A stretch of 64,000 nucleotides of DNA from Nocardioides bizhenqiangii (GTDB lineage: Bacteria; Actinomycetota; Actinomycetes; Propionibacteriales; Nocardioidaceae), in assembly GCF_034661235.1 (NCBI RefSeq), contig NZ_CP141059.1, positions 2,479,501 to 2,543,500 of the forward strand, in the 5' to 3' direction. Under the pieces are notes generated by a model. That model had not been told where the DNA came from, did no database searches, and saw nothing but the letters and a program-made list of their open reading frames with translations. Below are positions 1 to 64,000 of the stretch, piece by piece. The position numbers and the translations under genes are program-made. How positions within the stretch are numbered: the first letter of the stretch is position 1; each line of letters opens with the position of its first letter.

Positions 1-45
1 GCGCCGTTTCGGCCGCCGCAGTCGCTGACCCGACGCGTTTGAACG

Positions 46-164
46 AGCCGGGTCGGCGTACAGATCAGCCGGGTCGGCGTACAGATCAGCCGGGTCGGCG
101 TACAGACCAGCCGGGTCGGCGTACAGACCAGCCGGGTCGGCGTACAGACCAGCCGGGTCGGCGT
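46..164. repeat. 21-bp tandem repeat, about 5.7 copies
   Basis: The unit AGCCGGGTCGGCGTACAGAYC starts at 46, 67, 88, 109 and 130, and a partial copy starts at 151. The first two copies carry GATC and the next three GACC, so the array has diverged slightly. It runs up to the rbpA stop codon (minus strand, 164-166), so the last copy forms the start of the rbpA 3' untranslated region. The 21-nt period equals seven codons; one minus-strand frame would read Ala-Asp-Pro-Ala-Gly-Leu-Tyr repeatedly. Function unknown. Confidence 0.9.
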
Positions 165-523
165 CAGAAAATGATCTCGCCGGACTTCCTGCGCGAACGG
201 AGGAGCTGGATGGCCTCGTCGAGGATGACCTCGGCCTCCTTGTCGGAGCGGCGCTCCTTCACGTAGGCGAGGTGCGTCTTGTAGGGCTCGATCTTGGGTG
301 CCGGCGGGGCGTTCTCGGAGTCGAGGCCGGCCGGCAGACCGCACTTCGGGCAGTCCCACGAGTCGGGAACGACGGCCTCGACGGAGAACGCGATCACCGA
401 CCGGTGACCGTGCGCGCAGAAGTAGGTCACTGCTTGGCGCGGCGCGGCCTCGCCGCGCTCGGCCTCACCCATCGGGCCTGCGCCGACGCGACTACCGCGG
501 ATCGCGCTGCCACCACCAGCCAA
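164..523 (-). CDS. rbpA: RNA polymerase-binding protein RbpA
   Basis: Small actinobacterial transcription factor that binds RNA polymerase and principal sigma factors and stabilises the open promoter complex. The 119-residue protein has the family layout: a basic N-terminal tail with an RGSRVG segment, a central zinc-binding-type core (Cys36, His38/His40, Cys58, Cys61), and a C-terminal sigma-interacting helix with KERRS and the basic end LLRSRRKSGE. The start is TTG at 523, chosen because GAGGAG lies seven bases upstream and the RGSR segment follows directly; a later Met at residue 18 would remove that segment. It lies 58 bases downstream of secG on the same strand and may have its own promoter. 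Tandem repeats begin right after the stop. Confidence 0.93.
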   Translation of the reverse strand: MAGGGSAIRGSRVGAGPMGEAERGEAAPRQAVTYFCAHGHRSVIAFSVEAVVPDSWDCPKCGLPAGLDSENAPPAPKIEPYKTHLAYVKERRSDKEAEVILDEAIQLLRSRRKSGEIIF

Positions 524-581
524 CGGACACTCTCCTCAGTTCGATCCGGCGGGACCGGAAAGGTTGTTCAGTCTCGGGGGA

Positions 582-818
582 TCACTGATAGGCAAGCAGG
601 AGGCCGAGCGCGATCACGCACGCACCCCAGATGACACCGATGCCGATCGTGAACCGGTCAAGGTTGCGTTCCGCGATCGACGAACCGCCCAGGGAGCTGG
701 AGACGCCGCCGCCGAACATGTCCGAGAGTCCGCCGCCACGCCCCTTGTGCAGCAGCACCAGGAGGATCATCAGCACGCTCGTGATGACGAGCAGAACAGT
801 GAAAGCGGTTTCCAACAC
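582..818 (-). CDS. secG: Preprotein translocase subunit SecG
   Basis: Small inner-membrane subunit of the SecYEG channel that assists SecA-driven protein export. The 78-residue protein has two transmembrane helices (about residues 3-22 and 57-76) joined by a Gly/Ser-rich cytosolic loop with HKGRGGGLSDMFGG and the AERNLDR segment typical of actinobacterial SecG. The start is GTG at 818. It follows tpiA by 69 bases on the same strand, the usual gap-pgk-tpiA-secG order of Actinobacteria. Confidence 0.95.
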   Translation of the reverse strand: MLETAFTVLLVITSVLMILLVLLHKGRGGGLSDMFGGGVSSSLGGSSIAERNLDRFTIGIGVIWGACVIALGLLLAYQ

Positions 819-887
819 GACAGGGATCCTACGTCAGCCGCGGGCGCGTCCCGAACCCGGGACACGCGTGTGGACAGGGCAGATCGC

Positions 888-1691
888 TCACAGGACCGGC
901 ATGTCGTAGAACCGGCAGATGCCGCCGAACTCGTCGGCCTGCAGGCTCGCCCCGCCGACCAGGCAGCCGTCGATGTCGGGCTGCGCCATGATCCCGGCGA
1001 CGTTGGCCGCCTTCACCGAACCGCCGTACTGGATGCGTACGGCGTCGGCGACGTCAGCGCCGTACGACTCCTTGATCTGCCCACGGATGGCCGCACAGAC
1101 CTCCTGCGCGTCGTCGGGGGTGGCGACCTCACCGGTGCCGATCGCCCACACCGGCTCGTAAGCGATGACCAGCCCGGCGACCTGCTCCGCGGTCAGGCCG
1201 GCGAGCGAGCCGACCACTTGGGCGGTGTTGTAGGGCACGTGGGTGCCCTCCTGCCGGATCTCCAGGCCCTCGCCCACGCACACGATGGGCGTGATCTTCG
1301 CCGCCAGCGCAGCCCTGGCCTTCGCGGCCACGAGCTCGTCGGACTCGTCGTGGTACTGCCGGCGCTCTGAGTGGCCGACCGTCACGTAGGAGCAGCCCAG
1401 CTTCGCCAGCATGACTGCAGAGATCTCGCCGGTGTAGGCACCGGACTCGTGCACGGACACGTCCTGCGCGCCGTACTTGATCGAGAGCCGGTCGCCGTCG
1501 ACCAGCGTCTGCACGGACCGGATGTCGGTGAACGGCGGCAGCACGACGACCTCGACCTTGCCGTAGTCGTGCCGCTTGTCCGACAGCGTCCAGGCGAGCT
1601 TCTGGACCAGGACCACCGCTTCCTGGTGGTTGAGGTTCATCTTCCAGTTGCCCGCCATGATCGGCGTGCGGCCGGTTGCAGCAGTTGCCAT
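888..1691 (-). CDS. tpiA: Triosephosphate isomerase
   Basis: Glycolytic enzyme interconverting dihydroxyacetone phosphate and glyceraldehyde 3-phosphate. The 267-residue TIM barrel shows the full catalytic set: Lys17 in GNWKMN, His107 in VGHSERR, and Glu179 in [11 protein letters not shown], the last including the phosphate-gripping loop 6. A GGS phosphate-binding motif follows in YGGSVK. Length is normal. It starts with ATG five bases after the pgk stop, so the two are co-transcribed and probably translationally linked. Confidence 0.98.
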
Positions 1692-1696
1692 TGTCG

Positions 1697-2899
1697 TCAG
1701 CTCTCTTCGAGGACCGTGATGCCGGGGAGCTCCTTGCCCTCGAGGTACTCGAGGCTGGCACCGCCTCCGGTGGAGATGTGGCCGAACGCCGCCTCGTCGA
1801 ACCCGAGCGTGCGCACCGCGGCCGCGGAGTCGCCGCCACCGACGACGGTCAAGCCGTCGACCTTGGTCAGCGCCTCGGCCACCGCCTTCGTGCCGGCCGC
1901 GAAGGCGTCGACCTCGAAGACTCCCATCGGGCCGTTCCAGAAGACCGTCCGCGCGTCGGCGAGCGCCTTGGCGTAGGTCGCCGCGCTCGCGGGCCCGATG
2001 TCGAGCCCCAGGCAGTCGGACGGGATCTCGGAGGACGGCACGACGCCGGGGGCGGGCCTCCGGTCGCCGGACGGAAACTCGGTGTCGATGATGATGTCGG
2101 ACGGCAGCAGCAGCTCCACCCCGGCATCACGCGCGCGGCGCAGGTAGTCCCGGCAGGTATCGAGCTGGTCCTCCTCGAGGATGCTCTTGCCGACCTCGTG
2201 TCCCTCGGCGGCCAGGAAGGTGAAGACCATGCCGCCGCCGATGAGCAGCTTGTCGGCCTTGCCGAGCAGGTTGTCGATCACGCCCAGCTTGTCGGACACC
2301 TTCGAGCCCCCGAGCACGACCACGTAGGGGCGCTCGGGGTCCAGCGTGAGCCGGCGCAGTACGTCGATCTCCGCCGCGACCAGGCCGCCCATGGTGTGCG
2401 GCAGCCGCTGGGCCACGTCGTACACCGACGCCTGCTTGCGGTGGACGACACCGAAGCCGTCGGAGACGAACGCGTCGGCCAGCGCTGCGAGCCGGTTGGC
2501 GAAGGCGCCGCGCTCGGCGTCGTCCTTGCTGGTCTCCCCCGCGTTGAACCGCACGTTCTCGAGCACGGCGACCTGGCCGTCCTCGAGCGCGGCGACCGTC
2601 GCCTGTGCCGACTCACCGACGGTGTCGGTCGCGAATGCGACGTCCCGGCCGAGCAGCTCGCCGAGCCGCGCCGCGACCGGCGCGAGTGAGTACGCCGCAT
2701 CCGGCTCGCCCTTGGGACGACCGAGGTGCGCCGCCACGACGACCCGGGCCCCGGCGTCAGCCAGCTCCCTGATGGTCGGGACGCTGGCCCGGATCCGCCC
2801 GTCGTCCGTGATCGTCGTGCCTTCCAGGGGCACGTTGAGGTCCGACCGGACGAGGACCCGCTTGCCGCTGACCTCGCCGAGTCCGGCGTACTCCGTCAC
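1697..2899 (-). CDS. pgk: Phosphoglycerate kinase
   Basis: Glycolytic kinase transferring phosphate from 1,3-bisphosphoglycerate to ADP. The 400-residue protein has the N-terminal substrate motif [10 protein letters not shown], the HLGRPKG loop, the central [10 protein letters not shown] motif and the C-terminal GGGDSAAAV nucleotide-binding loop. The open frame extends to 2959, but the start is placed at GTG 2899, two bases after the gap stop codon, because the protein from there ([10 protein letters not shown]) matches the family N-terminus and the longer form would overlap gap by 58 bases with an unrelated Arg/Pro-rich tail. Confidence 0.96.
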
Positions 2900-2901
2900 C
2901 G

Positions 2902-3966
<1,065 letters not shown>

Positions 3967-4074
3967 TCACCCGCGTCCGTCACCCTACAAGCGGGCGCAC
4001 GCCGGCCACCGGCCAGTCCCGTCGTACGTGCGGGTAACAACGCCCCCAGCGTCGAGCGGTCTCAGGGACCGGTG

Positions 4075-4260
4075 TCAGGAAGCGGGGACGACGTGGGCGT
4101 CGGCGCCCGGGAAGGTCAGCGCCTCGTGGCCGTCCTCCCAGCGGACGAGGTACGGCGGACCGCCGTCCTCGCCCCGCACCTCGAGCACCTCGGCCTCGCG
4201 GCGGTGCATCGTGTCGGTCCGGCCCTCGACGACGAGACGGTCGCCAACGTTCGCTCGCAT
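4075..4260 (-). CDS. DUF1918 small protein
   Basis: A 61-residue protein matching the DUF1918 family by its layout: MRANVGDRLVVEG, then EAEVLEVRGEDGGPPYLVRW, then DGHEALTFPGADAHV. The family is small, cytosolic and widespread in Actinobacteria, with an SH3-like fold proposed but no firm function. A GGAGGTGA ribosome-binding site precedes the ATG at 4260. It is transcribed away from the ABC exporter operon and lies 174 bases upstream of gap. Confidence 0.85.
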   Translation of the reverse strand: MRANVGDRLVVEGRTDTMHRREAEVLEVRGEDGGPPYLVRWEDGHEALTFPGADAHVVPAS

Positions 4261-4338
4261 GTGGTCACCTCCGGTGCGGCTCGCATCGTTACGAGTAAGT
4301 GACCACGATGCTCTCCGCTGGAGCCGGAGGCAAGAGGC

Positions 4339-5253
4339 ATGATGACGCGCATGACGCAGGTCGAGGCAGACGAAGGGGTGAGGTCAGGCGCCGGCGGCAT
4401 CGGGCTCCGGTGCGCGGGCGTGGTCCACCTCTACCGGACCTTCGAAGGCCACGACGTGGTCGCCCTGCAGGGGGTGGACCTCGAGATCCAGCCCGGCGAG
4501 CGAGTGGCGTTCCTCGGACCGAGCGGATCGGGGAAGTCGACACTGCTGGCGCTGCTGGGAGGCATCCAGCGCCCGAGTGCCGGCCGCATCTACCTCGGTG
4601 ACGACGACATCTCGCGGATGAGCGAACGGCACCTCGCGCGGCTGCGGGCTCGTCGGGTGGCGACCATGCTGCAGGGAGCCACCCGCAACCTGCTCCCCTA
4701 CACGACGGCGCGACGCAACATCGGCTTCGCTCGGATCGGGATGACGTCCGCCGAGCTCGACGACGCGCCGACCGCCGCCGAGCTGCTCGAGCGGGTCGGG
4801 CTCGCCGACCAGGCCGACCAGGTCGTGAGCACGCTGTCGGGAGGACAGCGCCAGCGCCTGGCCCTCGCCTGTGCGGTCTCGACCCGACCGCAGGTCCTGC
4901 TGGCCGACGAGCCCACCAGCCAGCTCTCGCATGTCGACCGCGACGCGGTGGTCCAGCTCCTGCACGAGCTCAACCGCGACTTCGGGACGACCATCGTCGT
5001 CGTCACCCACCAGCCCGAGGTCGCCGCGACGTTCCCACGGACGGTGACGATGAAGGGCGGCCGGGTCGGCTCCGAGGGCCGGGACGGCGCGGAGTACTCC
5101 GTCATCGGCGCCGACGGCATGCTGCACCTGCCGTCCCACCTCACGCCGCAGTGGCCGCCTGGCACGCTCGTCCGGATCGAGGCCGAGCCACGCCGGATCC
5201 TCATCACCCACCCGGCCGACGAGACGGGCATCCCGCAGGAAGACGTGCGGTGA
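4339..5253 (+). CDS. ABC transporter ATP-binding protein (MacB/LolD type)
   Basis: Nucleotide-binding subunit of an export-type ABC system. The 304-residue protein has Walker A in [16 protein letters not shown], the signature LSGGQRQRLALACA, Walker B in VLLADEPTSQL, and the switch His in VVVTHQPE. A tail of about 70 residues after the ATPase domain is longer than usual. The start at 4339 has GGAGG about nine bases upstream. It overlaps the second ATPase gene by four bases (GTGA) and opens a four-gene operon with two large FtsX-type permeases. Substrate unknown. Confidence 0.88.
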   Translation: MMTRMTQVEADEGVRSGAGGIGLRCAGVVHLYRTFEGHDVVALQGVDLEIQPGERVAFLGPSGSGKSTLLALLGGIQRPSAGRIYLGDDDISRMSERHLARLRARRVATMLQGATRNLLPYTTARRNIGFARIGMTSAELDDAPTAAELLERVGLADQADQVVSTLSGGQRQRLALACAVSTRPQVLLADEPTSQLSHVDRDAVVQLLHELNRDFGTTIVVVTHQPEVAATFPRTVTMKGGRVGSEGRDGAEYSVIGADGMLHLPSHLTPQWPPGTLVRIEAEPRRILITHPADETGIPQEDVR

Positions 5254-5891
5254 CCGGCGCTGACCTGGTGGTCGACGCCGTGCGCTACCGGCCCGGCCCG
5301 CTGGTGCTCGACGACGTGTCCGTGACCTTTCCGGCCGGCCGGGTGACCGCCGTCGCCGGCCCGAGCGGATCCGGGAAGACGACCCTGCTCTCGGTCGCCG
5401 GCGGGCTGATCGCGCCCACCGCCGGCGCGGCGACGTACGACGGCGCGCCGACGTGGCGCGGCAACGGCGACCCGCGCCCGGAGATCGCCTTCGTCCTGCA
5501 GGTCTACGGCCTGGTGCCGATCCTGTCGGCGCGGGAGAACGTCGCCGTCGCGCTCCGCGCACGCGGGGTCAGCTGGCGTGACGCCAACGACCGGGCCGAG
5601 GCGGCGCTCGCGCGGTTCGACATCGCGGACCTCGGCGACCGCCAGGTGGAGGAGCTCTCGGGCGGCCAGATGCAGCGGGTGGCCGTCGCCCGCGCTCTCG
5701 TGGTCGAGGCGCCGGTGCTGCTCGCCGACGAGCCGACCAGCGAGCTCGACCAGAGCAACGCCGAGGTCGTGCTCGACGCCCTGCGTCGCGAGGCCGATCG
5801 GGGGGCGTCGGTCGTCATCGCCACCCACGACCCGGCGATCGTCGACGCCGCCGACGACCACGTGACGATCGACGAGGGCCGCCTCGGATGA
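5250..5891 (+). CDS. ABC transporter ATP-binding protein, second
   Basis: A second, compact ATPase of 213 residues with Walker A in GPSGSGKTTLLSVAGG, signature LSGGQMQRVAVARAL, Walker B in VLLADEPTSELDQ and switch His in VIATHDPAIV. The frame is open from 5151, but GTG at 5250 is the likely start because it gives a four-base overlap with the preceding stop and places the first beta-strand (VVDAVRYRPGPLVL) at the N-terminus. It overlaps the following permease by four bases (ATGA). The two ATPases probably form a heterodimer, one partner per permease. Confidence 0.88.
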   Translation: MTGADLVVDAVRYRPGPLVLDDVSVTFPAGRVTAVAGPSGSGKTTLLSVAGGLIAPTAGAATYDGAPTWRGNGDPRPEIAFVLQVYGLVPILSARENVAVALRARGVSWRDANDRAEAALARFDIADLGDRQVEELSGGQMQRVAVARALVVEAPVLLADEPTSELDQSNAEVVLDALRREADRGASVVIATHDPAIVDAADDHVTIDEGRLG

Positions 5892-8104
5892 GGTCCCGGC
5901 TGTTGGCCGGGCTCTGGCTCCGTCGGGGCACCCACCTCACGATTGCCGTCGCGATCGCCGTCGTCGCTGCCGGCCCCATGGCGGTCCGCGCCGACGGAGC
6001 CGAGACCGCGCTGCTCGCCCCGCTGTTGCTCCTCGCCGCGGGCCTGGTGCTGGCCGCCGGACTGGCCGTGGGAGCCCGGCGGCGGCATGAGGCCGCGCTG
6101 CTCCGGTTGCGGGGACGGCCCGGACCCTCCGTCGCCCGCGCGCTCGTGGCCGAACCGCTCGTCCCGGTGCTGCTCGGCGGCGCGGCAGGTGCCGGCCTCT
6201 GCTGGGCGGTCGCGCCCGAGCAGGTGGCCTTCGCCGTCGCGGCCGTCGGCGTCGCGGCGGTGGTGGTCGTGTCCGCGATGCTGGTCGCCCTCCGTGAGCC
6301 GCTCCCCGACCTGCTCGGCGAGCGTGCCCGGAGACTGACGGGCGGGACCGCAACGCGATTCGTCGCGGTGCTCATCATCGTGGCCGCTGCGGTCGCCGTG
6401 CTCAGGCGCGGCAGCGACGGGCCGGCCTGGCTGCCGTTCGCCGGTCCGACACTGGTCGGGCTCGCCGTCGGCGTCACCGCCACGTGGCTGGTGCGGATCG
6501 CCGCGGGCTGGCTGACGAAGCGGCCGGACCTCCGCCCGGTGCTCGTCGGCCGGCGCCTGCAGTCGCCGCGCGCGACGGCCGGGCTCCCGCTGGTGATCGC
6601 CGGCGCCACCCTGCTCGGGCTCGCCACCAACCTGCTGCTCGCGGTGCAGGACTGGGAGGACGACACCCGGGCGGTGACCGCCGGCGCGCCGCAGGTGGTC
6701 CCGTACGCCGGCGGCGCCGACGCCGTGCTGGCCGCGACCCACGCGGCAGACCCCGACGGACGTTGGCTGATGGCCGCGATCCGGGTCTTCGCCGACGACC
6801 GTGCCGTCTCCCGGCGCGTGTATCTCGACACCGCCCGCTACGAGCGCGTCGTCGGGGACAGCCTCGACGACACTCCTGCCGAAGAGGGCTCGGCGGCCGT
6901 CGCCGGTCTCCACGACGCGGCCATCACGGCCGAGCCGGAGCCGATGACGACCGGCGACTTCCTCACCGCGACCGTCTCGTCGGACAGCCCGCTGGCGGCG
7001 TTCGTGCTGGTCTCGGTCACCACCGACGGCGTCGAGGGCAGCGCGCAGCAGGACCTCTTCCTCCAGGTCCCACCCGGCGGCAGCACGACGACGTTCGTAC
7101 CGCTCAGCCGGTGTGACGCCGGCTGCCGGGTCCTCGGCATCGAGGTCGCGACCGGCCAGCCATGCGTCTCCGACAACTGGAACCGACCGCGGTGCAGGCG
7201 CCCGGTCATCCGGATCAGCAAGCTCAACGTCGGCGGCCTCGATCTCCTGGACCGGGAGTGGAACCTCGACGAGCCCGACGAACGGCCGCCGGGCGAGGTG
7301 AGGCAGACCGCCAAGGCTCTCGACGTACGCCCGAGCCGGGCGGGCGCCAGCTTCCTGACTTCCGACCGCACCATCTGGTCGGTCCCGGTCGTCGCGACCA
7401 CCAGCGTCGACTGGGAGGGCGAACCTCAGGCACCGACGACGAGCAGCCTGTCCCGCACGGCCGAGGTCCTGGCGACGGTCCCTGCACTCCCCCTCGTCGG
7501 TTCCGGCGGGACCGTCCTCGACCTGCCGACTGCCACGCTCGAGGGCGGGTCGGCCGTCGCCGCTGCCGAGCCGTGGATCCTGGCGCGGGCCGACACCCCC
7601 GACGACGTCATCGCGGCGGTCGGCAGCCCGTTGATCCCGAGCCAGATCTCCGCGTCGACCATCGACGAGTCCGGCAGCGACCTGGCCCGCCGGCTCGTCC
7701 TCGTCGCCCTCGGCGGCCTGCTGCTCGGCGTCCTCGGTGTGTTGCTCCCCGTCTCGCGGCTGCGGGCCGAGCGCACCCGCGAGCACGCCGCGCTCCGGGT
7801 GCTGGGCATCGAGACGCCGGAGCTGCGCAGCGTCTCCCGCGCGCAGTCGATGCTGGTCGCCGGCGTCGCGAGCGTCGCCACCGCGGTCGCCACCGCCGCC
7901 GCGGTCGCAGCCTTCGCGTCGGTGGTGCCGGTCCTCCGCATCCAGTCCGCGCAGCTGCCGCTCGACACCGGGCTCCGGCCGCTCCCCGTGCTGCTCGCCG
8001 CCGGCGTCGTGCTGGTCGCGACCCTCGCCGCCGGCGCCTGGGCGTCCGGGAGCAGAGGCGCGGCCAGCCGCCCCGCCACGCTCCGTAAGGAGGCGGCCGG
8101 ATGA
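5888..8104 (+). CDS. FtsX-like ABC permease, 738 aa
   Basis: Membrane subunit of the exporter. A cluster of hydrophobic helices fills roughly residues 15-240. A long extracytoplasmic region follows (about 250-590, with Cys residues in SRCDAGCRVLG and at GQPCVSDNWNRPRCRRP that could form disulfides). The FtsX-type C-terminal helices begin near residue 605 (RLVLVALGGLLLGVLGVLLPVS) and include the cytoplasmic coupling stretch RTREHAALRVLGIE. This duplicated-FtsX layout fits MacB/lipoprotein-release type machines that act on substrates in the outer leaflet. It overlaps the next permease by four bases. Confidence 0.85.
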   Translation: MRSRLLAGLWLRRGTHLTIAVAIAVVAAGPMAVRADGAETALLAPLLLLAAGLVLAAGLAVGARRRHEAALLRLRGRPGPSVARALVAEPLVPVLLGGAAGAGLCWAVAPEQVAFAVAAVGVAAVVVVSAMLVALREPLPDLLGERARRLTGGTATRFVAVLIIVAAAVAVLRRGSDGPAWLPFAGPTLVGLAVGVTATWLVRIAAGWLTKRPDLRPVLVGRRLQSPRATAGLPLVIAGATLLGLATNLLLAVQDWEDDTRAVTAGAPQVVPYAGGADAVLAATHAADPDGRWLMAAIRVFADDRAVSRRVYLDTARYERVVGDSLDDTPAEEGSAAVAGLHDAAITAEPEPMTTGDFLTATVSSDSPLAAFVLVSVTTDGVEGSAQQDLFLQVPPGGSTTTFVPLSRCDAGCRVLGIEVATGQPCVSDNWNRPRCRRPVIRISKLNVGGLDLLDREWNLDEPDERPPGEVRQTAKALDVRPSRAGASFLTSDRTIWSVPVVATTSVDWEGEPQAPTTSSLSRTAEVLATVPALPLVGSGGTVLDLPTATLEGGSAVAAAEPWILARADTPDDVIAAVGSPLIPSQISASTIDESGSDLARRLVLVALGGLLLGVLGVLLPVSRLRAERTREHAALRVLGIETPELRSVSRAQSMLVAGVASVATAVATAAAVAAFASVVPVLRIQSAQLPLDTGLRPLPVLLAAGVVLVATLAAGAWASGSRGAASRPATLRKEAAG

Positions 8105-11100
8105 TCCGGGTCGCTCTCGACGGACTCCGCTCCCGCGCCCTCCTGTCGATCGGCACTCTGGTCCTGCTGGTGATCGCGGTCGCGTCCGCCGTCGTCGGCC
8201 CCGCGTTCACGGTCGCCGTCGGCAACAGCTACGCGATCAGCCGGCTCTCCGAGGCGCCGAACCCGATCACCGGGCGCACCTGGGAGTTCCAGCCGACCGG
8301 ACGGACGACACCCGAGGAGGTGCTGGCCGACGCCCGGGCGGCGGTCCGGGTGCCCGACGGGCAGCACGACCTGTCCGTCCAGCTCGAGACCGCACGGCTC
8401 CCCGCGCCCGGGAACTACGGCGAGGTGCAGCTGCTGGCGCGCGACGACGCGTGCGACCACCTCGAGATCGAGGGGAGGTGCCCGGAACGCCCGGGCGAGA
8501 CGATCATCCTGGCCGGCGACGCCGAGGAGGACGACCTCGCGATCGGTGACCGGATGGAGCTCGGGGAGCCGCTGGGCTCCCTCACCGTCGTCGGCACCTA
8601 CACCTATCCCACCGGCCCGGACCTCGACACCGCCGACCTCGCCGCGCTCGAGGACTACTGGTTCGACCCGGCGCGGCTGGCGTCGGTCCCGCCGACGCTG
8701 GTCGGCAACCCGGAGCGAGGGGGCCGGGTGCTGCCCCGTCGACCCGCGCCGTACCTCGTCACCACCGACCACTTCGAGGCGGTCCCTTCCCAGGACTGGG
8801 TGGTGCGGGTCGACACCCTCATCGACGTGCCGGCGGACCTCGACGCGCGTCGGCTGAGCGACCTCGGCTCCGCGACCGAGCCGGTCCCGGAACGCCTGGC
8901 GACGGGCACCCTCGTGGAGGTCTCCCGCAACGATCTCGGCGGGGTGACGAGCGACATCGAGCGGGAACGCCGCACCGCCGTCTCGTCCGTCACCCCGGCG
9001 GTGGTCTCGCTCGTGCTGGTGGCGCTGGCGCTGCTGAGCCGCCTTACCACGGCGGCGGGCGACCTCCGGGTCCCCGACCTCGCTCTCGCCTCCCTCCGCG
9101 GAGCCAGTCGCCCTCGGGTGTGGCTGCTCGCCGTCGCGGAGCCGGTGCTCCTGGTCGTGATCGCGTTGCCCCTGGGCGTGGCGGCCGGCATCGGTCTCAC
9201 CGGTGTGCTGATCCGCGCCTGGCTCGCGCCGGGCCTGCCGCTGCCCCTGCCACCGGCGGCCTGGCTCGCCACTGCAGCCGTCACCGCGGCGGCTGTCGCC
9301 GTCTGCGCGCTGGCGGTCCGCGGCGTCCTGTCGCGGACCCTCGCCGACCAGCTGAGCGGCCACCTGCGGCCGCGCCGAGCCGGCCGCACCGCCGCAGCGG
9401 CGGTCCTCGTCCTGGTCGCGGGCACGCTGGTGGTGACGACCGCCGCAGTGACGCGTACCAGTGGAGGCAGCACGGACGCCGGCGACCTGATCCTGCCGGT
9501 GCTCATCGCCGCCGCGTTCGGGGTCGCGGCCACCGCCGCGGCGCGCTCCGCGGCGGCGTGGCTCGCCCGCCGCCGTCCGCTCGGCACCGTCGGCTTCCTC
9601 GCCGTCCGGGCGGTCGCGCGGCGTGCGGCAGGCACGCTCGTCGTGCTGCCGCTGACCGTGGCGATCGCCGTGTGCACCTTCGGTGCCGGCGTGTACGACG
9701 CCGCGGCGACCTGGCGAGCGAGCGTGGCCGCCACCCAAGCGCCCGCGCACACCGTCTGGGGTTCAGAGCTGCCCATGTCGGAGGCGGTCGCACTGACCCA
9801 CGAGCTCGACCCGGAGGGACGCTGGCTGATGGCCGCCGGCACCCTCGTCGCGCAGGACGCGACGTACGTCGCCGTCGACGGCGACCGCCTCGGGCGGGTC
9901 GCGACCTGGCACGAGACCTGGACGCCCGGCCGTGACGTCGAGGAGATCGCCGCACTGCTGACCGGCACTCCCCTGCCGACGGTCACCGGCCGGCAGCTCG
10001 GCCTGACGGTGACCGTGCCGCGCGGGAGCGAGCCGGTCACGATCGAGGTCCGGCTCCGCAGCGTGGAGGGCGAGGTCAACGGGTACTACATCGGCCCGTT
10101 CGCCCCGGGTACGTCGTCCCTCGTCGAGCGGGTCGGGTGCCCCAGGACCTGCACGGTCGAGGGTCTGCTCATCGGTGGCGGCGCGGGACTACCCGTCGAG
10201 CTCGACGGCACCTTCGCCCTCGGACCGATGGAGATGGACGGCGCGGACCGGTCGGACGTGCTCACCGACGGCGGCTGGCAGCTCACGTCCGCCGATGAGC
10301 TGCAGCAGGTCGCCGACGAGGTCGCGACCACGTCCGACGGGCTGACGGTCAGGGCGACCGGGCGTGGCCTCGCCGGACTGACCGCCGGCGACATCCCGTC
10401 GGTGCGGCCCGTCGTCGCCGGCCGCGAGGCGACCGACTCGATCGGGGACGTCGCCGGCGGCACCGCGACGTCGACCGCCGGCCAGCCCCCGCCGGTCACG
10501 GCCGCGGTGACCGCCGAGAGCGTGCCGTTCGTCGGCCCCCAAGGTGCGGCGATCGACTACGCCATGCTGAGCGCCAACCGTGCGATCTTCGACTCCGAGT
10601 TCGACGTCCGGGTGGTGGCGACCGGCGACACCCCGCAGCGCATCGACGACGCCCTGGCGGCTCGCGGCCTCGTGATCACCACGACCCAGCAGCGGGAGAT
10701 GGAACGGCTCGACGGCACGGCCTACGCCATCGTCCTGCGGCTCTACCTGGTCACCGCGGTCCTCGTGCTGCTGATGGCCGTTGCGGGGCTGGCGGTCTCG
10801 ACGGCCGTCCAGCTGCCCGGTCGTCGGCTCGACGCGGCGTCACTGAGCGTGGTCGGGGTCCGGCGCCGCACGGTGCTGCTGTCCGTCGCCCTCGAGCAGG
10901 GCGTGGTGCTGGGGGCGGCCGGCCTCGCCGGTCTGGCCGCGGGCTCGCTGGCCCAGTGGATCGTGCTGCGCCGGATCACGTTGGGCCAGGTGGAGGGCGT
11001 GTCCTGGCCGCGGGTCGTCGCCTGGGTCGACCCGTCCCTGCTGTCGCTCGTCGCCGCCAGCGTCGCGCTCCTGCTGGGCGCGGTCGCGGTGGTCAGCGCC

Positions 11101-11154
11101 TGGGCGACGGTACGTCGCGCACGCGGCGCGTCGCTCCGCGAGAAGGCACGCTGA
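8101..11154 (+). CDS. FtsX-like ABC permease, 1017 aa
   Basis: Second permease of the operon, unusually large. It has an N-terminal transmembrane helix (about residues 14-38), an extracellular domain to about 295, a first FtsX helix bundle (about 298-530), a second extracellular domain (about 540-870), and a final bundle starting near 880 (IVLRLYLVTAVLVLLMAVAGLA) with the coupling stretch DAASLSVVGVRRRTVLLS. It shares the phrase DPxGRWLMAA with the preceding permease, so the two arose by duplication. It ends 26 bases before the converging whiA stop. Substrate unknown; antimicrobial-peptide or lipid-linked cargo are only possibilities. Confidence 0.85.
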   Translation: MIRVALDGLRSRALLSIGTLVLLVIAVASAVVGPAFTVAVGNSYAISRLSEAPNPITGRTWEFQPTGRTTPEEVLADARAAVRVPDGQHDLSVQLETARLPAPGNYGEVQLLARDDACDHLEIEGRCPERPGETIILAGDAEEDDLAIGDRMELGEPLGSLTVVGTYTYPTGPDLDTADLAALEDYWFDPARLASVPPTLVGNPERGGRVLPRRPAPYLVTTDHFEAVPSQDWVVRVDTLIDVPADLDARRLSDLGSATEPVPERLATGTLVEVSRNDLGGVTSDIERERRTAVSSVTPAVVSLVLVALALLSRLTTAAGDLRVPDLALASLRGASRPRVWLLAVAEPVLLVVIALPLGVAAGIGLTGVLIRAWLAPGLPLPLPPAAWLATAAVTAAAVAVCALAVRGVLSRTLADQLSGHLRPRRAGRTAAAAVLVLVAGTLVVTTAAVTRTSGGSTDAGDLILPVLIAAAFGVAATAAARSAAAWLARRRPLGTVGFLAVRAVARRAAGTLVVLPLTVAIAVCTFGAGVYDAAATWRASVAATQAPAHTVWGSELPMSEAVALTHELDPEGRWLMAAGTLVAQDATYVAVDGDRLGRVATWHETWTPGRDVEEIAALLTGTPLPTVTGRQLGLTVTVPRGSEPVTIEVRLRSVEGEVNGYYIGPFAPGTSSLVERVGCPRTCTVEGLLIGGGAGLPVELDGTFALGPMEMDGADRSDVLTDGGWQLTSADELQQVADEVATTSDGLTVRATGRGLAGLTAGDIPSVRPVVAGREATDSIGDVAGGTATSTAGQPPPVTAAVTAESVPFVGPQGAAIDYAMLSANRAIFDSEFDVRVVATGDTPQRIDDALAARGLVITTTQQREMERLDGTAYAIVLRLYLVTAVLVLLMAVAGLAVSTAVQLPGRRLDAASLSVVGVRRRTVLLSVALEQGVVLGAAGLAGLAAGSLAQWIVLRRITLGQVEGVSWPRVVAWVDPSLLSLVAASVALLLGAVAVVSAWATVRRARGASLREKAR

Positions 11155-11180
11155 CGGCCGGCCGGCCGACTGGGGGCTGG

Positions 11181-12167
11181 TCAGCCGTCGCCGGCCAGCA
11201 TCTCGGGAGTCAGCGAGGCCTCGGTGTCGGGGACACCGAGCTCCTCGGCGCGCTTGTCGGCCATCGCCAGCAGCCGGCGGATCCGGCCGGCGATCGCGTC
11301 CTTCGTGAGCACCGGCTCGTGCAGCTGCCCGAGCTCCTCCAGCGACGCCTGCTTGTGCTCGAGACGGAGCCGTCCGGCCATCCGCAGGTGGTCGGGCACC
11401 TCGTCACCGAGGATCTCCATCGCCCGCTCGACCCGCGCGCCCGCGGTCACGGCCGCTCGCGCCGACCGGCGCAGGTTGGCGTCGTCGAAGTTGGCGAGGC
11501 GGTTGGCCGTCGCCCGAACCTCGCGTCGCATCCGACGTTCCTCCCAGGCCATCAGCGTCTCGTGGGCGCCGAGCCTGGTCAGCAGCTGGCCGATCGCGTC
11601 GCCGTCCCGGATGACGACCCGGTCGACACCGCGGACCTCGCGGGCCTTCGCCTGGATCCCGAGCCGCCGCGCGACGCCGACGAGGGCCAACGCTGCCTCG
11701 GAGCCGGGGCAGGTGACCTCCAGCGAGGATGAGCGTCCGGGCTCGGTGAGCGAGCCGTGGGCGAGGAACGCGCCCCGCCACGCGGCGACCGCGTCACACC
11801 CGCCGCCGGAGACGACGGCCGGCGGCAGCCCGCGCACGGGACGACCACGCTGGTCGAGCAGACCGGTCTGCCGGGCCAGCGCCTCGCCGTCCTTGACGAC
11901 ACGCACGATGTAGCGGCTGCCCTTGCGGATCCCGTTGCCCTGCACCATCACGACGTCGGACGACTGGCCGTACATCTCCGCGATGTCACGGCGCAGCCGG
12001 CGGGCGGCCGCACCGGTGTCCAGCTCGGCCTCGACCACGATCCGGCCCGCGACGATGTGCAACCCGCCCGCGAACCGCAGCGTCGAGGCGACCTCCGCCT
12101 TGCGACAACACGCCTTGGTGACCGGGGTGCTGGCCAATTCCGCCTTGACCTGAGCCGTCATCGCCAT
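11181..12167 (-). CDS. whiA: DNA-binding protein WhiA
   Basis: Sporulation/cell-division regulator family conserved in Gram-positives. The 328-residue protein begins [12 protein letters not shown] and has the LAGLIDADG-homing-endonuclease-derived N-terminal fold ([29 protein letters not shown]) and a C-terminal helix-turn-helix ([29 protein letters not shown]). In Streptomyces WhiA works with WhiB to activate ftsZ; in non-sporulating relatives the role is less clear. It is the last gene of the uvrC-rapZ-yvcK-whiA series, a widely conserved order. Confidence 0.96.
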
Positions 12168-12357
12168 GAGCGCACGCCCTCCGATACCGGCGTCACGAGC
12201 ACCGCATCCGAGGGATGGCTGGCAAGGCGGAGGTGCGACGGCATACCGGGTTGTCTACCGAGCGCCGACAACGCAGCCAGGCGTGCCTCGGGGCGGTGCG
12301 CAGCAGGCGGGATCGGGGGGCGTGCGCTCATAAGGGCGATCCTGCCACGACGGTCAA

Positions 12358-13386
12358 CTACCCCGGGACCGAATCCGTGGCTGTGGACTGCATGATCCGT
12401 GCGTAAGCCGCCGCGAGCCGCGCGAGGTCGTGCCGGGGCGTGCCGTCGCCCATCGCGACGTCCTCGATGACCAGCCGGGCGCCGAGCGCTTCGACCATCG
12501 ACAGCAGGTCGTCTGCGTCGTCGCCCACGCTCTCCCGGTCGGCGAGCACGGTGTGGACGCCGAGGTCCGGCGCGTGCTCGGCGAGCACCGCCAGGTGGTC
12601 GGCCGGACCGAAGCCACCGGTCTCCCCCTGCTGCTCCGCGAGGTTGAGGACGACGACCAGCCGCGCGTCGGTCGCCACCAGCGCATCGCGCAGCTGCGGC
12701 ACCAGCAGGTGCGGGATCACCGACGTGAACCACGAGCCCGGACCGAGCACCGCCCAATCGGCCTCACCGATCGCGGTGAGCGCGGCGGCGCTGACCTCCG
12801 GGTCCGGAGGGTCGAGGGCGATCGTCGTGATCACCCCGTCGGTCGTGGCCACCTCGACCTGACCCCGGACCGTCTCCAGCTGGTCGGGATCCGCTCCGAT
12901 GCCGCGCACCTCGGCGGTGATGTCCATCGGGGTCATCGCCATCGGCAGCACGCGTCCCTTGGCGCCGAGCAGCCGGCCGACCCAGTCCAGGGCGTCGACG
13001 TGACTGTGTCCATCCTTGGCGAGCAGCTCCCACAGACCCACGATGAGCAGGTTGCCGACGACGTGTCCCCGCATCTCGCCGTCGCCCTCGAACCGGTGCT
13101 GGAGCACTCGTGCCCACGTGTCACCCCACTCGTCGTCGCCGCAGAGCGCGGCCAGCGCCATCCGCAGGTCTCCCGGCGGGAGTACGCCGAACTCGCCCCT
13201 GAGCCGTCCCGACGAACCGCCGTTGTCGGCCACGGTCACCACCGCGGTGAGCTCGTCGACGGTCAGGTCGTCGACGAGCATCCGCAGCGCGGTCAGCGAC
13301 GCGTGGAGCCCGTGTCCGCCTCCGAGGGCGACGACGGCCTGCGCGCGGTCGTGCGGCCGGTGGTGCGTCATTCGTGGGGTGATCAC
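12358..13386 (-). CDS. yvcK: YvcK/CofD-like gluconeogenesis factor
   Basis: Member of the CofD/YvcK family, which binds UDP-sugars and affects peptidoglycan synthesis and growth on gluconeogenic carbon. The protein has VVALGGGHGLHASLTALR and VTVADNGGSSGRLRGEFGVLPPGD near the N-terminus, and NLLIVGLWEL further on. GTG at 13386 is chosen because it overlaps the rapZ stop by four bases (GTGA), giving 342 residues; ATG at 13371 is an alternative that shortens the protein by five residues. Its place between rapZ and whiA is the standard actinobacterial arrangement. Confidence 0.94.
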   Translation of the reverse strand: MITPRMTHHRPHDRAQAVVALGGGHGLHASLTALRMLVDDLTVDELTAVVTVADNGGSSGRLRGEFGVLPPGDLRMALAALCGDDEWGDTWARVLQHRFEGDGEMRGHVVGNLLIVGLWELLAKDGHSHVDALDWVGRLLGAKGRVLPMAMTPMDITAEVRGIGADPDQLETVRGQVEVATTDGVITTIALDPPDPEVSAAALTAIGEADWAVLGPGSWFTSVIPHLLVPQLRDALVATDARLVVVLNLAEQQGETGGFGPADHLAVLAEHAPDLGVHTVLADRESVGDDADDLLSMVEALGARLVIEDVAMGDGTPRHDLARLAAAYARIMQSTATDSVPG

Positions 13387-14264
13387 TCGCGCCCCAGGTC
13401 GCGGTGGAGGGCGCGGGCGACGTAGCCCAGCTCCTGCATCCGGCGCGCGATCTCCTCGCTCATGGCAACACTGCGGTGCTTGCCGCCGGTGCAGCCGATC
13501 GCCACGCGCATGAAGCGCTTGCCCTCGCGGAGATAGCCCTCGGCGACGCCCGCCAGGAGCGGTACGAACTGGTCGAGGAACTCCGCGGCGCCCGGCCGTC
13601 CGAGCACGTAGTCCGACACGTCCAGGTCGCGGCCGGTGTGCGCCCGCAGCTCCGGCACCCAGTGCGGGTTGGGCAGGAAGCGCATGTCGGCCACGTAGTC
13701 GGCGTCGGCCGGGATGCCGTACTTGAAGCCGAAGCTGATCGTGGTCACCCGCAGCCGGGTGGTCTCCGGCGTGCCGAACGCCTCCGCGATCCGATCGGTG
13801 AGCTGGTGCACGTTGAGGTTGCTGGTGTCGATGACCAGGTCGGCGTCGGCACGGAGGTCGCCCAGCACCACGCGCTCGCGCACCAGGCCGTCGAGCAGCC
13901 GCCCGCCCTCCTGCAGCGGGTGCGGGCGGCGGACGGCCTCCTGCCGGCGGACCAGCACGTCGTCGGTGGCGTCGAGGAAGACGAGCGTGGTGTCGCGCCC
14001 GGTGACGCCGTGGGCGAGCGCGGCCCGCAGGCCCTGGAAGAAGGAGCCGGACCGGACGTCGACGACGACCGCGATCCGCTGGCTCCGGCCCTGGCTCTCG
14101 TCGACGAGGCGGACCACGTCCGGGAGCAGGCTCGGGGGCAGGTTGTCGACGACGTAGAAGCCGAGGTCCTCCAGCTCCTTGGCCGCGGTGCTGCGCCCGG
14201 CGCCGGTCATGCCGGTCACCACGACCAGCTCGCCGGCAGGTTGCGCGCTCGGGTCGGCACTCAT
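13383..14264 (-). CDS. rapZ: RNase adapter RapZ / P-loop nucleotide-binding protein
   Basis: P-loop protein of 293 residues. In Escherichia coli RapZ targets the small RNA GlmZ to RNase E; the actinobacterial role is not settled. Walker A is GMTGAGRST (residues 18-26), with Arg replacing the usual Lys, as commonly seen in actinobacterial members. Later motifs are FYVVDNLPPSLL, FLDATDDVLVRR, and the C-terminal AIGCTGGKHRSVAMSE. The frame is open to 14366, but ATG at 14264 fits the family N-terminus. It overlaps yvcK by four bases. Confidence 0.94.
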   Translation of the reverse strand: MSADPSAQPAGELVVVTGMTGAGRSTAAKELEDLGFYVVDNLPPSLLPDVVRLVDESQGRSQRIAVVVDVRSGSFFQGLRAALAHGVTGRDTTLVFLDATDDVLVRRQEAVRRPHPLQEGGRLLDGLVRERVVLGDLRADADLVIDTSNLNVHQLTDRIAEAFGTPETTRLRVTTISFGFKYGIPADADYVADMRFLPNPHWVPELRAHTGRDLDVSDYVLGRPGAAEFLDQFVPLLAGVAEGYLREGKRFMRVAIGCTGGKHRSVAMSEEIARRMQELGYVARALHRDLGRE

Positions 14265-14273
14265 GGAGACACA

Positions 14274-14434
14274 GCGTTCCGAACGGGGGCCTCGGCACGC
14301 AACTCCGCGCCCTGGGCACGCACATCGCTTCGTTGGCATCGCTTGGAAGACGCCCAGTCTGCCCACGCAACGCCGCCTTGCGCTGCACGCACCCAGAACG
14401 CGGATTCACGCACCGCTGCCCCCGTTCGGAACGC
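14274..14434. repeat. 17-nt perfect inverted repeat linking rapZ upstream region and uvrC 3' end
   Basis: GCGTTCCGAACGGGGGC at 14274-14290 is the exact reverse complement of 14418-14434. The right arm lies inside the last codons of uvrC, coding the VPNGG stretch; the left arm lies 10 bases upstream of the rapZ ATG. On the minus-strand transcript the two arms could pair around a loop of about 127 bases and fold the whole uvrC-rapZ junction. Confidence 0.85.
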
Positions 14435-16367
14435 TCGTCTTCCGCGTCGCCCGGCTCGCTGTCGCGCCCCCTGCCGCGACCGCCTCCTTGATCGCGGACG
14501 CGGTGCGCGGCCCGATGCCGGGTACGGCGGCGATCTGGTCGACCTCCGCTTCGCGCAGCTTCTTCAGGGACCCGAAGTGGCGCATGAGGGTCTTGCGGCG
14601 CACCTCCCCCAGTCCGGGCACGTCGTCGAGCACGCTCTCCACCATCGACTTCGAGCGCCGCCCGCGGTGGTGGGCGATCGCGAACCGGTGTGCCTCGTCG
14701 CGGACCCGCTGCAGGAGGTAGAGACCCTCGGACGTCCGCCGCAGGATGACGGGGTCCGGTTGCCCTGGGAGCCACACCTCCTCGAGCCGCTTCGCGAGAC
14801 CGCACACGGGGATGTCGTCGATCCCCAGCTCGTCGAGGGCGCGCTGCGCGGCCGCCACCTGCGGCGCGCCACCGTCGACCACGACCAGACCGGGCGCGTA
14901 GGCGAACTTGCGGGGTCGCCCCGTGTCGGGGTCGACGAGCATCGGGCCGTCCTCCCCCATCCGCTCCTCGCTCCGCGCCTGCTCGTCGAGCAGCCGACGG
15001 AACCGGCGCGAGATCACCTCGTGCATGGCTGCCACGTCGTCGGATCCCTCCTGGTCGCGGATCACGAACCTGCGGTACTCGCTCTTCCGCGCGAGCCCGT
15101 CCTCGAAGACCACCATCGAGGCGACGATCTCGGTGCCCTGGATGTGGGAGACGTCGTAGCACTCGATCCGCAGCGGCGCCTCCTCGAGCTCCAGCGCCTC
15201 GGCGATCTCGGCGATCGCCTGGTTGCGCGTGGTCAGGTCGCTCGCCCGCTTGGTCTTGTGCAGGGCGAGCGACTCCTTCGCGTTGCGCGCCACGTTCTCC
15301 TGCAGCGCCTTCTTGTCCCCACGCTGCGGGACCCGGATCGACACCTTCGACCCCTTCAGGTCGCCGAACAGCTGCTCGAACGTCTCGGGGTCCGGAGGCA
15401 GCTCCGGCACCAGGATCTCCCTCGGCACGGACTCCGGCTCGCCGGCGTAGAGCTGGAGCAGGAAGGTCTCGACCAGCTCGGGGGTGGCGCCGTCGTCGGT
15501 GCGGTCGGCGACCCAGCCGCGCTGGCCGCGGATCCGGCCGCCCCGCACGTAGAAGACCTGGACAGCGACCTCGAGCGGGTCCTCCGCGAGCGCGATCACG
15601 TCGGCGTCCGCGCCGTCGCCGAGCACCACCGCCTGCTTCTCCAGCGCCTTCTGCATCGCGCCGAGGTCGTCGCGGAGCCGGGCGGCCCTCTCGAAGTCGA
15701 GCTCGTCGCTGGCGGCGTACATCTGTTGCTCGATGCGCTTGATGAACGGCTTGGTGCGCCCTGCCATGAACTCGCAGAAGTCGTCGACGATCGCGCGGTG
15801 CTCCTCGGCCGAGACGTTGCCGACGCAGGGGGCGGCGCACTTGTCGATGTAGCCGAGCAGGCAGGGCCGCCCGATCTGCTGCGACCGCTTGAACACCCCG
15901 TTGCTGCACGAGCGCATGGGAAACACCCGGAGCAGGATGTCGACGGTCTCGCGGATGGCCCAGGCGTGGCTGTAGGGGCCGTAGTAGCGCGTGCCCTTGC
16001 GCTTCGCCCCGCGTCCCACCATCACCCGCGGGAACTCCTCGCCGACGGTCACGGCGAGCCACGGGTAGGACTTGTCGTCGCGGTACTTGACGTTGAACCG
16101 CGGGTCGAACTCCTTGATCCAGGAGTACTCCAGCTGCAGCGCCTCGACCTCGGTCTTGACCACGGTCCACTCGACCGACGCCGCGGTGGCGACCATGGTC
16201 GCCGTGCGCTGGTGGAGGTTGCCGATGTCCTGGAAGTATGACGACAGCCGGGACCGGAGGTTCTTGGCCTTGCCGACGTAGATCACCCGTCGCTGCTTGT
16301 CGCGGAAGCGGTAGACCCCGGGCTCGGTGGGGATCTCGCCCGGCTTCGGGCGGTAGCTCTGCGACAC
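14406..16367 (-). CDS. uvrC: Excinuclease ABC subunit C
   Basis: Nuclease subunit of nucleotide excision repair, making both incisions around a lesion. The 653-residue protein has an N-terminal GIY-YIG domain ([25 protein letters not shown]), a Cys-containing linker ([10 protein letters not shown]), a UVR UvrB-binding motif (about residue 210), the RNase H-like endonuclease half ([18 protein letters not shown]), and C-terminal helix-hairpin-helix motifs ([30 protein letters not shown]). The open frame extends far upstream, but GTG at 16367 is the family start. It is transcribed toward rapZ. Confidence 0.97.
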
Positions 16368-16466
16368 GCCCTCAACCCTACGTACCCACACCGACTGGCA
16401 GCGTGATCGGGAGACGCGCGCAGCAAAGTCGTCGACGATCGTGGTCCCGCGGGAGACACTGCCGTC

Positions 16467-17759
16467 ATGGGTTGTCGTGACGACTACGGCTATCCGCTGA
16501 CCACGAGCGACGTGGCAGCGGCGGCGTACGTCGCTGGCGTCCGCGACCTGCTCCGGCTCCGCCGCGACGCCCACGTGCGGATCGCGTCCGCGCTCGCCCA
16601 CGACCCGACGTTCGCGCTCGCGCACGCCGACCTGGCGCTGCTCGGCCACGAGATGTGCGTCGACGTCGACATCGCGTCCCGGCTCGACGACGCCCGTCGG
16701 CTGGCCGGCCGGGCGACTGAGCGCGAGCGCAGCCACGTGCACGCCGTCGACCGGCACCTCCAGGGCGACCACCGGCCGCTGCTCGCGCACCTCACCGCCT
16801 ACCCGCGCGACGCGGTGCTGTTGTCGATCGCGATGCCCACGATCGCGTTCGCCGGCGTGACCGAGGTGCCGGCGGAGGCGTGGGCGATCGTGGAGGGAGC
16901 GGCACCGTCGTACGGCGACGACCCCTGGTTCCTCGGCCTGCTCGCGTTCGTCCGCCAGGAGCAGCGGCGGTACGACGAGGCCATGGCGCTCGCGTGCCGG
17001 GCGCTGGCCGCCGATCCCACCTCGGGCCACGCCGCCCACGCGCGCTCCCATGCCCACTACGAGACCGGGGACCACGTCGAGGGGCTGGCCTGGATGGATG
17101 CCTGGGTGACCGGCGAGGGGGCAGAGACCGAGAGCCTCACCCACTTCTCCTGGCACGCCGCTCTGCACGAGCTCTCCCTCGGTGACCTCGACGCCGTCCG
17201 CAAGCGGTACTCCGAACAGCTCCAGCCCCGGCACACCATCGGCTGCCGCGCTCTGGTCGACACCGGCTCGCTCCTCTTCCGCTGGGCGTTGACGCCGGAC
17301 GCTGAAGCGGTGCCGGGCCTGGAGGAGGTCGCGCGGGTGACCGGCCGAGGTGGCCTCGAGGCACCGGCGACGGCGTTCCTCGGCATGCACGCGGCGGTGA
17401 CGCTGCTGGCGATCGACGACCTCGACGGTCTCCGTCGGTTGGCCACACGATGTGCGAACCATCCCCATCCCGCGCAGCGCGAGGTTGTCGCACCGCTGGC
17501 CGACGCCCTGTGGGCGCTGGGCTCGGGTCGCGCTTCGGAAGCGGCCGACCGGCTCGGTGCGCTGGCGCCGCACTGCTGGCGGCTCGGCGGCTCCGACGCG
17601 CAGCGCGAGATCGTCGAGGAGACCCGGATCGCGGCCCTGCTCCGCGCCCAGAGGTACGACGACGCCCGGACGCTGCTCGATGCGCGGCTCGACCGTCGCC
17701 CCTCGCTCCGGGACGCCCGCTGGCGAGAGGTTGCGGCGCGGCCGCCGGTCGTCGAGTAG
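16467..17759 (+). CDS. TTC38-like tetratricopeptide repeat protein
   Basis: A 430-residue all-helical protein resembling the TTC38 family: repeated helix pairs such as [18 protein letters not shown] and [46 protein letters not shown], then a conserved [22 protein letters not shown] stretch. Function in bacteria is unknown; such repeats usually mediate protein contacts. No signal peptide is visible. The final codons and the TAG stop lie inside a REP-like repeat (17751-17790), so the extreme C-terminus (VVE) may come from repeat insertion. It is divergent from uvrC with a 99-base gap. Confidence 0.72.
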
Positions 17760-17790
17760 CCCGAGCGCCTGCGCGCGGGCGTATCGAGAC
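17751..17790. repeat. REP-like element, copy 1
   Basis: Begins GTCGAGTAGC, has a GC-rich self-complementary middle (GAGCGCCTGCGCGCGGGC) and ends GTATCGAGAC. The ends match, in inverted orientation, those of the element at 17832-17883. The TAG inside GTCGAGTAGC is the stop codon of the preceding TTC38-like gene. Confidence 0.75.
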
Positions 17791-17831
17791 GCCGCGACGT
17801 GCAGACTCACCGTGGACGGTCGCCTCACCGG

Positions 17832-17883
17832 GTCTCGATACGCGCCTCACGGCTTCGCAAGCTCAGCCGTGGCGCTACTCGAC
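17832..17883. repeat. REP-like element, copy 2 (inverted)
   Basis: Begins GTCTCGATAC and ends GCTACTCGAC, the reverse complement of the ends of copy 1. The middle forms a hairpin through CACGGCT and AGCCGTG around a short loop. The two copies face each other across 41 bases in the gap between the TTC38-like gene and the Rieske gene. A faint relative (GCTGGTCGA...GTCGAGACC) lies at about 58970-58991. Confidence 0.75.
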
Positions 17884-17928
17884 CTTCGCGCCTCTTACGG
17901 AGTCCGTCCTCGTTCCTCGAACGGTCTC

Positions 17929-18360
17929 CTAGCGCTTGAGGATCTTGTCGCCCTCGACGTTGATCTCGACGGCGGCCAGCGCCGAGGGAGCGGGGCCGCC
18001 GGTCACCTCGCCGGTCGCGGCGTCGTACTCGCTGCCGTGGTTGGCGCAGTGGATGACGCCGTCCTCGACGGAGGTCACCAACAGCTGCTGGTGGGTGCAC
18101 ACCGCGGTGTAGGCCCGGAACTCCCCCTCCGTCGGCTGCGTGACCACCACCTTCTGGTCGGTGAGGACGATGCCGCCGCCCACGGGCACCTGGTCGGTGG
18201 TCGTCAGCTCGGCCCCCGCCTCGACCTGGTCGTCCCCGCCCTCGCCACCGCCGTCGCCGTCGTCACCCGCACAGCCGGCGAGCGCGACCGCGACGCCGAG
18301 CGCACCCAGGCCGTGGAAGACGATCCGGCGGTTCGCCCGGACCTGTCCCAGGCCGCTCAT
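17929..18360 (-). CDS. Rieske (2Fe-2S) lipoprotein without disulfide cysteines
   Basis: A 143-residue exported protein. The N-terminus (MSGLGQVRANRRIVFHG) leads to a hydrophobic stretch and the lipobox ALAGC, so it is probably lipid-anchored outside the membrane. The Rieske ligands are Cys and His in VCTHQQ and in CANHGS. Both extra cysteines that form the disulfide in respiratory-type Rieske proteins are absent (QL and AN occupy their places), so the cluster should have a lower potential than its neighbour. ATG at 18360 overlaps the neighbour stop by four bases. Partner and reaction unknown. Confidence 0.85.
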   Translation of the reverse strand: MSGLGQVRANRRIVFHGLGALGVAVALAGCAGDDGDGGGEGGDDQVEAGAELTTTDQVPVGGGIVLTDQKVVVTQPTEGEFRAYTAVCTHQQLLVTSVEDGVIHCANHGSEYDAATGEVTGGPAPSALAAVEINVEGDKILKR

Positions 18361-18854
18361 CCGAGCCTCACCTGGTTGCCGGAGACGCTGACGTCGACCG
18401 AGCCCAGCGGCGAGAGCGCGGGACCGCCGGTGACCGAGCCGTCGGTGATCGAGAACCGGCTGGCATGGCAGTCGCACTCGATCTCCGAGCTCACCCGCGC
18501 GACCACACATCCCTGGTGCGTGCAGATCGCGCTGAACGCCTTGAACTCCCCGTCGCTCGGTTGGGTGATCACCACCTGCTCGTCGGCCAGGACGATGCCG
18601 CCACCGACCGGCACCTCCGAGGTCGGGATCCCGTCGCCCGCCGGGGGCGCCGCGGTGGTCTCGCTCTCCGTTGGCTGCTCCGACGTCCGGGTAGCCCCGG
18701 ACGAGGGCGGCGCAGTGGCCGACGAGGTCGGGGCCGCTGCGCTCGACGCGCCGCCGTCGTCGCCACAGGCCCCCAGCAGGGGCAGCCCGAGTCCTGCGGT
18801 CGCGGCCCCGCTGAGGGCCCGACGCCTGCTGATAGTTGATTTTTCAGCCGTCAT
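18357..18854 (-). CDS. Rieske (2Fe-2S) lipoprotein with disulfide cysteines
   Basis: A 165-residue paralog of the downstream gene. The signal sequence has a twin-arginine-like SRRRALSG motif and the lipobox LLGAC, followed by a Ser/Ala/Thr-rich spacer and a Rieske domain sharing PVGGGIVL and the phrase VVITQPSDGEFKAF. The cluster motifs are CTHQGC and CDCHASRFS, with both disulfide cysteines present, unlike its neighbour. Tat export would fit folding with the cluster already inserted. The two genes form an operon and probably an electron-transfer pair at the outer face of the membrane. Confidence 0.87.
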   Translation of the reverse strand: MTAEKSTISRRRALSGAATAGLGLPLLGACGDDGGASSAAAPTSSATAPPSSGATRTSEQPTESETTAAPPAGDGIPTSEVPVGGGIVLADEQVVITQPSDGEFKAFSAICTHQGCVVARVSSEIECDCHASRFSITDGSVTGGPALSPLGSVDVSVSGNQVRLG

Positions 18855-18916
18855 GACTGGGTCAACGTAGTCGGCGGGCGTCTGGTTCAGACCGGTCCGG
18901 CATTCACAGGAAACGT

Positions 18917-21859
18917 TCAGCGTCGGGCCGTGCTCCTGGCCTTGGTGCTCCGGGCGGCGGATGCGGCCGCGGCCCGCTTGCGCTTCGGCTGCGCGGCAGC
19001 ACGCCCGTCGAGCAGCGGTGCGAGGAACTCGCCCGTGAAGCTGCCCGGCGTCGCCGCGATCTGCTCCGGAGTGCCTTCCGCGACCACGGTGCCGCCCCGG
19101 GACCCGCCCTCCGGACCCATGTCGACGATCCAGTCCGCCGTCTTGATGACGTCGAGGTTGTGCTCGATCACGAGCACCGTGTTGCCCTTGTCGACCAATG
19201 ACGACAGCACGCCGAGCAGCTTGCGGATGTCCTCGAAGTGGAGGCCCGTCGTCGGCTCGTCCAGGACGTAGACGGTGCGACCGGTCGACCTCTTCTGCAG
19301 CTCGGTGGACAGCTTGACCCGCTGCGCCTCGCCGCCGGACAGGGTGGTCGCCGGCTGTCCGAGCCGGACGTAGCCCAGGCCGACCTCGACCAGTGTCTTC
19401 ATGTGGCGCGCGATCGCCGGCACCGCGCCGAAGAACTCCAGCGCCTCCTCGATCGGCATGTCGAGGACCTCGGCGATGGTCTTGCCCTTGTAGTGGACCT
19501 CGAGCGTCTCGCGGTTGTAGCGGGCGCCGTGGCAGACCTCGCAGGGGACGTAGACGTCGGGGAGGAAGTTCATCTCGATCTTGATCGTGCCGTCACCGGC
19601 GCACGCCTCGCAGCGCCCACCCTTGACGTTGAACGAGAACCGGCCCTGCTGGTAGCCGCGGATCTTCGCCTCCGGGGTGGACGCGAAGAGCTTGCGGATG
19701 TGGTCGAAGACCCCGGTGTACGTCGCCGGGTTGGACCTCGGCGTCCGGCCGATCGGGCCCTGGTCGACGTGGATCACCTTGTCGACGTGGTCGATGCCGG
19801 TGATCTTCTGGTGCCGGCCGGGGATGGTCCGCGCGCGGTGGAGCTCCTTGGCCAGCGAGGTGTAGAGGATGTCGTTGACCAGGGTCGACTTGCCCGAGCC
19901 GGACACGCCGGTGATCGCGACGAACAGCCCGAGCGGGAACGTCACGTCGAGATCTCTGAGGTTGTGCTCGCGGGCGCCGTGGACCTTGAGCTCGCGGCCG
20001 ACGGTGCGCGGGCGGCGGATGGCGGGCACCGGGATCTCGCGGCGACCGGAGAGGTACTCCCCCGTCATCGAGTCCGGGTGCTCCAGCAGTCCCTTGACCG
20101 GACCGGAGTGGACGACCTGGCCGCCGTGCTCACCGGCACCCGGACCGATGTCGACCACCCAGTCGGCGACCTTGATGGTGTCCTCGTCGTGCTCGACGAC
20201 GATCAGGGTGTTGCCGAGGTCCTTGAGCCGGAGCAGGGTCTCGATCAGCCGGTGGTTGTCGCGCTGGTGGAGGCCGATCGACGGCTCGTCGAGGACGTAG
20301 AGGACGCCGACCAGGCCGGCGCCGATCTGGGTGGCGAGCCGGATCCGCTGCGCCTCGCCGCCGGACAGCGAGCCGGACGGACGGTCGAGGCTCAGGTAGT
20401 CGAGGCCGACGTCGAGCAGGAACTGCAGCCGCTCCTGGATCTCCTTGAGCACCCGCTCGCCGATCTGCCGCTCGCGGGCGGACAGATCGAGGTTGCGCAG
20501 GTGGTCGGCCGCCTCATTGATCGGCAGCGCGCAGACCTCCGCGATGTTCTTGCCGCCTTCGTCCTTGGGACCGAGGGTGACCGACATCGACACCGGCTTG
20601 AGCCGCGATCCCGCGCAGACCGGGCACGGGACCTCGCGCATGAAGCCCTCGAACCGCTCCCGGCTGACGTCGCTCTCGGCCTCGCGGTGGCGGCGCTCGA
20701 CGTACGACCGCACGCCCTCGAAGTCGGCGTAGTAGGACCGTTGCCGGCCGTAGCGGTTCTTGGTGACGACGTGGACCTTGGTCGGATGGCCGTCGAGGAC
20801 TGCCTTCTGGGCCTTCGCCGGGAGCTGCTCCCAGGGCGTGTCCATGTCGAAGCCCAGCTCCTCGCCGAGCGCCTGGACCAGCTTGCCGAAGTAGTCGGCG
20901 ACGTGGGCGTGGCTCCACGGCTGCAACGCGCCCTCGCCGAGGGTCGCGGTCGGGTCGGGCACCACCAGCTCGGGGTCGACCTCCATCCGCGTGCCGAGGC
21001 CCGTGCACGACGGGCAGGCGCCGAAGGGCGAGTTGAACGAGAACGACCGCGGCTCGAGGTCGTCGGTGTCGATCGGGTGCTCGTTGGGGCAGGCCATCTT
21101 CTCGCTGAACCGCATCTCGCGGTGCGGGTCGTCGTCGGGCAGGTCGACGAAGTCGAGGACAACCAGGCCGCTGGCGAGGTTGAGCGCGGTCTCGACCGAG
21201 TCGGTGAGCCGGCGCTTGGCCGACTCCTTCACCGCGAGCCGGTCGACGACGACCTCGATGCTGTGCTTGATCTTCTTGTCCAGCTTGGGCGGACTGTCGA
21301 GGTTGTGGATGGTGCCGTCGACGCGGGCCCGGCTGAAGCCCTGCGTCTGCAGTTGGCGGAGCAGGTCGACGAACTCCCCCTTGCGGCCGCGGACCACCGG
21401 CGCCAGCACCTGGAACCTGCGACCCTCCTCCAGCGCGAGCACCCGGTCGACGATCTGCTGCGGCGTCTGCCGCTCGATCGGCGCCCCGCAGGTCGGGCAG
21501 TGCGGCCGCCCGGCGCGGGCGTAGAGCAGCCGGAGGTAGTCGTAGACCTCGGTGATGGTGCCGACGGTCGAGCGTGGGTTCTTGGACGTCGACTTCTGGT
21601 CGATCGAGACCGCCGGCGACAGGCCCTCGATGAAGTCGACGTCGGGCTTGTCCATCTGGCCGAGGAACTGGCGGGCGTAGGCCGAAAGCGACTCCACGTA
21701 GCGTCGCTGGCCCTCGGCGAAGATCGTGTCGAAGGCCAGGCTCGACTTCCCTGAGCCGGACAGACCGGTGAAGACGATGAGGGAGTCCCTGGGCAGGTCG
21801 AGCGAGACATCCTTGAGGTTGTGCTCACGCGCACCGCGGATGATGAGCTGGTCCTGCAC
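18917..21859 (-). CDS. uvrA: Excinuclease ABC subunit A
   Basis: Damage-recognition ATPase of nucleotide excision repair. The 980-residue protein has two ABC-type ATPase modules (Walker [16 protein letters not shown] and [16 protein letters not shown]), two LSGGEAQR signatures, and zinc-finger cysteines in [22 protein letters not shown], and CEACAGDG...CEVCHGARY. The start is GTG at 21859, preceded by AAGGA six bases upstream; the protein from there ([17 protein letters not shown]) is the family N-terminus. An Ala/Lys/Arg-rich C-terminal tail of about 25 residues is extra. It is divergent from a mycothiol-dependent isomerase-like gene. Confidence 0.98.
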
Positions 21860-22001
21860 TGCAGTCCTTCGGGTGAGCTGGGAGGAGTTCGAACAAGTGT
21901 TCGCCATCGTACGGCGCGAAGCAACTCGCACCGCCGCACGGGGACGACATTTGCACGATCTCATGCGGCGCCGACAACCCAGTTTCAGGCAGGATGCACC
22001 G

Positions 22002-22682
22002 GTGACCGAAATCGAGGCCGCCACCGCCCGTCTGCTCGCCACCGCGGACCGGCTGCGGGACGACGAGTGGCCCCGGCCGACGGAGTGCGCCGGGTGGAGC
22101 CGGGCCCACGTGCTCGCCCACCTGGCTCTGAACGCCGAGGGGCTCGCCGGGGCGCTCCGCGCGCTGCTCGACGGCGAGCCCGCTCTGATGTACGGGTCGC
22201 AGACTGCGCGCGACGCCGACATCGAGACGCTCGCGGCCCAGCCGGCGGCCACCATCCGCGACCGGCTCCGAACAGCTTCGGATCGGTTCGCGGCGGTAAT
22301 GGACGAGCTCCCACGACTGCCGGCTGACGCCTCTTTCGAGCGGACGCCCCAAGGCCAGCGGATGCTCGCCCACGACGTCCCGCTGCTGCGGCTGGCGGAG
22401 GTCGAGATCCACCACGCCGACCTGCGCGCGGGGTACGGCTACGCCGACTGGCCGAGAGAGACGGCAGTCCAGCTCCTCGAGCGCGACGTCGAGCGGTACG
22501 ACGGTCCGCCTCTCTCGGCGCACGTCACCGACCTCGACCGCACCTACCGGCTCGGCTCGCCGGCGGACGGCGACCCGGTCGTCTCCGGGCCGGTGGCGGC
22601 TCTGGCATGGTGGCTCACCGGCCGGGACCCCGGCGAAGGCCTCAGCAGCTCGACCGGCGAACTGCCGGAGATGGAGGGATGA
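22002..22682 (+). CDS. Maleylpyruvate isomerase family, mycothiol-dependent enzyme
   Basis: DinB-like/MDMPI helical-bundle protein of 226 residues. Candidate zinc ligands are His40 in [14 protein letters not shown], and Glu133 and His137 in [16 protein letters not shown], matching the His/Glu/His pattern of mycothiol-dependent maleylpyruvate isomerase. The exact reaction is not predictable; relatives transfer or isomerise substrates using mycothiol. The start is GTG at 22002, downstream of AGGCAGGA. The next gene overlaps by four bases (ATGA) and codes a glyoxalase-II-like hydrolase, so both may act on thiol adducts. Confidence 0.82.
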
Positions 22683-23353
22683 TGACCTACACCGGAGCCG
22701 TCACGCCCGACGGCGCTCCCGACGTACGCGAGCTGCCGCGCCTGACCATCACCAAGGTCGCGGTCGACGAGCAGATGTCCAACAACGCCTACCTCCTGCG
22801 GTGCAACGACACCGGCGACCAGGTGCTGATCGACGCCGCCGCCGAGCCGCGGACGCTGCTCCCCCTGGTCGGCGACGCCGGCCTGACGACGGTGGTCACG
22901 ACGCACCGGCACTGGGACCACCACCGGGCGCTGGCCGACGTCGTCGCCGCGACCGGTGCCGATGTCGTCGCGGGCGAGCCGGACGCGGACGCGATCACCG
23001 AGCAGACCGGGATCGAGGTCGGGCGCCGGGTCGGTGACGGAGACACGGTCGGCGTCGGGTCGTGCGAGCTGGAGGTCATCCGGATCACCGGCCACACCCC
23101 CGGCTCGATCTGCCTGCTCTACCGAGACCCGGACGGCCACCCGCACCTGTTCACCGGCGACAACCTCTTCCCCGGCGGCGTCGGCAACACGTTCGGCGAC
23201 AGCGACGCCTTCGCCAGCCTCATCGACGACGTCGAGACCAAGCTCTTCGACCCGCTGCCGGACGACACCTGGTTCTATCCCGGCCACGGCGACGACTCGA
23301 CGCTCGGCGCCGAGCGCCCGCATCTCCAAGAGTGGCGGGAGCGCGGCTGGTGA
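22679..23353 (+). CDS. MBL-fold metallo-hydrolase (glyoxalase II-like)
   Basis: A 224-residue metallo-beta-lactamase-fold hydrolase with the metal-binding motif THRHWDHH (His76, His78, Asp80, His81), a further His in ITGHTPGS, Asp in LFTGDNLF, and His in YPGHGDD. Glyoxalase II relatives hydrolyse thioesters of glutathione; in Actinobacteria a mycothiol thioester is the likely counterpart. Its position near uvrA resembles Rv1637c beside uvrA in Mycobacterium tuberculosis. It is translationally coupled to the preceding isomerase-like gene. Confidence 0.85.
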   Translation: MMTYTGAVTPDGAPDVRELPRLTITKVAVDEQMSNNAYLLRCNDTGDQVLIDAAAEPRTLLPLVGDAGLTTVVTTHRHWDHHRALADVVAATGADVVAGEPDADAITEQTGIEVGRRVGDGDTVGVGSCELEVIRITGHTPGSICLLYRDPDGHPHLFTGDNLFPGGVGNTFGDSDAFASLIDDVETKLFDPLPDDTWFYPGHGDDSTLGAERPHLQEWRERGW

Positions 23354-23363
23354 GGCCGGTCGA

Positions 23364-24275
23364 CTAGGCCGGGAGCACCGCTGCCGGAGCCTCGGCGGCG
23401 TCCGTCGCCACTTCGCGCTCGGCCTTCTCCCGGTGCCACGCCCGCCGGGCGACGACGCTGGTGACGGCCACGGCGGCGAGGATGAGCCCTGCGTCAGCCC
23501 AGCCCGGGATACCGCCCAGGGCGGTGACGATCGTGACGCCGTTGACGATGACCACGAGGCCACCGACCAACGTGCCCATCGGGGCGTGCGGGAGGCGGCC
23601 GGCGAGGCGGGCGGCGATCGGCGCCATGATCACGCCACCGATGACCAGCCCGATGACGGGCAGCCACGGGATGCCGTGCTGAGCCGCGCCGGTGAGGAAC
23701 CCGAAGGACACCGAGACCGCGACCACGAACTCCGCGGCGTTGACGGTGCCGACGACCTTGCGGGGCTCGTGGCTGGTGACGGTCATCAGGCTCGGGGTGG
23801 CGACCGGTCCCCAACCACCGCCGCCGGTGGCGTCGACGAAGCCGCCGAGCAGGCCGATCGGCGAGAGCCAGCGCACGGTGTGGCCCTTCTTCGGCGTCGG
23901 GATCAGCCGTGCGCCGAAGCCGAACCGCGCGAAGATGACCAGGCCGAAGAAGATGAGCAGGCCTGCCATCCAGCCCTTGGCCGACTCGAGGCTGATGTTG
24001 GTCAGGACGACCGCGCCGAGGAATCCGCCGATGGCTCCCGGGATCGCGATCCGGAGCAGGATCGCCTTGTCGATGTTGCCCTCACGCCAGTGCGCGAGAC
24101 CGCTGATCAGCGTCGTCGGGAGCTTCGCGGCGTGCGTCGCGGCACTCGCGGTCACCGGCGCCACGCCCATGAACAGCAGCACGGACGCCGAGGTGACACC
24201 GAACCCCATCCCGAGCGTGCCGTCGACTAGCTGAGCCATGCCGCCGGCGAGAGCGAAGGCAAGAAGGATCCACAC
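23364..24275 (-). CDS. Sulfite exporter TauE/SafE family permease
   Basis: Integral membrane protein of 303 residues with about eight hydrophobic segments and family motifs GMAQLVDGTLGMGFGVTS near the N-terminus and a second GGFVDATGGGGWGPV in the middle, the inverted-repeat hallmark of the family. It probably moves small sulfur-containing or organic anions across the membrane; substrate unknown. It converges on the MBL hydrolase gene with only ten bases between stops. An AT-richer stretch just upstream (24285-24320) may carry its promoter. Confidence 0.88.
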   Translation of the reverse strand: MWILLAFALAGGMAQLVDGTLGMGFGVTSASVLLFMGVAPVTASAATHAAKLPTTLISGLAHWREGNIDKAILLRIAIPGAIGGFLGAVVLTNISLESAKGWMAGLLIFFGLVIFARFGFGARLIPTPKKGHTVRWLSPIGLLGGFVDATGGGGWGPVATPSLMTVTSHEPRKVVGTVNAAEFVVAVSVSFGFLTGAAQHGIPWLPVIGLVIGGVIMAPIAARLAGRLPHAPMGTLVGGLVVIVNGVTIVTALGGIPGWADAGLILAAVAVTSVVARRAWHREKAEREVATDAAEAPAAVLPA

Positions 24276-24491
24276 AGTGACCTACCTCGGTAAAGACTAT
24301 CAACATGGTAAGGATAGCAGATCACTGGACATTCGCTACATCGCGGACGACAGCGCGTCGGAGATCTCGCCGACCTGGTGACGCCCGAGGGCCGGGATTG
24401 CCGGACTTCTGGGTTCGAAGGCACAGGAAAGCCGAACGCCGAGCTTCCGTTCGGATCCGCGCGCGGCCGCCCACTTGCACCCCGAAAACGA

Positions 24492-24523
24492 CGAACGGCC
24501 CCACCCGAAGGTGGGGCCGTTCG
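24492..24523 (-). terminator. Intrinsic terminator of cspA
   Basis: A 14-bp perfect stem (24492-24505 pairing with 24510-24523) closes a CGAA tetraloop. On the minus strand it is followed by TCGTTTTC, a short U tract. It starts 13 bases after the cspA stop, the expected place for a Rho-independent terminator of this highly expressed gene. Confidence 0.9.
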
Positions 24524-24536
24524 CGACGTACGTCGC

Positions 24537-24740
24537 TCAGACGGCGCGGACGTTCTCGGCCTGCAGGCCCTTGGGACCGCGGGTCACGTCGAACTCGACC
24601 TTCTGGTCCTCAGCGAGCGTCTTGAAGCCGGTGCCGGCGATGCCCGTGTGGTGCACGAAGACGTCGCTGTCACCGCCGTCCTGCGCGATGAAGCCGAAGC
24701 CCTTGGTCTCGTTGAACCACTTGACGGTTCCGGTTGCCAT
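24537..24740 (-). CDS. cspA: Cold shock protein, CspA family
   Basis: A 67-residue single cold-shock domain that binds single-stranded nucleic acid and melts RNA structure. RNP1 is KGFGFI and RNP2 is VFVHHT, inside [23 protein letters not shown] at 24740 is preceded by AAGGAGAAAAG, a near-ideal ribosome-binding site. The long upstream gap fits the extended, structured 5' leader typical of csp mRNAs, and a strong hairpin terminator follows. Confidence 0.97.
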
Positions 24741-25295
24741 TCTTTTCTCCTTGATGTCACTGCTGTCGAGACGCGCAGACGATGGTGCCTGCCGCGCGGA
24801 TGAACACACCTGCACCACAACCTCGACGGCAGCCCGAACGACAGGCCGCAAGGAATTCATGTAGATGGACCGGCGCCCCTGCAGTCCGGGCACCGGGGGA
24901 GCCCGTGCGTGACGGGCCCCTTCAACTGAGACCACGGTATCAGCGTCTCCGCCGCATCCACGCTTCCTGGCGTGCGGGCGCCTCCAGATAACCGCTACAC
25001 CGTGTACCGCAGATCACCCCGAGGTTCCTTGACCGCGTCGTCCGCGGACCCCTACGTTCACGCGAAACGGAAGTACTTGCGACGGCGCGTAGTGGTTATC
25101 CGCAGGTCGTGCGGACAGCTGGCGCCGGGCGACATCCGAGAACGGAGTGTTGGGCGATGAGCAGGTCTAAAAGCTGGTTGGAGTCCCGGTCAGCGAAGGG
25201 TTGTTCTCCAAGCCCGAGTTCGGCTTGATGGAGCGTTGGAATCAGGATGGATCCATCAAGTAGAGCGGCAGTTGCCGCCCGGCGTTCGGTCCGCG
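24741..25295. other. Gene-poor stretch upstream of cspA
   Basis: No full-length gene is convincing here. The first 150-200 bases probably hold the cspA leader and promoter (minus strand). The remainder has lower GC, marks the left border of the accessory stretch, and contains a possible coding remnant at 25171-25263. Confidence 0.5.
25171..25263 (+). pseudogene. Possible C-terminal remnant of an unknown gene
   Basis: A 30-codon open stretch with GC-rich third positions reads KLVGVPVSEGLFSK, then PEFGLMERWNQDGSIK, then TAG. It has no start codon and is preceded directly by an in-frame TAA, so it looks like the surviving end of a decayed or truncated gene. The TAG is also the first base triplet of the hairpin element at 25261-25298. 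No family recognised. Confidence 0.25.
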
Positions 25296-25298
25296 CTA
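25261..25298. repeat. Intergenic hairpin element, copy A
   Basis: TAGAGCGG at 25261 pairs with CCGCGCTA at 25291 (seven of eight positions), enclosing CAGTTGCCGCC. The TTGCCGC core and TAG...CTA ends recur in the element at 27181-27223. Confidence 0.4.
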
Positions 25299-25823
25299 GC
25301 CGCGAGGTACCCAGCGAGTCCAGGGCCAGCCCCGCGCGCCGGGATTCGGCGCGTAGACGTCTTGATCCACCACAATCTCGGTGAGGACCCGCACGCGTAC
25401 CTCGTCGTAGTCGCCCTGCGCCAGGCACCTCGACGGAACCTTGATCGTGGCTAGGTCCAGGTCGTGATTCCACGAGACCCTCAACCCATCGCAGCCCTCT
25501 GTGCCGTCGGTGGCAGCGAAGCTGTTCCTGTCGCCCCGTGTCGGCCGATGGTGGCTCACGACGGCGGCCAGGACGCGGTCCGGTTCGCCGTCAGTCTGAA
25601 AGTGTACGATCAAGTCGCCCGTGCCCGCACGTCCGAAGTGCACCTTGGTGACAATTGCGCTATCGAGGTTGCGAACGACAACGGTCGTGATGTCGAGAAG
25701 ACTGCTGCCGTTGTAGGTGTCGCCCGACGGATCCGCGACCTCGAGCCGACCAGCGTGGGCTGGCGACGCTGCCGCCCAGGCGCACGCGGTCCAGACCGCT
25801 ACCAAGATGGTCGCTCTCCTCAT
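25296..25823 (-). CDS. Secreted protein of unknown function, RLEVAD family member 1
   Basis: A 175-residue protein with a signal peptide (MRRATILVAVWTACAW...ASPAHA, cleavage after AHA) and a mature part opening GRLEVADPSGD. It then alternates short beta-like segments (DITTVVVRN, VTKVHFG, DLIVHFQTDG) and ends with two likely disulfide cysteines (EGCDGLRV and PSRCLAQG). The opening and the VPSRCL/VPRRCL motif are shared with the gene at 28728-29348, so the two are paralogs. ATG at 25823 is preferred to the GTG three codons upstream. The alternation suggests a beta-sandwich; ligand unknown. Confidence 0.65.
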   Translation of the reverse strand: MRRATILVAVWTACAWAAASPAHAGRLEVADPSGDTYNGSSLLDITTVVVRNLDSAIVTKVHFGRAGTGDLIVHFQTDGEPDRVLAAVVSHHRPTRGDRNSFAATDGTEGCDGLRVSWNHDLDLATIKVPSRCLAQGDYDEVRVRVLTEIVVDQDVYAPNPGARGWPWTRWVPRG

Positions 25824-25898
25824 GGGCACCACGTAGGTGGCTGAATCGAGGTTGGATGCAGATCGCCGACTACTGCCGCCCTGCGTGCTCGCGGAGCA

Positions 25899-25922
25899 GC
25901 ACGCTGTTGCCGCATGACGTGC
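25899..25922. repeat. Intergenic hairpin element, copy B
   Basis: GCACGCTGTTGCCGC is identical over 15 bases to 28674-28688. GCACG at the left pairs with CGTGC at the right, making a small hairpin. It lies between the secreted-protein gene and the next minus-strand gene. Confidence 0.45.
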
Positions 25923-25948
25923 GCGCTTGCCGATGAGCGGCCTTCGAC

Positions 25949-26245
25949 TCAGTCGGCCGTCGGGGTGTCGTCAGTCCGCGTGCTGGAGGTAGATGGAAGG
26001 TATGGGGAGCTGGCCTCTTCCGCTGCCATAACGATGTGGGCTGAGTGCTCGCCGTCGGGACTGCGGAAGCTTGAGTAGTCCTTCTTGATCCATCCTTCCT
26101 CAGTCAGGTAACGGTTTGCAGCGCTCCGTTGCGTCCATCCCGGCACATCGGCGATGACGGCCGCCTCGCCAGCTTTCTCCATGTACTCACAGCCGCTGAT
26201 CTCGCCCAACTGATAGTCGACATCTTGGAGCGTCTCAGCCGCCAC
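25949..26245 (-). CDS. Hypothetical protein, 98 aa
   Basis: Not recognised. From a GTG at 26245 the frame codes a small acidic protein with a plausible winged-helix-like middle (PGWTQRSAANRYLTEEGWIKKDY) and a Ser/Thr/Asp-rich tail. Codon use looks coding, though less GC-rich at third positions than the core genes. The frame is open farther upstream, but that part is Arg-rich and resembles a shadow; another frame just upstream (IGKELADLRRVAGG) also looks coding, so a frameshift or decay is possible. It is divergent from the methyltransferase gene. Confidence 0.4.
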   Translation of the reverse strand: MAAETLQDVDYQLGEISGCEYMEKAGEAAVIADVPGWTQRSAANRYLTEEGWIKKDYSSFRSPDGEHSAHIVMAAEEASSPYLPSTSSTRTDDTPTAD

Positions 26246-26397
26246 CCGCCACCCGCCGCAAGTCGGCCAGTTCCTTGCCGATGTGCGGTCGCGTCGATAT
26301 GCCGTGGAACGATCTCGGCCTGATCGCGACAATGGCCCAGGTGCTTGTCGGCCGAAAGGCAGGTTTCGCCCAAGATCCGGCAAGGAGGGTGCGCTTC

Positions 26398-27150
26398 ATG
26401 AGCGAGCAGTTCTACTCGGACGCGAGGTTGTACGACCGGTTGTTCCCCGGAGGCGACCAGGCCGCCGACTTCTACAGGGCCGAGGCCGATCGGCAAGGCG
26501 GGTGCGTCTTGGAGCTCGGGTGTGGCACCGGACACAAGCTGATCCCGATCGCGTCCGACGGCCATCCGTGCATGGGCTTGGAGCTCTCGCCGGACATGCT
26601 TGCCGAGGCTCAGCGCAAGGCGGACGAGCGCGGCGTGGAGGTGGAGTGGGTGCAGGGCGACATGCGCGAGTTCGACCTGGGCCGAACGTTCGACCTCGTG
26701 TTCATCGCCGCCAACTCATTGCTCCACCTGCATGATGCTGAGGACTTGGTGGCCTGCTTCCGGTCGGCGCGAAGGCACCTGGCGCCCGGAGCGCGGCTCG
26801 TCTTCGACGTGTTCAACCCGAACGTGCGCATGCTTGCCCAGGCCGACGGCGTTCGACGCAGGCGCGACGCTTTGTCGTACGTGGATCCCGATCGTGGCGT
26901 AGTGCATGTCGATGTCGCGGAGACCTACGACGCGGCCGCGCAGGTGACTCGAGGGAAGTGGTACTTCTCGACCGATTCCGAGGCCGACTTCGTTGTCGCC
27001 CCGCTCGACATCAGGAGCATCTTCCCCCAGGAGTTGCCGCTGTTGCTCTCGCGCGGCGGTCTCCGAGTTGTTGAACGCTTCGGCGACTGGTCCCGTGCGC
27101 CGTTCACCGCAGATGCGGCGCTCCAGCTCTGCATCTGCGAACCGGACTGA
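26398..27150 (+). CDS. Class I SAM-dependent methyltransferase
   Basis: A 250-residue methyltransferase with motif I VLELGCGTGHK, an acidic residue ending the next strand (GLELSPDM), the WVQGDMREFDL segment, and motif IV-like DLVFIAANSLLHL, followed by a post-I beta-rich half. ATG at 26398 is preceded by AGGAGGG. Substrate unknown; the domain type acts on small molecules. It stands alone within the accessory stretch, with minus-strand genes on both sides. Confidence 0.82.
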   Translation: MSEQFYSDARLYDRLFPGGDQAADFYRAEADRQGGCVLELGCGTGHKLIPIASDGHPCMGLELSPDMLAEAQRKADERGVEVEWVQGDMREFDLGRTFDLVFIAANSLLHLHDAEDLVACFRSARRHLAPGARLVFDVFNPNVRMLAQADGVRRRRDALSYVDPDRGVVHVDVAETYDAAAQVTRGKWYFSTDSEADFVVAPLDIRSIFPQELPLLLSRGGLRVVERFGDWSRAPFTADAALQLCICEPD

Positions 27151-27180
27151 CGACGGAACCTACGAAGTGACTCCTCCGAG

Positions 27181-27223
27181 TAGCGCAGCTATTGCCGCTC
27201 GACGTGCGTGAAGCTGCCGACTA
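27181..27223. repeat. Intergenic hairpin element, copy C
   Basis: TAGCGCAGCT at 27181 pairs imperfectly with AGCTGCCGACTA ending at 27223, enclosing ATTGCCGCTCGACGTGCG. The TTGCCGC-NN-GACGTGCG core matches copy B. It lies 30 bases after the methyltransferase stop. Confidence 0.45.
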
Positions 27224-27243
27224 GCGAACCCGCCCGGTCGGAC

Positions 27244-27639
27244 TCACTCTCGGGGGCCGTCTCCCGATCGAGCCAAGCGCTCGCGACTCAGATACCGAAC
27301 CGGCTTGCCGAGCGACTCCGCGTAGGCAATCTCCCGTCGGGTTGACTCACCCACGTAGCCGCCCGGATCCACGATGTACACCTCGTCAGCCATGCGAATT
27401 TTTTGGAAGTGCACGCCCCCGAGCCGCCCCTTCAGGTCCGAGCTGTCGGCTGTCCAGTCGTAGTCCGGCAGATCGGGGAGGCTGAACATTCCGAGGCTGA
27501 TCACGACGCAACCCTCCAACGTGAGCCGCTGGTTGGCCTCCGCGAACTCGGCCTCGAACCTGGTCGAGCCACAGAGCGTGATGACCTTCGCCTCACCCTC
27601 GGTCGACTGCCGCGCCTTCTGGTCCTCCACGAGGTTCAT
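27244..27639 (-). CDS. Nucleoside 2-deoxyribosyltransferase-like protein
   Basis: A 131-residue Rossmann-like protein with the pattern KVITLCGSTRFEAEFAEAN, then EGCVVISLGMFS, then KIRMADEVYIVDPGGYVGESTRREIAYAESLGKPVRYLS. This matches the nucleoside 2-deoxyribosyltransferase-like/DUF4406-type family, which is frequent in phages and mobile regions and is thought to bind or process nucleotides. ATG at 27639 gives the family length; the open frame runs upstream without matching sequence. It ends convergent to the methyltransferase gene. Catalytic activity is not assured. Confidence 0.72.
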   Translation of the reverse strand: MNLVEDQKARQSTEGEAKVITLCGSTRFEAEFAEANQRLTLEGCVVISLGMFSLPDLPDYDWTADSSDLKGRLGGVHFQKIRMADEVYIVDPGGYVGESTRREIAYAESLGKPVRYLSRERLARSGDGPRE

Positions 27640-27921
27640 GATCGGTGAACGGAAGGACGAGTCTTTCGCCGCCCCCTGGACGTCCGCTCTCGCCGCCCGG
27701 GACGTCCGCTCATGCCGCCCTGCGAGTGCCCTCGGAGTCACCGTCCGGCCTCGCGGCCCGCCTCGATCAGCGAGATGACCTCCACTGCTCGATGTGCCAA
27801 GCGTGGACTCCTGGCGTCAGGGATTCAGACACTGCGTTCCTCGAAAACGGGAACAGCCACGCTAGCCGTCAACGGCAGCGACAACCTCCACCACGCCGGT
27901 CGGCGTGGGGTAGATGCCTGG

Positions 27922-28623
27922 ATGAGCTTGCCGGCACGCTCGCCGATGCGGCCATGGGATGCTCGCGAGGTGGAACGCACGCTCGAATTGTCTGCCAACG
28001 ACCTGCGGGCCGAGCGACCTGGGTCGGCCACTGAGGACGTCCACTTCCCTGAGGCGTTGGCCCGCTTCGTCATCGAAGCGCACACGGCCCCCGGCGCCGT
28101 GGTCCTCGACCCCTTCGCCGGCTACGGGACGACCTTGGTCGTCAGCGAACAGCTCGGCCGGCAACCGGTCGGGGTCGAGTTGCTTGCGGACCGAGTGGCG
28201 CTGATTCGACAGCGTGTCAGACCCGAGACCCGAGTGATCCAAGGCGACGCACGACAACTCGACGACTTCGGGGTGGGCGCGGTCGACCTGTGTTTGACCA
28301 GCCCGCCTTACATGAGTGCCATCGAGCACCCGCAGAACCCGCTGACGGCCTACAGCTCCCTGGACGGCCACTATCCAACGTACTTGGAGGAACTCGTCAA
28401 AGTCTTTCTGGCTGTTGATCGATGCCTGCGCCCGGGCGGGGTCTTAGTGATCAACGCAGCCAACATCTGGACCGGCGGCGTCGTGACCCCGTTGGCCTGG
28501 GACCTCACACACGGCTTGCAACAGCACCTGACCTTCTGCGGCGAGACCTATCTCAGATGGGATCGTCCTCCCGAGTTCACCAGCGGTGACTACTGCCTTA
28601 CCTTTCGATCGACTACTTCCTAG
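27922..28623 (+). CDS. DNA methyltransferase, N4/N6-type
   Basis: A 233-residue protein with the SAM-binding motif VLDPFAGYGTTLV (motif I) before the catalytic motif TSPPYMS (motif IV), and no long target-recognition domain. The SPPY form favours N4-cytosine or N6-adenine methylation; an RNA methyltransferase is also possible given its small size. No restriction partner is adjacent, so it would be a solitary enzyme. Starts at 27922 or 27946 are both possible; the longer one is given. Its TAG stop opens a sequence with GCGCTCGCGCC, similar to the TAG-led elements nearby. Confidence 0.72.
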   Translation: MSLPARSPMRPWDAREVERTLELSANDLRAERPGSATEDVHFPEALARFVIEAHTAPGAVVLDPFAGYGTTLVVSEQLGRQPVGVELLADRVALIRQRVRPETRVIQGDARQLDDFGVGAVDLCLTSPPYMSAIEHPQNPLTAYSSLDGHYPTYLEELVKVFLAVDRCLRPGGVLVINAANIWTGGVVTPLAWDLTHGLQQHLTFCGETYLRWDRPPEFTSGDYCLTFRSTTS

Positions 28624-28673
28624 CGCTCGCGCCCCAACGCTCTTCCGCCAATCCCAAACCACCGCCCGCTCCC

Positions 28674-28697
28674 GCACGCTGTTGCCGCGTGGGGTGC
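28674..28697. repeat. Intergenic hairpin element, copy D
   Basis: Shares GCACGCTGTTGCCGC (15 identical bases) with copy B at 25899 and 21 of 24 positions overall. GCAC pairs with GTGC at its right end. It sits between the converging DNA methyltransferase and secreted-protein genes. Confidence 0.45.
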
Positions 28698-28727
28698 ACT
28701 GCTCCTGACGGTGTGACAGCGGCTCAG

Positions 28728-29348
28728 TCAAGCTCGCTTGACCGGGGCGGACCACTCCGTCAGCCGGTATCCGGACTGGCCGGAGACATCGAGGTAAGGG
28801 GCGTCGTCACTGGTCGGAGTCCACCGGGTCGCCGACTTGAACGCGACGCGAGTCGGGCCGCTCAGGCAGCGACGCGGAACGTCGACAATGAAGGCGTTTC
28901 GGTCGAAGTCGATCCGGCCGTCGATCGCGCATGACTTCGACCCGGACCATGTCGTCGAGGGCGGGCTGTCGTCAGGCTTGAACCACGTCGCGGTGCGGCG
29001 CAGACCCTCATTGGTGCGCATCCTGATCTCGACCCTCCAATAGCCACCATGACGACGGATCTGGTGCGCCACCTTGATTCGCACGCTCACCCGGTTGCGC
29101 CAGTGGCGATAAGCGGTGCGGCGAATATCCGGGTTGCCCCATTCGGGTTGCGACTGCGAGGGGGTGCCGCCGTCCACGCGGTGGTCGTGCCAGTAGTCGC
29201 CGCGGCGGTCCGCGACTTCGAGGCGTTCCGCGGCTGCGGACGACGGAACCAGCAGGGCCACAGACAGGGCGATCGCGGTAGCAGGCAGCGCCATGCTGCG
29301 GCGACGGCGCAAGTAGCCCTGCACAAAGCGGTGGGTGCTGCTCGACAT
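28728..29348 (-). CDS. Secreted protein of unknown function, RLEVAD family member 2
   Basis: A 206-residue protein with a long basic n-region (RFVQGYLRRRR), a hydrophobic core (MALPATAIALSVALLVP) and cleavage near SSAAA-E, then a mature start ERLEVADRRGDYW. It shares RLEVAD-x2-GD and the Val-Pro-x-Arg-Cys-Leu motif (VPRRCLSG) with the gene at 25296-25823. A paired Cys (SKSCAIDG) could form one disulfide with it. The middle is rich in Arg, Trp and Tyr and suggests a beta-rich surface-binding domain. ATG at 29348 is preferred to the longer frame. Function unknown. Confidence 0.65.
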   Translation of the reverse strand: MSSSTHRFVQGYLRRRRSMALPATAIALSVALLVPSSAAAERLEVADRRGDYWHDHRVDGGTPSQSQPEWGNPDIRRTAYRHWRNRVSVRIKVAHQIRRHGGYWRVEIRMRTNEGLRRTATWFKPDDSPPSTTWSGSKSCAIDGRIDFDRNAFIVDVPRRCLSGPTRVAFKSATRWTPTSDDAPYLDVSGQSGYRLTEWSAPVKRA

Positions 29349-29547
29349 GACGGAGAGCCCTTCGATCGTTCGCCTTGACCCCACGACGAAGGCTGCGGAC
29401 CTCCACTATGCGCCTAGTTCGCGATCGGAACGATCATCCCGACGCGATCACTCGACCTCCGCAGTCGCCCGAGCGGTCCGAACTGTCCGGCACAGGCTGC
29501 GCGGAGGCGCAGGATGGTGCCGATATGCAGGCGAACGCGCCGACCGG

Positions 29548-29823
29548 CTAGGTCCGACCGACGGCGCGCCGACTCGCAACATCGCGCCGAACCGTCACGG
29601 CCCAGACGAGGGCGGCGAAGCCGATGAGTGCGATCGCCCCACCGCCAAGCGTTCGCGCAGAACTTCCGCTCTCGGTGACCCTGGGAGGACACGCGACGTC
29701 TCGTTCGCAGTCGCCTGAGGAAGTCGTCGACTCAGGCCAGGACTCCATCATCACAAGCCCGCCGGTCAGCATCAGAACCACACCCAGCACGACGCACAGC
29801 ACCACTAGGCGATTGCTTTGCAT
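29548..29823 (-). CDS. Small two-helix membrane protein
   Basis: A 91-residue protein preceded by GAGGAGGAG about five bases before the ATG, a very strong ribosome-binding site. It has a hydrophobic N-terminal segment (LVVLCVVLGVVLMLTGGLVM), a loop of about 35 residues with two cysteines (DCERDVACPP) likely outside the membrane, a second helix (GGGAIALIGFAALVWAV), and a basic C-terminus. No family recognised. Confidence 0.65.
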   Translation of the reverse strand: MQSNRLVVLCVVLGVVLMLTGGLVMMESWPESTTSSGDCERDVACPPRVTESGSSARTLGGGAIALIGFAALVWAVTVRRDVASRRAVGRT

Positions 29824-29935
29824 TGTTGCTCCTCCTCGGCACAGCTGACTGAGTCGATGCTAGGTCGACGCGCGGGTCCTCGTTTCGGTTCCCGTCCGCC
29901 CGCAAGAGCCATCAGTTTCCGCCTCGGCGCACGCG

Positions 29936-30280
29936 ATGGATGAGACGGTGGATCACGTGCGTCCACTGCTGACGGCAGCCGTCGTCCTCTTCCTGCTGAC
30001 CGCGTGCGGCGACGAGGGACAGGACAGTGGCGAGCTAGCAACCCCTCCTGGGAAGAGCGCCGCTCCTGCGTGTGACGAGGTGTGGATCGAAGGCAAGGAG
30101 CTACCTACGGACTACGCAGGCTGCCGTCGCGGCGAGAGGTTCATCGAGCCCGAGTTCTCCGAGTGCAAGGACGGCCCGGAGCGGCTCACCGTCCATCGCG
30201 AGCGTTTCGTCGCCCTGACCGGTCGCACGATCCGAGCGATCGAACGGGAGCCGTTCGAGGCTTACTTCTTCACCTGCTGA
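29936..30280 (+). CDS. Small lipoprotein of unknown function
   Basis: A 114-residue protein with a lipoprotein signal (PLLTAAVVLFLLTAC, Cys being the lipidation residue), then a mature domain of about 88 residues with four further cysteines (APACDE, AGCRRG, SECKDG and the terminal TC), likely two disulfides. The phrase CDEVWIEGKELPTDYAGCRRGERFIEP suggests a small extracellular domain seen in other actinobacterial lipoproteins, but no function can be assigned. A GTG eight residues downstream is an alternative start. It converges on kshB with 13 bases between stops. Confidence 0.62.
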   Translation: MDETVDHVRPLLTAAVVLFLLTACGDEGQDSGELATPPGKSAAPACDEVWIEGKELPTDYAGCRRGERFIEPEFSECKDGPERLTVHRERFVALTGRTIRAIEREPFEAYFFTC

Positions 30281-30293
30281 GCGGCTGCCGAGC

Positions 30294-31385
30294 TCAGCTG
30301 TAGGTGACCCGCACGTTGTCGGTCGTCGGGAGCGACTGGCAGCCGAGGCGGATGCCGTCGGCGAGGTCCTCGTCGTCGAGCACGTCGTTGTGGAGCATCC
30401 GCACCTCGCCCTCGACCAGCCGGATGGCGCACGCCGAGCACTCCCCCTCACGGCAGGAGTACGGTGCCTTCACGCCCTTGCTCTCGAGGAACTCGAGGAG
30501 CTTCACCTTCGGGTCCCAGTCGTCGAACGTGTGGTCGACGCCGTCGAGCTCGACCTCGAGCTTGACCGGACCGGCCGGGCCCGGCGGCTCGGCGGCGGAC
30601 TCGTCGGCCTCGTCGGACTCCGCGTCCGCGATCTCGCGCTCGGCCTCGGCCAGTTCCTCGATGTCGCCGAACGGGTTGCCGCCCAGCGAGACGAACTTCT
30701 CCTGGTGCCGCCGTTCGCGGGGGAACTCGAGCTCCCGCAGCACGGTCGTGACCATCTTCATGTACGGCGCCGGCCCGCAGACGAAGACGTCGTAGGTGAG
30801 GTACGGCGCCACGAACGCCTTGACCTGCTCCGGCGTCGGGATGCCCTGGACCGACTCGAGCCAGTGGACGACCTGGAGCCGGTCGGGGTTCTCAGCGGCG
30901 AGCCGCGTGAACTCCTCGGCGAAGATCACCGACTTCTCGTCGCGGTTGGCGTAGAACACGACGATCTTGCCGCTGCCGGTGAGCGCGGTGCGGGTGATCG
31001 ACATGATCGGTGTGACGCCGCTGCCGCCGGCGAAGAGCAGCAGGTCGGCGTCGAGGGAAGCGGGGGTGAAGATGCCGGACGGCGGAAGCGCGCGAAGGGT
31101 GTCGCCGACCTCGAGGTTCTCGCAGATCCAGTTCGAGGCGTAGCCGTCGGCGGTGCGCTTGACGGTGACGGTCAGCGGGCCGCCGTCGTGCGGGCTGCTC
31201 GAGAGCGAGTAGCAGCGCGCCGCGATGCCGGTCTGGTCGCTCGGGACGGCGACTGTGAGGAACTGCCCCGGCTTGTAGACGAACTTCTCGGGAGCGTCAG
31301 CGGGCACCTCGAAGCTGATGGAGCGGGCGTCCGCAGTCTCCTCGACGATGTCGACGACCTGCAGGTGGAAGGACTCGATGTCCAC
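30294..31385 (-). CDS. kshB: 3-ketosteroid 9-alpha-monooxygenase reductase subunit
   Basis: Reductase passing electrons from NAD(P)H through FAD and a plant-type 2Fe-2S cluster to KshA for 9-alpha-hydroxylation of 3-ketosteroids, the step that leads to opening of ring B. The 363-residue protein has an FAD-binding domain (RCYSLSSSP, about residue 57), an NAD-binding domain (LLLFAGGSGVTPIMS), an acidic linker at about 245-275, and a C-terminal ferredoxin domain with Cys311, Cys316, Cys319 and Cys349. It closes the kshA operon on the minus strand. Related phenylacetyl-CoA epoxidase or Hmp-type reductases share the fold, but context supports KshB. Confidence 0.88.
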   Translation of the reverse strand: MDIESFHLQVVDIVEETADARSISFEVPADAPEKFVYKPGQFLTVAVPSDQTGIAARCYSLSSSPHDGGPLTVTVKRTADGYASNWICENLEVGDTLRALPPSGIFTPASLDADLLLFAGGSGVTPIMSITRTALTGSGKIVVFYANRDEKSVIFAEEFTRLAAENPDRLQVVHWLESVQGIPTPEQVKAFVAPYLTYDVFVCGPAPYMKMVTTVLRELEFPRERRHQEKFVSLGGNPFGDIEELAEAEREIADAESDEADESAAEPPGPAGPVKLEVELDGVDHTFDDWDPKVKLLEFLESKGVKAPYSCREGECSACAIRLVEGEVRMLHNDVLDDEDLADGIRLGCQSLPTTDNVRVTYS

Positions 31386-31444
31386 GAAGGGGCTTCTCTC
31401 TCCGCTGATGAAAAGGGGAAGGACTCCGGCGGGAGCGACGCTGC

Positions 31445-31747
31445 TCAGTAGCCGTCTTCGGCGCCGACGGGGACCTTTCCGTCCCGCACGGCCGCATCGA
31501 TGCTAGCCAGCAGCCGGGGGCAGCCACGGTGCCCGTCCCGACTGCCGGATGGTCCACCGCGCCGGCCCAGCTCGGGGCAGGCGGCGACCGCCTCCGCGTT
31601 CCACTGGATCGAGGTGTGGTGGTCGCTGTTCTTCTTCACCGCCACCGTCGCCAGACAGTCGAGACAGGCCACCTCGGCGAGCCGGGCCTGGGTGTAGAGC
31701 CGCTGCTCCTCGAGGGTGTCGGCGCTGGTCGGGACGAAGGACGGCAT
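31445..31747 (-). CDS. Small four-cysteine protein between kshA and kshB
   Basis: A 100-residue protein seven bases after the kshA stop, hence part of the same operon. It has Cys28 and Cys31 in ACLDCLATVAVKK, the conserved-looking HHTSIQWN segment, then Cys57 and Cys76. The four cysteines could bind zinc or an iron-sulfur cluster, but no known family is recognised. Position between oxygenase and reductase suggests a role in cluster delivery, electron transfer or assembly of the monooxygenase; this is inference only. Confidence 0.65.
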   Translation of the reverse strand: MPSFVPTSADTLEEQRLYTQARLAEVACLDCLATVAVKKNSDHHTSIQWNAEAVAACPELGRRGGPSGSRDGHRGCPRLLASIDAAVRDGKVPVGAEDGY

Positions 31748-31754
31748 CAGCGCC

Positions 31755-32939
31755 TCACGCGTCTGCCGTCGCGTCGGCGGCCGCGGCGGCCTTCGGGTTC
31801 TCGGCCTCTTCCTCCGCGCGCTTCGCGAGGTTCGCGGCCACCTCGGCCTGCCAGTACTCGTTTGCCTTCGTGGTGTCGACCTCGAACTCGAACCGGTCGG
31901 TCATCTCGGGCTTGATGTCGGCGACGTCGGTGTAGAACTGCTCGTACCACCGGCGCAGCTGGTAGACGGGACCGTCCTCCTCGCACAGCAGCGGATTCTG
32001 GACCGGCACCTTGTTCTGCCAGATGTGCACGTCCTGGAGGAACCCGCCGCCGAACATCTCGGCGTACTTCTTCGCGATGTAGTCGGCGGTCTTGTCGTCC
32101 ATGCCCTCGGGCTTCTTGACGGTGATGCCGTACTGCAGCGTGAACGAGTCGGGCCCCGTCGGGAGGTGGCAGTTGATCAGGATGACCTCGGTCTCGAACC
32201 CTTTGTAGTCGACGTCGAGCCAGTTGATCATGTACGCCGGTCCGTAGTACGTCGCCTCGGACTTGAGGAAGAGCTCGGCGTCCCCGTATCCCCCCGCCTT
32301 GTCCGGCCGTCCCTTCGACTCCATGAACTGGGTCGCCTGGGTGCCTTCGAAGATGTTGCGGAAGCTGGTCGGGAACGAGAAGTGCACGTAGTAGAAGTGC
32401 GCCATGTCGGCGACGTTGTCGATCAGCTCGCGGCAGTGCGAGCCCTCGATCGGGACGACCTCCCAGGTCCAGTCGGTGTAGGACTCGTTCTGGTCACCGA
32501 GCTGCTGACCGACCCCGGGCAGCTCGGGCGGCAGGATGCTGTGGTCGGCAGCCGAACCCTCGGGGTCGTTCCAGACCAGCAGCTGGCCGTTGCGGACGGC
32601 TGTCTCGTAGCGGCGGGTGCGGGCACGCAGCGGGACCCGCCGGGCGTACGGGATCTCCTTGCACTTGCCGTCGCCGCCCCAGCGCCAGTCGTGGAACGGG
32701 CACGCGACGTGGTCACCCTTGACCTCGCCCTGGGTCAGGTCGCCTCCCATGTGGCGGCAGTAGCCGTCGAGGGCGTTGAGGTTGCCCTGGCTGTCCTGCC
32801 AGACCACGAGCTTGGTGCCGAACCCGTGGATCGCGTGCGGCTTGCCGTCGGCGAACGTCGAGGCCAGCCCCAGGCAGTGCCATCCCCGCGCGAAGCGGAT
32901 CGGCGTCGTCCCGTGGTCGAGCGTGCGGGTGTCACTCAT
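31755..32939 (-). CDS. kshA: 3-ketosteroid 9-alpha-monooxygenase oxygenase subunit
   Basis: Terminal Rieske oxygenase that hydroxylates C9 of androstadienedione-type steroids. The 394-residue protein has the Rieske ligands Cys61, His63, Cys80 and His83 and the mononuclear iron site around Asn175, His181 and His186 (ELIDNVADMAHFYYVH). An Ala-rich tail ends the protein. The open frame extends far upstream as a shadow, but ATG at 32939 (MSDTRTLDHG) matches KshA N-termini. A KstR operator starts two bases upstream, leaving no room for a ribosome-binding site, so the mRNA is probably leaderless. It heads kshA - small Cys protein - kshB. Confidence 0.93.
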   Translation of the reverse strand: MSDTRTLDHGTTPIRFARGWHCLGLASTFADGKPHAIHGFGTKLVVWQDSQGNLNALDGYCRHMGGDLTQGEVKGDHVACPFHDWRWGGDGKCKEIPYARRVPLRARTRRYETAVRNGQLLVWNDPEGSAADHSILPPELPGVGQQLGDQNESYTDWTWEVVPIEGSHCRELIDNVADMAHFYYVHFSFPTSFRNIFEGTQATQFMESKGRPDKAGGYGDAELFLKSEATYYGPAYMINWLDVDYKGFETEVILINCHLPTGPDSFTLQYGITVKKPEGMDDKTADYIAKKYAEMFGGGFLQDVHIWQNKVPVQNPLLCEEDGPVYQLRRWYEQFYTDVADIKPEMTDRFEFEVDTTKANEYWQAEVAANLAKRAEEEAENPKAAAAADATADA

Positions 32940-32940
32940 G

Positions 32941-32954
32941 TAGAACACGTTACA
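32941..32954. promoter_or_regulatory. KstR operator between kshA and an acyl-CoA dehydrogenase gene
   Basis: TAGAACACGTTACA matches the KstR pattern TnnAACnnGTTnnA at every fixed position. It ends one base from the kshA start codon and 69 bases from the divergent acyl-CoA dehydrogenase start, so it can repress both. KstR releases DNA when it binds 3-oxo-cholestenoyl-type CoA thioesters. Confidence 0.85.
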
Positions 32955-33023
32955 GTTTTGCCGGTAGTCTGACAACGAACACCGCGTTCGGCAGCGGTTG
33001 ATCCCAGTCACACAGGAGGCCTC

Positions 33024-34217
33024 GTGCACGTCGAGTTGGAGCCGCAGCAGATCGCGCTGCGCGAGGAGCTGCGGGAGTACTTCGCGGAGCTGGTCACCCC
33101 CGAGATCAGGGCGGGACTCTCGTCCGCGACCGGCGAGTTCGGCGAGGCGGGCGTCTACAAGGACGTCATCCGCCGGATCGGCGCGGACGGCTGGCTCGGC
33201 ATCGGCTGGCCCAAGGAGTACGGCGGGCAGGACCGCTCGATGATCGAGCAGCTGATCTTCACCGACGTGGCTGCCGTCGCCGGCGTGCCGATCCCCTACC
33301 TGACCCTGAACACTGTGGGGCCGACGATCATGCGGTTCGGGACCGACGAGCAGAAGGAGCTCTTCCTCCCCAAGATCCTGGCCGGCGACCTCCACTTCTC
33401 GATCGGCTACTCCGAGCCCGGCTCCGGCACCGACCTGGCGTCGTTGCAGACCAAGGCGGTGCTCGACGAGGCGGCCGGCGAGTGGGTGATCAACGGGCAG
33501 AAGATGTGGACGTCGCTCATCCAGTACGCCGACTGGATCTGGCTGGCCTGCCGCACCGAGCCCGACCAGCCCCGCCACAAGGGGCTGTCCATGATCCTGG
33601 TGCCGGCCGACTCCCCCGGCGTCTCCTACACGCCGGTGCACACGGTCGCGGGAGTCGGCACCTCGGCGACGTACTACTCCGACGTCCGGGTGCCCGCCGG
33701 CAACCTGGTCGGCGAGCGGGGCGGCGGCTGGGCGCTGATGACCAACCAGCTCAACCACGAGCGGGTCGCCCTCACCTCGGCCGCGCCGCTCATCCACTCA
33801 CTCAAGCTGGTGCGCGAGTGGGCGAGCGAGACCGTGAACCCCGACGGCCGCCGGGTCATCGACACCGAATGGGTGCAGATCGCCCTCGGGCGGGCCCACG
33901 CCCGGATCGAGGCGCTCTCGCTCATCAACTGGAAGCTGGCGGCCGACGCGGATCACGGTGTCGCGCTGTCCCCCGCGGAGGCGTCGGCCACCAAGGTCTA
34001 CGGCTCCGAGCTCGCGACCGAGGTCTACCGCAGCCTGATGGAGATCGTCGGTCCGCACGCCGGGGTCACAACGGACTCCCCCGGCGCCGCGGTCGCCGGG
34101 CGCCTCGAGCGTTTCTATCGGTCCTCGCTGGTGATGACCTTCGGCGGCGGCACCAACGAGATCCAGCGCGACATCATCGGCTACGTCGGCCTCGGCCTCC
34201 CGGCCGCCAAGCGATAG
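33024..34217 (+). CDS. Acyl-CoA dehydrogenase, steroid side-chain type, larger subunit
   Basis: FAD-dependent dehydrogenase of 397 residues. It has the N-terminal helical domain, the beta domain with YSEPGSGTDLASLQT, and the C-terminal GGGTNEIQRDIIG signature. The MCAD-type catalytic Glu (before GT) is Gly here; Glu246 in NHERVAL sits at the alternative isovaleryl-type position, as in the ChsE4 (FadE26) subunit. With the next, shorter gene it should form an alpha2beta2 dehydrogenase of the ChsE/FadE class acting on steroid-CoA side chains. GTG at 33024 has CAGGAGG upstream. It shares a KstR operator with kshA. Confidence 0.85.
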   Translation: MHVELEPQQIALREELREYFAELVTPEIRAGLSSATGEFGEAGVYKDVIRRIGADGWLGIGWPKEYGGQDRSMIEQLIFTDVAAVAGVPIPYLTLNTVGPTIMRFGTDEQKELFLPKILAGDLHFSIGYSEPGSGTDLASLQTKAVLDEAAGEWVINGQKMWTSLIQYADWIWLACRTEPDQPRHKGLSMILVPADSPGVSYTPVHTVAGVGTSATYYSDVRVPAGNLVGERGGGWALMTNQLNHERVALTSAAPLIHSLKLVREWASETVNPDGRRVIDTEWVQIALGRAHARIEALSLINWKLAADADHGVALSPAEASATKVYGSELATEVYRSLMEIVGPHAGVTTDSPGAAVAGRLERFYRSSLVMTFGGGTNEIQRDIIGYVGLGLPAAKR

Positions 34218-34229
34218 GGCACCACCACC

Positions 34230-35264
34230 ATGGACTTTCTCTTCACCCCTGAGCAGGACGAGGCGGCGGCGCTGGCGGCCGAGATCCTCGCCGACAAGGC
34301 GACGGTCGAGCGGATGAAAGCGGTCGAGGCGGCCGGTGACCGCTTCGACCACGAGCTCTGGGCGACCCTCGGCGACGCCTTCGACTGGTCCGAGCTCGAC
34401 CTGATCGAGCTCGCGCGGGTGCTGGTCGAGGTCGGCCGCAAGGTGGCACCGGTGCCGCTCGCCACCCATGGCGCCTGTGTCGCCTTCCTCGGCGGGCTCG
34501 GCCGTGCGGCCGACGCGGCGGTGTACGCCGCCGCGGTCGCCGAGGAGCGCGACCACCTCCCGGCCGCTCCGACCGTCGTCGCCGACGCCCAGGGCGCCCT
34601 GACCGGCGCCAAGACGCTGGTCCGGGGCGGCATGACCGCCGACGCTCTCCTGGTGACGGCGACGGGCCCGGACCCCTCGACAGACTCGGGGACCACGACA
34701 GCGGTCTACCTGGTCGATCCCTCCTCGGCGGGTGTGGACCGCAAGGCCCAACGCACGAGCGACGGCGACCGGTCCGCGCTCATCACCTTCACCGACGCGC
34801 CCGCCGAGCTCCTCGGCCACGAAGTGCTGCGGTTCCACGAGCTGCTCACCGTGTGTGCCGCAGCCGAGCAGCTGGGCGTGACCGAAGGTGCGCTCGCGCT
34901 CACCTCGGAGTACGCCAAGACACGGGAGCAGTTCGGGCGCCCGATCGGCACCTTCCAGGCCGTGTCGCAGCGCCTCGCTGACGGCTTCATCGACGTCCTC
35001 GGCCAGCGGCTGACCCTGTGGCAGGCGGTCTGGCGGCTCCAGGAGGTCCTGCCGGCGGCGGTCGAGGTGGCAGTCGCGAAGCTGTGGGCGGCCGACGCCG
35101 GCCACCGGCTCGCCCACACGACGGTCCATGTGCACGGCGGCGTCGGCATCGACCTCGACGGCGACGCCCACCGCTACTTCACGGCGGCGAAGCGTTTCGA
35201 GTTCCTGTTCGGCGGTGCGACCGACCAGGCGCTGACGATCGGCCGTGCCCTGTCTCGGACCTGA
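34230..35264 (+). CDS. Acyl-CoA dehydrogenase, smaller subunit
   Basis: A 344-residue acyl-CoA dehydrogenase beginning MDFLFTPEQDEAAALAAEIL, 12 bases after the preceding gene. The family middle is shortened and the C-terminus (LFGGATDQALTIGRAL) lacks the usual Glu. Such a degenerate partner is characteristic of the heteromeric steroid acyl-CoA dehydrogenases (FadE26-FadE27, FadE28-FadE29 in mycobacteria), where two subunit types share two FADs per dimer of dimers. Which side-chain cycle it serves cannot be fixed from sequence alone. Confidence 0.83.
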   Translation: MDFLFTPEQDEAAALAAEILADKATVERMKAVEAAGDRFDHELWATLGDAFDWSELDLIELARVLVEVGRKVAPVPLATHGACVAFLGGLGRAADAAVYAAAVAEERDHLPAAPTVVADAQGALTGAKTLVRGGMTADALLVTATGPDPSTDSGTTTAVYLVDPSSAGVDRKAQRTSDGDRSALITFTDAPAELLGHEVLRFHELLTVCAAAEQLGVTEGALALTSEYAKTREQFGRPIGTFQAVSQRLADGFIDVLGQRLTLWQAVWRLQEVLPAAVEVAVAKLWAADAGHRLAHTTVHVHGGVGIDLDGDAHRYFTAAKRFEFLFGGATDQALTIGRALSRT

Positions 35265-35394
35265 TAACGCCGTTCCCGTTTCCACGGCAGCGGCCGCGGA
35301 ATCAGGCATAGAGTGACGAGTCCGTTCGGGCAGGCTCCAGCCTCACACTGCCCGCGGCGGATCTCATTCGACAAGGACAATTGGGGGATGGCCC

Positions 35395-36546
35395 GTGGCC
35401 ACCATGACTCGTGCGCGTCTGCGCACTCTCGCCGGCGCGTTCACCGCCGGACTCCTCGCCCTGAGCATGGGCCTGCAGATCTCGGCACACGCGTCCGTGT
35501 CGCCGACACCGACCAAGACCGTCGGCCTCTCCGGCGCCGCGGTTTACGACCTCACCGTGCTCGACAGCGGACGGGTCATCCTCGGCGGCCTGTTCAGCGC
35601 TGTCGGCCCGCTCGCTCGCAGCAACGTCGGCGCCATCCTGCCCACCGGCAAGGCCGACCCGGGCTTCGCGCCGACCACGAACGGCGAGGTCAGAGCGGTC
35701 GCCGCCTCGGAGGACGGCACTCGCGTCTTCATCGGCGGCACTTTCACCGAGGTCAACGGCGTGCCCCGACAGAACCTCGCCGCGGTCGACGCCGTGACCG
35801 GCGCGCTGATCACCGACTGGCAAGCGGACACGACGGGCACCGTCCCGACGGTGAAGTCCTTCGCCGTGGACGGCAACCGGCTCTACGTCGGCGGCAAGTT
35901 CACCGGCATCGACGGCACGACCAAGCAGAAGCTCGCCGCGCTCGACATCGGCACCGGCGACCTCGTGTCCTGGAACACGCGGGTCAACGGAAACGTCAAC
36001 GAGGTCCGGGTCTCACCCGACGGCCAGACCGTGTGGGCGGGCGGCACCTTCACCAAGGTCAAGGGAATCGATCGGGCCTACTTCGCCGGCATCGATGCCG
36101 TCACGGGAGCGCCGACCGCCTTCAGCCGGGACTCCTGGGGAGGTTACGTCGTGACCGTCGGGGTCAGTGCTGACGGAGGCACGGTCTACGCCACCACGGA
36201 GAACAACACCATCTTCGCCTACCACCCGACGGTGTCCAACGATCCGCTCTGGGAGTCGAGGCTGAAGGGCAACACGCACGCGATGGCGATCTCGCCGACC
36301 GAGATCTACATCGGCGGTCACTTCGGGGGCTTCAACGACCCGAGCATCACGAGGCCGTACCTGGCCAGCATCGACCCTGCGACCGGCGACGCAACCAGCT
36401 GGGACCCGAAGGCCACCGGGCAGAAGAGCGGCACCTGGGCGCTGGAGATCCACGGCGACACCTTGCACGTCGGCGGCCTGTTCACCCACTTCGACGGTGT
36501 GCAGCAGCGCCTCTACGCGCGGTTCGCGGGGACCCCGACGCCGTAG
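35395..36546 (+). CDS. Secreted beta-propeller-like repeat protein
   Basis: A 383-residue exported protein. The signal peptide (TLAGAFTAGLLALSMGLQISAHA) is followed by about six repeats of roughly 50 residues with the pattern (V/L)(F/Y)(I/V)GG-x-FT-x-(V/I)-(N/D)G plus LAA(V/I/L)D-x-TG, for example RVFIGGTFTEVNG and RLYVGGKFTGIDG. Each repeat should form one blade. The domain is common in secreted actinobacterial proteins of unknown function, often with PKD or Ig modules; here it stands alone. GTG at 35395 follows GGGGGATG; ATG at 35404 is an alternative. Confidence 0.8.
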   Translation: MATMTRARLRTLAGAFTAGLLALSMGLQISAHASVSPTPTKTVGLSGAAVYDLTVLDSGRVILGGLFSAVGPLARSNVGAILPTGKADPGFAPTTNGEVRAVAASEDGTRVFIGGTFTEVNGVPRQNLAAVDAVTGALITDWQADTTGTVPTVKSFAVDGNRLYVGGKFTGIDGTTKQKLAALDIGTGDLVSWNTRVNGNVNEVRVSPDGQTVWAGGTFTKVKGIDRAYFAGIDAVTGAPTAFSRDSWGGYVVTVGVSADGGTVYATTENNTIFAYHPTVSNDPLWESRLKGNTHAMAISPTEIYIGGHFGGFNDPSITRPYLASIDPATGDATSWDPKATGQKSGTWALEIHGDTLHVGGLFTHFDGVQQRLYARFAGTPTP

Positions 36547-36570
36547 TCGGTGCGACGGGGCGTCGCCAGC

Positions 36571-37584
36571 TCACGTGGTCCTCCGCTCGAGGTAGGCGAG
36601 GCACGCGAGGGCCAGCGCGACGCCCCAGACCGGCCACAGCAGCTCCGGCGCCCACGCCGCCCAGTCCGACCGGGCACCGGGAACCTCGGCGAGGCCGCCG
36701 ACAAGAACCAGACGCCAGAACGAGAGCCCGGCCGACAGCACCGCGCCCGCCACGAACAATCCGGGCACGAGCGCCAGCGCGAGCGGCACAGGACGCGCGC
36801 CGACCCGTGGCAGCCACGACCAGAACACCTCGCCCCAACGCGCCTGCAGTCCGCTGGTGAGCCAGGCGCCGGCCACGGCGAACAGTGCGAGGCCGAGCCC
36901 CGCGTACCGCCCCGAGCCCAGGTCGTCGAGCATCGAGCGCCGGATCCCCAGCGGGATGTCGAGAGCCCACGCGATCCGGGTCACGGCATAGAGGAGCGGT
37001 ACGACGACCGAGACCGCCACCGCCGACGGGCCCCAGCGGACCCACCTCTTCCGGCGCGTGCGACCGCCTCCGTCGAGAGACCTGGCCCGCGCGAGCGCGA
37101 CGTAGCCGGTCACCGCGATCGCCACTCCCCCGACGGCGTGGCCGACCGCGGCAGCCGAGTCGACGAACAGGCCGGCGTCGACGCGCCCCGCCGCCGGACC
37201 GACCCCGATGAGGGCCAGCAGCGTCATCGGCAGGTAGCCGAGGAACGCCAGTGCCCTCACGTCGGAGATCGCGACAGCTACGAGGGTCCCGAGACCGACG
37301 AGCGCCCATCCGGCGATCCGGACCGTCACCGGCGTTCGCGCCAGGCAGGCGATGCCCTGCCCGCCGAGCACCAGCGCCGCCGTCACGGCGAGGGTCCAGG
37401 ACATCTGCTCGGCGTTGAGCGCACCGAGGGGTGACGCCTCCTCCGGTGACCACGGGTGCGGGGTGCGTCCGACGAGGGCCAGCGAGGACAGTGCCAGGAA
37501 CACCACCGCCCAGACAGCCGCGGCCCATGGCGCCGTGTCCACTGCCCTCGGACGGGTCGCGGCGGGGTCGACCAGCGCGGTCAC
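36571..37584 (-). CDS. Multi-spanning membrane protein of unknown function
   Basis: A 337-residue protein with about eight to nine hydrophobic helices and few polar loops, one basic loop (GGGRTRRKRWVRWG, about residue 170-185) and no known motif. It starts with GTG at 37584, overlapping the DUF2867 gene stop by four bases, so the two are translated together. The response regulator and histidine kinase genes lie just upstream on the same strand, suggesting all four may belong to one regulatory unit. Confidence 0.72.
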   Translation of the reverse strand: MTALVDPAATRPRAVDTAPWAAAVWAVVFLALSSLALVGRTPHPWSPEEASPLGALNAEQMSWTLAVTAALVLGGQGIACLARTPVTVRIAGWALVGLGTLVAVAISDVRALAFLGYLPMTLLALIGVGPAAGRVDAGLFVDSAAAVGHAVGGVAIAVTGYVALARARSLDGGGRTRRKRWVRWGPSAVAVSVVVPLLYAVTRIAWALDIPLGIRRSMLDDLGSGRYAGLGLALFAVAGAWLTSGLQARWGEVFWSWLPRVGARPVPLALALVPGLFVAGAVLSAGLSFWRLVLVGGLAEVPGARSDWAAWAPELLWPVWGVALALACLAYLERRTT

Positions 37585-38195
37585 GCCGACACCTCCGCGC
37601 GACGTGCCCAGAGCCGCGCGATCGTCCGCATCAGCGCCGGGTACACGATGAGGTAGCGGAACGGCTTGATCAGGGTCAGGTAGGCCTCCCCCACGACACC
37701 GTTCGGCTTCACCAGCACCGCCATCTGCGCGTGGTAGCCGCCATCGCTGTCGTCCGCCACCCAGCCGACATGCATCAGGCCGTGCACGGTGCGGTTGGCG
37801 ATCTCCGCGACGTACTCGTCGTCGGTCTGGTAGACCGCGTCGAACGGGACGTTCGTGAACCCCGGACCTGCCGTCTCCCGCAGGTCCGCGGCCAGCCGTT
37901 CCCGCAGGGACGGCACCCGTTGGCCGATGCCGTCGTCCTCGCTGTCCAGACCCAGCAGTCGGCCGAGCCACCAGCGGATCGCGAACAGGACCCGGTAGGG
38001 CAGCGGGAAGTCGCGGTCGTCGTCCCGGTCGGTCATCAGCCGGACCAGGAGCGGGAGGTCGTGCGCTCCTCCCGGCGTGGGCAGTTCCCAGACGTCCTCG
38101 AGCCGGAAGTCAGGGGCGATCTCGTGGATCCGCCACGGCCGGTCCGTGTGGGCCTCAGGCGGAAGCGGTCGGGTGCGCACGCGTGTGTCTGTCAT
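37581..38195 (-). CDS. DUF2867 domain protein
   Basis: A 204-residue soluble protein with the DUF2867 pattern: APDFRLEDVWELPTPGG, LPYRVLFAIRWWLGRLLGL, VYQTDDEYVAEIANRTVHGLMHVGWV, and a C-terminal VLVKPNGVVGEAYLTLIKPFRYLIVYPALMRTIARLW that may contact the membrane. The family often follows epimerase-type genes or stands beside membrane proteins; function unknown. ATG at 38195 is used since the longer frame adds only an Arg-rich leader. Coupled to the downstream membrane protein gene. Confidence 0.75.
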   Translation of the reverse strand: MTDTRVRTRPLPPEAHTDRPWRIHEIAPDFRLEDVWELPTPGGAHDLPLLVRLMTDRDDDRDFPLPYRVLFAIRWWLGRLLGLDSEDDGIGQRVPSLRERLAADLRETAGPGFTNVPFDAVYQTDDEYVAEIANRTVHGLMHVGWVADDSDGGYHAQMAVLVKPNGVVGEAYLTLIKPFRYLIVYPALMRTIARLWARRAEVSA

Positions 38196-38283
38196 GGACC
38201 TACGGTCCGTCGCGTGCCGCCCGGTGCGCGTCACCCGCTGTTCGCGAACGTCTCACCCGTCAGGGTGAGACCGCATCGTCCGC

Positions 38284-38979
38284 TCAGCGCGACGACCGGC
38301 CGACCACGCCGGACTCGTAGGCCAGCACCACCGCCTGCACCCGGTCGCGCAGCTCGAGCTTGGACAGCACGTGGCCGACGTGGGTCTTGACCGTGTTCTC
38401 CGACAGGTGGAGCCGGGCGGCGATCTCGGCGTTGGTCGCACCGGTCGCCACCTCCCGCAGCATGTCGAGCTCCCGCGGCGTCAACCGCGCCCGGATGGCC
38501 TCCGCCTCCGCGTCGCTGTCGGCGGGGGTGGCGGCGACGTGCTCGATCAGCCGACGGGTGGTGGACGGCGCCACCACGCCGTGTCCAGCGTGCACCACGC
38601 GGATCGCGTCGACGATCTCCTCGGCGCGCGCGTCCTTGAGGAGGAAACCGCTCGCACCGGCGCGGATCGCGGGGAACGCGTACTCGTCGAGGTCGAAGGT
38701 CGTCAGCGCGAGCACCCGCGTGGCAGGCAGCTCCCGCGTGATGATCTCTGTGGCTCGGATGCCGTCGAGCCGCGGCATCCGCAGGTCCATGAGTACGACG
38801 TCCACGCGCCGGCCGCGGACCAGAGCGAGGGCCTCGTGCCCGTCGACCGCCTCACCGACCAGCTCGAGGTCGGACTGAGTCTCGACCATCATCCGCAGCG
38901 CCGATCGCATCAGCTCCTGGTCGTCGACCACGGCCACCCTGATCCTGTCCGGGTCCGTGACGTTGCCCGTGTCGCTCAC
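38284..38979 (-). CDS. NarL/LuxR-family response regulator
   Basis: Two-component response regulator of 231 residues. The receiver domain (residues 13-130) has the acidic pair at VVDD, phospho-acceptor Asp65 in VLMDLRMPR, Thr in LALTTF, and Lys in FLLKDA. The C-terminal LuxR helix-turn-helix is LTPRELDMLREVATGATNAEIAARLHLSE...TVKTHVGHVLSKL. It overlaps the histidine kinase gene by four bases. Likely targets are its own operon or the DUF2867 and membrane protein genes downstream. Confidence 0.94.
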   Translation of the reverse strand: MSDTGNVTDPDRIRVAVVDDQELMRSALRMMVETQSDLELVGEAVDGHEALALVRGRRVDVVLMDLRMPRLDGIRATEIITRELPATRVLALTTFDLDEYAFPAIRAGASGFLLKDARAEEIVDAIRVVHAGHGVVAPSTTRRLIEHVAATPADSDAEAEAIRARLTPRELDMLREVATGATNAEIAARLHLSENTVKTHVGHVLSKLELRDRVQAVVLAYESGVVGRSSR

Positions 38980-40166
38980 ACCGGCATCCTCGCGCTGACC
39001 CGCCAGCCGGACGCGACAGGCCCTGTCTCGAGCGTGCCGCCGACGGCCTCCACCCGCTCACGCATGCCGGTGAGACCCCGGCCCGGGGCCGCGGCGACCG
39101 CGGGCGCTCCGCCGTCGTCGGTCACCACGACCTGCAGCGCATCCGCCGGGCGGTCGACGACGACCCGGACGACTGCGTCCGGGCGGGCGTGGCGCGCGAC
39201 GTTCGTGAGGGCCTCCTGCACGACCCGGTAGGCAGTCAGGCCGACGCCGGGTGGGACCGCCGGGACTTCCGTCGCGAGGTCCGGGGCGTCGTACTCCAGC
39301 GTCAAGCCAGCCGTGCGCATCCGCTCGACCAGCGCCGGCAGGTCGGCCAGGCCCGGCTGCGGATCGGTGGGCGCCTCGTCGTCGCGGAGGACTCCCAGCA
39401 GGCCACGCATCTCGGTCAGCGCCTCGCGGCCGGTGCCGGCGATCGTCGCGAGGATCCCGGACGCCCGGTCGGGTGACTGGGCGACCACCAGTCTCCCCGC
39501 CTCGGCGTGGCTCACGACCACCGCGAGCGAGTGCGCCACCACGTCGTGCATCTCGCGGGCGATCCGGCGTCGTTCGTCGGCGGCGCCCTGCTCGGCCAGC
39601 TGGGCGATCCAGGCCGCACGGGTGGCGCGGAACCGCCCCAGCGCCCACGCCGCCACGGTGCCGCCCACCGTCGCGGTCGAGAGCATCAGCCACCAGGTCC
39701 AGCTCTCGAGCGCTGTCCCGGCGAATCCCCACAGCCGCACCACCGTCAGCAGGCAGCCGACCAGGCCGCCGACCAGGGCGGCTGTCGGCCACGGCCGGGC
39801 TGCGTGGGCGCTCACGGCGTAGAGCAGGACGAAGAAGCACAGGCTGCTCGGCAGCAGCACCGGTGCGTACTCGCTCCCGGCGGCGGTCGCCGTCGGGCCG
39901 CCCAGGTCGGGGGCGGTGACCAGGACGAGCTCGGCGAGGGCGCCGACCGCGAACGACGCCACCGGCCACCGCCGCGCTGTCGCGACGGCGAGGTGCAACG
40001 CCGCCAGCGCAGCGAGGAGCGCCCAGCGCCAGGGACGCGCGACCTCTCCCTCGACGACCGAGGTCCAACCGACCGGGAGCACGACCAGCGCGAGCACCCC
40101 GGCGACCGCCAGCTGTGCGGCGCCGCCGAGCCAGCGCGGCCCTGGGCCGGTCGCGGTGGTGCTCAT
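38976..40166 (-). CDS. Sensor histidine kinase, HisKA_3 type
   Basis: A 396-residue membrane kinase. About six hydrophobic helices fill residues 15-180 with no large extracellular domain, so it probably senses a membrane signal. The HisKA_3 dimerisation helix carries phospho-accepting His207 in RRRIAREMHDVVAHS. The ATPase domain has the N-box ALTNVARHARPD and the G-box-like GRGLTGMRERVEAVGG. It pairs with the overlapping NarL-type regulator. Signal unknown; this class often answers cell-envelope stress or antibiotics. Confidence 0.93.
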   Translation of the reverse strand: MSTTATGPGPRWLGGAAQLAVAGVLALVVLPVGWTSVVEGEVARPWRWALLAALAALHLAVATARRWPVASFAVGALAELVLVTAPDLGGPTATAAGSEYAPVLLPSSLCFFVLLYAVSAHAARPWPTAALVGGLVGCLLTVVRLWGFAGTALESWTWWLMLSTATVGGTVAAWALGRFRATRAAWIAQLAEQGAADERRRIAREMHDVVAHSLAVVVSHAEAGRLVVAQSPDRASGILATIAGTGREALTEMRGLLGVLRDDEAPTDPQPGLADLPALVERMRTAGLTLEYDAPDLATEVPAVPPGVGLTAYRVVQEALTNVARHARPDAVVRVVVDRPADALQVVVTDDGGAPAVAAAPGRGLTGMRERVEAVGGTLETGPVASGWRVSARMPV

Positions 40167-40218
40167 GGCGTCAACCTACGGCCAGGTGGGGAGAGCCGGT
40201 GCGCTCTCCCGTGGAGGT

Positions 40219-41679
40219 CTACCGGGCGAGCAGGGCGCGGGCGTCGCCGCGCAGACGGACGACGTAGAGCCCACTGCTCGCGTCGGAGTACCAGACGGCG
40301 CCGTTGCCCACGTCCCAGGCCGGCTGGGACAGCGCGTTGCTGCCGCTGGGCCCGGGCTTGTTGAAGTAGCCAACCTCGCGCGGGTGCTCGAGGTCGCTGA
40401 TATCGAAGAGCCGGAGCCCGGAGCCGATCATCGAGCAGGCGACGATCCGCGGGTTGTCCCGGGTCGGCACCGAGCAGTAGTGGGCCGAGTAGCCGCCGAT
40501 CGGGCTGCTCGCCCCCGGGTCGTCGAAGAGCTCGTCGGTCCGGTGCTCGGGCTGGTGGACCTCCAGCCGCAATCCGGACACGACGTAGGGGTGGTGCGGG
40601 TCGTCGACGTTGACGATCCGGGCGGCGCCGACCGGGCCGTCCGTGCGGAAGTTGACGAAGCCGTCGCCGAACAGGTCGCTGAACTCGTCGACCTCGAGGA
40701 CGTAGCGGCGGCCGTCCCGGACGAACGGCTCGGCGACCTGCGGGATCGAGGCCTCTGGCCACAGCAGCTCGCTGAGGAGATGGATTTCGGGGTTCGGCTC
40801 GCGGGCGTGGACCTCGGACACGTCATAGATCCGCAGGCCCGGCTCGTCGAGCACGCTGTTCTGGTTGAAGGTGCCCATGTTGGCGACGTACATCGTGTCG
40901 CCGTCGTCGGAGAACCGCAGGCCGTGGTAGATCACGCCCGCCTTGGTGAAGACCACGCGCGGCCGCCGAGGGTTGGTGAGGTCGACGGCCGTGAGCGTGA
41001 ACCCGGCGGCTCCGGCCGACCAGAAGGTGCGCCCGTCCGGCGAGAACCCGCTCTCGTGGCCGAGCAGTCCCGAGGGTGTCGACGACAGTAGCTTCGGACG
41101 TCGGCAGTCGGTCCGGATGTCGTAGACGTCGAGGATGCCGGGCGCGGTCGCGAGGTTGCCCATGACGGCGGCGAGGAGACCGCGCTCGGGGTTGACGACC
41201 AACGACTCGTGCGGGCTCAGCATCGCGGGCGTGATCAGGTTGGCGGTCTTGCGGGGGTGCGCGGGATCCGTCATGTCGAGCACGACGACGCCGAGGCCGG
41301 TGCCGTTGAGCAGGTTGGTGACGACGTCGAAGGGGAACATCCGCGTCGAGTCGTAGTAGGCGCAGGTGTGGCCCTGGGCGTCGGTGTAGCGCTGGACCTT
41401 GAAGCCGCCGGTCCGGCCGTGGTGCCCGACCTGCTCGGTGTTGCAGGTGTAGCCCTGGGCGGCCCGCCCCGACTCGTGGTCGGCAGCCGGCACCCGACCC
41501 TGGATCGAGGTCTCCGGGAGCGAGCCCTCCGCGCAGCCGGCGACCGGGACCGCCGGCGCGAGCTCCTCCTCGCCCCCGACCGCGGCGACGACTCCACCGC
41601 CGACCACCGTCGCCGCAGCGACCGCCGCCACCGCGACCTGCCGCCAGCCGCCCCGCCGTGCGGAGAGCGAGCGGACCAC
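40219..41679 (-). CDS. Exported LVIVD-repeat beta-propeller protein
   Basis: A 486-residue protein with a basic N-terminus and one hydrophobic helix (VAVAAVAAATVVGGGVVAAVG) acting as signal or anchor. The extracellular part has several blades of LVIVD type, e.g. GVVVLDMTDPAHPRKTANL, FTLTAVDLTNPRRPRVVF and LRLFDISDLEHPREVGYF. Conserved cysteines occur near the start (GCAEG, YTCNTEQ, HTCAYYD). Such proteins bind surfaces or metals but no reaction is known. It is preceded on the same strand by the nitronate monooxygenase-like gene, only one base away. Confidence 0.8.
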   Translation of the reverse strand: MVRSLSARRGGWRQVAVAAVAAATVVGGGVVAAVGGEEELAPAVPVAGCAEGSLPETSIQGRVPAADHESGRAAQGYTCNTEQVGHHGRTGGFKVQRYTDAQGHTCAYYDSTRMFPFDVVTNLLNGTGLGVVVLDMTDPAHPRKTANLITPAMLSPHESLVVNPERGLLAAVMGNLATAPGILDVYDIRTDCRRPKLLSSTPSGLLGHESGFSPDGRTFWSAGAAGFTLTAVDLTNPRRPRVVFTKAGVIYHGLRFSDDGDTMYVANMGTFNQNSVLDEPGLRIYDVSEVHAREPNPEIHLLSELLWPEASIPQVAEPFVRDGRRYVLEVDEFSDLFGDGFVNFRTDGPVGAARIVNVDDPHHPYVVSGLRLEVHQPEHRTDELFDDPGASSPIGGYSAHYCSVPTRDNPRIVACSMIGSGLRLFDISDLEHPREVGYFNKPGPSGSNALSQPAWDVGNGAVWYSDASSGLYVVRLRGDARALLAR

Positions 41680-41680
41680 G

Positions 41681-42787
41681 TCAGATGCCGGCGATGCCGT
41701 CGAGCTTCTTGACCGTCGCCTCGAACTCCGCGACGAGATCGGCCATCACCTCGGCGACCGGCCGCACCTCGTTCATCCGGCCGACGATCTGACCGACGGG
41801 CATCGAGATCACGTCGGGGTCTCCGGAGGCGTTGATCCGGTTGTGGGCGTCGGCGACGAGCAGGTTCTGGAGGGGCATCGGCAACGGCGCCGGTGCGTCC
41901 TCATCGGCCCAGGCCTCGGTCCACTTGGTCTTGAGCAGCCGGGCCGGCTTGCCGGTGTAGATCCGGGTGCGGACGGTGTCGGAGGAAGTGGCCCGGAGGA
42001 AGGCCGTCTCCCAGCCCTGGTTGCCGGCGAGGTTGCGGTACTCCTCGGTGCCGAGCCAGATCGACCCGGTCCACACCCCCTGCGCGCCGAGCGCGAGGGA
42101 GGCCGCGATCTGGCGGCCGGAGCCGATGCCGCCGGCGCCCAGCACCGGCACGTCCTGGCCGACCGCGTCGACGATGTCGGGCGTGAGCACCATCGAGGCG
42201 ATCTCGCCGGTGTGACCACCCGCCTCGTAGCCCTGCGCGACGATGATGTCGACGCCGTTGGCGACGTGGCTCACCGCGTGCTTGGGAGCACCCGCGAGCG
42301 CCGCGACCTTGAGGCCGGCTGCATGGCACTGCTCGATCACGTCGACCGGCGGGGTGCCGAGGGCGTTGGCGATGAGCACCGGCCGGTGCTGAAGTGCGAC
42401 GTCGACGTGCGAACGCGCCATCGAGTGCAGCCAGCCGAGCACACCCTCGCGGCCCTCGCCCTCGGGGAGCGGCGGCACGCCCAGCTTGAGCAGCGTCTCG
42501 TCGACCCACTTCTTGTGGTCCTCGGGGATGTACGACGACAGGTCGGTCGACGTGCCCTCGGTGGGGATCTTCATCGGCATGACCACGTCGACGCCGTACG
42601 GCTTGCCGTCGGTGTTGTCGTCCATCCAGGTCAACGCCTTGTCGAGCTCCTCGGCGTCGTTGAACCGGACACAGCCGAGCACCCCGAGACCGCCGGCGCG
42701 CGAGACCGCGGCCGCGACGTGCTCGGACGGCGTGAACGCGAAGATCGGGTAATCGATGCCGAAGGCGTCGCAGAGGGCGGTGCGCAT
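41681..42787 (-). CDS. Nitronate monooxygenase-family flavoprotein
   Basis: FMN-dependent TIM-barrel protein of 368 residues with the family pattern: DYPIFAFT near the start, GGLGVLG, GVDIIVAQGYEAGGHTGE with the conserved His/Gly loop, and VLGAGGIGSGRQIAASLALGAQGV for phosphate binding. In mycobacterial steroid gene clusters a similar oxidoreductase (Rv3553 type) is KstR-regulated. Here it overlaps the fadD19 stop by one base (TGATG), so it is co-transcribed with a sterol-CoA ligase and could act on a steroid acyl-CoA or enoyl intermediate; its substrate is inferred, not shown. Confidence 0.83.
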   Translation of the reverse strand: MRTALCDAFGIDYPIFAFTPSEHVAAAVSRAGGLGVLGCVRFNDAEELDKALTWMDDNTDGKPYGVDVVMPMKIPTEGTSTDLSSYIPEDHKKWVDETLLKLGVPPLPEGEGREGVLGWLHSMARSHVDVALQHRPVLIANALGTPPVDVIEQCHAAGLKVAALAGAPKHAVSHVANGVDIIVAQGYEAGGHTGEIASMVLTPDIVDAVGQDVPVLGAGGIGSGRQIAASLALGAQGVWTGSIWLGTEEYRNLAGNQGWETAFLRATSSDTVRTRIYTGKPARLLKTKWTEAWADEDAPAPLPMPLQNLLVADAHNRINASGDPDVISMPVGQIVGRMNEVRPVAEVMADLVAEFEATVKKLDGIAGI

Positions 42788-44466
42788 CAGGCGGACACTC
42801 CGTTCGAGGCGGTCTGGGCGGTGCCGGCGCTCTGGGCGCTCAGCGCCATCTCCTTGGCTGCCGGGTACTGCGCCTTGCCGGTCGCGTTGCGCGGGATCTC
42901 GTCGACGAGCGTCAGCACCCGCGGCAGCTTGTAGCCCGACAGGTGGGAGCGGAGGAAGCTGCGCAGCTCCTCGAGCTCGACCTTCTGGCCTTCCCGCGCC
43001 TGGACGACGGCGGCCACGGTCTGGCCGTACCTCTCGTCCGGCAGGCCGACCACGAGCACGTCGTAGACGGCCGGGTGCCCCTTGATCGCCATCTCGACCT
43101 CTTCGGGGTAGACCTTCTCGCCACCGGTGTTGACGCAGTTCGAGCCACGGCCGAGGAGCGTGATCCGGTTGCCCTCCTCGATCCGCGCGTAGTCGCCGGG
43201 CACGGAGAAGCGCACGCCGTCGATCTCGTAGAACGTGCGCTCCGACTTCTCGGGGTCCTTGTAGTAGCCGACCGGGACGTTGCCGGACCGCGCCGTGCGA
43301 CCCACCTTGCCGACGTCGGCGACCGGGTCGAGGACGTGGCCCTCGTCGGAGATGACCGCGGTGTTCGGTCCGATCGACACCACCGGTCCGTCGGTCGACA
43401 GGGCGCTCGCGTCCTGCATGCCGGTGCCCTGGAAGCCGGTCTCGGACGAGCCGACCGAGTCGGTGAAGATCGCGTTGGGGAATCTGGCCATCCAGCGTTC
43501 CTTCACCGCCTTGCTGAAGACGGCGGCGCTGCTGGCGATGGCGAAGAGGGTCTGCCCGTTGAAGGGGTGATCGGTCTCCTGGCTGGCCTCGTAGGCCTCG
43601 ATCAGCGGTCGCGCCATCGCGTCGCCGGTCATGAACATCATGTGGGCCTGCTCGCGGTCGACGATCTCCCACGTGCGCACCGGGTCGAACTTCGGCTCGA
43701 GGATGGTGAGCTGTCCGGAGAACAGGTGCATGAGCAGGCTGGCCTGGGCGCCGCCGTGCATGAGCGGGCTGAGCGGGAACGTGACGAGGCCGGGCTCGGC
43801 GGCCTTCTTGGACTGGTCGTGCTCGCTGAGCGGTTCGCCGGTCGTGAAGTCGATCCCACCACCGAGCACCCGCCAGAAGTCCTCGTGACGCCACATGACG
43901 CCCTTCGGATAACCGGTCGTGCCACCGGTGTAGATGATGTGGATGTCGTCCGCGCTGCGCTCGCCGAAGTCACGAGCGTCGCTCTGGTCCGCGACGGCGT
44001 CGGCGAGGGCGACCCCGCCATACCCAGCTATGACCGCGAAGTCGTCCTCAGACCCCGGCTCGATCGGGTCCGGCAGCACGACGAAGGTCTGCAGCAGCTG
44101 GTGCTTCGGGGACACCTCGGCCACCAGGTCGCTGTAGACCCGGTCGTGCACGAGTCCCTTGAGGTCGGCGTTGTCGAAGATGTAGTCGAGCTCGCCGGCG
44201 ACGTAGCGGTAGTTCACGTTGATCGCCACCGCCCGCACCTTGAGGATCGCCAGCAGGGCGATCACGTGCTCGATGCTGTTCTTGGCGTAGAGACCGACGT
44301 GGTCGCCGGTGCCGATCCCGCGCGCGGCCAGGAAGTGCGCGAGCTTGTTGCTCTCGGACTCCAGCTCCGCATAGGTGATCGTGCGCTCACCCACCTTGAC
44401 GGCGGGCCTGTCCGGCGAGGCGACGTCGACGGCGTGTTCGAAGAGGTCGGCGATGTTCAGAGCCAC
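42787..44466 (-). CDS. fadD19: FadD19-like steroid-CoA ligase
   Basis: Acyl-CoA synthetase of 559 residues. It has the ATP-binding IIYTGGTTGYPKGVMW motif, a DSVGSSETGFQG region, the FSVPGDYARIEEGNRI hinge area, and the adenylation Lys in PRNATGKAQYP. FadD19 activates the C26 carboxyl of sterol side chains and is needed for C24-branched sterols such as sitosterol in Rhodococcus. Assignment rests on sequence resemblance and on the divergent echA19 arrangement also found at Rv3515c/Rv3516. GTG start at 44466 lies ten bases from a KstR operator with no clear ribosome-binding site. Confidence 0.85.
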   Translation of the reverse strand: MALNIADLFEHAVDVASPDRPAVKVGERTITYAELESESNKLAHFLAARGIGTGDHVGLYAKNSIEHVIALLAILKVRAVAINVNYRYVAGELDYIFDNADLKGLVHDRVYSDLVAEVSPKHQLLQTFVVLPDPIEPGSEDDFAVIAGYGGVALADAVADQSDARDFGERSADDIHIIYTGGTTGYPKGVMWRHEDFWRVLGGGIDFTTGEPLSEHDQSKKAAEPGLVTFPLSPLMHGGAQASLLMHLFSGQLTILEPKFDPVRTWEIVDREQAHMMFMTGDAMARPLIEAYEASQETDHPFNGQTLFAIASSAAVFSKAVKERWMARFPNAIFTDSVGSSETGFQGTGMQDASALSTDGPVVSIGPNTAVISDEGHVLDPVADVGKVGRTARSGNVPVGYYKDPEKSERTFYEIDGVRFSVPGDYARIEEGNRITLLGRGSNCVNTGGEKVYPEEVEMAIKGHPAVYDVLVVGLPDERYGQTVAAVVQAREGQKVELEELRSFLRSHLSGYKLPRVLTLVDEIPRNATGKAQYPAAKEMALSAQSAGTAQTASNGVSA

Positions 44467-44476
44467 AGCCCGAGAC

Positions 44477-44490
44477 TAGAACACGTTTCA
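44477..44490. promoter_or_regulatory. KstR operator between fadD19 and echA19
   Basis: TAGAACACGTTTCA fits TnnAACnnGTTnnA. It lies 10 bases from the fadD19 start and 22 bases from the echA19 start in a 46-base divergent promoter, so one operator should control both genes. Confidence 0.85.
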
Positions 44491-44512
44491 CTTTTTCGCT
44501 AGCGTGGTTCGT

Positions 44513-45355
44513 ATGACGACCACGGATTCTCCGTCGCCCCAGCCCGAGTCACCGACCCCCAGCGAGGCCGGGGAACCGCACTGCCTGGTCGAGCTGGTCG
44601 ACCACACCCTCGTGGTCACCATGAACCGGCCCGAGGTGCGCAACGCGCTCTCCGGCGAGATGCTCGCGATCATGGAGCAGGCCTGGGACCGGGTGAACTC
44701 CGACCCCGAGGTGCGGGTCTGCATCCTCACCGGCGCCGGCGGCGCGTTCTGCGCGGGTGCCGACCTCAAGTCGATGAACAAGCGGCCGCCGTCGGAGAGC
44801 TTCGAGTCCGGCGAGTACGACCCCTCGGTGATCAAGGGCCTGCTCAAGGGGTTCCGGCTCACCAAGCCGCTCATCGCCGCGGTCGAGGGTCCCGCCATCG
44901 CCGGCGGCACCGAGATCCTGCAGGGCACCGACATCCGGGTCGCCGGCGAGTCGGCGAAGTTCGGCGTCTCGGAGGCCCGATGGAGCCTCTACCCGATGGG
45001 CGGGTCCGCCGTCCGACTCCCCCGCCAGATCCCCTACACGGTGGCCGCCGAGCTGCTTCTGACCGGCCGGCACGTCAAGGCGCCCGAGGCCAAGGAACTG
45101 GGCCTGATCGGCCACGTCGTCCCCGACGGTCAGGCGCTCGCCAAGGCGCACGAGCTCGCCGACCTGATCTCGGCCAACGGTCCGCTGGCGGTCCAGGCCA
45201 TCCTGAGGACGATGCGGGACTCCGAGGGCAAGCACGAGGACGACTGCTGGGCCGACGACGCTCGCGTCGGTGCCGCGGTGTTCGCGTCCGAGGACGCCAA
45301 GGAGGGCCCGCGCGCCTTCATGGAGAAGCGCAAGCCCGAGTTCAAGGGCCGCTAG
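44513..45355 (+). CDS. echA19: EchA19-like enoyl-CoA hydratase
   Basis: Crotonase-fold hydratase of 280 residues, expected to hydrate a steroid enoyl-CoA in the side-chain cycle. Oxyanion-hole segments are [18 protein letters not shown] and [22 protein letters not shown]; the following [22 protein letters not shown] includes a Glu at the active-site position. It is divergent from fadD19 across a shared KstR operator. No Shine-Dalgarno precedes ATG 44513; TAGCGT seven bases upstream resembles a -10 element and suggests a leaderless mRNA. A GTG at 44504 is the other option. Confidence 0.85.
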
Positions 45356-45373
45356 GGCGGTACCTTTCGGTGC

Positions 45374-46084
45374 GTGGATCTTTCGGGCCTCGTCGGCTTC
45401 CTCTTCGGAGCGGTCTGCTGCATCGGCATCGCGGCGGTCGGCATCTACGGCGCGGTGCAGGCGCAGAAGCGGGCGGCCGAGCGCCGGGCCGCGCTGGCGG
45501 GCTACGCCAGCCACCGGGAGTGGGAGTACCGGCCGAGTGACGACTCGCTGGTCAGTCGGTTCACCGGTGCGCCGTTCGACCGTGGATACAGCCGTAGCGC
45601 GACCAACGTCTTCCTCGGCCGCCACGACGGCCGTCACTTCGTGGCGTTCGACTACGGGTACGTGACCAGCTCGGGCAGTGGCAACGACCGGAGAACGCAG
45701 CACCACCAGTACTCCGTCGTCGCACTGAGCCTCGGCCTGACCACCCCCGGCCTGGCCGTCGGTCCCACGGGCACGTTCGGCAGGCTGGTCAACGCCGTGA
45801 CCGGACGCGACGTGCAGATCGGGAACCCGTTCTTCGACCAGGCCTTCACCGTCACCTCGCCGTCACCGCAGTTTGCGTTGGACGTTCTCCACCCGGACGT
45901 GGTGGACGTGCTGCTGCACCACCCCGAGATCGCCTGGCGCCTCGAGGGCGACTCGATGCTGGTCCTCCGCAGCGGCCAGCACACGCCCCAGGAGATCGAG
46001 GCCAAGCTCCACTTCATGGACGCCGTCCTCGACCGGATCCCGGAGCACGTGCGATCGCGGCTCCTCGGTGAGCCGCCGCGCTGA
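45374..46084 (+). CDS. Membrane-anchored protein of unknown function
   Basis: A 236-residue protein with one N-terminal transmembrane helix (VGFLFGAVCCIGIAAVGIYGAVQ), a short basic stretch (QKRAAERRA), and a cytosolic or external beta-rich domain with YRPSDDSLVSRFTGAPF, DGRHFVAFDYGYVTSSG, and a C-terminal helix. The layout is typical of actinobacterial DUF3137-like proteins, though I cannot confirm the family. GTG at 45374 follows echA19 by 18 bases, so it may be read through from that promoter. Confidence 0.68.
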   Translation: MDLSGLVGFLFGAVCCIGIAAVGIYGAVQAQKRAAERRAALAGYASHREWEYRPSDDSLVSRFTGAPFDRGYSRSATNVFLGRHDGRHFVAFDYGYVTSSGSGNDRRTQHHQYSVVALSLGLTTPGLAVGPTGTFGRLVNAVTGRDVQIGNPFFDQAFTVTSPSPQFALDVLHPDVVDVLLHHPEIAWRLEGDSMLVLRSGQHTPQEIEAKLHFMDAVLDRIPEHVRSRLLGEPPR

Positions 46085-46203
46085 CGCCGGACACCGCTAG
46101 CCGGTAGCAGTACCTGATCCGACACCCAGCGGTCGCGTTCCACTCACAGGAGCGCGGAAGCGACCTAGGTTGAGGAGACCGGCCATTCCTGGGGGATCGA
46201 GCC

Positions 46204-48624
46204 ATGAAGCACACCCGGATCGCGTGCATGGGCCTTCTCCTGCTGCTGGCTGCCCTGGTACCGATCGAGACTCCGGCTGCGGGCGCCACGACGCCGCCGT
46301 CCGGGTTCCAGGCGACGGTCGTCGCGAACAACCAGATCTTCGCGCCGACGTTGATGTCGTTCACGCCCGAGGGCAGGATCGTCGTCGCGCAGCAGAACGG
46401 CAAGGTCAAGGTGTGGAGCGGCGGTGGGGTCAGCACGACGCCGTACCTCAGCCTGACCGTCGAGAGCTCGTCCGACCGCGGCATCCTGGGGATCGCCTAC
46501 GACCCCAACTACGCGGCGAACCATTACGTCTATGTCTACTACCACCGGCCGACGCCGACGATCCACGGCGTGATCAGCCGCTTCGTCGTCCGGCCGGACG
46601 GACTGAGCGCGGACCCGGCAACCGAGACCGTGCTCTACGAGATGGACTCCCTCAATTTCACCGGGGTGCACACCGGCGGCTCGCTCAAGTTCGGGCCGGA
46701 CGGCAAGCTCTACGTCTCCGTCGGTGACGATAGACGTGGAATCGACGTCTCCCACAGCCTGGCGTCCGACCTCGGCAAGGTCCTGCGCCTGAACAAGAAC
46801 GGCTCGATCCCGGTCGACAACCCCTTCTACACCCAGGCTGCAGGCAAGTATCGATCGATCTACTCCAAGGGTCACCGCAACCCCTACACGTTCGACTTCG
46901 ACCAGCGCGGTCACCTGATGCTGGCCGAGGTTGGCCTGTCCTCGTACGAGGAGATCAATGATGTCGTGGGCGGCCGGGACTACGGATGGCCGGACTACGA
47001 AGGCCCCGACGGCGGAGACGTCCGCTACGTGGACCCCGTGGGCGGCTACGCCCATGACCAAGCACCCGAGGACGGCGGGTGCGCCATCATCGGCGCGGCT
47101 GCGGTCGATCCGGCTACCTCTACGTTCCCCGCGTCGTACGACGGGGACTTCTTCTACGCCGACTACTGCAACGGCTGGATGAAGTCCTTCGACCCGGTCA
47201 CCGGCACGAGTACCCCCTTCGCCACGGGGATCGTGAATCCGACCCACGTCGTCTTCGGGCCTGACGGCAACCTCTACTACCTGACGCGCAACTCCGGCAC
47301 CGGGTCAGGGTGGATCACCCGGATCACCTACACCGGCAGCACCGCGCCCTCGATCTCGGCCCAGCCGCGCGACGCGACGGTCGGGGTCGGGCAGGCGGCG
47401 ACATTCACCGTCGAGGCCCAAGGAGCCGCGCCTCTGAGCTACCAGTGGTTCCGCAACGGCACCGCCATCAGCGGAGCCACCAGTGCGAGCTACACGCTCA
47501 CCAACGCTCAGCCGTCCGACAGTGGCGCATCCTTCAGGGTGAGCGTGGCAAACGCCTCGGGGAGCGTGACCAGCCAGCCGGCAACGCTCACGGTGGTGAC
47601 CAACCAGGCCCCGAGCGCGACCATCACCTCCCCGGCGGCCACGCTGACGTACCTCGCCGGGCAGAAGATCGACTACTCCGCCACCGCGACAGATCCGGAG
47701 GACGGCACGCTGCCGGCGTCCGCCTTCGACTGGGAGATCATCTTCCACCACGACACCCATACCCACCCGTTCCTCGACCCTGCTCCGGGCTCTCGGTCCG
47801 GATCGTTCACCGTGCCCGACAGCGGCTTCGAGACCGCGGCCAACGTGTGGTTCGAGATGCGGCTTCAGGTGACCGACTCGGCGGGCCGGACGACGACGGT
47901 GAGCCGGAACGTCCACCCCCGCACCACCACGCTGTCGTTGCAGGCCAGCCCGGCCGACGCACGACCAGCACTCGACGGGACGCTGGTCTCCTCGAACCAC
48001 AAGGTCCTCACGGTGCGCAACATGAGGCGCATCGTGAGTGCCCCCGGCCCGCAGGCGCTCATCGGCGGGAGCTGGCGGTTCGACACCTGGTCCGACAGGG
48101 GGCAGAACCAGCACGAGATCGTGCCCACGGCGGGGAACAACTGGTTCATGGCCGTGTTCCGGCTCGATGCCGGCAACGTCGGCACCGGCGTGGGTCTCAC
48201 AGCGACGTACTACGACGACACCACCCTGACCCAGCCGGTGATCCAGCGGACCGATCCCGTGGTCCTGGCCAACGTTGCGGGGAACAGCAGCCCGGCACCG
48301 GGTGTCTCCCCGGGCACCTGGTCCGCGCGGTGGCAGGGCAGCGTCTCGGCCCAGTTCAGCGAGCTAACGACGTTCCGCGTGCTCGCTGACGACGGTGTGA
48401 GGCTGTGGATCGGCGGGAACCTTGTCATCGACGCCTGGACACCGGCGAGCAAGGCCACGCTCTACTCCTCCGCGCCGATCACCATGACGGCCGGCGCGCG
48501 GGTGCCGATCCGTCTCGAGCTGAGGCAGGGCTCCGGACGGAACGGCCAAGTGCGGTTGCTCTGGCAGAGCAAGTCGATGCCCCGCTCGATCATCCCCAGC
48601 ACCCAGCTTTTCCCGACCGGGTAG
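46204..48624 (+). CDS. Secreted PQQ-type sugar dehydrogenase with Ig-like and PA14 domains
   Basis: An 806-residue exported protein. After a signal peptide (MGLLLLLAALVPIETPAAGA) comes a GSDH beta-propeller (residues about 35-375) with RGILGIAYDPNY, GGSLKFGPDGKLYVSVGDD and KGHRNPYTFDFD. An Ig-like domain follows (about 380-465, SISAQPRDATVG...), then a linker domain with a His/Asp cluster (HHDTHTHPF) and a C-terminal PA14-type domain from about 660 (LTATYYDD, VRLWIGGNLVIDAW). PA14 domains bind carbohydrate, so it probably oxidises sugars or glycans at the cell surface. GGGGGATCG precedes the ATG. Confidence 0.87.
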   Translation: MKHTRIACMGLLLLLAALVPIETPAAGATTPPSGFQATVVANNQIFAPTLMSFTPEGRIVVAQQNGKVKVWSGGGVSTTPYLSLTVESSSDRGILGIAYDPNYAANHYVYVYYHRPTPTIHGVISRFVVRPDGLSADPATETVLYEMDSLNFTGVHTGGSLKFGPDGKLYVSVGDDRRGIDVSHSLASDLGKVLRLNKNGSIPVDNPFYTQAAGKYRSIYSKGHRNPYTFDFDQRGHLMLAEVGLSSYEEINDVVGGRDYGWPDYEGPDGGDVRYVDPVGGYAHDQAPEDGGCAIIGAAAVDPATSTFPASYDGDFFYADYCNGWMKSFDPVTGTSTPFATGIVNPTHVVFGPDGNLYYLTRNSGTGSGWITRITYTGSTAPSISAQPRDATVGVGQAATFTVEAQGAAPLSYQWFRNGTAISGATSASYTLTNAQPSDSGASFRVSVANASGSVTSQPATLTVVTNQAPSATITSPAATLTYLAGQKIDYSATATDPEDGTLPASAFDWEIIFHHDTHTHPFLDPAPGSRSGSFTVPDSGFETAANVWFEMRLQVTDSAGRTTTVSRNVHPRTTTLSLQASPADARPALDGTLVSSNHKVLTVRNMRRIVSAPGPQALIGGSWRFDTWSDRGQNQHEIVPTAGNNWFMAVFRLDAGNVGTGVGLTATYYDDTTLTQPVIQRTDPVVLANVAGNSSPAPGVSPGTWSARWQGSVSAQFSELTTFRVLADDGVRLWIGGNLVIDAWTPASKATLYSSAPITMTAGARVPIRLELRQGSGRNGQVRLLWQSKSMPRSIIPSTQLFPTG

Positions 48625-48631
48625 CCGAGGC

Positions 48632-50245
48632 TCAGCCGACGGTCCGGCCCTGGCCCTCCCAGTACTGCGCTCGCAGCGCCTTCTTGTCCGGCTTGCCGAG
48701 CGCGGTGAGCGGCAGCGCGTCGGCCACGATCACGTCCTTGGGCACGTGCACCGAGCCCTTCCGTTCCTTGACCGACGCCCGGATCTCCTCGGTCATCCGC
48801 GCGATCGCGTCGTCGTCGCGCGGCGCGTCCGGGCGGAGTACGACGATCGCGGTGACCGCTTCGCCGAACTTCTCGTGCGGCGTCCCGATGACGCCGACCT
48901 GGGCCACCATCGGGTGCTCGGCGACGACGTCCTCGACCTCCCGCGGGAACACGTTGAAGCCGCCGGTCACGATCATGTCCTTGGTCCGGTCGACGATGTA
49001 CCAGAAGCCGTCCTCGTCCTCCCGGGCGACGTCGCCGGTGTGCATCCAGCCGTCGCGGAAGGTCTCCGCCGTCTGTTCCGGCAGCTGCCAGTAGCCCCCG
49101 GCGAGCAGTGGGCCGGCCACGCAGATCTCCCCCGGCTCGCCCTGTGGCACCGGTTTCCCGTCCTCGCCGAGCAGCGCGGTGCGCAAGAACGCGGCCGGGC
49201 GGCCGCACGACGTCAGCCGCTTCTCGTACGGCTTGCCGTCGGCGTCGACGTGGTCGCCCTTGGGGAAGTACGTGATCACCATCGGCGCCTCGGACTGGCC
49301 GTAGTACTGGGCGAAGATCGGGCCGAATCGCTCGACCGCCTCCTTGAGCCGGACCGGGTTGATGGCCGACGCGCCGTAGTACACGGTCTCGAGCGAGGAA
49401 AGGTCGCGGGTCCGCGAGTCCGGGTGGTCCATCAGCGCGTAGAGCATGGTCGGCACGACCATCAGCGAGTTGATCCGCTTCTCCTCGATCGTCGCCAGCA
49501 CCTCGGCCGGGTCGAAGCGGGCGGAGACGAAGAGGGTGCCGCCCTTGATCACGGTCGGCACGAAGAACGCGGCGCCCGCGTGCGACAGCGGCGTGCACAT
49601 CAGGAACCGCGGGTTCTCGGGCCACTCCCACTCGGCGAGCTGGATCTGGCTCATCGTGTTCATCGCCTGCACGGTGCCGATGACGCCCTTCGGCTTGCCC
49701 GTCGTACCACCGGTGTAGACGAGGGAGACGATGTGGTCGGGCGGCAGGGTGCGCGCGTGGAGCGGCTGCGGGTCGAACGTCGCGGCGACGGCGGTCAGGT
49801 CCGAGCCCACCGCCGTCAGCGACTCGGGGACCGGCCCGATCGTCAGCACCTGCTTGAGCCCCGGGCACTTCTCGAGGAGCTCGACCGCGCGGTCGGCGAA
49901 GTAGGGGTCGATGATCAGGGTCGTGATGCCGGCGTCGTTGATCACGTAGGCGTGGTCATCGGCCGACCCGAGCGGGTGCAGGGACGTCCGCTGGTAGCCC
50001 TGGGTCTGACCCGCGCCGAGGATGAAGAGCACCTCGGGTCGGTTGAGGGCGAGCAGCGCGCCGGGCGCGCCGGTCCCGGCGCCGAGGGACTCGAAGGCCT
50101 GGACGTACTGGCTGATCCGCGCCGCGACCTCCCCACCGGTCAGGGTGACGTCACCGAGGTGGATCACCGGCCGGTCCTTGTGCCGTTTGAGGGCGGCGAC
50201 CATCAGGTGGCCGTTGTGGGCGCCGATCCGCAGGCTGTCATCCAT
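48632..50245 (-). CDS. fadD8: FadD8-like acyl-CoA ligase
   Basis: Acyl-CoA synthetase of 537 residues, closely resembling mycobacterial FadD8 along its length: THNGHL-like start (AHNGHLMVAALKRHKDRP), ATP motif VYTGGTTGKPKGVIG, the FAQYYGQSEAPMVITYFPKGDH segment, DRTKDMIVTGGFNVFPREVEDVVAEHP, and Lys in TALGKPDKKALRA. Substrate not established; the KstR operator ten bases upstream of the ATG suggests a sterol-derived acid. No ribosome-binding site is visible between operator and start. It converges with the PQQ dehydrogenase gene, seven bases apart. Confidence 0.85.
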   Translation of the reverse strand: MDDSLRIGAHNGHLMVAALKRHKDRPVIHLGDVTLTGGEVAARISQYVQAFESLGAGTGAPGALLALNRPEVLFILGAGQTQGYQRTSLHPLGSADDHAYVINDAGITTLIIDPYFADRAVELLEKCPGLKQVLTIGPVPESLTAVGSDLTAVAATFDPQPLHARTLPPDHIVSLVYTGGTTGKPKGVIGTVQAMNTMSQIQLAEWEWPENPRFLMCTPLSHAGAAFFVPTVIKGGTLFVSARFDPAEVLATIEEKRINSLMVVPTMLYALMDHPDSRTRDLSSLETVYYGASAINPVRLKEAVERFGPIFAQYYGQSEAPMVITYFPKGDHVDADGKPYEKRLTSCGRPAAFLRTALLGEDGKPVPQGEPGEICVAGPLLAGGYWQLPEQTAETFRDGWMHTGDVAREDEDGFWYIVDRTKDMIVTGGFNVFPREVEDVVAEHPMVAQVGVIGTPHEKFGEAVTAIVVLRPDAPRDDDAIARMTEEIRASVKERKGSVHVPKDVIVADALPLTALGKPDKKALRAQYWEGQGRTVG

Positions 50246-50255
50246 GGGCCCAGAC

Positions 50256-50269
50256 TAGAACGTGTTCTA
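50256..50269. promoter_or_regulatory. KstR operator upstream of fadD8
   Basis: TAGAACGTGTTCTA fits TnnAACnnGTTnnA and is a nearly perfect palindrome, the most symmetric of the four in this window. It is 10 bases from the fadD8 start. The gene on the other side starts 61 bases away and has no steroid link. Confidence 0.85.
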
Positions 50270-50329
50270 GATCGGGGACAAGATCCGCTTTCCGTCTCGT
50301 GACGGTCCGGGCGACGGTAGCGTCCCGGC

Positions 50330-51613
50330 ATGGCCAAGCGTCCTCGCCAGCACGGATTCGCCGCCTTCGCTCCCGAGGACGTCGCCGACGCCCGGGCCGG
50401 ACGACCTCCGGGCGACCTCAGGGAGTACGGCGCCTCACGCGGCCTCGCGTGGCTCGACCGGGCCCGCCCGCTCGGGTTCTCGGCCGGCTCGCCGGGGTTC
50501 GACGAGTACCGGTTCAGCGTGCTCCGCGGCGACCTGCCGGGAGGCCGTTACGGCGTACTGATGCACCAGCTGATGGAGATCCCCGTCACGAAGTCGCCGA
50601 ACGTCAGCGGCAAGCTCTACGGCTCCGTCGTCAAGAGCGGCGGCAGCTGGTGGTCGTTCTCGCTGCCCAACCGCACCGACATCCCGATCGTCGGCGACTT
50701 CCTCGACCCGCCCACGGACCACAGCCCGCGCGAGCCGTTCGACACCAACGCCGTCTGGATCCCGACCACGGCCGTGGGGACCCACGTCCCGGAGAGCGTG
50801 CTGCCGCTCTTCCTCACCCGGCTCGACCGCCGCGACAAGCTGTCGCCGTACGACTTCGACCAGCGGCGCGACCTCGGCTCGGCGGGACTGCCGGACTGGC
50901 GACTGCGCACGCACGGAACCCCCGTGAGCGACGCGCTGTTGCACCGGCTCCTGACGCCGAGCGTCCGGGAGGTGCTCACCCGCCGTGCGAACGATCCCTA
51001 CTTCGGTGTGCTGCTGTTGCGCGGCACCATGGTGGTGCGTCGCAACGGGTTCGTGCTTGACCCCGATGAGCTGGACCGGCTGGCGGCCGACATGTGCACG
51101 ATCGCCGATGCCGTCCGCGACGCCTGCCTGCCGGAGCTGGCGCCTCGCCCGCTCACCGAGCCGCTGCCGTCACCGCGGTCCGAGCACCCCGAGGTCACCC
51201 CGGCCTGGCGGGACGGCTACATCCAGGTCGCCACCCGGCTCGGGCTGGCGATGGAGGACCCCGACGAGCTGCACCGCGCCTTCCCCGCGCTCCCGCTGCC
51301 CGGCCGCGTGGTCGCGGCGATGTACGGCGACCTCGGCGGTGGCGTCCAGGGACGCCTGGTCTACGCCGCCGAGATGAACCTCAGGGCGGCGGAGCGGGCC
51401 CGCGGGGCGGTCCTCCTCACCGCGCAGCCCGGGACACCGGACACGCCCCCTGCCGGCGAGCGTCAGGACGACCGGCTGCTCATCCACCACCAGCGCTCCG
51501 GCATGCACGTCCTGGTCAGCGCGCAGACGGCCGGGTTCTACCGCGAGGAGCAAGAGGGGCTGCTCGACCGGGCCCTGGCCTTCGCTCGCGAGCGCGGGCT
51601 GGTCCGGCGCTGA
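50330..51613 (+). CDS. Hypothetical protein, 427 aa
   Basis: Not recognised. The soluble protein has no signal peptide or transmembrane helix. It opens with a basic MAKRPRQHGFAAFAPEDV, contains a long N-terminal domain with WSFSLPNRTDIPIVGDF and a second half with GVLLLRGTMVVRRNGFVLDPDELDRLAADMCTIADAV, where strand-helix alternation suggests a lipid- or ligand-binding fold, and ends with ESTQ-type polar loops and FYREEQEGLLDRALAFARERGL. The second half, with an apparent repeat of the first (R/GF..D...L), could be a duplication. It converges on the SigE gene. Confidence 0.65.
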   Translation: MAKRPRQHGFAAFAPEDVADARAGRPPGDLREYGASRGLAWLDRARPLGFSAGSPGFDEYRFSVLRGDLPGGRYGVLMHQLMEIPVTKSPNVSGKLYGSVVKSGGSWWSFSLPNRTDIPIVGDFLDPPTDHSPREPFDTNAVWIPTTAVGTHVPESVLPLFLTRLDRRDKLSPYDFDQRRDLGSAGLPDWRLRTHGTPVSDALLHRLLTPSVREVLTRRANDPYFGVLLLRGTMVVRRNGFVLDPDELDRLAADMCTIADAVRDACLPELAPRPLTEPLPSPRSEHPEVTPAWRDGYIQVATRLGLAMEDPDELHRAFPALPLPGRVVAAMYGDLGGGVQGRLVYAAEMNLRAAERARGAVLLTAQPGTPDTPPAGERQDDRLLIHHQRSGMHVLVSAQTAGFYREEQEGLLDRALAFARERGLVRR

Positions 51614-51673
51614 GTCGATAGCACGCGTTGCAGGTGTGGGGTGGTCACGAGGTCCTCACCCTCTAGGGACCAG

Positions 51674-52168
51674 TCACTCCGTCGACGCGATAGCCGCTGA
51701 CTGCTCCTCGCCCGACTGTTGACGGCGCAGACGCGCCAGCGCGTCGCGGGCATACGACTTGACACTTCCCACCGAGATGCCGAGAGCAGCGGCCGTGTCG
51801 GCCTCGGTGAGGTCGTCGAGGTAGCGCAACACAAGAACCGCGCGCTGCTGCGGCGACAGCCTGCGCAGGTCCTCGAGCAGCGTGATCCGATCGGTGCTGT
51901 CATGATGCATCGTCTCCGGGACCGCGTCGGTGGTCACCTCTCGCCAACGACGACCGCGCCATCGACTCACCGACTCGCGCGCGAGCACCTTCCGGACGTA
52001 CGGCTCTGGGTGGTCCTTGATTCGCCGCCACTTCGGCACCACCTTGATCAGCGCTGACTGGACGAGGTCCTCGGCGTCGTGAGGGTCGCCGGTGAGCAGA
52101 TAGGCCGTCCGCAGCAGCGCGCCTCTGCGAGCGACAACGAACTCTTCGAAGTCGTCGTACCCGGTCAT
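51674..52168 (-). CDS. SigE-family ECF RNA polymerase sigma factor
   Basis: Short sigma-70 family factor of 164 residues. Region 2 is FVVARRGALLRTAYLLTGDPHDAEDLVQSALIKV with the DAEDLVQ core-binding segment; region 4 is LSPQQRAVLVLRYLDDLTEADTAAALGISVGSVKSYARDAL. This layout fits the TIGR02983 SigE family (sometimes called SigE-like ECF40 relatives) of Actinobacteria. ATG at 52168 overlaps the stop of the upstream membrane-protein gene by four bases, unusual in that the membrane partner is translated first. Confidence 0.9.
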   Translation of the reverse strand: MTGYDDFEEFVVARRGALLRTAYLLTGDPHDAEDLVQSALIKVVPKWRRIKDHPEPYVRKVLARESVSRWRGRRWREVTTDAVPETMHHDSTDRITLLEDLRRLSPQQRAVLVLRYLDDLTEADTAAALGISVGSVKSYARDALARLRRQQSGEEQSAAIASTE

Positions 52169-53271
52169 GACGCACCACCCTGTGCGTCGAGCGCTTCTGC
52201 GATCAGGTCGGTGGCGAACGCGACCCGGTGAGGCGCTCCTGCGGTCACGACCACGTGGCGCCGGGCCGGGTCCTCGAACGCAGGGTCGGCGCCCGCGATG
52301 TCCAGGGCGACGACCGCGCCGTTGGCGTACTTCGGGTCGTTCGCGTCACCAGAAGAGCTCTCGGGTTTCCAGTGGCCAAGCAGGATCTCGGAACCGACGA
52401 CGCCCACGACGTCGCACAGCACCGGCACCTCGAACGGTGGTGCCTGCGGGTCTTCGGTCCCCGCCTCCTGGATGCGCTGCGTCTCACACAACCGTGGACC
52501 TTCCGGAAGTACCAGCAGGTCCTTCCCTCCGTAGGGCCATCCGTATCCGAGGTACGGCTGGCCGGGATACGCCCCGAGGTTGACCAGCTTCGGGGCCGTG
52601 CCCGGCTCCCACACCCATCCGTCTACGTCGGTTGCGCGCTCCACGCCGGTCTCTTGGCTGGCGGCCTCGCTCCGCACCGCGTGGCCGACGAGGTGGGTGG
52701 CATCGATCCAGAAGCCTCCGCCGCTGCGGATCTTGAACTCGAAGTCGGCCGAGTAGGTCCTCCCACTCACCAGGTCGTGGGCGACCAGCTCTCCCCCCGG
52801 GCGCTCATAGGCGATCGTGCGCCCGTCGGGTGACAGCGCGACGCCTGGGTCAGCAGCCGCGTACTGGACGTCGACGCGCAGGTCGATCGGGAGCGTCCCG
52901 AATGTCCCGGTCTCCGCGACGAGACCGACGACTTCCGGCTTGCCGCCGCCTGCGCGAGGGGTCACCCAGATCGCGGCCAGCGATCCGGGAGCGTCGCCGA
53001 GCTCAGGCAGTTCCCGCCCAATGGGGTATTCGATCGGCAGCGAGATGTCGACGGTCCCCGCCGGCTCAGGGTCGGAGCCATCGCGACCGCCGTCGGCCAG
53101 GCGTACACCGATGCCGGCGCCGACAGCGCCCACCACCAGCACGGTGGCAGCGACTGCCGCGGCCCGGAGACGTTGGGCACGCTTCCCACGCGCCCAGAGC
53201 TCGGCCGGGGGCGCACCTCCCGTCGGTGCCTCGTCCGCCAGCTCCGCCAATCGCTCATGCAGGGTGTCCAT
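52165..53271 (-). CDS. Membrane protein, putative partner of the SigE-family sigma factor
   Basis: A 368-residue protein with a cytosolic N-terminal part (MDTLHERLAELADEAP...), one transmembrane helix (LRAAAVAATVLVVGAVGAGIGV, about residues 37-58), and a large extracellular domain that looks like a beta-propeller (e.g. DGRTIAYERPGGELVAHDLVSG). No zinc anti-sigma motif is visible, so it is only a candidate anti-sigma or sensor. It is co-translated with the sigma factor. A long hairpin lies in its leader (53286-53322) next to a GGAGC ribosome-binding site. Confidence 0.72.
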   Translation of the reverse strand: MDTLHERLAELADEAPTGGAPPAELWARGKRAQRLRAAAVAATVLVVGAVGAGIGVRLADGGRDGSDPEPAGTVDISLPIEYPIGRELPELGDAPGSLAAIWVTPRAGGGKPEVVGLVAETGTFGTLPIDLRVDVQYAAADPGVALSPDGRTIAYERPGGELVAHDLVSGRTYSADFEFKIRSGGGFWIDATHLVGHAVRSEAASQETGVERATDVDGWVWEPGTAPKLVNLGAYPGQPYLGYGWPYGGKDLLVLPEGPRLCETQRIQEAGTEDPQAPPFEVPVLCDVVGVVGSEILLGHWKPESSSGDANDPKYANGAVVALDIAGADPAFEDPARRHVVVTAGAPHRVAFATDLIAEALDAQGGAS

Positions 53272-53285
53272 GGGTGCTCCATTCG

Positions 53286-53322
53286 AAAGCCTCACTCATC
53301 AACACGCGATGAGCGAGGCTTT
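53286..53322 (-). promoter_or_regulatory. Leader hairpin of the sigma-factor operon
   Basis: Bases 53286-53300 pair with 53308-53322 over 15 positions with one mismatch, closing the loop AACACGC. On the minus strand it sits just before the ribosome-binding site of the gene starting at 53271, so it may control its translation or act as an attenuator. It could instead terminate the upstream gene at 53397-53777. Confidence 0.55.
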
Positions 53323-53396
53323 TCGAGGGGTCCAACCCGGAACCGGCTGAAGACAGGGTCAACTCGTTAGACATCCGCTAACGCTGCGGTCCGTCG

Positions 53397-53777
53397 CTAC
53401 CCATCGACCTCGACCGGCACCTGGAGCGGCGGTACTCCGCCGAGCCTGCGCTGGTAGCGCACATGGTCGCCGTGCACCTCGAGGGCGCGCCACAAGGTCT
53501 GGTGAGCCGCCCACGGCAGCGGCTCGGCGCCGTCGTACCAGCTCCCGCCGAAGCTGATCCACACCGGCGTCCACTCCGCGGCGACGTCCCAGGCACCGCG
53601 CTGGCGCATCACCAGGCTGCGCCGGAGCTGGAAGGCGGTCCGCTCGCCGTCGACGCAGATGGGAGCGGTGGCGACCGGCCACACCCGGAGGTCGAGCTCC
53701 ATCAGCTCGAGCTCCAGGTCCGCGAGCGCGCGCGGGTCCACCAGGACCGTGGCGACGTTCTCGTGCGGCTCCCGCAT
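53397..53777 (-). CDS. Hypothetical protein, 126 aa
   Basis: A small soluble protein, not recognised. It has a helical start (RALADLELELMELDLRVW), a beta-rich middle (TAFQLRRSLVMRQRGAW) and a Trp-rich end (WISFGGSWYDGAEPLPWAAHQTLWRALEVHGDHVRYQRRL). No signal peptide or catalytic motif is evident. It lies 33 bases from the stop of the F420-type oxidoreductase gene on the same strand and may be expressed with it. Confidence 0.55.
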   Translation of the reverse strand: MREPHENVATVLVDPRALADLELELMELDLRVWPVATAPICVDGERTAFQLRRSLVMRQRGAWDVAAEWTPVWISFGGSWYDGAEPLPWAAHQTLWRALEVHGDHVRYQRRLGGVPPLQVPVEVDG

Positions 53778-53809
53778 GCCCGCACGGTAATACCTGGCGG
53801 GGACGTTCG

Positions 53810-54853
53810 TCAGGCGAGTAGCTCGGCTACCTGCCGGACCTCATCCGCACTGCGACAGCTGAGCAGCAGCGTGGTCACCCCGGTCTCCTCCCAGGCGGCG
53901 ACCCGGTCCTTGACGTAGGCGGCGTCGCCGATGATGTGCATCTCCTCGACGAGCTCGTCAGGGATCAGGGCCGTCGCCTCCTCGCGCTTCTGGGAGAGGA
54001 ACAGCTCCTGGACCTGGTCGGTGATGGTGGCGTACCCCATCCGCTCGAAGACGTTCTTGTGGAAGTTCTGGTCCTTCGCGCCCATACCGCCCATGTAGAG
54101 GGCGATCACCGGCTTGATCCCCTCGACGACCGCGCGGCGCTCGTCCTCGGTCTCGGTGATCTGGAGGTGGCACGTCGCGGCGATCTCGAAGTCGGCGCGA
54201 GTACGGCGTGCGCTCTGCCGCGCGAAGCCCTCGTCCAGCCACGGCTGGTACATCCCCGCGCTCTTCGGCGTGTAGAAGATCGGGATCCAGCCGTCGGCGA
54301 TCTCGGCCGTCTGGGCGACGTTCTTGGGTCCCTCGGCGCCGAGCCAGATCGGGATGTCGGCCCGCAAGGGGTGGACGATCGGCTTGAGCGGCTTGCCGAG
54401 TCCCACCGACCCGGGTCCGTTGTAGGGCAGCGGGTAGTGCGGGCCGTCGTTGGTCACCGGACCCTCACGCGCGAGCACCTTGCGGATGATGTCGACGACC
54501 TCGCGGGTGCGGGCCAGCGGCTTGGCGAACGGCTGGCCGTACCAGCCCTCGACCACCTGCGGGCCACTCACGCCCATGCCGAGGACGACCCGCCCACCGG
54601 TGAGGTGGTCGAGCGTGAGCGCGTGCATCGCGATCGACGTCGGTGACCGTCCCGACATCTGCACGATCGACGTGCCCAGCCGGACCCGGGACGTCTCCCG
54701 TCCCCACCAGGCAAGCGGGGTGAACGCGTCGCTCCCCCATGCCTCGGCGGTGAAGATGGCGTCGAACCCCGCGTCCTCCGCGGCCGCCACCAGCTCCGCG
54801 ACGCCCTGCGGGGGCTGCGCGCCCCAGTAGCCCAGCTGCAGTCCCAGCTTCAT
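53810..54853 (-). CDS. LLM-class F420-dependent oxidoreductase
   Basis: Luciferase-like TIM-barrel enzyme of 347 residues that probably uses F420 or FMN. Family features are MKLGLQLGYWGAQPPQG, AEDAGFDAIFTAEAWGSDAFTPL, GRVVLGMGVSGPQVVEGWYGQPF and PIWLGAEGPKNVAQTAEIADGWIPIF. It resembles the mycobacterial Rv3520c type, which likewise lies divergent from a DUF35 gene followed by ltp4 and ltp3. The reaction in sterol breakdown is unknown. The shared KstR operator is 33 bases upstream of its ATG. Confidence 0.86.
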   Translation of the reverse strand: MKLGLQLGYWGAQPPQGVAELVAAAEDAGFDAIFTAEAWGSDAFTPLAWWGRETSRVRLGTSIVQMSGRSPTSIAMHALTLDHLTGGRVVLGMGVSGPQVVEGWYGQPFAKPLARTREVVDIIRKVLAREGPVTNDGPHYPLPYNGPGSVGLGKPLKPIVHPLRADIPIWLGAEGPKNVAQTAEIADGWIPIFYTPKSAGMYQPWLDEGFARQSARRTRADFEIAATCHLQITETEDERRAVVEGIKPVIALYMGGMGAKDQNFHKNVFERMGYATITDQVQELFLSQKREEATALIPDELVEEMHIIGDAAYVKDRVAAWEETGVTTLLLSCRSADEVRQVAELLA

Positions 54854-54886
54854 GAGACACAGCATGCCACCACTTGAAGGCGAAAC

Positions 54887-54900
54887 TAGAACGTGTTTCA
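54887..54900. promoter_or_regulatory. KstR operator of the LLM / DUF35-ltp module
   Basis: TAGAACGTGTTTCA fits TnnAACnnGTTnnA. It lies nine bases before the DUF35 gene and 33 bases from the divergent LLM oxidoreductase start, within a promoter of 56 bases, and should control both. Confidence 0.85.
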
Positions 54901-54909
54901 CTTTCGCCC

Positions 54910-55875
54910 ATGAGCCGGACCCTGCAGGCGCCTGTCACCGTCGCCTTCGACTACACCCGTTCCACCGGTCCCGTCATCGGCCGCTTCTTCTCCGGCCTCC
55001 GCGACGGCGTGGTCGTCGGCGGCCGGACATCCTCGGGCGAGGTGGTCGTGCCGCCTCTCGAGTTCGACCCGGGGACTCACGAGGCGACGACCGACTTCGT
55101 CGAGGTCTCCAGCGTCGGGACCGTGACGTCATGGACCTGGGTGCCCCAGCCGGTGAAGGCGCAGCCGTTCGACCATCCCTTCGCGTTCGCGCTCGTCACC
55201 CTGGACGGCGCCACTGCTCCATTGCTCCACGCACTGGACGTGGCCTCGCCGGAAGACGTGACCACCGGGATGCGCGTCCGGATCCGCTGGGCCGAGGAAC
55301 GCACCGGCGCCATCACGGACATCGCTTGCTTCGAGCCGCTGGCACCGGGCGAGGCCGAGACTCCGAACGAGGTCGCCGCCAGCGCTCACGACGAGGCCGT
55401 CACCGGCGTCGTCGTACCGGTGTCGCTCGACTACAACTACGCGGCCTCCCCGGAGGAGTCCCTGTTCTACCGGGGCCTCAACGAGGGCCGGATCATGGGC
55501 CAGCGCTGCCCCACCTGCCAGAAGGTCTACATCCCGCCGCGCAGCGCCTGCCCCGCCGACGGCACTCCTACCGCGGAGGAGGTCGAGCTCTCGCAGACGG
55601 GCACGGTGACCACGTTCTGCATCGTCAACGTGCCGTTCCTGGGGCAGAAGATCACCCCGCCCTACGTCTCCGCCTACGTGCTCCTCGACGGCGCCGACAT
55701 CGCCGTCCTGCACCTGATCCTCGGCGTCCCCGCCGAGGAGGTCCGGATGGGCATGCGCGTCAAGGCCGTCTGGAAACCGAAGGACGAGTGGACGTTCTCA
55801 CTGGAGAACATCGACCACTTCGCGCCGACCGGCGATCCGGACGCCGACTTCGACACCTACAAGCACCACCTCTGA
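54910..55875 (+). CDS. Tandem DUF35/OB-fold acyl-CoA-associated protein
   Basis: A 321-residue fusion of two DUF35-like OB domains. The N-terminal half (residues about 1-150) lacks a zinc ribbon. The second half has a rubredoxin-like ribbon starting CPTCQKVYIPPRSACPADG, where the fourth Cys is missing, then an OB fold (VTTFCIVNVPFLGQ...). DUF35 proteins bind thiolase-like partners; in M. tuberculosis ChsH2-DUF35 works with Ltp2 in retro-aldol side-chain cleavage. It starts ATG at 54910, nine bases after a KstR operator and without a ribosome-binding site, and is followed 12 bases later by the Ltp4-like gene. Confidence 0.83.
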   Translation: MSRTLQAPVTVAFDYTRSTGPVIGRFFSGLRDGVVVGGRTSSGEVVVPPLEFDPGTHEATTDFVEVSSVGTVTSWTWVPQPVKAQPFDHPFAFALVTLDGATAPLLHALDVASPEDVTTGMRVRIRWAEERTGAITDIACFEPLAPGEAETPNEVAASAHDEAVTGVVVPVSLDYNYAASPEESLFYRGLNEGRIMGQRCPTCQKVYIPPRSACPADGTPTAEEVELSQTGTVTTFCIVNVPFLGQKITPPYVSAYVLLDGADIAVLHLILGVPAEEVRMGMRVKAVWKPKDEWTFSLENIDHFAPTGDPDADFDTYKHHL

Positions 55876-55887
55876 GGAGAGCGTTCA

Positions 55888-56964
55888 ATGAGAGACGTCG
55901 CCGTCGTCGGGTTCGCCCAGCGACAGATGCCGGAGTTCGACGGGTCCCCGACCTGCGTCGAGCTCCTCGTCCCCCTCTTCAAGGAGTGCTACGAGCAGAC
56001 CGGATGGACCCGGAAGGACGTCGGGTTCTGGTGCTCCGGCTCCTCGGACTACCTGGCCGGGCGCTCGTTCTCGTTCGTCCAGGCGGTCGACGCGATCGGC
56101 GTGATCCCGCCGGTCAACGAGTCGCACGTCGAGATGGACCTCGCCTGGGCGATGTACGAGGCGTGGATCAAGATCCAGACCGGCGAGGTCGACACGGCTC
56201 TCGTCTACGCCTTCGGTAAGAGCTCGGCCGGCGTGCTCCGTCGTACCCTCGCCCTCCAGCTGGAGCCCTACACGATGACGCCGCTGTGGCCCGACACCGT
56301 CTCCCTGGCGGGCCTGCAGGCCCGGACCGGCATCGACGCCGGGCTGTGGGACGAGCGCGCCATGGCGGAGGTCGCCAACCGGTCGCTGACCGACGCCGAG
56401 AAGAACGAGTACGCCGTCCGGAAGGGCGGGTCGTCTGTCGACGAGCTGCTCGGCCGGCCGATGTACGCCGACCCGCTCCGCAAGCACGACTGCGCGCCGG
56501 TCACCGACGGCGCGGCCGCCCTCGTGCTCGCCGCGGGCGACCGCGCCCGCGAGGTGCGGGACCGGCCCGCCTGGCTGACCGGCATCTCCCACTACGTCGA
56601 CCCGATGGGGATGGGCGTTCGCGACCTGACCCGGTCGCCCTCCGCCCGACGCGCGGGCGCGGCGCTCGACCTGGACGGGGTGGAGGTGGCCGAGCTGCAC
56701 GCGCCGTTCAGCCACCAGGAGCTGATCCTGCGCAGCGAGCTGGGTCTGGCCGACGACGTCGCGATCAACCCGTCGGGCGGGGCGCTCGCCAGCAACCCGA
56801 TGTTCTCCGCCGGTGGGATCCGGGTGGGCGAGGCGGCCCAGCGGATCTGGTCCGGCGAGGCCGGCAAGGTGCTGGCACACGCCACCTCTGGCCCCGCGCT
56901 GCAGCAGAACCTCGTGTGCACACTCGCCGCGTCGACATCCGCTACCGAAGGAGCAGGGAACTGA
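55888..56964 (+). CDS. ltp4: Ltp4-like thiolase-family aldol lyase
   Basis: Non-decarboxylating thiolase-fold protein of 358 residues. The start (MRDVAVVGFAQ) and the C-terminal NPSGGALASNPMFSAG glycine-rich loop match the SCP-x/Ltp family. The classical N-terminal catalytic Cys position (near ESHVEMDLAWA) has no Cys, as expected of retro-aldol lyases rather than thiolases; a Glu/His there may act instead. In Rhodococcus, Ltp3 and Ltp4 are needed to split C24-branched sterol side chains. AGGAGAG precedes the ATG; it overlaps the next gene by one base. Confidence 0.82.
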   Translation: MRDVAVVGFAQRQMPEFDGSPTCVELLVPLFKECYEQTGWTRKDVGFWCSGSSDYLAGRSFSFVQAVDAIGVIPPVNESHVEMDLAWAMYEAWIKIQTGEVDTALVYAFGKSSAGVLRRTLALQLEPYTMTPLWPDTVSLAGLQARTGIDAGLWDERAMAEVANRSLTDAEKNEYAVRKGGSSVDELLGRPMYADPLRKHDCAPVTDGAAALVLAAGDRAREVRDRPAWLTGISHYVDPMGMGVRDLTRSPSARRAGAALDLDGVEVAELHAPFSHQELILRSELGLADDVAINPSGGALASNPMFSAGGIRVGEAAQRIWSGEAGKVLAHATSGPALQQNLVCTLAASTSATEGAGN

Positions 56965-58127
56965 TGGGCAAGCAACCTGCCGCGATCATCGGCGTCGGCC
57001 AGACCCACCACCGCGCCAAGCGCGAGGACGTCTCGATGGCGGGCCTCTGCAGGGAGGCCATCGACCGGGCGCTCGCCGACGCGAACCTGTCGCTCGACGA
57101 CATCGACGCGATCGTGGTCGGCAAGGCGCCCGACCTGTTCGAGGGCGTGATGATGCCGGAGCTGTTCCTGGCGGACGCACTCGGCGCGGCGGGCAAGCCG
57201 CTGCTGCGGGTGCACACCGCCGGCTCGGTGGGCGGGTCCACCGCGATCGTCGCCTCCTCCCTCGTGCAGGCCGGCGTCCATCGGCGGGTGCTGACCGTCG
57301 CCTACGAGAAGCAGTCGGAGTCCAACGCGATGTGGGCGCTGTCGGTGCCCCTGCCGTTCAACATGCCGGTGCACGCCGGGGCTGGCGGCTACTTCGCGCC
57401 GCACGTGCGCTCGTACATCCGGCGGTCACAGGCACCCACGCACGTGGGCGCGATCGTCGCGGCGAAGGACCGCAACAACGCGCTGAAGAACCCCTACGCG
57501 CACCTGCACAACGAAGGCACCACGGTCGAGTCGGTGCTGGCGTCGCAGATGCTCTGGGACCCGATCCGGTACGACGAGACCTGCCCGTCCAGCGACGGCG
57601 CGTGCGCCTTGGTGATCGTCGACGAGCAGACCGCCGCGTCCTCCCCGAACCCGGCCTGGATCCACGGCACGGTCATGCGCTCGGAGGCGACGACCGCGGC
57701 CGAGCGCGACCAGGTCAACCCGCAGGCCGGCCGCGATGCGGCCGCTGCGCTGTGGAAGCAGTCGGGCATCACCAACCCGCTCGAGGAGATCGACACTGCG
57801 GAGATCTATGTGCCGTTCTCGTGGTTCGAGCCGATGTGGCTGGAGAACCTCGGCTTCGCGGCCGAGGGCGACGGCTGGAAGCTCACGGAGGCCGGAGAGA
57901 CCGCGATGGACGGCAAGATCCCGGTCAACTGCTCCGGCGGCGTGCTCTCCTCCAACCCGATCGGCGCGTCTGGCATGCTCCGCTTCGGCGAGGCCGCCCT
58001 CCAGGTCCGCGGCGCGGCCGGGGAGCATCAGGTCGACGGTGCCCGACGCGCGCTGGGCCATGCCTACGGCGGCGGGTCGCAGTTCTTCGCGATGTGGGTG
58101 GTCGGCTCCGAGAAGCCCTCGAACTGA
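56964..58127 (+). CDS. ltp3: Ltp3-like thiolase-family aldol lyase
   Basis: A 387-residue thiolase-fold protein (IIGVGQTHHRAK, RVHTAGSVGGSTAIVASS, NCSGGVLSSNPIGASGMLRFGEAA, GHAYGGGSQFF). The nucleophile position in HTAGSVGGS is Ser/Gly instead of Cys, so thiolysis is unlikely. The end GGxLSSNPIGASG is the conserved C-terminal motif of the family. It should pair with the Ltp4-like and DUF35 proteins to cleave a sterol side chain by retro-aldol reaction, as in Rhodococcus. TGATG coupling joins both neighbours. Confidence 0.82.
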   Translation: MGKQPAAIIGVGQTHHRAKREDVSMAGLCREAIDRALADANLSLDDIDAIVVGKAPDLFEGVMMPELFLADALGAAGKPLLRVHTAGSVGGSTAIVASSLVQAGVHRRVLTVAYEKQSESNAMWALSVPLPFNMPVHAGAGGYFAPHVRSYIRRSQAPTHVGAIVAAKDRNNALKNPYAHLHNEGTTVESVLASQMLWDPIRYDETCPSSDGACALVIVDEQTAASSPNPAWIHGTVMRSEATTAAERDQVNPQAGRDAAAALWKQSGITNPLEEIDTAEIYVPFSWFEPMWLENLGFAAEGDGWKLTEAGETAMDGKIPVNCSGGVLSSNPIGASGMLRFGEAALQVRGAAGEHQVDGARRALGHAYGGGSQFFAMWVVGSEKPSN

Positions 58128-58960
58128 TGACGTCCGACGCCGACGGTGGCACCGAAGGCTTCGTCCTGGTCGACCGGCCGCGACCCGATGTCGCGGTCGT
58201 CACGCTCAACCGCACCGAGCGGATGAACTCCATGGCGTTCGACGTCATGGTCCCGTTCCGGGACGCGCTGCGGCAGCTGGGCGACGACAATGACGTGCGT
58301 GTCGTCATTCTCACCGGCGCCGGCCGGGCGTTCTGCTCGGGTGCCGACCAGAGCGGCGAGCGCGGCCGGATGCCCAACATCGACGGTCTGACCGGCGTGA
58401 CCGTAGCCCTGCGCGCGATGGAGCTGCTGGACGACATCATCGTCACCCTGCGACGGCTCCACCAGCCGGTGATCGCCGCCGTCAACGGACCTGCCATCGG
58501 CGGCGGGCTGTGCCTCGCCCTGGCGTGCGACGTCCGGGTCGCGGCGGAGTCCGCGTTCTTCCGCGCCGCCGGGATCAACAACGGCCTCACCGCCAGCGAG
58601 CTCGGCCTCAGCTACCTGCTCCCGCGGGCCGTCGGCACGTCCCGAGCAGCGGAGATCATGCTGACCGGCCGGGACGTCGATGCGGTCGAGGCGGCGTCGA
58701 TCGGTCTGGTGTCGCGTGTCGTCCCGGACGACCAGCTGCTCGACAGCTGCCTCGAGACCGCGGCCGACATCACCCGCTGGAGCCGGCCGGGCGTCGAGCT
58801 GACCAAGCGCACCCTCCAGGACAGCCTCGACGCCGCCAGCCTCGAGCAGCACATGCACGCCGAGGGCGCCGGGCAGCTGCTGGTGCGGCTGATGACGCAG
58901 AACTTCGAGGAGGCCGTCGCGGCCCGCAAGGAGAAGCGCGAGCCCAAGTTCCTGGATTGA
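58127..58960 (+). CDS. Enoyl-CoA hydratase/isomerase family protein
   Basis: Crotonase-fold protein of 277 residues with ILTGAGRAFCSGADQSGER and AVNGPAIGGGLCLALACDVRVAAESAFFRAAG oxyanion segments and a Glu in GLTASELGLSYLLPRAVG. It starts one base into the ltp3 stop (TGATG), so it is the last gene of the DUF35-ltp operon, a place without counterpart in the four-gene mycobacterial unit. It may hydrate the enoyl-CoA before aldol cleavage; substrate inferred from position only. A REP-like remnant follows. Confidence 0.83.
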   Translation: MTSDADGGTEGFVLVDRPRPDVAVVTLNRTERMNSMAFDVMVPFRDALRQLGDDNDVRVVILTGAGRAFCSGADQSGERGRMPNIDGLTGVTVALRAMELLDDIIVTLRRLHQPVIAAVNGPAIGGGLCLALACDVRVAAESAFFRAAGINNGLTASELGLSYLLPRAVGTSRAAEIMLTGRDVDAVEAASIGLVSRVVPDDQLLDSCLETAADITRWSRPGVELTKRTLQDSLDAASLEQHMHAEGAGQLLVRLMTQNFEEAVAARKEKREPKFLD

Positions 58961-59005
58961 TCGCCACTTGCTGGTCGAACGTGTCGAGACCGTACCCTTG
59001 ACCGC

Positions 59006-59773
59006 GTGATCGAGCTCCGCACCCCGACCCAGATCGAGCAGATGCGTCCTGCCGGGCGCTTCGTGGCCTCGGTCATCAGCGCCCTGGCCGAGAAGGCGGA
59101 CGTCGGGGTCAACCTGCTGGAGCTCGACGAGCTGGCGCACCGGATGATCAAGGACGCCGGCGCCGAGTCCTGCTACATCGACTACCACCCGTCGTTCGGC
59201 GCGATGCCGTTCGGCAAGGTGCTCTGCACGTCGGTCAACGACGCCGTGCTGCACGGCCTGCCGTTCGACTACACGTTGAAGGACGGCGACCTGCTGTCGG
59301 TCGACTTCGCTGCCGCGGTCGACGGCTGGGTCTCCGACTCCGCGCTCTCCGTCGTCGTCGGTACGCCTCGCACCGAGGACGTCTGGCTGATCGACGTCGC
59401 CCAGCGGGCGCTCGACGCCGGCATCGCCGCCGCCCGGGCCGGCAACCGGCTCGGCGACATCTCGCACGCGATCGGCTCCGTCGCCCGCGCCGAAGGCCTC
59501 AAGGTCAACCTGCAGTTCGGCGGCCACGGCGTCGGCCGCACCATGCACGGCGACCCGCACGTGGCCAACGATGGTCAGGCCGGTCGCGGCCTCAAGCTCC
59601 GCCCCGGTCTGGTCATCGCGATCGAGCCGTGGTTCCTGCACACCACCGACGAGATCCGGTTCGACCCCGACGGCTGGACGATCCGCAGCGCCGACGGGTC
59701 CCGCGGCGCGCACGTCGAGCACACGGTCGCCCTCACCGAGGGCGACCCGATCGTGCTGACGGCGCGGGACTAG
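59006..59773 (+). CDS. map: Methionine aminopeptidase, type I
   Basis: Removes the initiator Met from new proteins. The 255-residue pita-bread fold has His83 in AVLHGLP and metal ligands Asp100 (LSVDFAA), Asp111 (SDSALS), His174 (GGHGVGRTMH), Glu207 (AIEPWF) and Glu239 (HVEHTVAL). A short N-terminus with no zinc-finger extension fits type Ia. GTG at 59006 lies 45 bases after the crotonase gene with no clear ribosome-binding site. Likely an independent transcript. Confidence 0.95.
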   Translation: MIELRTPTQIEQMRPAGRFVASVISALAEKADVGVNLLELDELAHRMIKDAGAESCYIDYHPSFGAMPFGKVLCTSVNDAVLHGLPFDYTLKDGDLLSVDFAAAVDGWVSDSALSVVVGTPRTEDVWLIDVAQRALDAGIAAARAGNRLGDISHAIGSVARAEGLKVNLQFGGHGVGRTMHGDPHVANDGQAGRGLKLRPGLVIAIEPWFLHTTDEIRFDPDGWTIRSADGSRGAHVEHTVALTEGDPIVLTARD

Positions 59774-59919
59774 TCGAGTCCGACGACGAACCCGTAGATG
59801 CCGAACGCCACTCCGATGCCCACGATCAGCCAGAGGGAGATCCAGGCATACGTGTGCATCGTGTGCTGGTAGCTGTTCTCCGAATATCCCGAGAACCGCT
59901 CGGTGTCCGTGTCACTCAT
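59770..59919 (-). CDS. Small membrane protein, 49 aa
   Basis: A 49-residue protein with a polar N-terminus (MSDTDTERFSGYSENSYQHTMH) and one helix (WISLWLIVGIGVAFGIYGFVVGL). The ATG at 59919 is preceded by AGGAG. The frame runs on upstream without support. Small single-helix proteins of this type are common in Nocardioides-like genomes; function unknown. Its stop overlaps the map stop region by four bases in convergent orientation. Confidence 0.65.
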   Translation of the reverse strand: MSDTDTERFSGYSENSYQHTMHTYAWISLWLIVGIGVAFGIYGFVVGLD

Positions 59920-60040
59920 CGAAGCGCTCCTGAGGTGCTGGGCGATCTCTCGGCACAACCGTAGCGCCGCCAGCAGGCGTTGGCGCCCATCTGCGCCGGC
60001 GGACCCGAAGGTCTTCGCGTCCACACGATGCTGATCCTCG

Positions 60041-61438
60041 TCAGGCCGCTCCCGCGTCGATCGTTGCGCGATCGTGGCGGGGGAATCTCGCCGCTGCGGC
60101 GATGGCGCCCAGCGCGGCGATGGCAGCGAGGGCGACGAACGCGGCTCGGAACCCCTCGATGCCGGCCTGCGACGTGAGAACCGTTGCGACCACGGCCACG
60201 CCGATCGCCCCACCGATCTCGCGCGATGTCTCGACGAGCCCGGAAGCGAGGCCGGTCAGCCGTTCCTCGACACCGGCGAGTGCGGCAATCTGGATGGCCG
60301 GCGCCGCTGCCCCCACCGCGATCCCGGCGAGAAGGAATGCCGGTAGCAGGTCGGTCCAGTAGTCGGCATCCGCCGGGACGCGGGCCAGCAGCAGCATGGC
60401 GACCGCGAGCAGTCCCTGTCCACCGATCAGCAACGTCCTAGGACCGAGCACGGCGGCAAGCTTGCTCCCGGTGAGGCCAGCGGCGAAGAACGAGATGCCC
60501 GATGTGGCCACCCACGCGACGCCCGTCTTCGTTGCCGAGTAGCCCAGCACCTGCTGCATGAGCAACGTACCCACGAAGATCAGCGCGAAGAACGTGCTGA
60601 ACGTGAAGAGGGCGCTCAGGTTGGCGGCTATGAGCGTTCGGTTGCGCACCGCGATGCCCGGGATGAGTGGCTCCCGCGAGGTCGACTCGATGGCGAGAAA
60701 CGCGCCCATCAGCGCGGCCGCGCCGGCGAAAAGAGCAAGCGTCGACCACGCCACCCACCCGTCGTCCGGTCCTTGGCTCAGCGCATAGACGACCAGCAGA
60801 ATGCTTCCAGTGAGCGTCACCGCGCCGGCGATGTCGAACGGTTCGCCGGAATCGTCGCGCGCCTCACCCCTGAGAAGCCGTGCCGTCATCGCGATCAGGA
60901 CGATGCCGATCGGCACGTTCAGCAGGAAGATCGCCCGCCAACCCGGCCCGTCGGTCAGTAGCCCGCTGGCAATGACGCCGACCGTCGCCGAGATGCCCGC
61001 AACAGCGCCGAAGAGACCGAGGGCGCGATTTCGTGCAGCGCCTTCCTCGAACGTGATCGCGAGGATCGACAGGGCAGCCGGGGGGATCATCGCCGCACCG
61101 AATCCCTGGATCGCGCGGGCCGCGATCAGCAGCTCGGCGCTCTCCGCCAGTCCCGCCAGCAGTGACGCGGCGGTGAAGACCGCCAGGCCCGAGATCAGCA
61201 CGCGCTTGCGCCCGAGCAGGTCGGCCAACCGGCCGCCGAGCAGCAGGAAGCCACCGAGCATCAACCCGTAGGCGATCACCACCCACTGCAGAGAGTCCTG
61301 GCTCATGGCGAGGTCGACCTGGATCGAGGGCAGCGCGACGTTCACGATCGCGATGTCCAGGACGACCATGAACTGCGCCGCGCACAGCAGCAGCAGTATC
61401 AACCCCGTCTTCGGAGGCGTGGTGGTCACGGTCGTCAT
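60041..61438 (-). CDS. MFS transporter, DHA2/EmrB-type drug exporter
   Basis: Multidrug efflux pump of 465 residues with about 14 transmembrane helices. The start has QFMVVLDIAIVNVALPSIQ, the hallmark of the DHA2 family, followed by motif A-like GGRLADLLGRKRVL and the antiporter motif region GGAIGVAVVATVL near the end. It expels toxic compounds using the proton gradient. ATG at 61438 overlaps the DHFR-like gene stop by four bases, so the two are co-expressed. Confidence 0.9.
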   Translation of the reverse strand: MTTVTTTPPKTGLILLLLCAAQFMVVLDIAIVNVALPSIQVDLAMSQDSLQWVVIAYGLMLGGFLLLGGRLADLLGRKRVLISGLAVFTAASLLAGLAESAELLIAARAIQGFGAAMIPPAALSILAITFEEGAARNRALGLFGAVAGISATVGVIASGLLTDGPGWRAIFLLNVPIGIVLIAMTARLLRGEARDDSGEPFDIAGAVTLTGSILLVVYALSQGPDDGWVAWSTLALFAGAAALMGAFLAIESTSREPLIPGIAVRNRTLIAANLSALFTFSTFFALIFVGTLLMQQVLGYSATKTGVAWVATSGISFFAAGLTGSKLAAVLGPRTLLIGGQGLLAVAMLLLARVPADADYWTDLLPAFLLAGIAVGAAAPAIQIAALAGVEERLTGLASGLVETSREIGGAIGVAVVATVLTSQAGIEGFRAAFVALAAIAALGAIAAAARFPRHDRATIDAGAA

Positions 61439-62007
61439 GCGGCCACGACCTCGAAGGTCAGGTGGGGAAGGCTCCCCAGCAGCCGGCTGTCGGTGAGGCG
61501 GAAGGTCTTGCGGCTCGCCGTCTCGCCCCAGAGCGACGGCCCCGCGCCGACGACGAACGGGTGGATGGTCAGCCGGAGCTCGTCGACGAGGTCGTGGTCG
61601 AGGAGCAGCCTTACCAGCAAGGCGCTGGCGTAGACCACGATGTCGCCGTCCGTTTCGGTGCGCAGCTTGGCGACCTGCTCCACGACGTCACCGCTGAGAA
61701 CCGTCGCGTTGCCCCACTGCGGCTCATCGAGCGTCGAGGAGACGACGTACTTCGGCATCGTGTTCAGGCGGTCTGCCCACTCGCCGGCGCGGTCCCGCCA
61801 GCGTGCGGCGAACCAAGCGTCGCTGCGACGACCCAAGAGCAGTGCCTCGGCTGCGACCGACTCGGCGAACTCGTGCTCGGTCCACCTCGCGCGGTCGGCC
61901 TGCGACATCTCGTTCACCCAGCCGCCGCGGCCGGTTCCCTCCACTCCGGACGGGTCTTCGACCACCCCGTCGAGGGAGATCTGTTCGCTGACCACGATCT
62001 TGCCCAT
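61435..62007 (-). CDS. Dihydrofolate reductase/RibD C-terminal family protein
   Basis: A 190-residue RibD_C/DHFR-fold protein with KIVVSEQISLDGVVEDPSG at the start, LLLGRRSDAWFAARW, VVSSTLDEPQWGNATVLSGD, DGDIVVYASALLVRLLLDHDLVDELRLTIHPFVVGAGPSLW. Such stand-alone proteins rarely have proven DHFR activity and are often found with ECF sigma factors. ATG at 62007 gives the usual N-terminus. It precedes the MFS pump in the same operon and is divergent from an ECF sigma gene 136 bases away. Confidence 0.83.
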   Translation of the reverse strand: MGKIVVSEQISLDGVVEDPSGVEGTGRGGWVNEMSQADRARWTEHEFAESVAAEALLLGRRSDAWFAARWRDRAGEWADRLNTMPKYVVSSTLDEPQWGNATVLSGDVVEQVAKLRTETDGDIVVYASALLVRLLLDHDLVDELRLTIHPFVVGAGPSLWGETASRKTFRLTDSRLLGSLPHLTFEVVAA

Positions 62008-62143
62008 GGCTATCGCCTTCCATCGTTGACTGTCATGGGGATAGACACCGGACCATTGGGAAAGCGGGCGTCGACCGAGCGCCCATTTCTCGGCTTGTGC
62101 GGTGTCAGTACCGGGAGAAGACGAGTCCGACGAAGAGGCACCC

Positions 62144-63130
62144 ATGACGACTGCATTGCTGAACAGGGCGAAGGCCGGCGACGGCGCCGCCTTCCAGGAG
62201 CTGATCGACCCGTTCCGCCGCGAGTTGCACGTGCATTGCTACCGGATGCTCGGGTCGTACCAAGACGCCGAGGACGTGCTGCAGGAGACACTGCTTGCGG
62301 CATGGACCGGCTTGGCGCGGTTCGAGGGACGCTCGTCGCTGCGGACCTGGCTCTACCGGATAGCCACCAACTCATGCCTCAACGCCCGCCGGTCCGAGAG
62401 TCGGCGGCCACCGAAGGAGTGGGACGTGCCACACGTTCAACCGCCGGAGCCCACGCGGCTCGGGGAGGTCCCGTGGCTGGAGCCGTACCCGGATCTCGCT
62501 CTAGCCGGGCTGACGATCCCGCTCGGCCCTGAGGCCCGCTACGAGCAGTCCGAGTCGATGTCACTGGCGTTCGTCACCGCGGTGCAGGTGCTGCCGCCGC
62601 GGCAGGTAGCGGTGCTCGTCCTGCGCGACGTCCTCGGGTTCCCGGCCCAGGAGGTGGCCGAGATGCTCGAGACGACCGTCAGTGCCGCCAACAGTGCCCT
62701 CAAGCGGGCGCGAGCGACCTTGTACCAGCGTCGCGGCGACCCTCCCGCCGTGACGACGCCGGCGGAGCAGGACCTCATCGAGCGATTCGTGCGGGCGTAC
62801 GGCTCGGCTGACATCGACGGACTCGTCGCACTCCTCACCGACGACATCTTCATCTCGATGCCGCCGCTGCCGTTCGAGTACGAGGGACTTGATGCCGTCG
62901 CCGGGTTCTTTGCCGCCGTCTTCGGCCGCGGTCGGACCGTCGACCTCGTTCCGACCAGCGCCAACGGCCAGCCGGCGTTCGGCGCCTACCTGCGCGGACC
63001 GGACGGGGTGAGCCACGGCAACGGGCTCATCGTGCTGACCTTGAGAGACACCAGGATCTGCGCCATGACCCGTTTCGAGAACGGCGTGCTGCCGCACTTC
63101 GGGTTGCCCCGCTCGCTGCGATCCGAGTAG
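62144..63130 (+). CDS. ECF RNA polymerase sigma factor with SnoaL-like domain
   Basis: A 328-residue sigma factor. Region 2 is FQELIDPFRRELHVHCYRMLGSYQDAEDVLQETLLAAW; region 4 includes LPPRQVAVLVLRDVLGFPAQEVAEMLETTVSAANSALKRARATL. A C-terminal SnoaL/NTF2-like domain (about residues 205-325, DLIERFVRAYGSADIDGLVALLTDD) is typical of SigJ/SigG-like ECFs and controls the factor in cis instead of an anti-sigma protein. ATG at 62144 is preferred to an upstream in-frame start. It is divergent from the DHFR-like/MFS operon and probably activates it. Confidence 0.87.
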   Translation: MTTALLNRAKAGDGAAFQELIDPFRRELHVHCYRMLGSYQDAEDVLQETLLAAWTGLARFEGRSSLRTWLYRIATNSCLNARRSESRRPPKEWDVPHVQPPEPTRLGEVPWLEPYPDLALAGLTIPLGPEARYEQSESMSLAFVTAVQVLPPRQVAVLVLRDVLGFPAQEVAEMLETTVSAANSALKRARATLYQRRGDPPAVTTPAEQDLIERFVRAYGSADIDGLVALLTDDIFISMPPLPFEYEGLDAVAGFFAAVFGRGRTVDLVPTSANGQPAFGAYLRGPDGVSHGNGLIVLTLRDTRICAMTRFENGVLPHFGLPRSLRSE

Positions 63131-63252
63131 GCGACGCGCGCAGCGTCGGCCGGGCGGGCGAGGTCGGCGCCGGCCTGAGCCGGTCGACCCGGATGTCGCC
63201 CACGTCGCAATCCGCTGGCGACAGCGGCACGGGCTCCCCGATGATGAGCACC

Positions 63253-64000
63253 ATGGATGATCGGGCTCGGTTCCTCGCGGCGTACGACGACCAGCTGCGG
63301 GCCGACGCAGAGACGCCCAGCGCGATCGCGGTGACGGCTCACGGACCGCTGCGGATGGTGACGTTCGCAGGTGGTCGCGGCTTCGTCACCTACCGGGACC
63401 TCGACGGTGCCGACGCCGACGAGATCGGCCGACTCGTTGGCGCGGCGGTGGCGCACTACCAGGCGGATCCCGAGATCACCCGGGTGGAGTGGAAGACGCG
63501 GGGACACGACCACGCCCCCGGACTGCACGAGTGCCTCCTCGACCACGGGTTCGTCGCCGAGGAGACGGAGTCGATCATGATCGGTGAGGCGCGAGGCCTG
63601 GCGGTCGACGTGCCTCTGCCCGACAACGTGACGCTGCGGCAGGTCACCGCGGAGAGCGACGTCCGGGCGATGTGCGCGATGAGCGCGCAGGTGTTCGGCG
63701 ATTCTCCGGCCGAGGAGGTGGCGATGGCTGACGCGTTGCTGAACCGGCTCTCCCTCGACGACGGCATGGAGCTGTGGGTCGCCGAGGTCCAGGGGCAGGT
63801 CGTCTCCGCGGGTCGGCTCGAACCGGTGCCGGGGACCGAGTTCGCCGGCATCTGGGGCGGATCGACCCTGGAGGGGTGGCGTCGTCGGGGGATCTATCGA
63901 GCTCTGACCGCTGCGCGGGCCCGATCGGCACTGCGTCAGGGAAAGACCCTGATCAACAGCGACTCCACCGAGTACTCCCGTCCGATCCTGGAACGGTACG
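63253..64000 (+). CDS. GNAT-family N-acetyltransferase (partial at window edge)
   Basis: An open frame running off the right edge. From ATG 63253 (in-frame ATGs also at 63241 and 63244) it codes MDDRARFLAAYDDQLRADAE, then a beta-alpha region, and from about residue 170 an acetyltransferase core with LWVAEVQGQVVSAGRLEPV and the coenzyme-binding stretch GWRRRGIYRALTAARARSALRQGKTLINSDST. The N-terminal half may be a second, degenerate GNAT module. Its substrate is unknown, and the C-terminus is missing. Confidence 0.72.
   Translation, partial: MDDRARFLAAYDDQLRADAETPSAIAVTAHGPLRMVTFAGGRGFVTYRDLDGADADEIGRLVGAAVAHYQADPEITRVEWKTRGHDHAPGLHECLLDHGFVAEETESIMIGEARGLAVDVPLPDNVTLRQVTAESDVRAMCAMSAQVFGDSPAEEVAMADALLNRLSLDDGMELWVAEVQGQVVSAGRLEPVPGTEFAGIWGGSTLEGWRRRGIYRALTAARARSALRQGKTLINSDSTEYSRPILERY

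Follow-up and report, generated by a model that had tools for sequence, protein, structure and literature searches.

The 64-kb window, by which we mean the whole stretch of Nocardioides bizhenqiangii DNA analyzed here (genome positions 2479501-2543500), holds four copies of a palindromic motif, each lying next to genes of the sterol-degradation type. The motif copies and their gene neighborhoods are the following:

30294..31385, minus strand: KshB-like reductase of the ferredoxin type (no family model passed its cut-off)
31755..32939, minus strand: kshA, 3-ketosteroid 9alpha-hydroxylase oxygenase (523 bits to PDB KshA 4qdc)
32941..32954: predicted KstR-type operator TAGAACACGTTACA (motif search), between kshA (minus) and two acyl-CoA dehydrogenase genes (plus)
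33024..34217, plus strand: acyl-CoA dehydrogenase, of fadE26 type judging by its position (no family model passed its cut-off)
34230..35264, plus strand: acyl-CoA dehydrogenase, of fadE27 type judging by its position (no family model passed its cut-off)
41681..42787, minus strand: nitronate monooxygenase-family protein, sharing its strand with fadD19
42787..44466, minus strand: acyl-CoA synthetase of the FadD19 type, judging by its place beside echA19 (member of subfamily NF005863, 695 bits, cut-off 543)
44477..44490: predicted KstR-type operator TAGAACACGTTTCA (motif search), between the fadD19-type gene (minus) and echA19 (plus)
44513..45355, plus strand: echA19 enoyl-CoA hydratase (NF051848, 437 bits, cut-off 400)
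48632..50245, minus strand: fadD8 fatty-acid-CoA ligase (NF004838, 1007 bits, cut-off 875)
50256..50269: predicted KstR-type operator TAGAACGTGTTCTA (motif search), a perfect palindrome, before fadD8 (minus)
50330..51613, plus strand: 427-aa protein of no recognised family, opposite fadD8
53810..54865, minus strand: LLM F420-dependent oxidoreductase, Rv3520c family (TIGR03559, 484 bits, cut-off 335)
54887..54900: predicted KstR-type operator TAGAACGTGTTTCA (motif search), between the LLM gene (minus) and the ChsH2-like gene (plus)
54910..55875, plus strand: ChsH2-like protein (OB-fold and zinc-ribbon domains)
55888..56964, plus strand: lipid-transfer protein/thiolase-like (NF005924, 576 bits, cut-off 419)
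56964..58127, plus strand: thiolase-domain protein (NF006180, 720 bits, cut-off 514)
58127..58960, plus strand: enoyl-CoA hydratase (NF004519, 464 bits, cut-off 337)

A sequence-only reading of this DNA had placed KstR operators at 32941, 44477, 50256, and 54887, where we indeed find them, and its gene calls were mostly right (kshA, echA19, fadD8, and LLM, with fadD19 assigned by position and its "DUF35" protein corresponding to the ChsH2 domains). Apart from these four copies, the window has no exact TNNAACNNGTTNNA match; the mean expectation is 0.08, and four matches were reached in none of 100 dinucleotide shuffles. In the whole genome (4.55 Mb), 51 places match TnnAACnnGTTnnA, versus 5 for the reversed pattern, so that this palindrome is found in target promoters above chance. 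A perfect TAGAAC/GTTCTA half is present in 33 of the 51, and 32 of these 33 lie at the 5′ end of a predicted gene, although the site before a GH5 gene probably falls just inside the coding start, which makes 31 of 33 the fair count. The remaining 18 matches lack a perfect half and 13 of them are located inside predicted genes, probably by chance, so we do not take all 51 matches as operators. The predicted KstR targets in the genome include kshA, echA19, fadD8, a steroid thiolase, kstD, a P450, and a GMC oxidoreductase, genes of sterol side-chain and ring A/B degradation. KstR2-type motifs were also sought in the 182-kb cluster block, where none was found.

As the sequence-only reading had noted, the window itself contains no kstR: a TetR_N profile search of the genome returned 62 matches (61 over the cut-off), none of them within the window. 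Genome-wide, however, one clear ortholog emerged 75 kb past the window end, at genome positions 2618088-2618717. It scores 193 bits against the PDB KstR versus 89 against the next PDB protein, and 135 bits against a KstR fragment when the next best of all 62 TetR places, taken stop to stop, reaches 36; it also matches TetR_C_20, and its DNA-binding-domain segment VALGTLYRYFPSKIHLL differs from the solved KstR at two places. Its own promoter carries a one-mismatch site, TAGAACGTGTTCCT, which by sequence would fit autoregulation, and 75 of the 80 kept loci have a site ahead of kstR (exact in 29, core in 46), versus none of 80 for a control stretch inside kstR. The gene is not divergent from fadE34, a mycobacterial synteny that is not strictly defining: its divergent neighbor, a gene of 428 aa, corresponds to a glycosyltransferase gene in the nearest relative, and an acyl-CoA dehydrogenase of 661 aa is encoded about 4 kb from kstR. 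Together with fadA5, kstD, and a P450, kstR (2618088) belongs to a stretch of about 122 kb (genome 2512441-2634766) that includes 13 perfect-half sites, of which the window holds the first four. The proposal that the four sites form one KstR regulon is accordingly upheld as regards the type of the motif and the presence of the repressor gene, as is the remark that genes without sterol annotation, such as a response regulator (38284-38979), lie between the units. The claim that this scatter is unlike the compact mycobacterial cluster is not supported, since the sites are part of this one stretch and apparent counterpart gene pairs in Mycobacterium tuberculosis carry motifs too.

The association between motif and repressor holds across the family. 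Among 148 family genomes, at least eight matches to the stricter motif (both strands summed) were found in 52 of the 64 genomes with kstR and in none of the 84 without. Lack of a KstR homolog and a widely occurring motif are two outcomes that the sequence-only reading had named as telling against it; neither is observed, a homolog being present and the motif being uncommon in family genomes that lack kstR. Enrichment is missing in 12 of the 64 KstR-positive genomes, so a kstR gene by itself need not mean a large regulon. Locus by locus, and with the genome's own copy included, an exact or one-mismatch site precedes 28 of 30 kshA matches, the two others being paralogs (L216 and L217); the site is exact in 14 and has one mismatch in 12 of 27 echA19 loci; and the operator is exact in 25 of 27 fadD8 loci and in all 27 LLM/ChsH2-like loci. 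Two of the loci compared, L205 and L215, come from a single genome.

On this basis, we consider, with a probability of about 0.93, that the four motifs are operators of the TetR-family repressor KstR, a bound dimer likely barring RNA polymerase from the sterol-degradation promoters as long as no product of sterol breakdown frees it. For mycobacterial KstR, release by a CoA ester or an acid derived from sterols is reported. By analogy, such a ligand would free the dimer from the four operators in N. bizhenqiangii, where it would otherwise repress by keeping the polymerase off. The gene pairs of the window appear to match four motif regions of M. tuberculosis, which we take to be the same pairs (the gene names behind the Rv numbers are assumed, except for Rv3520c). 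In the part of Kendall 2007 available to us, Table 3 reports the KstR motif in the Rv3515c/Rv3516, Rv3520c/Rv3521, Rv3525c/Rv3526, and Rv0551c/Rv0552 regions, three of which are EMSA-positive (PMC1995591). As far as the same excerpts go, the likeness extends to the palindrome, the orthologous TetR repressor, and the site in the kstR promoter, whereas in N. bizhenqiangii fadD8 lies inside the sterol cluster, unlike in M. smegmatis and M. tuberculosis (PMC1995591), and kstR does not show the mycobacterial divergence from fadE34. Closer to our organism, the accessible portions of two reports on N. simplex VKM Ac-2033D predict 71 KstR operons, 27 of them induced by phytosterol, and assign kshA, kshB, fadE26/27, fadD19, and echA19 to KstR (PMC7807495, PMC7593942); these portions list kshA and fadD19 in a cluster A apart from kstR in a cluster B, whereas here all lie within the one stretch of about 122 kb. 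Given the M. tuberculosis counterparts and the published N. simplex regulon, the predicted KstR control in N. bizhenqiangii is a new example of a known system. Less familiar than the regulon itself are the overlap of operators with the −10 box of predicted leaderless promoters and a KstR-type site before a korA-type gene.

With regard to the former, the following promoter elements are predicted from the letters alone:

32947..32952, minus strand: predicted −10 box TAACGT, lying within the operator, with the ATG of kshA 7 nt downstream
44473..44478, minus strand: predicted −10 box TAGTCT of a predicted leaderless promoter, its first two bases being the operator end, with the GTG of fadD19 6 nt downstream
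44500..44505, plus strand: predicted −10 box TAGCGT, echA19 ATG 7 nt downstream; the operator would then lie over the −35 region
50252..50257, minus strand: predicted −10 box TAGTCT overlapping the operator end, fadD8 ATG 6 nt downstream
54899..54904, plus strand: weak predicted −10 box CACTTT overlapping the operator end, ATG 5 nt downstream (picked by eye, not scored as leaderless)

A TANNNT overlapping the operator and followed 6-7 nt on by an in-frame ATG or GTG was found at 18 of the 33 perfect-half sites; the same leaderless signature marks 67 of 245 other genes in the analyzed stretches. In the 80 kstR-flank loci, only 62 of 209 sides are leaderless by such a test, and in relatives a spacing of 8-12 nt between operator and start codon is absent for kshA (0/27) and echA19 (0/25) and nearly so for LLM (1/26). 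We infer that many operators include or adjoin the −10 box of a predicted leaderless promoter, whose transcripts would, judging from the spacing, begin at the start codon or within about a base of it; one dimer would then cover the −10 box on one side and the −35 region on the other at some divergent pairs. This layout has been put forward for one gene each in Rhodococcus ruber (kstD3, only proposed) and M. smegmatis (MSMEG_5228), whereas here it concerns more than half of the perfect-half sites, and relatives. The MSMEG_5228 promoter, said to be leaderless, was reportedly linked to KstR by Uhia in 2011. For R. ruber kstD3, the excerpts at hand describe a KstR site by or over the promoter and a start codon at or near the transcript start (PMC5348764).

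Several other explanations deserve to be weighed. A merely accidental presence of the four motifs near sterol genes is the least credible: no point in its favor was found, the shuffles and the excess of genome matches over the reversed pattern speak against it, and the conservation of the operators in relatives already refutes it. The motifs could instead serve a different TetR repressor, whose specificity resembles that of KstR, rather than the kstR ortholog, and the 62 TetR_N matches leave room for candidates, among which the TetR gene at 2628606 adjoins a perfect-half site and has KstR as its best PDB match. That match amounts to 35 bits versus 193 for the ortholog, though, and the gene is preceded by a separate palindrome, TGGACACATGTCCA, so we rejected it as KstR; more generally, the tracking of motif enrichment with the kstR ortholog in 148 genomes, the retention of the kstR promoter site in relatives, and a DNA-binding segment with two differences from the solved KstR make a different repressor very improbable.

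A distinct objection bears on the promoters rather than on the repressor: the outer A/T and the GTCT/GTTT flank may be contacted by KstR as an extension of its site and form no −10 box, the short leaders merely reflecting compact promoters. The flanks do show partial symmetry, gaaac on one side answering gtttc on the other, and in the part of the source available to us many mycobacterial motifs are preceded by AC and followed by GT (PMC1995591). However, all 81 sides whose start codon lies 8-12 nt off retain the terminal A of the operator, versus 71 of 99 other sides, in related genomes that are not independent and with about seven promoters involved, and in each of the 26 relatives the fadD19 start codon follows the operator at 10-11 nt. 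This test used 180 of 210 sides, 27 having no usable match and 3 no operator, and left out the kshA paralogs L216 and L217; 26 of the 27 concern the gene at 50330, for which tblastn gave no usable match in the fadD8 loci of 26 relatives. We therefore hold the extended contact to be unlikely, although less so than another repressor, and favor the overlap of operator and −10 box, which, if true, would explain part of the consensus.

Beyond the sterol genes proper, two further candidates were considered. The FO synthase gene fbiC was rejected as a general KstR target, its site being absent in 17 of 24 sterol-positive relatives (one a fragment), exact in 4, and reduced to a loose core in 3; it is also absent in all five sterol-negative relatives. 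The GH5 gene, with a site that is exact in 4, core in 5, and missing in 2 of 11 relatives, is kept as a lead; its site lies in signal-peptide codons in N. bizhenqiangii, so a roadblock would be needed. Among the matches listed in open-licence PMC text for GH5-type enzymes, none contains KstR.

A KstR-type site precedes the korA-type gene in 18 of 20 sterol-positive versus none of 9 sterol-negative Nocardioides loci (29 loci beyond the genome's own, among the matches listed, with an upstream reach of 300 bases), sterol-positive genomes being defined by four window proteins and kstR itself having been searched in a minority of them; one sterol-negative genome (G079) has kstR and no korA site. 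In other genera, with a reach of 400 bases, the site is present in 11 of 15 KstR-positive versus none of 6 KstR-negative loci, from a set of 30 genomes of which 10 (2 KstR-positive, 8 KstR-negative) gave no korA match. The alpha subunit exceeds the cut-off of the general 2-oxoacid subfamily model only (661 bits, cut-off 483), the beta subunit exceeds that of no subfamily model, and the substrate would probably be 2-oxoglutarate. In M. tuberculosis, the sections of a 2009 study accessible to us describe KorAB as working together with beta-oxidation, consider a beta-oxidation-responsive regulatory cascade likely, and propose PknG/GarA for the competing KGD branch (PMC2773412). Within the available text of PMC1995591, followed by its M. 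tuberculosis numbers, Rv2455c is not named, whereas the korA-type gene has a site in Nocardioides. The portions consulted of PMC8044303 and PMC4845491, two of the matches listed in open-licence PMC text, do not connect KstR and korA; partial views of three matches there likewise gave no link between KstR and a ferredoxin oxidoreductase, and the two terms combined with Nocardioides and cholesterol returned no match there.

Overall, the family-wide and genome-wide controls support the same KstR code for sterol breakdown outside mycolic-acid bacteria. KstR control likely also governs an enzyme of central metabolism, and KstR would be a candidate for the direct control of korAB in Nocardioides. 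In the Nocardioidaceae, the balance tips modestly toward KstR having brought under its control a 2-oxoacid:ferredoxin oxidoreductase of the korAB type, probably one acting on 2-oxoglutarate. Sterol degradation would then be coupled directly to a variant TCA-cycle step and to a source of reduced ferredoxin.

The four KstR-type operators that the sequence-only reading had predicted, as targets of the TetR-family sterol-responsive repressor KstR, are present at the positions it gave and are the window's only exact matches to the motif, where 0.08 would be expected. The gene sets it had assigned to them largely stand as well, as follows:

window 32941: kshA (523 bits to 4qdc) and two acyl-CoA dehydrogenases
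window 44477: a FadD19-type ligase and EchA19
window 50256: FadD8
window 54887: an LLM protein of the Rv3520c family and a ChsH2-like OB-fold protein, then two thiolase-like proteins and a hydratase

Of 40 Nocardioides genomes, the same 27, hereafter sterol-positive, hold each of four query proteins from these sets, and the operators are largely kept with them (counts including the own genome): the ChsH2-like gene has an exact site in 27/27 loci and fadD8 in 25/27; the site is exact in 14/27 and one mismatch away in 12/27 before echA19 (1/27 having none), and exact in 12/30 and one mismatch away in 16/30 before kshA, the other two loci being paralogs with none. At thresholds of 1e-3 for NCBIfam and 1e-8 for Pfam, the 427-aa protein encoded opposite fadD8 (window 50330-51613) matches nothing in either, and tblastn gave no usable hit to it in the fadD8 loci of 26 relatives.

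Genome-wide, the scan that had been proposed as a check returned 51 matches in the single contig of 4,546,893 bases, of which the window occupies 2479501-2543500, versus 5 for the reversed pattern. Genes around all 51 were called with a simple codon-position predictor, on which the gene starts rest: a perfect TAGAAC or GTTCTA half is found in 33, of which 32 sit at the predicted 5' ends of genes (one probably just past a GTG start), and among the 18 with no perfect half 13 fall inside genes. Other sites of the sterol cluster precede kstD (NF005882, 906 bits against a cut-off of 788), a steroid thiolase (NF005889, 677 bits against 515) and a P450. The units had been described as scattered over 22 kb, unlike those of mycobacteria; this was not supported, since 13 perfect-half sites and kstR itself fall within about 122 kb, and the 22-kb spread is an effect of the window's edge.

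Of the genome's matches, the one past a likely GTG start (genome 1263548) is a perfect palindrome 11 nt into a GH5 gene whose product, probably secreted, best matches a putative endoglycosylceramidase in the PDB (221 bits); the gene is present in 12/27 sterol-positive and 0/13 other Nocardioides genomes. Upstream of the F420 biosynthesis gene fbiC, the site at genome 3546540 is centred, by eye, in a 16-bp inverted repeat, and recurs exactly in only 4/24 sterol-positive relatives. The tandem TTGAAC-GTTCAA palindromes at 4406697 and 4406740, near the TetR gene 4407278, are perhaps operators of another regulator. Within the sterol cluster, TetR 2628606, which overlaps the start of a P450-like gene, has the palindrome TGGACACATGTCCA directly upstream (L020:12179-12192 of the fetched locus) and is likely a separate regulator.

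The kstR gene, which the window lacks, was found 75 kb past its end. Among 62 TetR_N matches in the genome, a single protein stands far above the others against a KstR fragment (135 bits; runner-up 35 bits among 706 predicted proteins, or 36 bits over all 62 TetR_N places read stop to stop). This ortholog (2618088-2618717, 209 aa) scores 193 bits to PDB KstR chains, its nearest named records are from Nocardioides silvaticus and N. immobilis (88%), and its promoter carries TAGAACGTGTTCCT, one mismatch from the motif. Among the 80 kstR loci kept, the region ahead of the gene has an exact site in 29, a core site in 46 and neither in 5, and a control stretch inside kstR has a core site in 0/80. 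Ten of these loci (L136, L140, L148, L160, L162, L165, L166, L167, L181, L184) have zero perfect-half sites; 9 of the 10 carry a one-mismatch site before kstR, which suggests a reduced KstR system.

Across 148 family genomes, own included, we counted a stricter motif, TAGAACNNGTTNNA, on both strands (a perfect palindrome counting twice) and searched for KstR at E 1e-30. At least 8 hits occur in 52/64 KstR-positive versus 0/84 KstR-negative genomes, with medians of 27 and 2, the reversed-pattern control having a median of 1 in both. The other 12/64 KstR-positive genomes show no enrichment, so KstR can also occur with no large regulon.

For comparison with M. tuberculosis, we take Rv3515c/Rv3516 to be fadD19/echA19, Rv3520c/Rv3521 the LLM/OB-fold pair, Rv0551c/Rv0552 fadD8 and Rv3525c/Rv3526 kshA. 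Table 3 of Kendall 2007 lists KstR motifs at the first three, all EMSA-positive, and at Rv3525c/Rv3526, with EMSA not determined (PMC1995591), so that, on this naming, that table has the same four gene sets under KstR motifs as the window. In N. simplex, PMC7807495 gives 71 predicted KstR operons, 27 of them induced by phytosterol, and already places kshA, kshB, fadE26/27, fadD19 and echA19 under KstR. N. bizhenqiangii is thus another member of a known system.

The layout of these promoters was examined on 55 sides (a side being one operator read towards one adjoining gene) of the 32 perfect-half sites and the kstR site. TANNNT occurs at fixed registers, at base 12 in 20/55 sides and base 10 in 7/55, and 18/33 perfect-half sites show it at registers 2, 10 or 12 followed after 6-7 nt by an in-frame ATG/GTG. 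Any leaderless signature is found on 29/55 sides versus 67/245 of the remaining genes in the stretches fetched (Fisher p 4e-4), and on only 62/209 sides in the 80 loci around kstR. In relatives, a start codon lies 8-12 nt past the operator on 26/26 fadD19 sides (all at 10-11), 25/26 ChsH2-like, 19/24 fadD8, 10/26 fadE, 1/26 LLM, 0/27 kshA and 0/25 echA19 sides; for echA19 it lies at 22-23 nt in 17/25, as would fit a -10 located further down. An A ends the operator on 81/81 sides with the 8-12 nt spacing versus 71/99 others, in a comparison whose p-value is too strong, given related genomes and only about seven promoters. From this pattern we infer that the outer A of the consensus would double as second base of the -10 box on such sides. 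Single-gene precedents for leaderless KstR-linked promoters reportedly include MSMEG_5228. Another is kstD3 of R. ruber, for which PMC5348764 proposes a leaderless transcript.

A further KstR-type site (genome 412322) stands ahead of two genes, here named korA and korB, for the alpha (661 bits to TIGR03710, cut-off 483) and then the beta subunit of a 2-oxoacid:acceptor oxidoreductase whose substrate is probably 2-oxoglutarate. Of 20 sterol-positive loci in Nocardioides relatives, 17 have the site in exact and 1 in core form, versus 0/9 sterol-negative loci (p 5e-6); one of those 9 genomes has kstR. A second set, drawn from other genera, gives 15 KstR-positive loci (one a paralog), with an exact site in 8 and a core site in 3, versus 0/6 KstR-negative. 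The upstream divergent neighbour belongs to one gene family in 39/50 loci, but korA appears the likelier target, since the site is closer to it and also occurs in several loci with a different neighbour. As EdcC, a different POR-family enzyme, is described as encoded in an estrogen-degradation cluster (PMC8281962), korAB might instead act on a steroid acid, against which korA also occurs in genomes lacking the sterol genes. For M. tuberculosis, Baughn 2009 (PMC2773412) reports that KOR works with beta-oxidation, predicts flux through KOR in vivo, and infers a regulatory cascade responsive to beta-oxidation.
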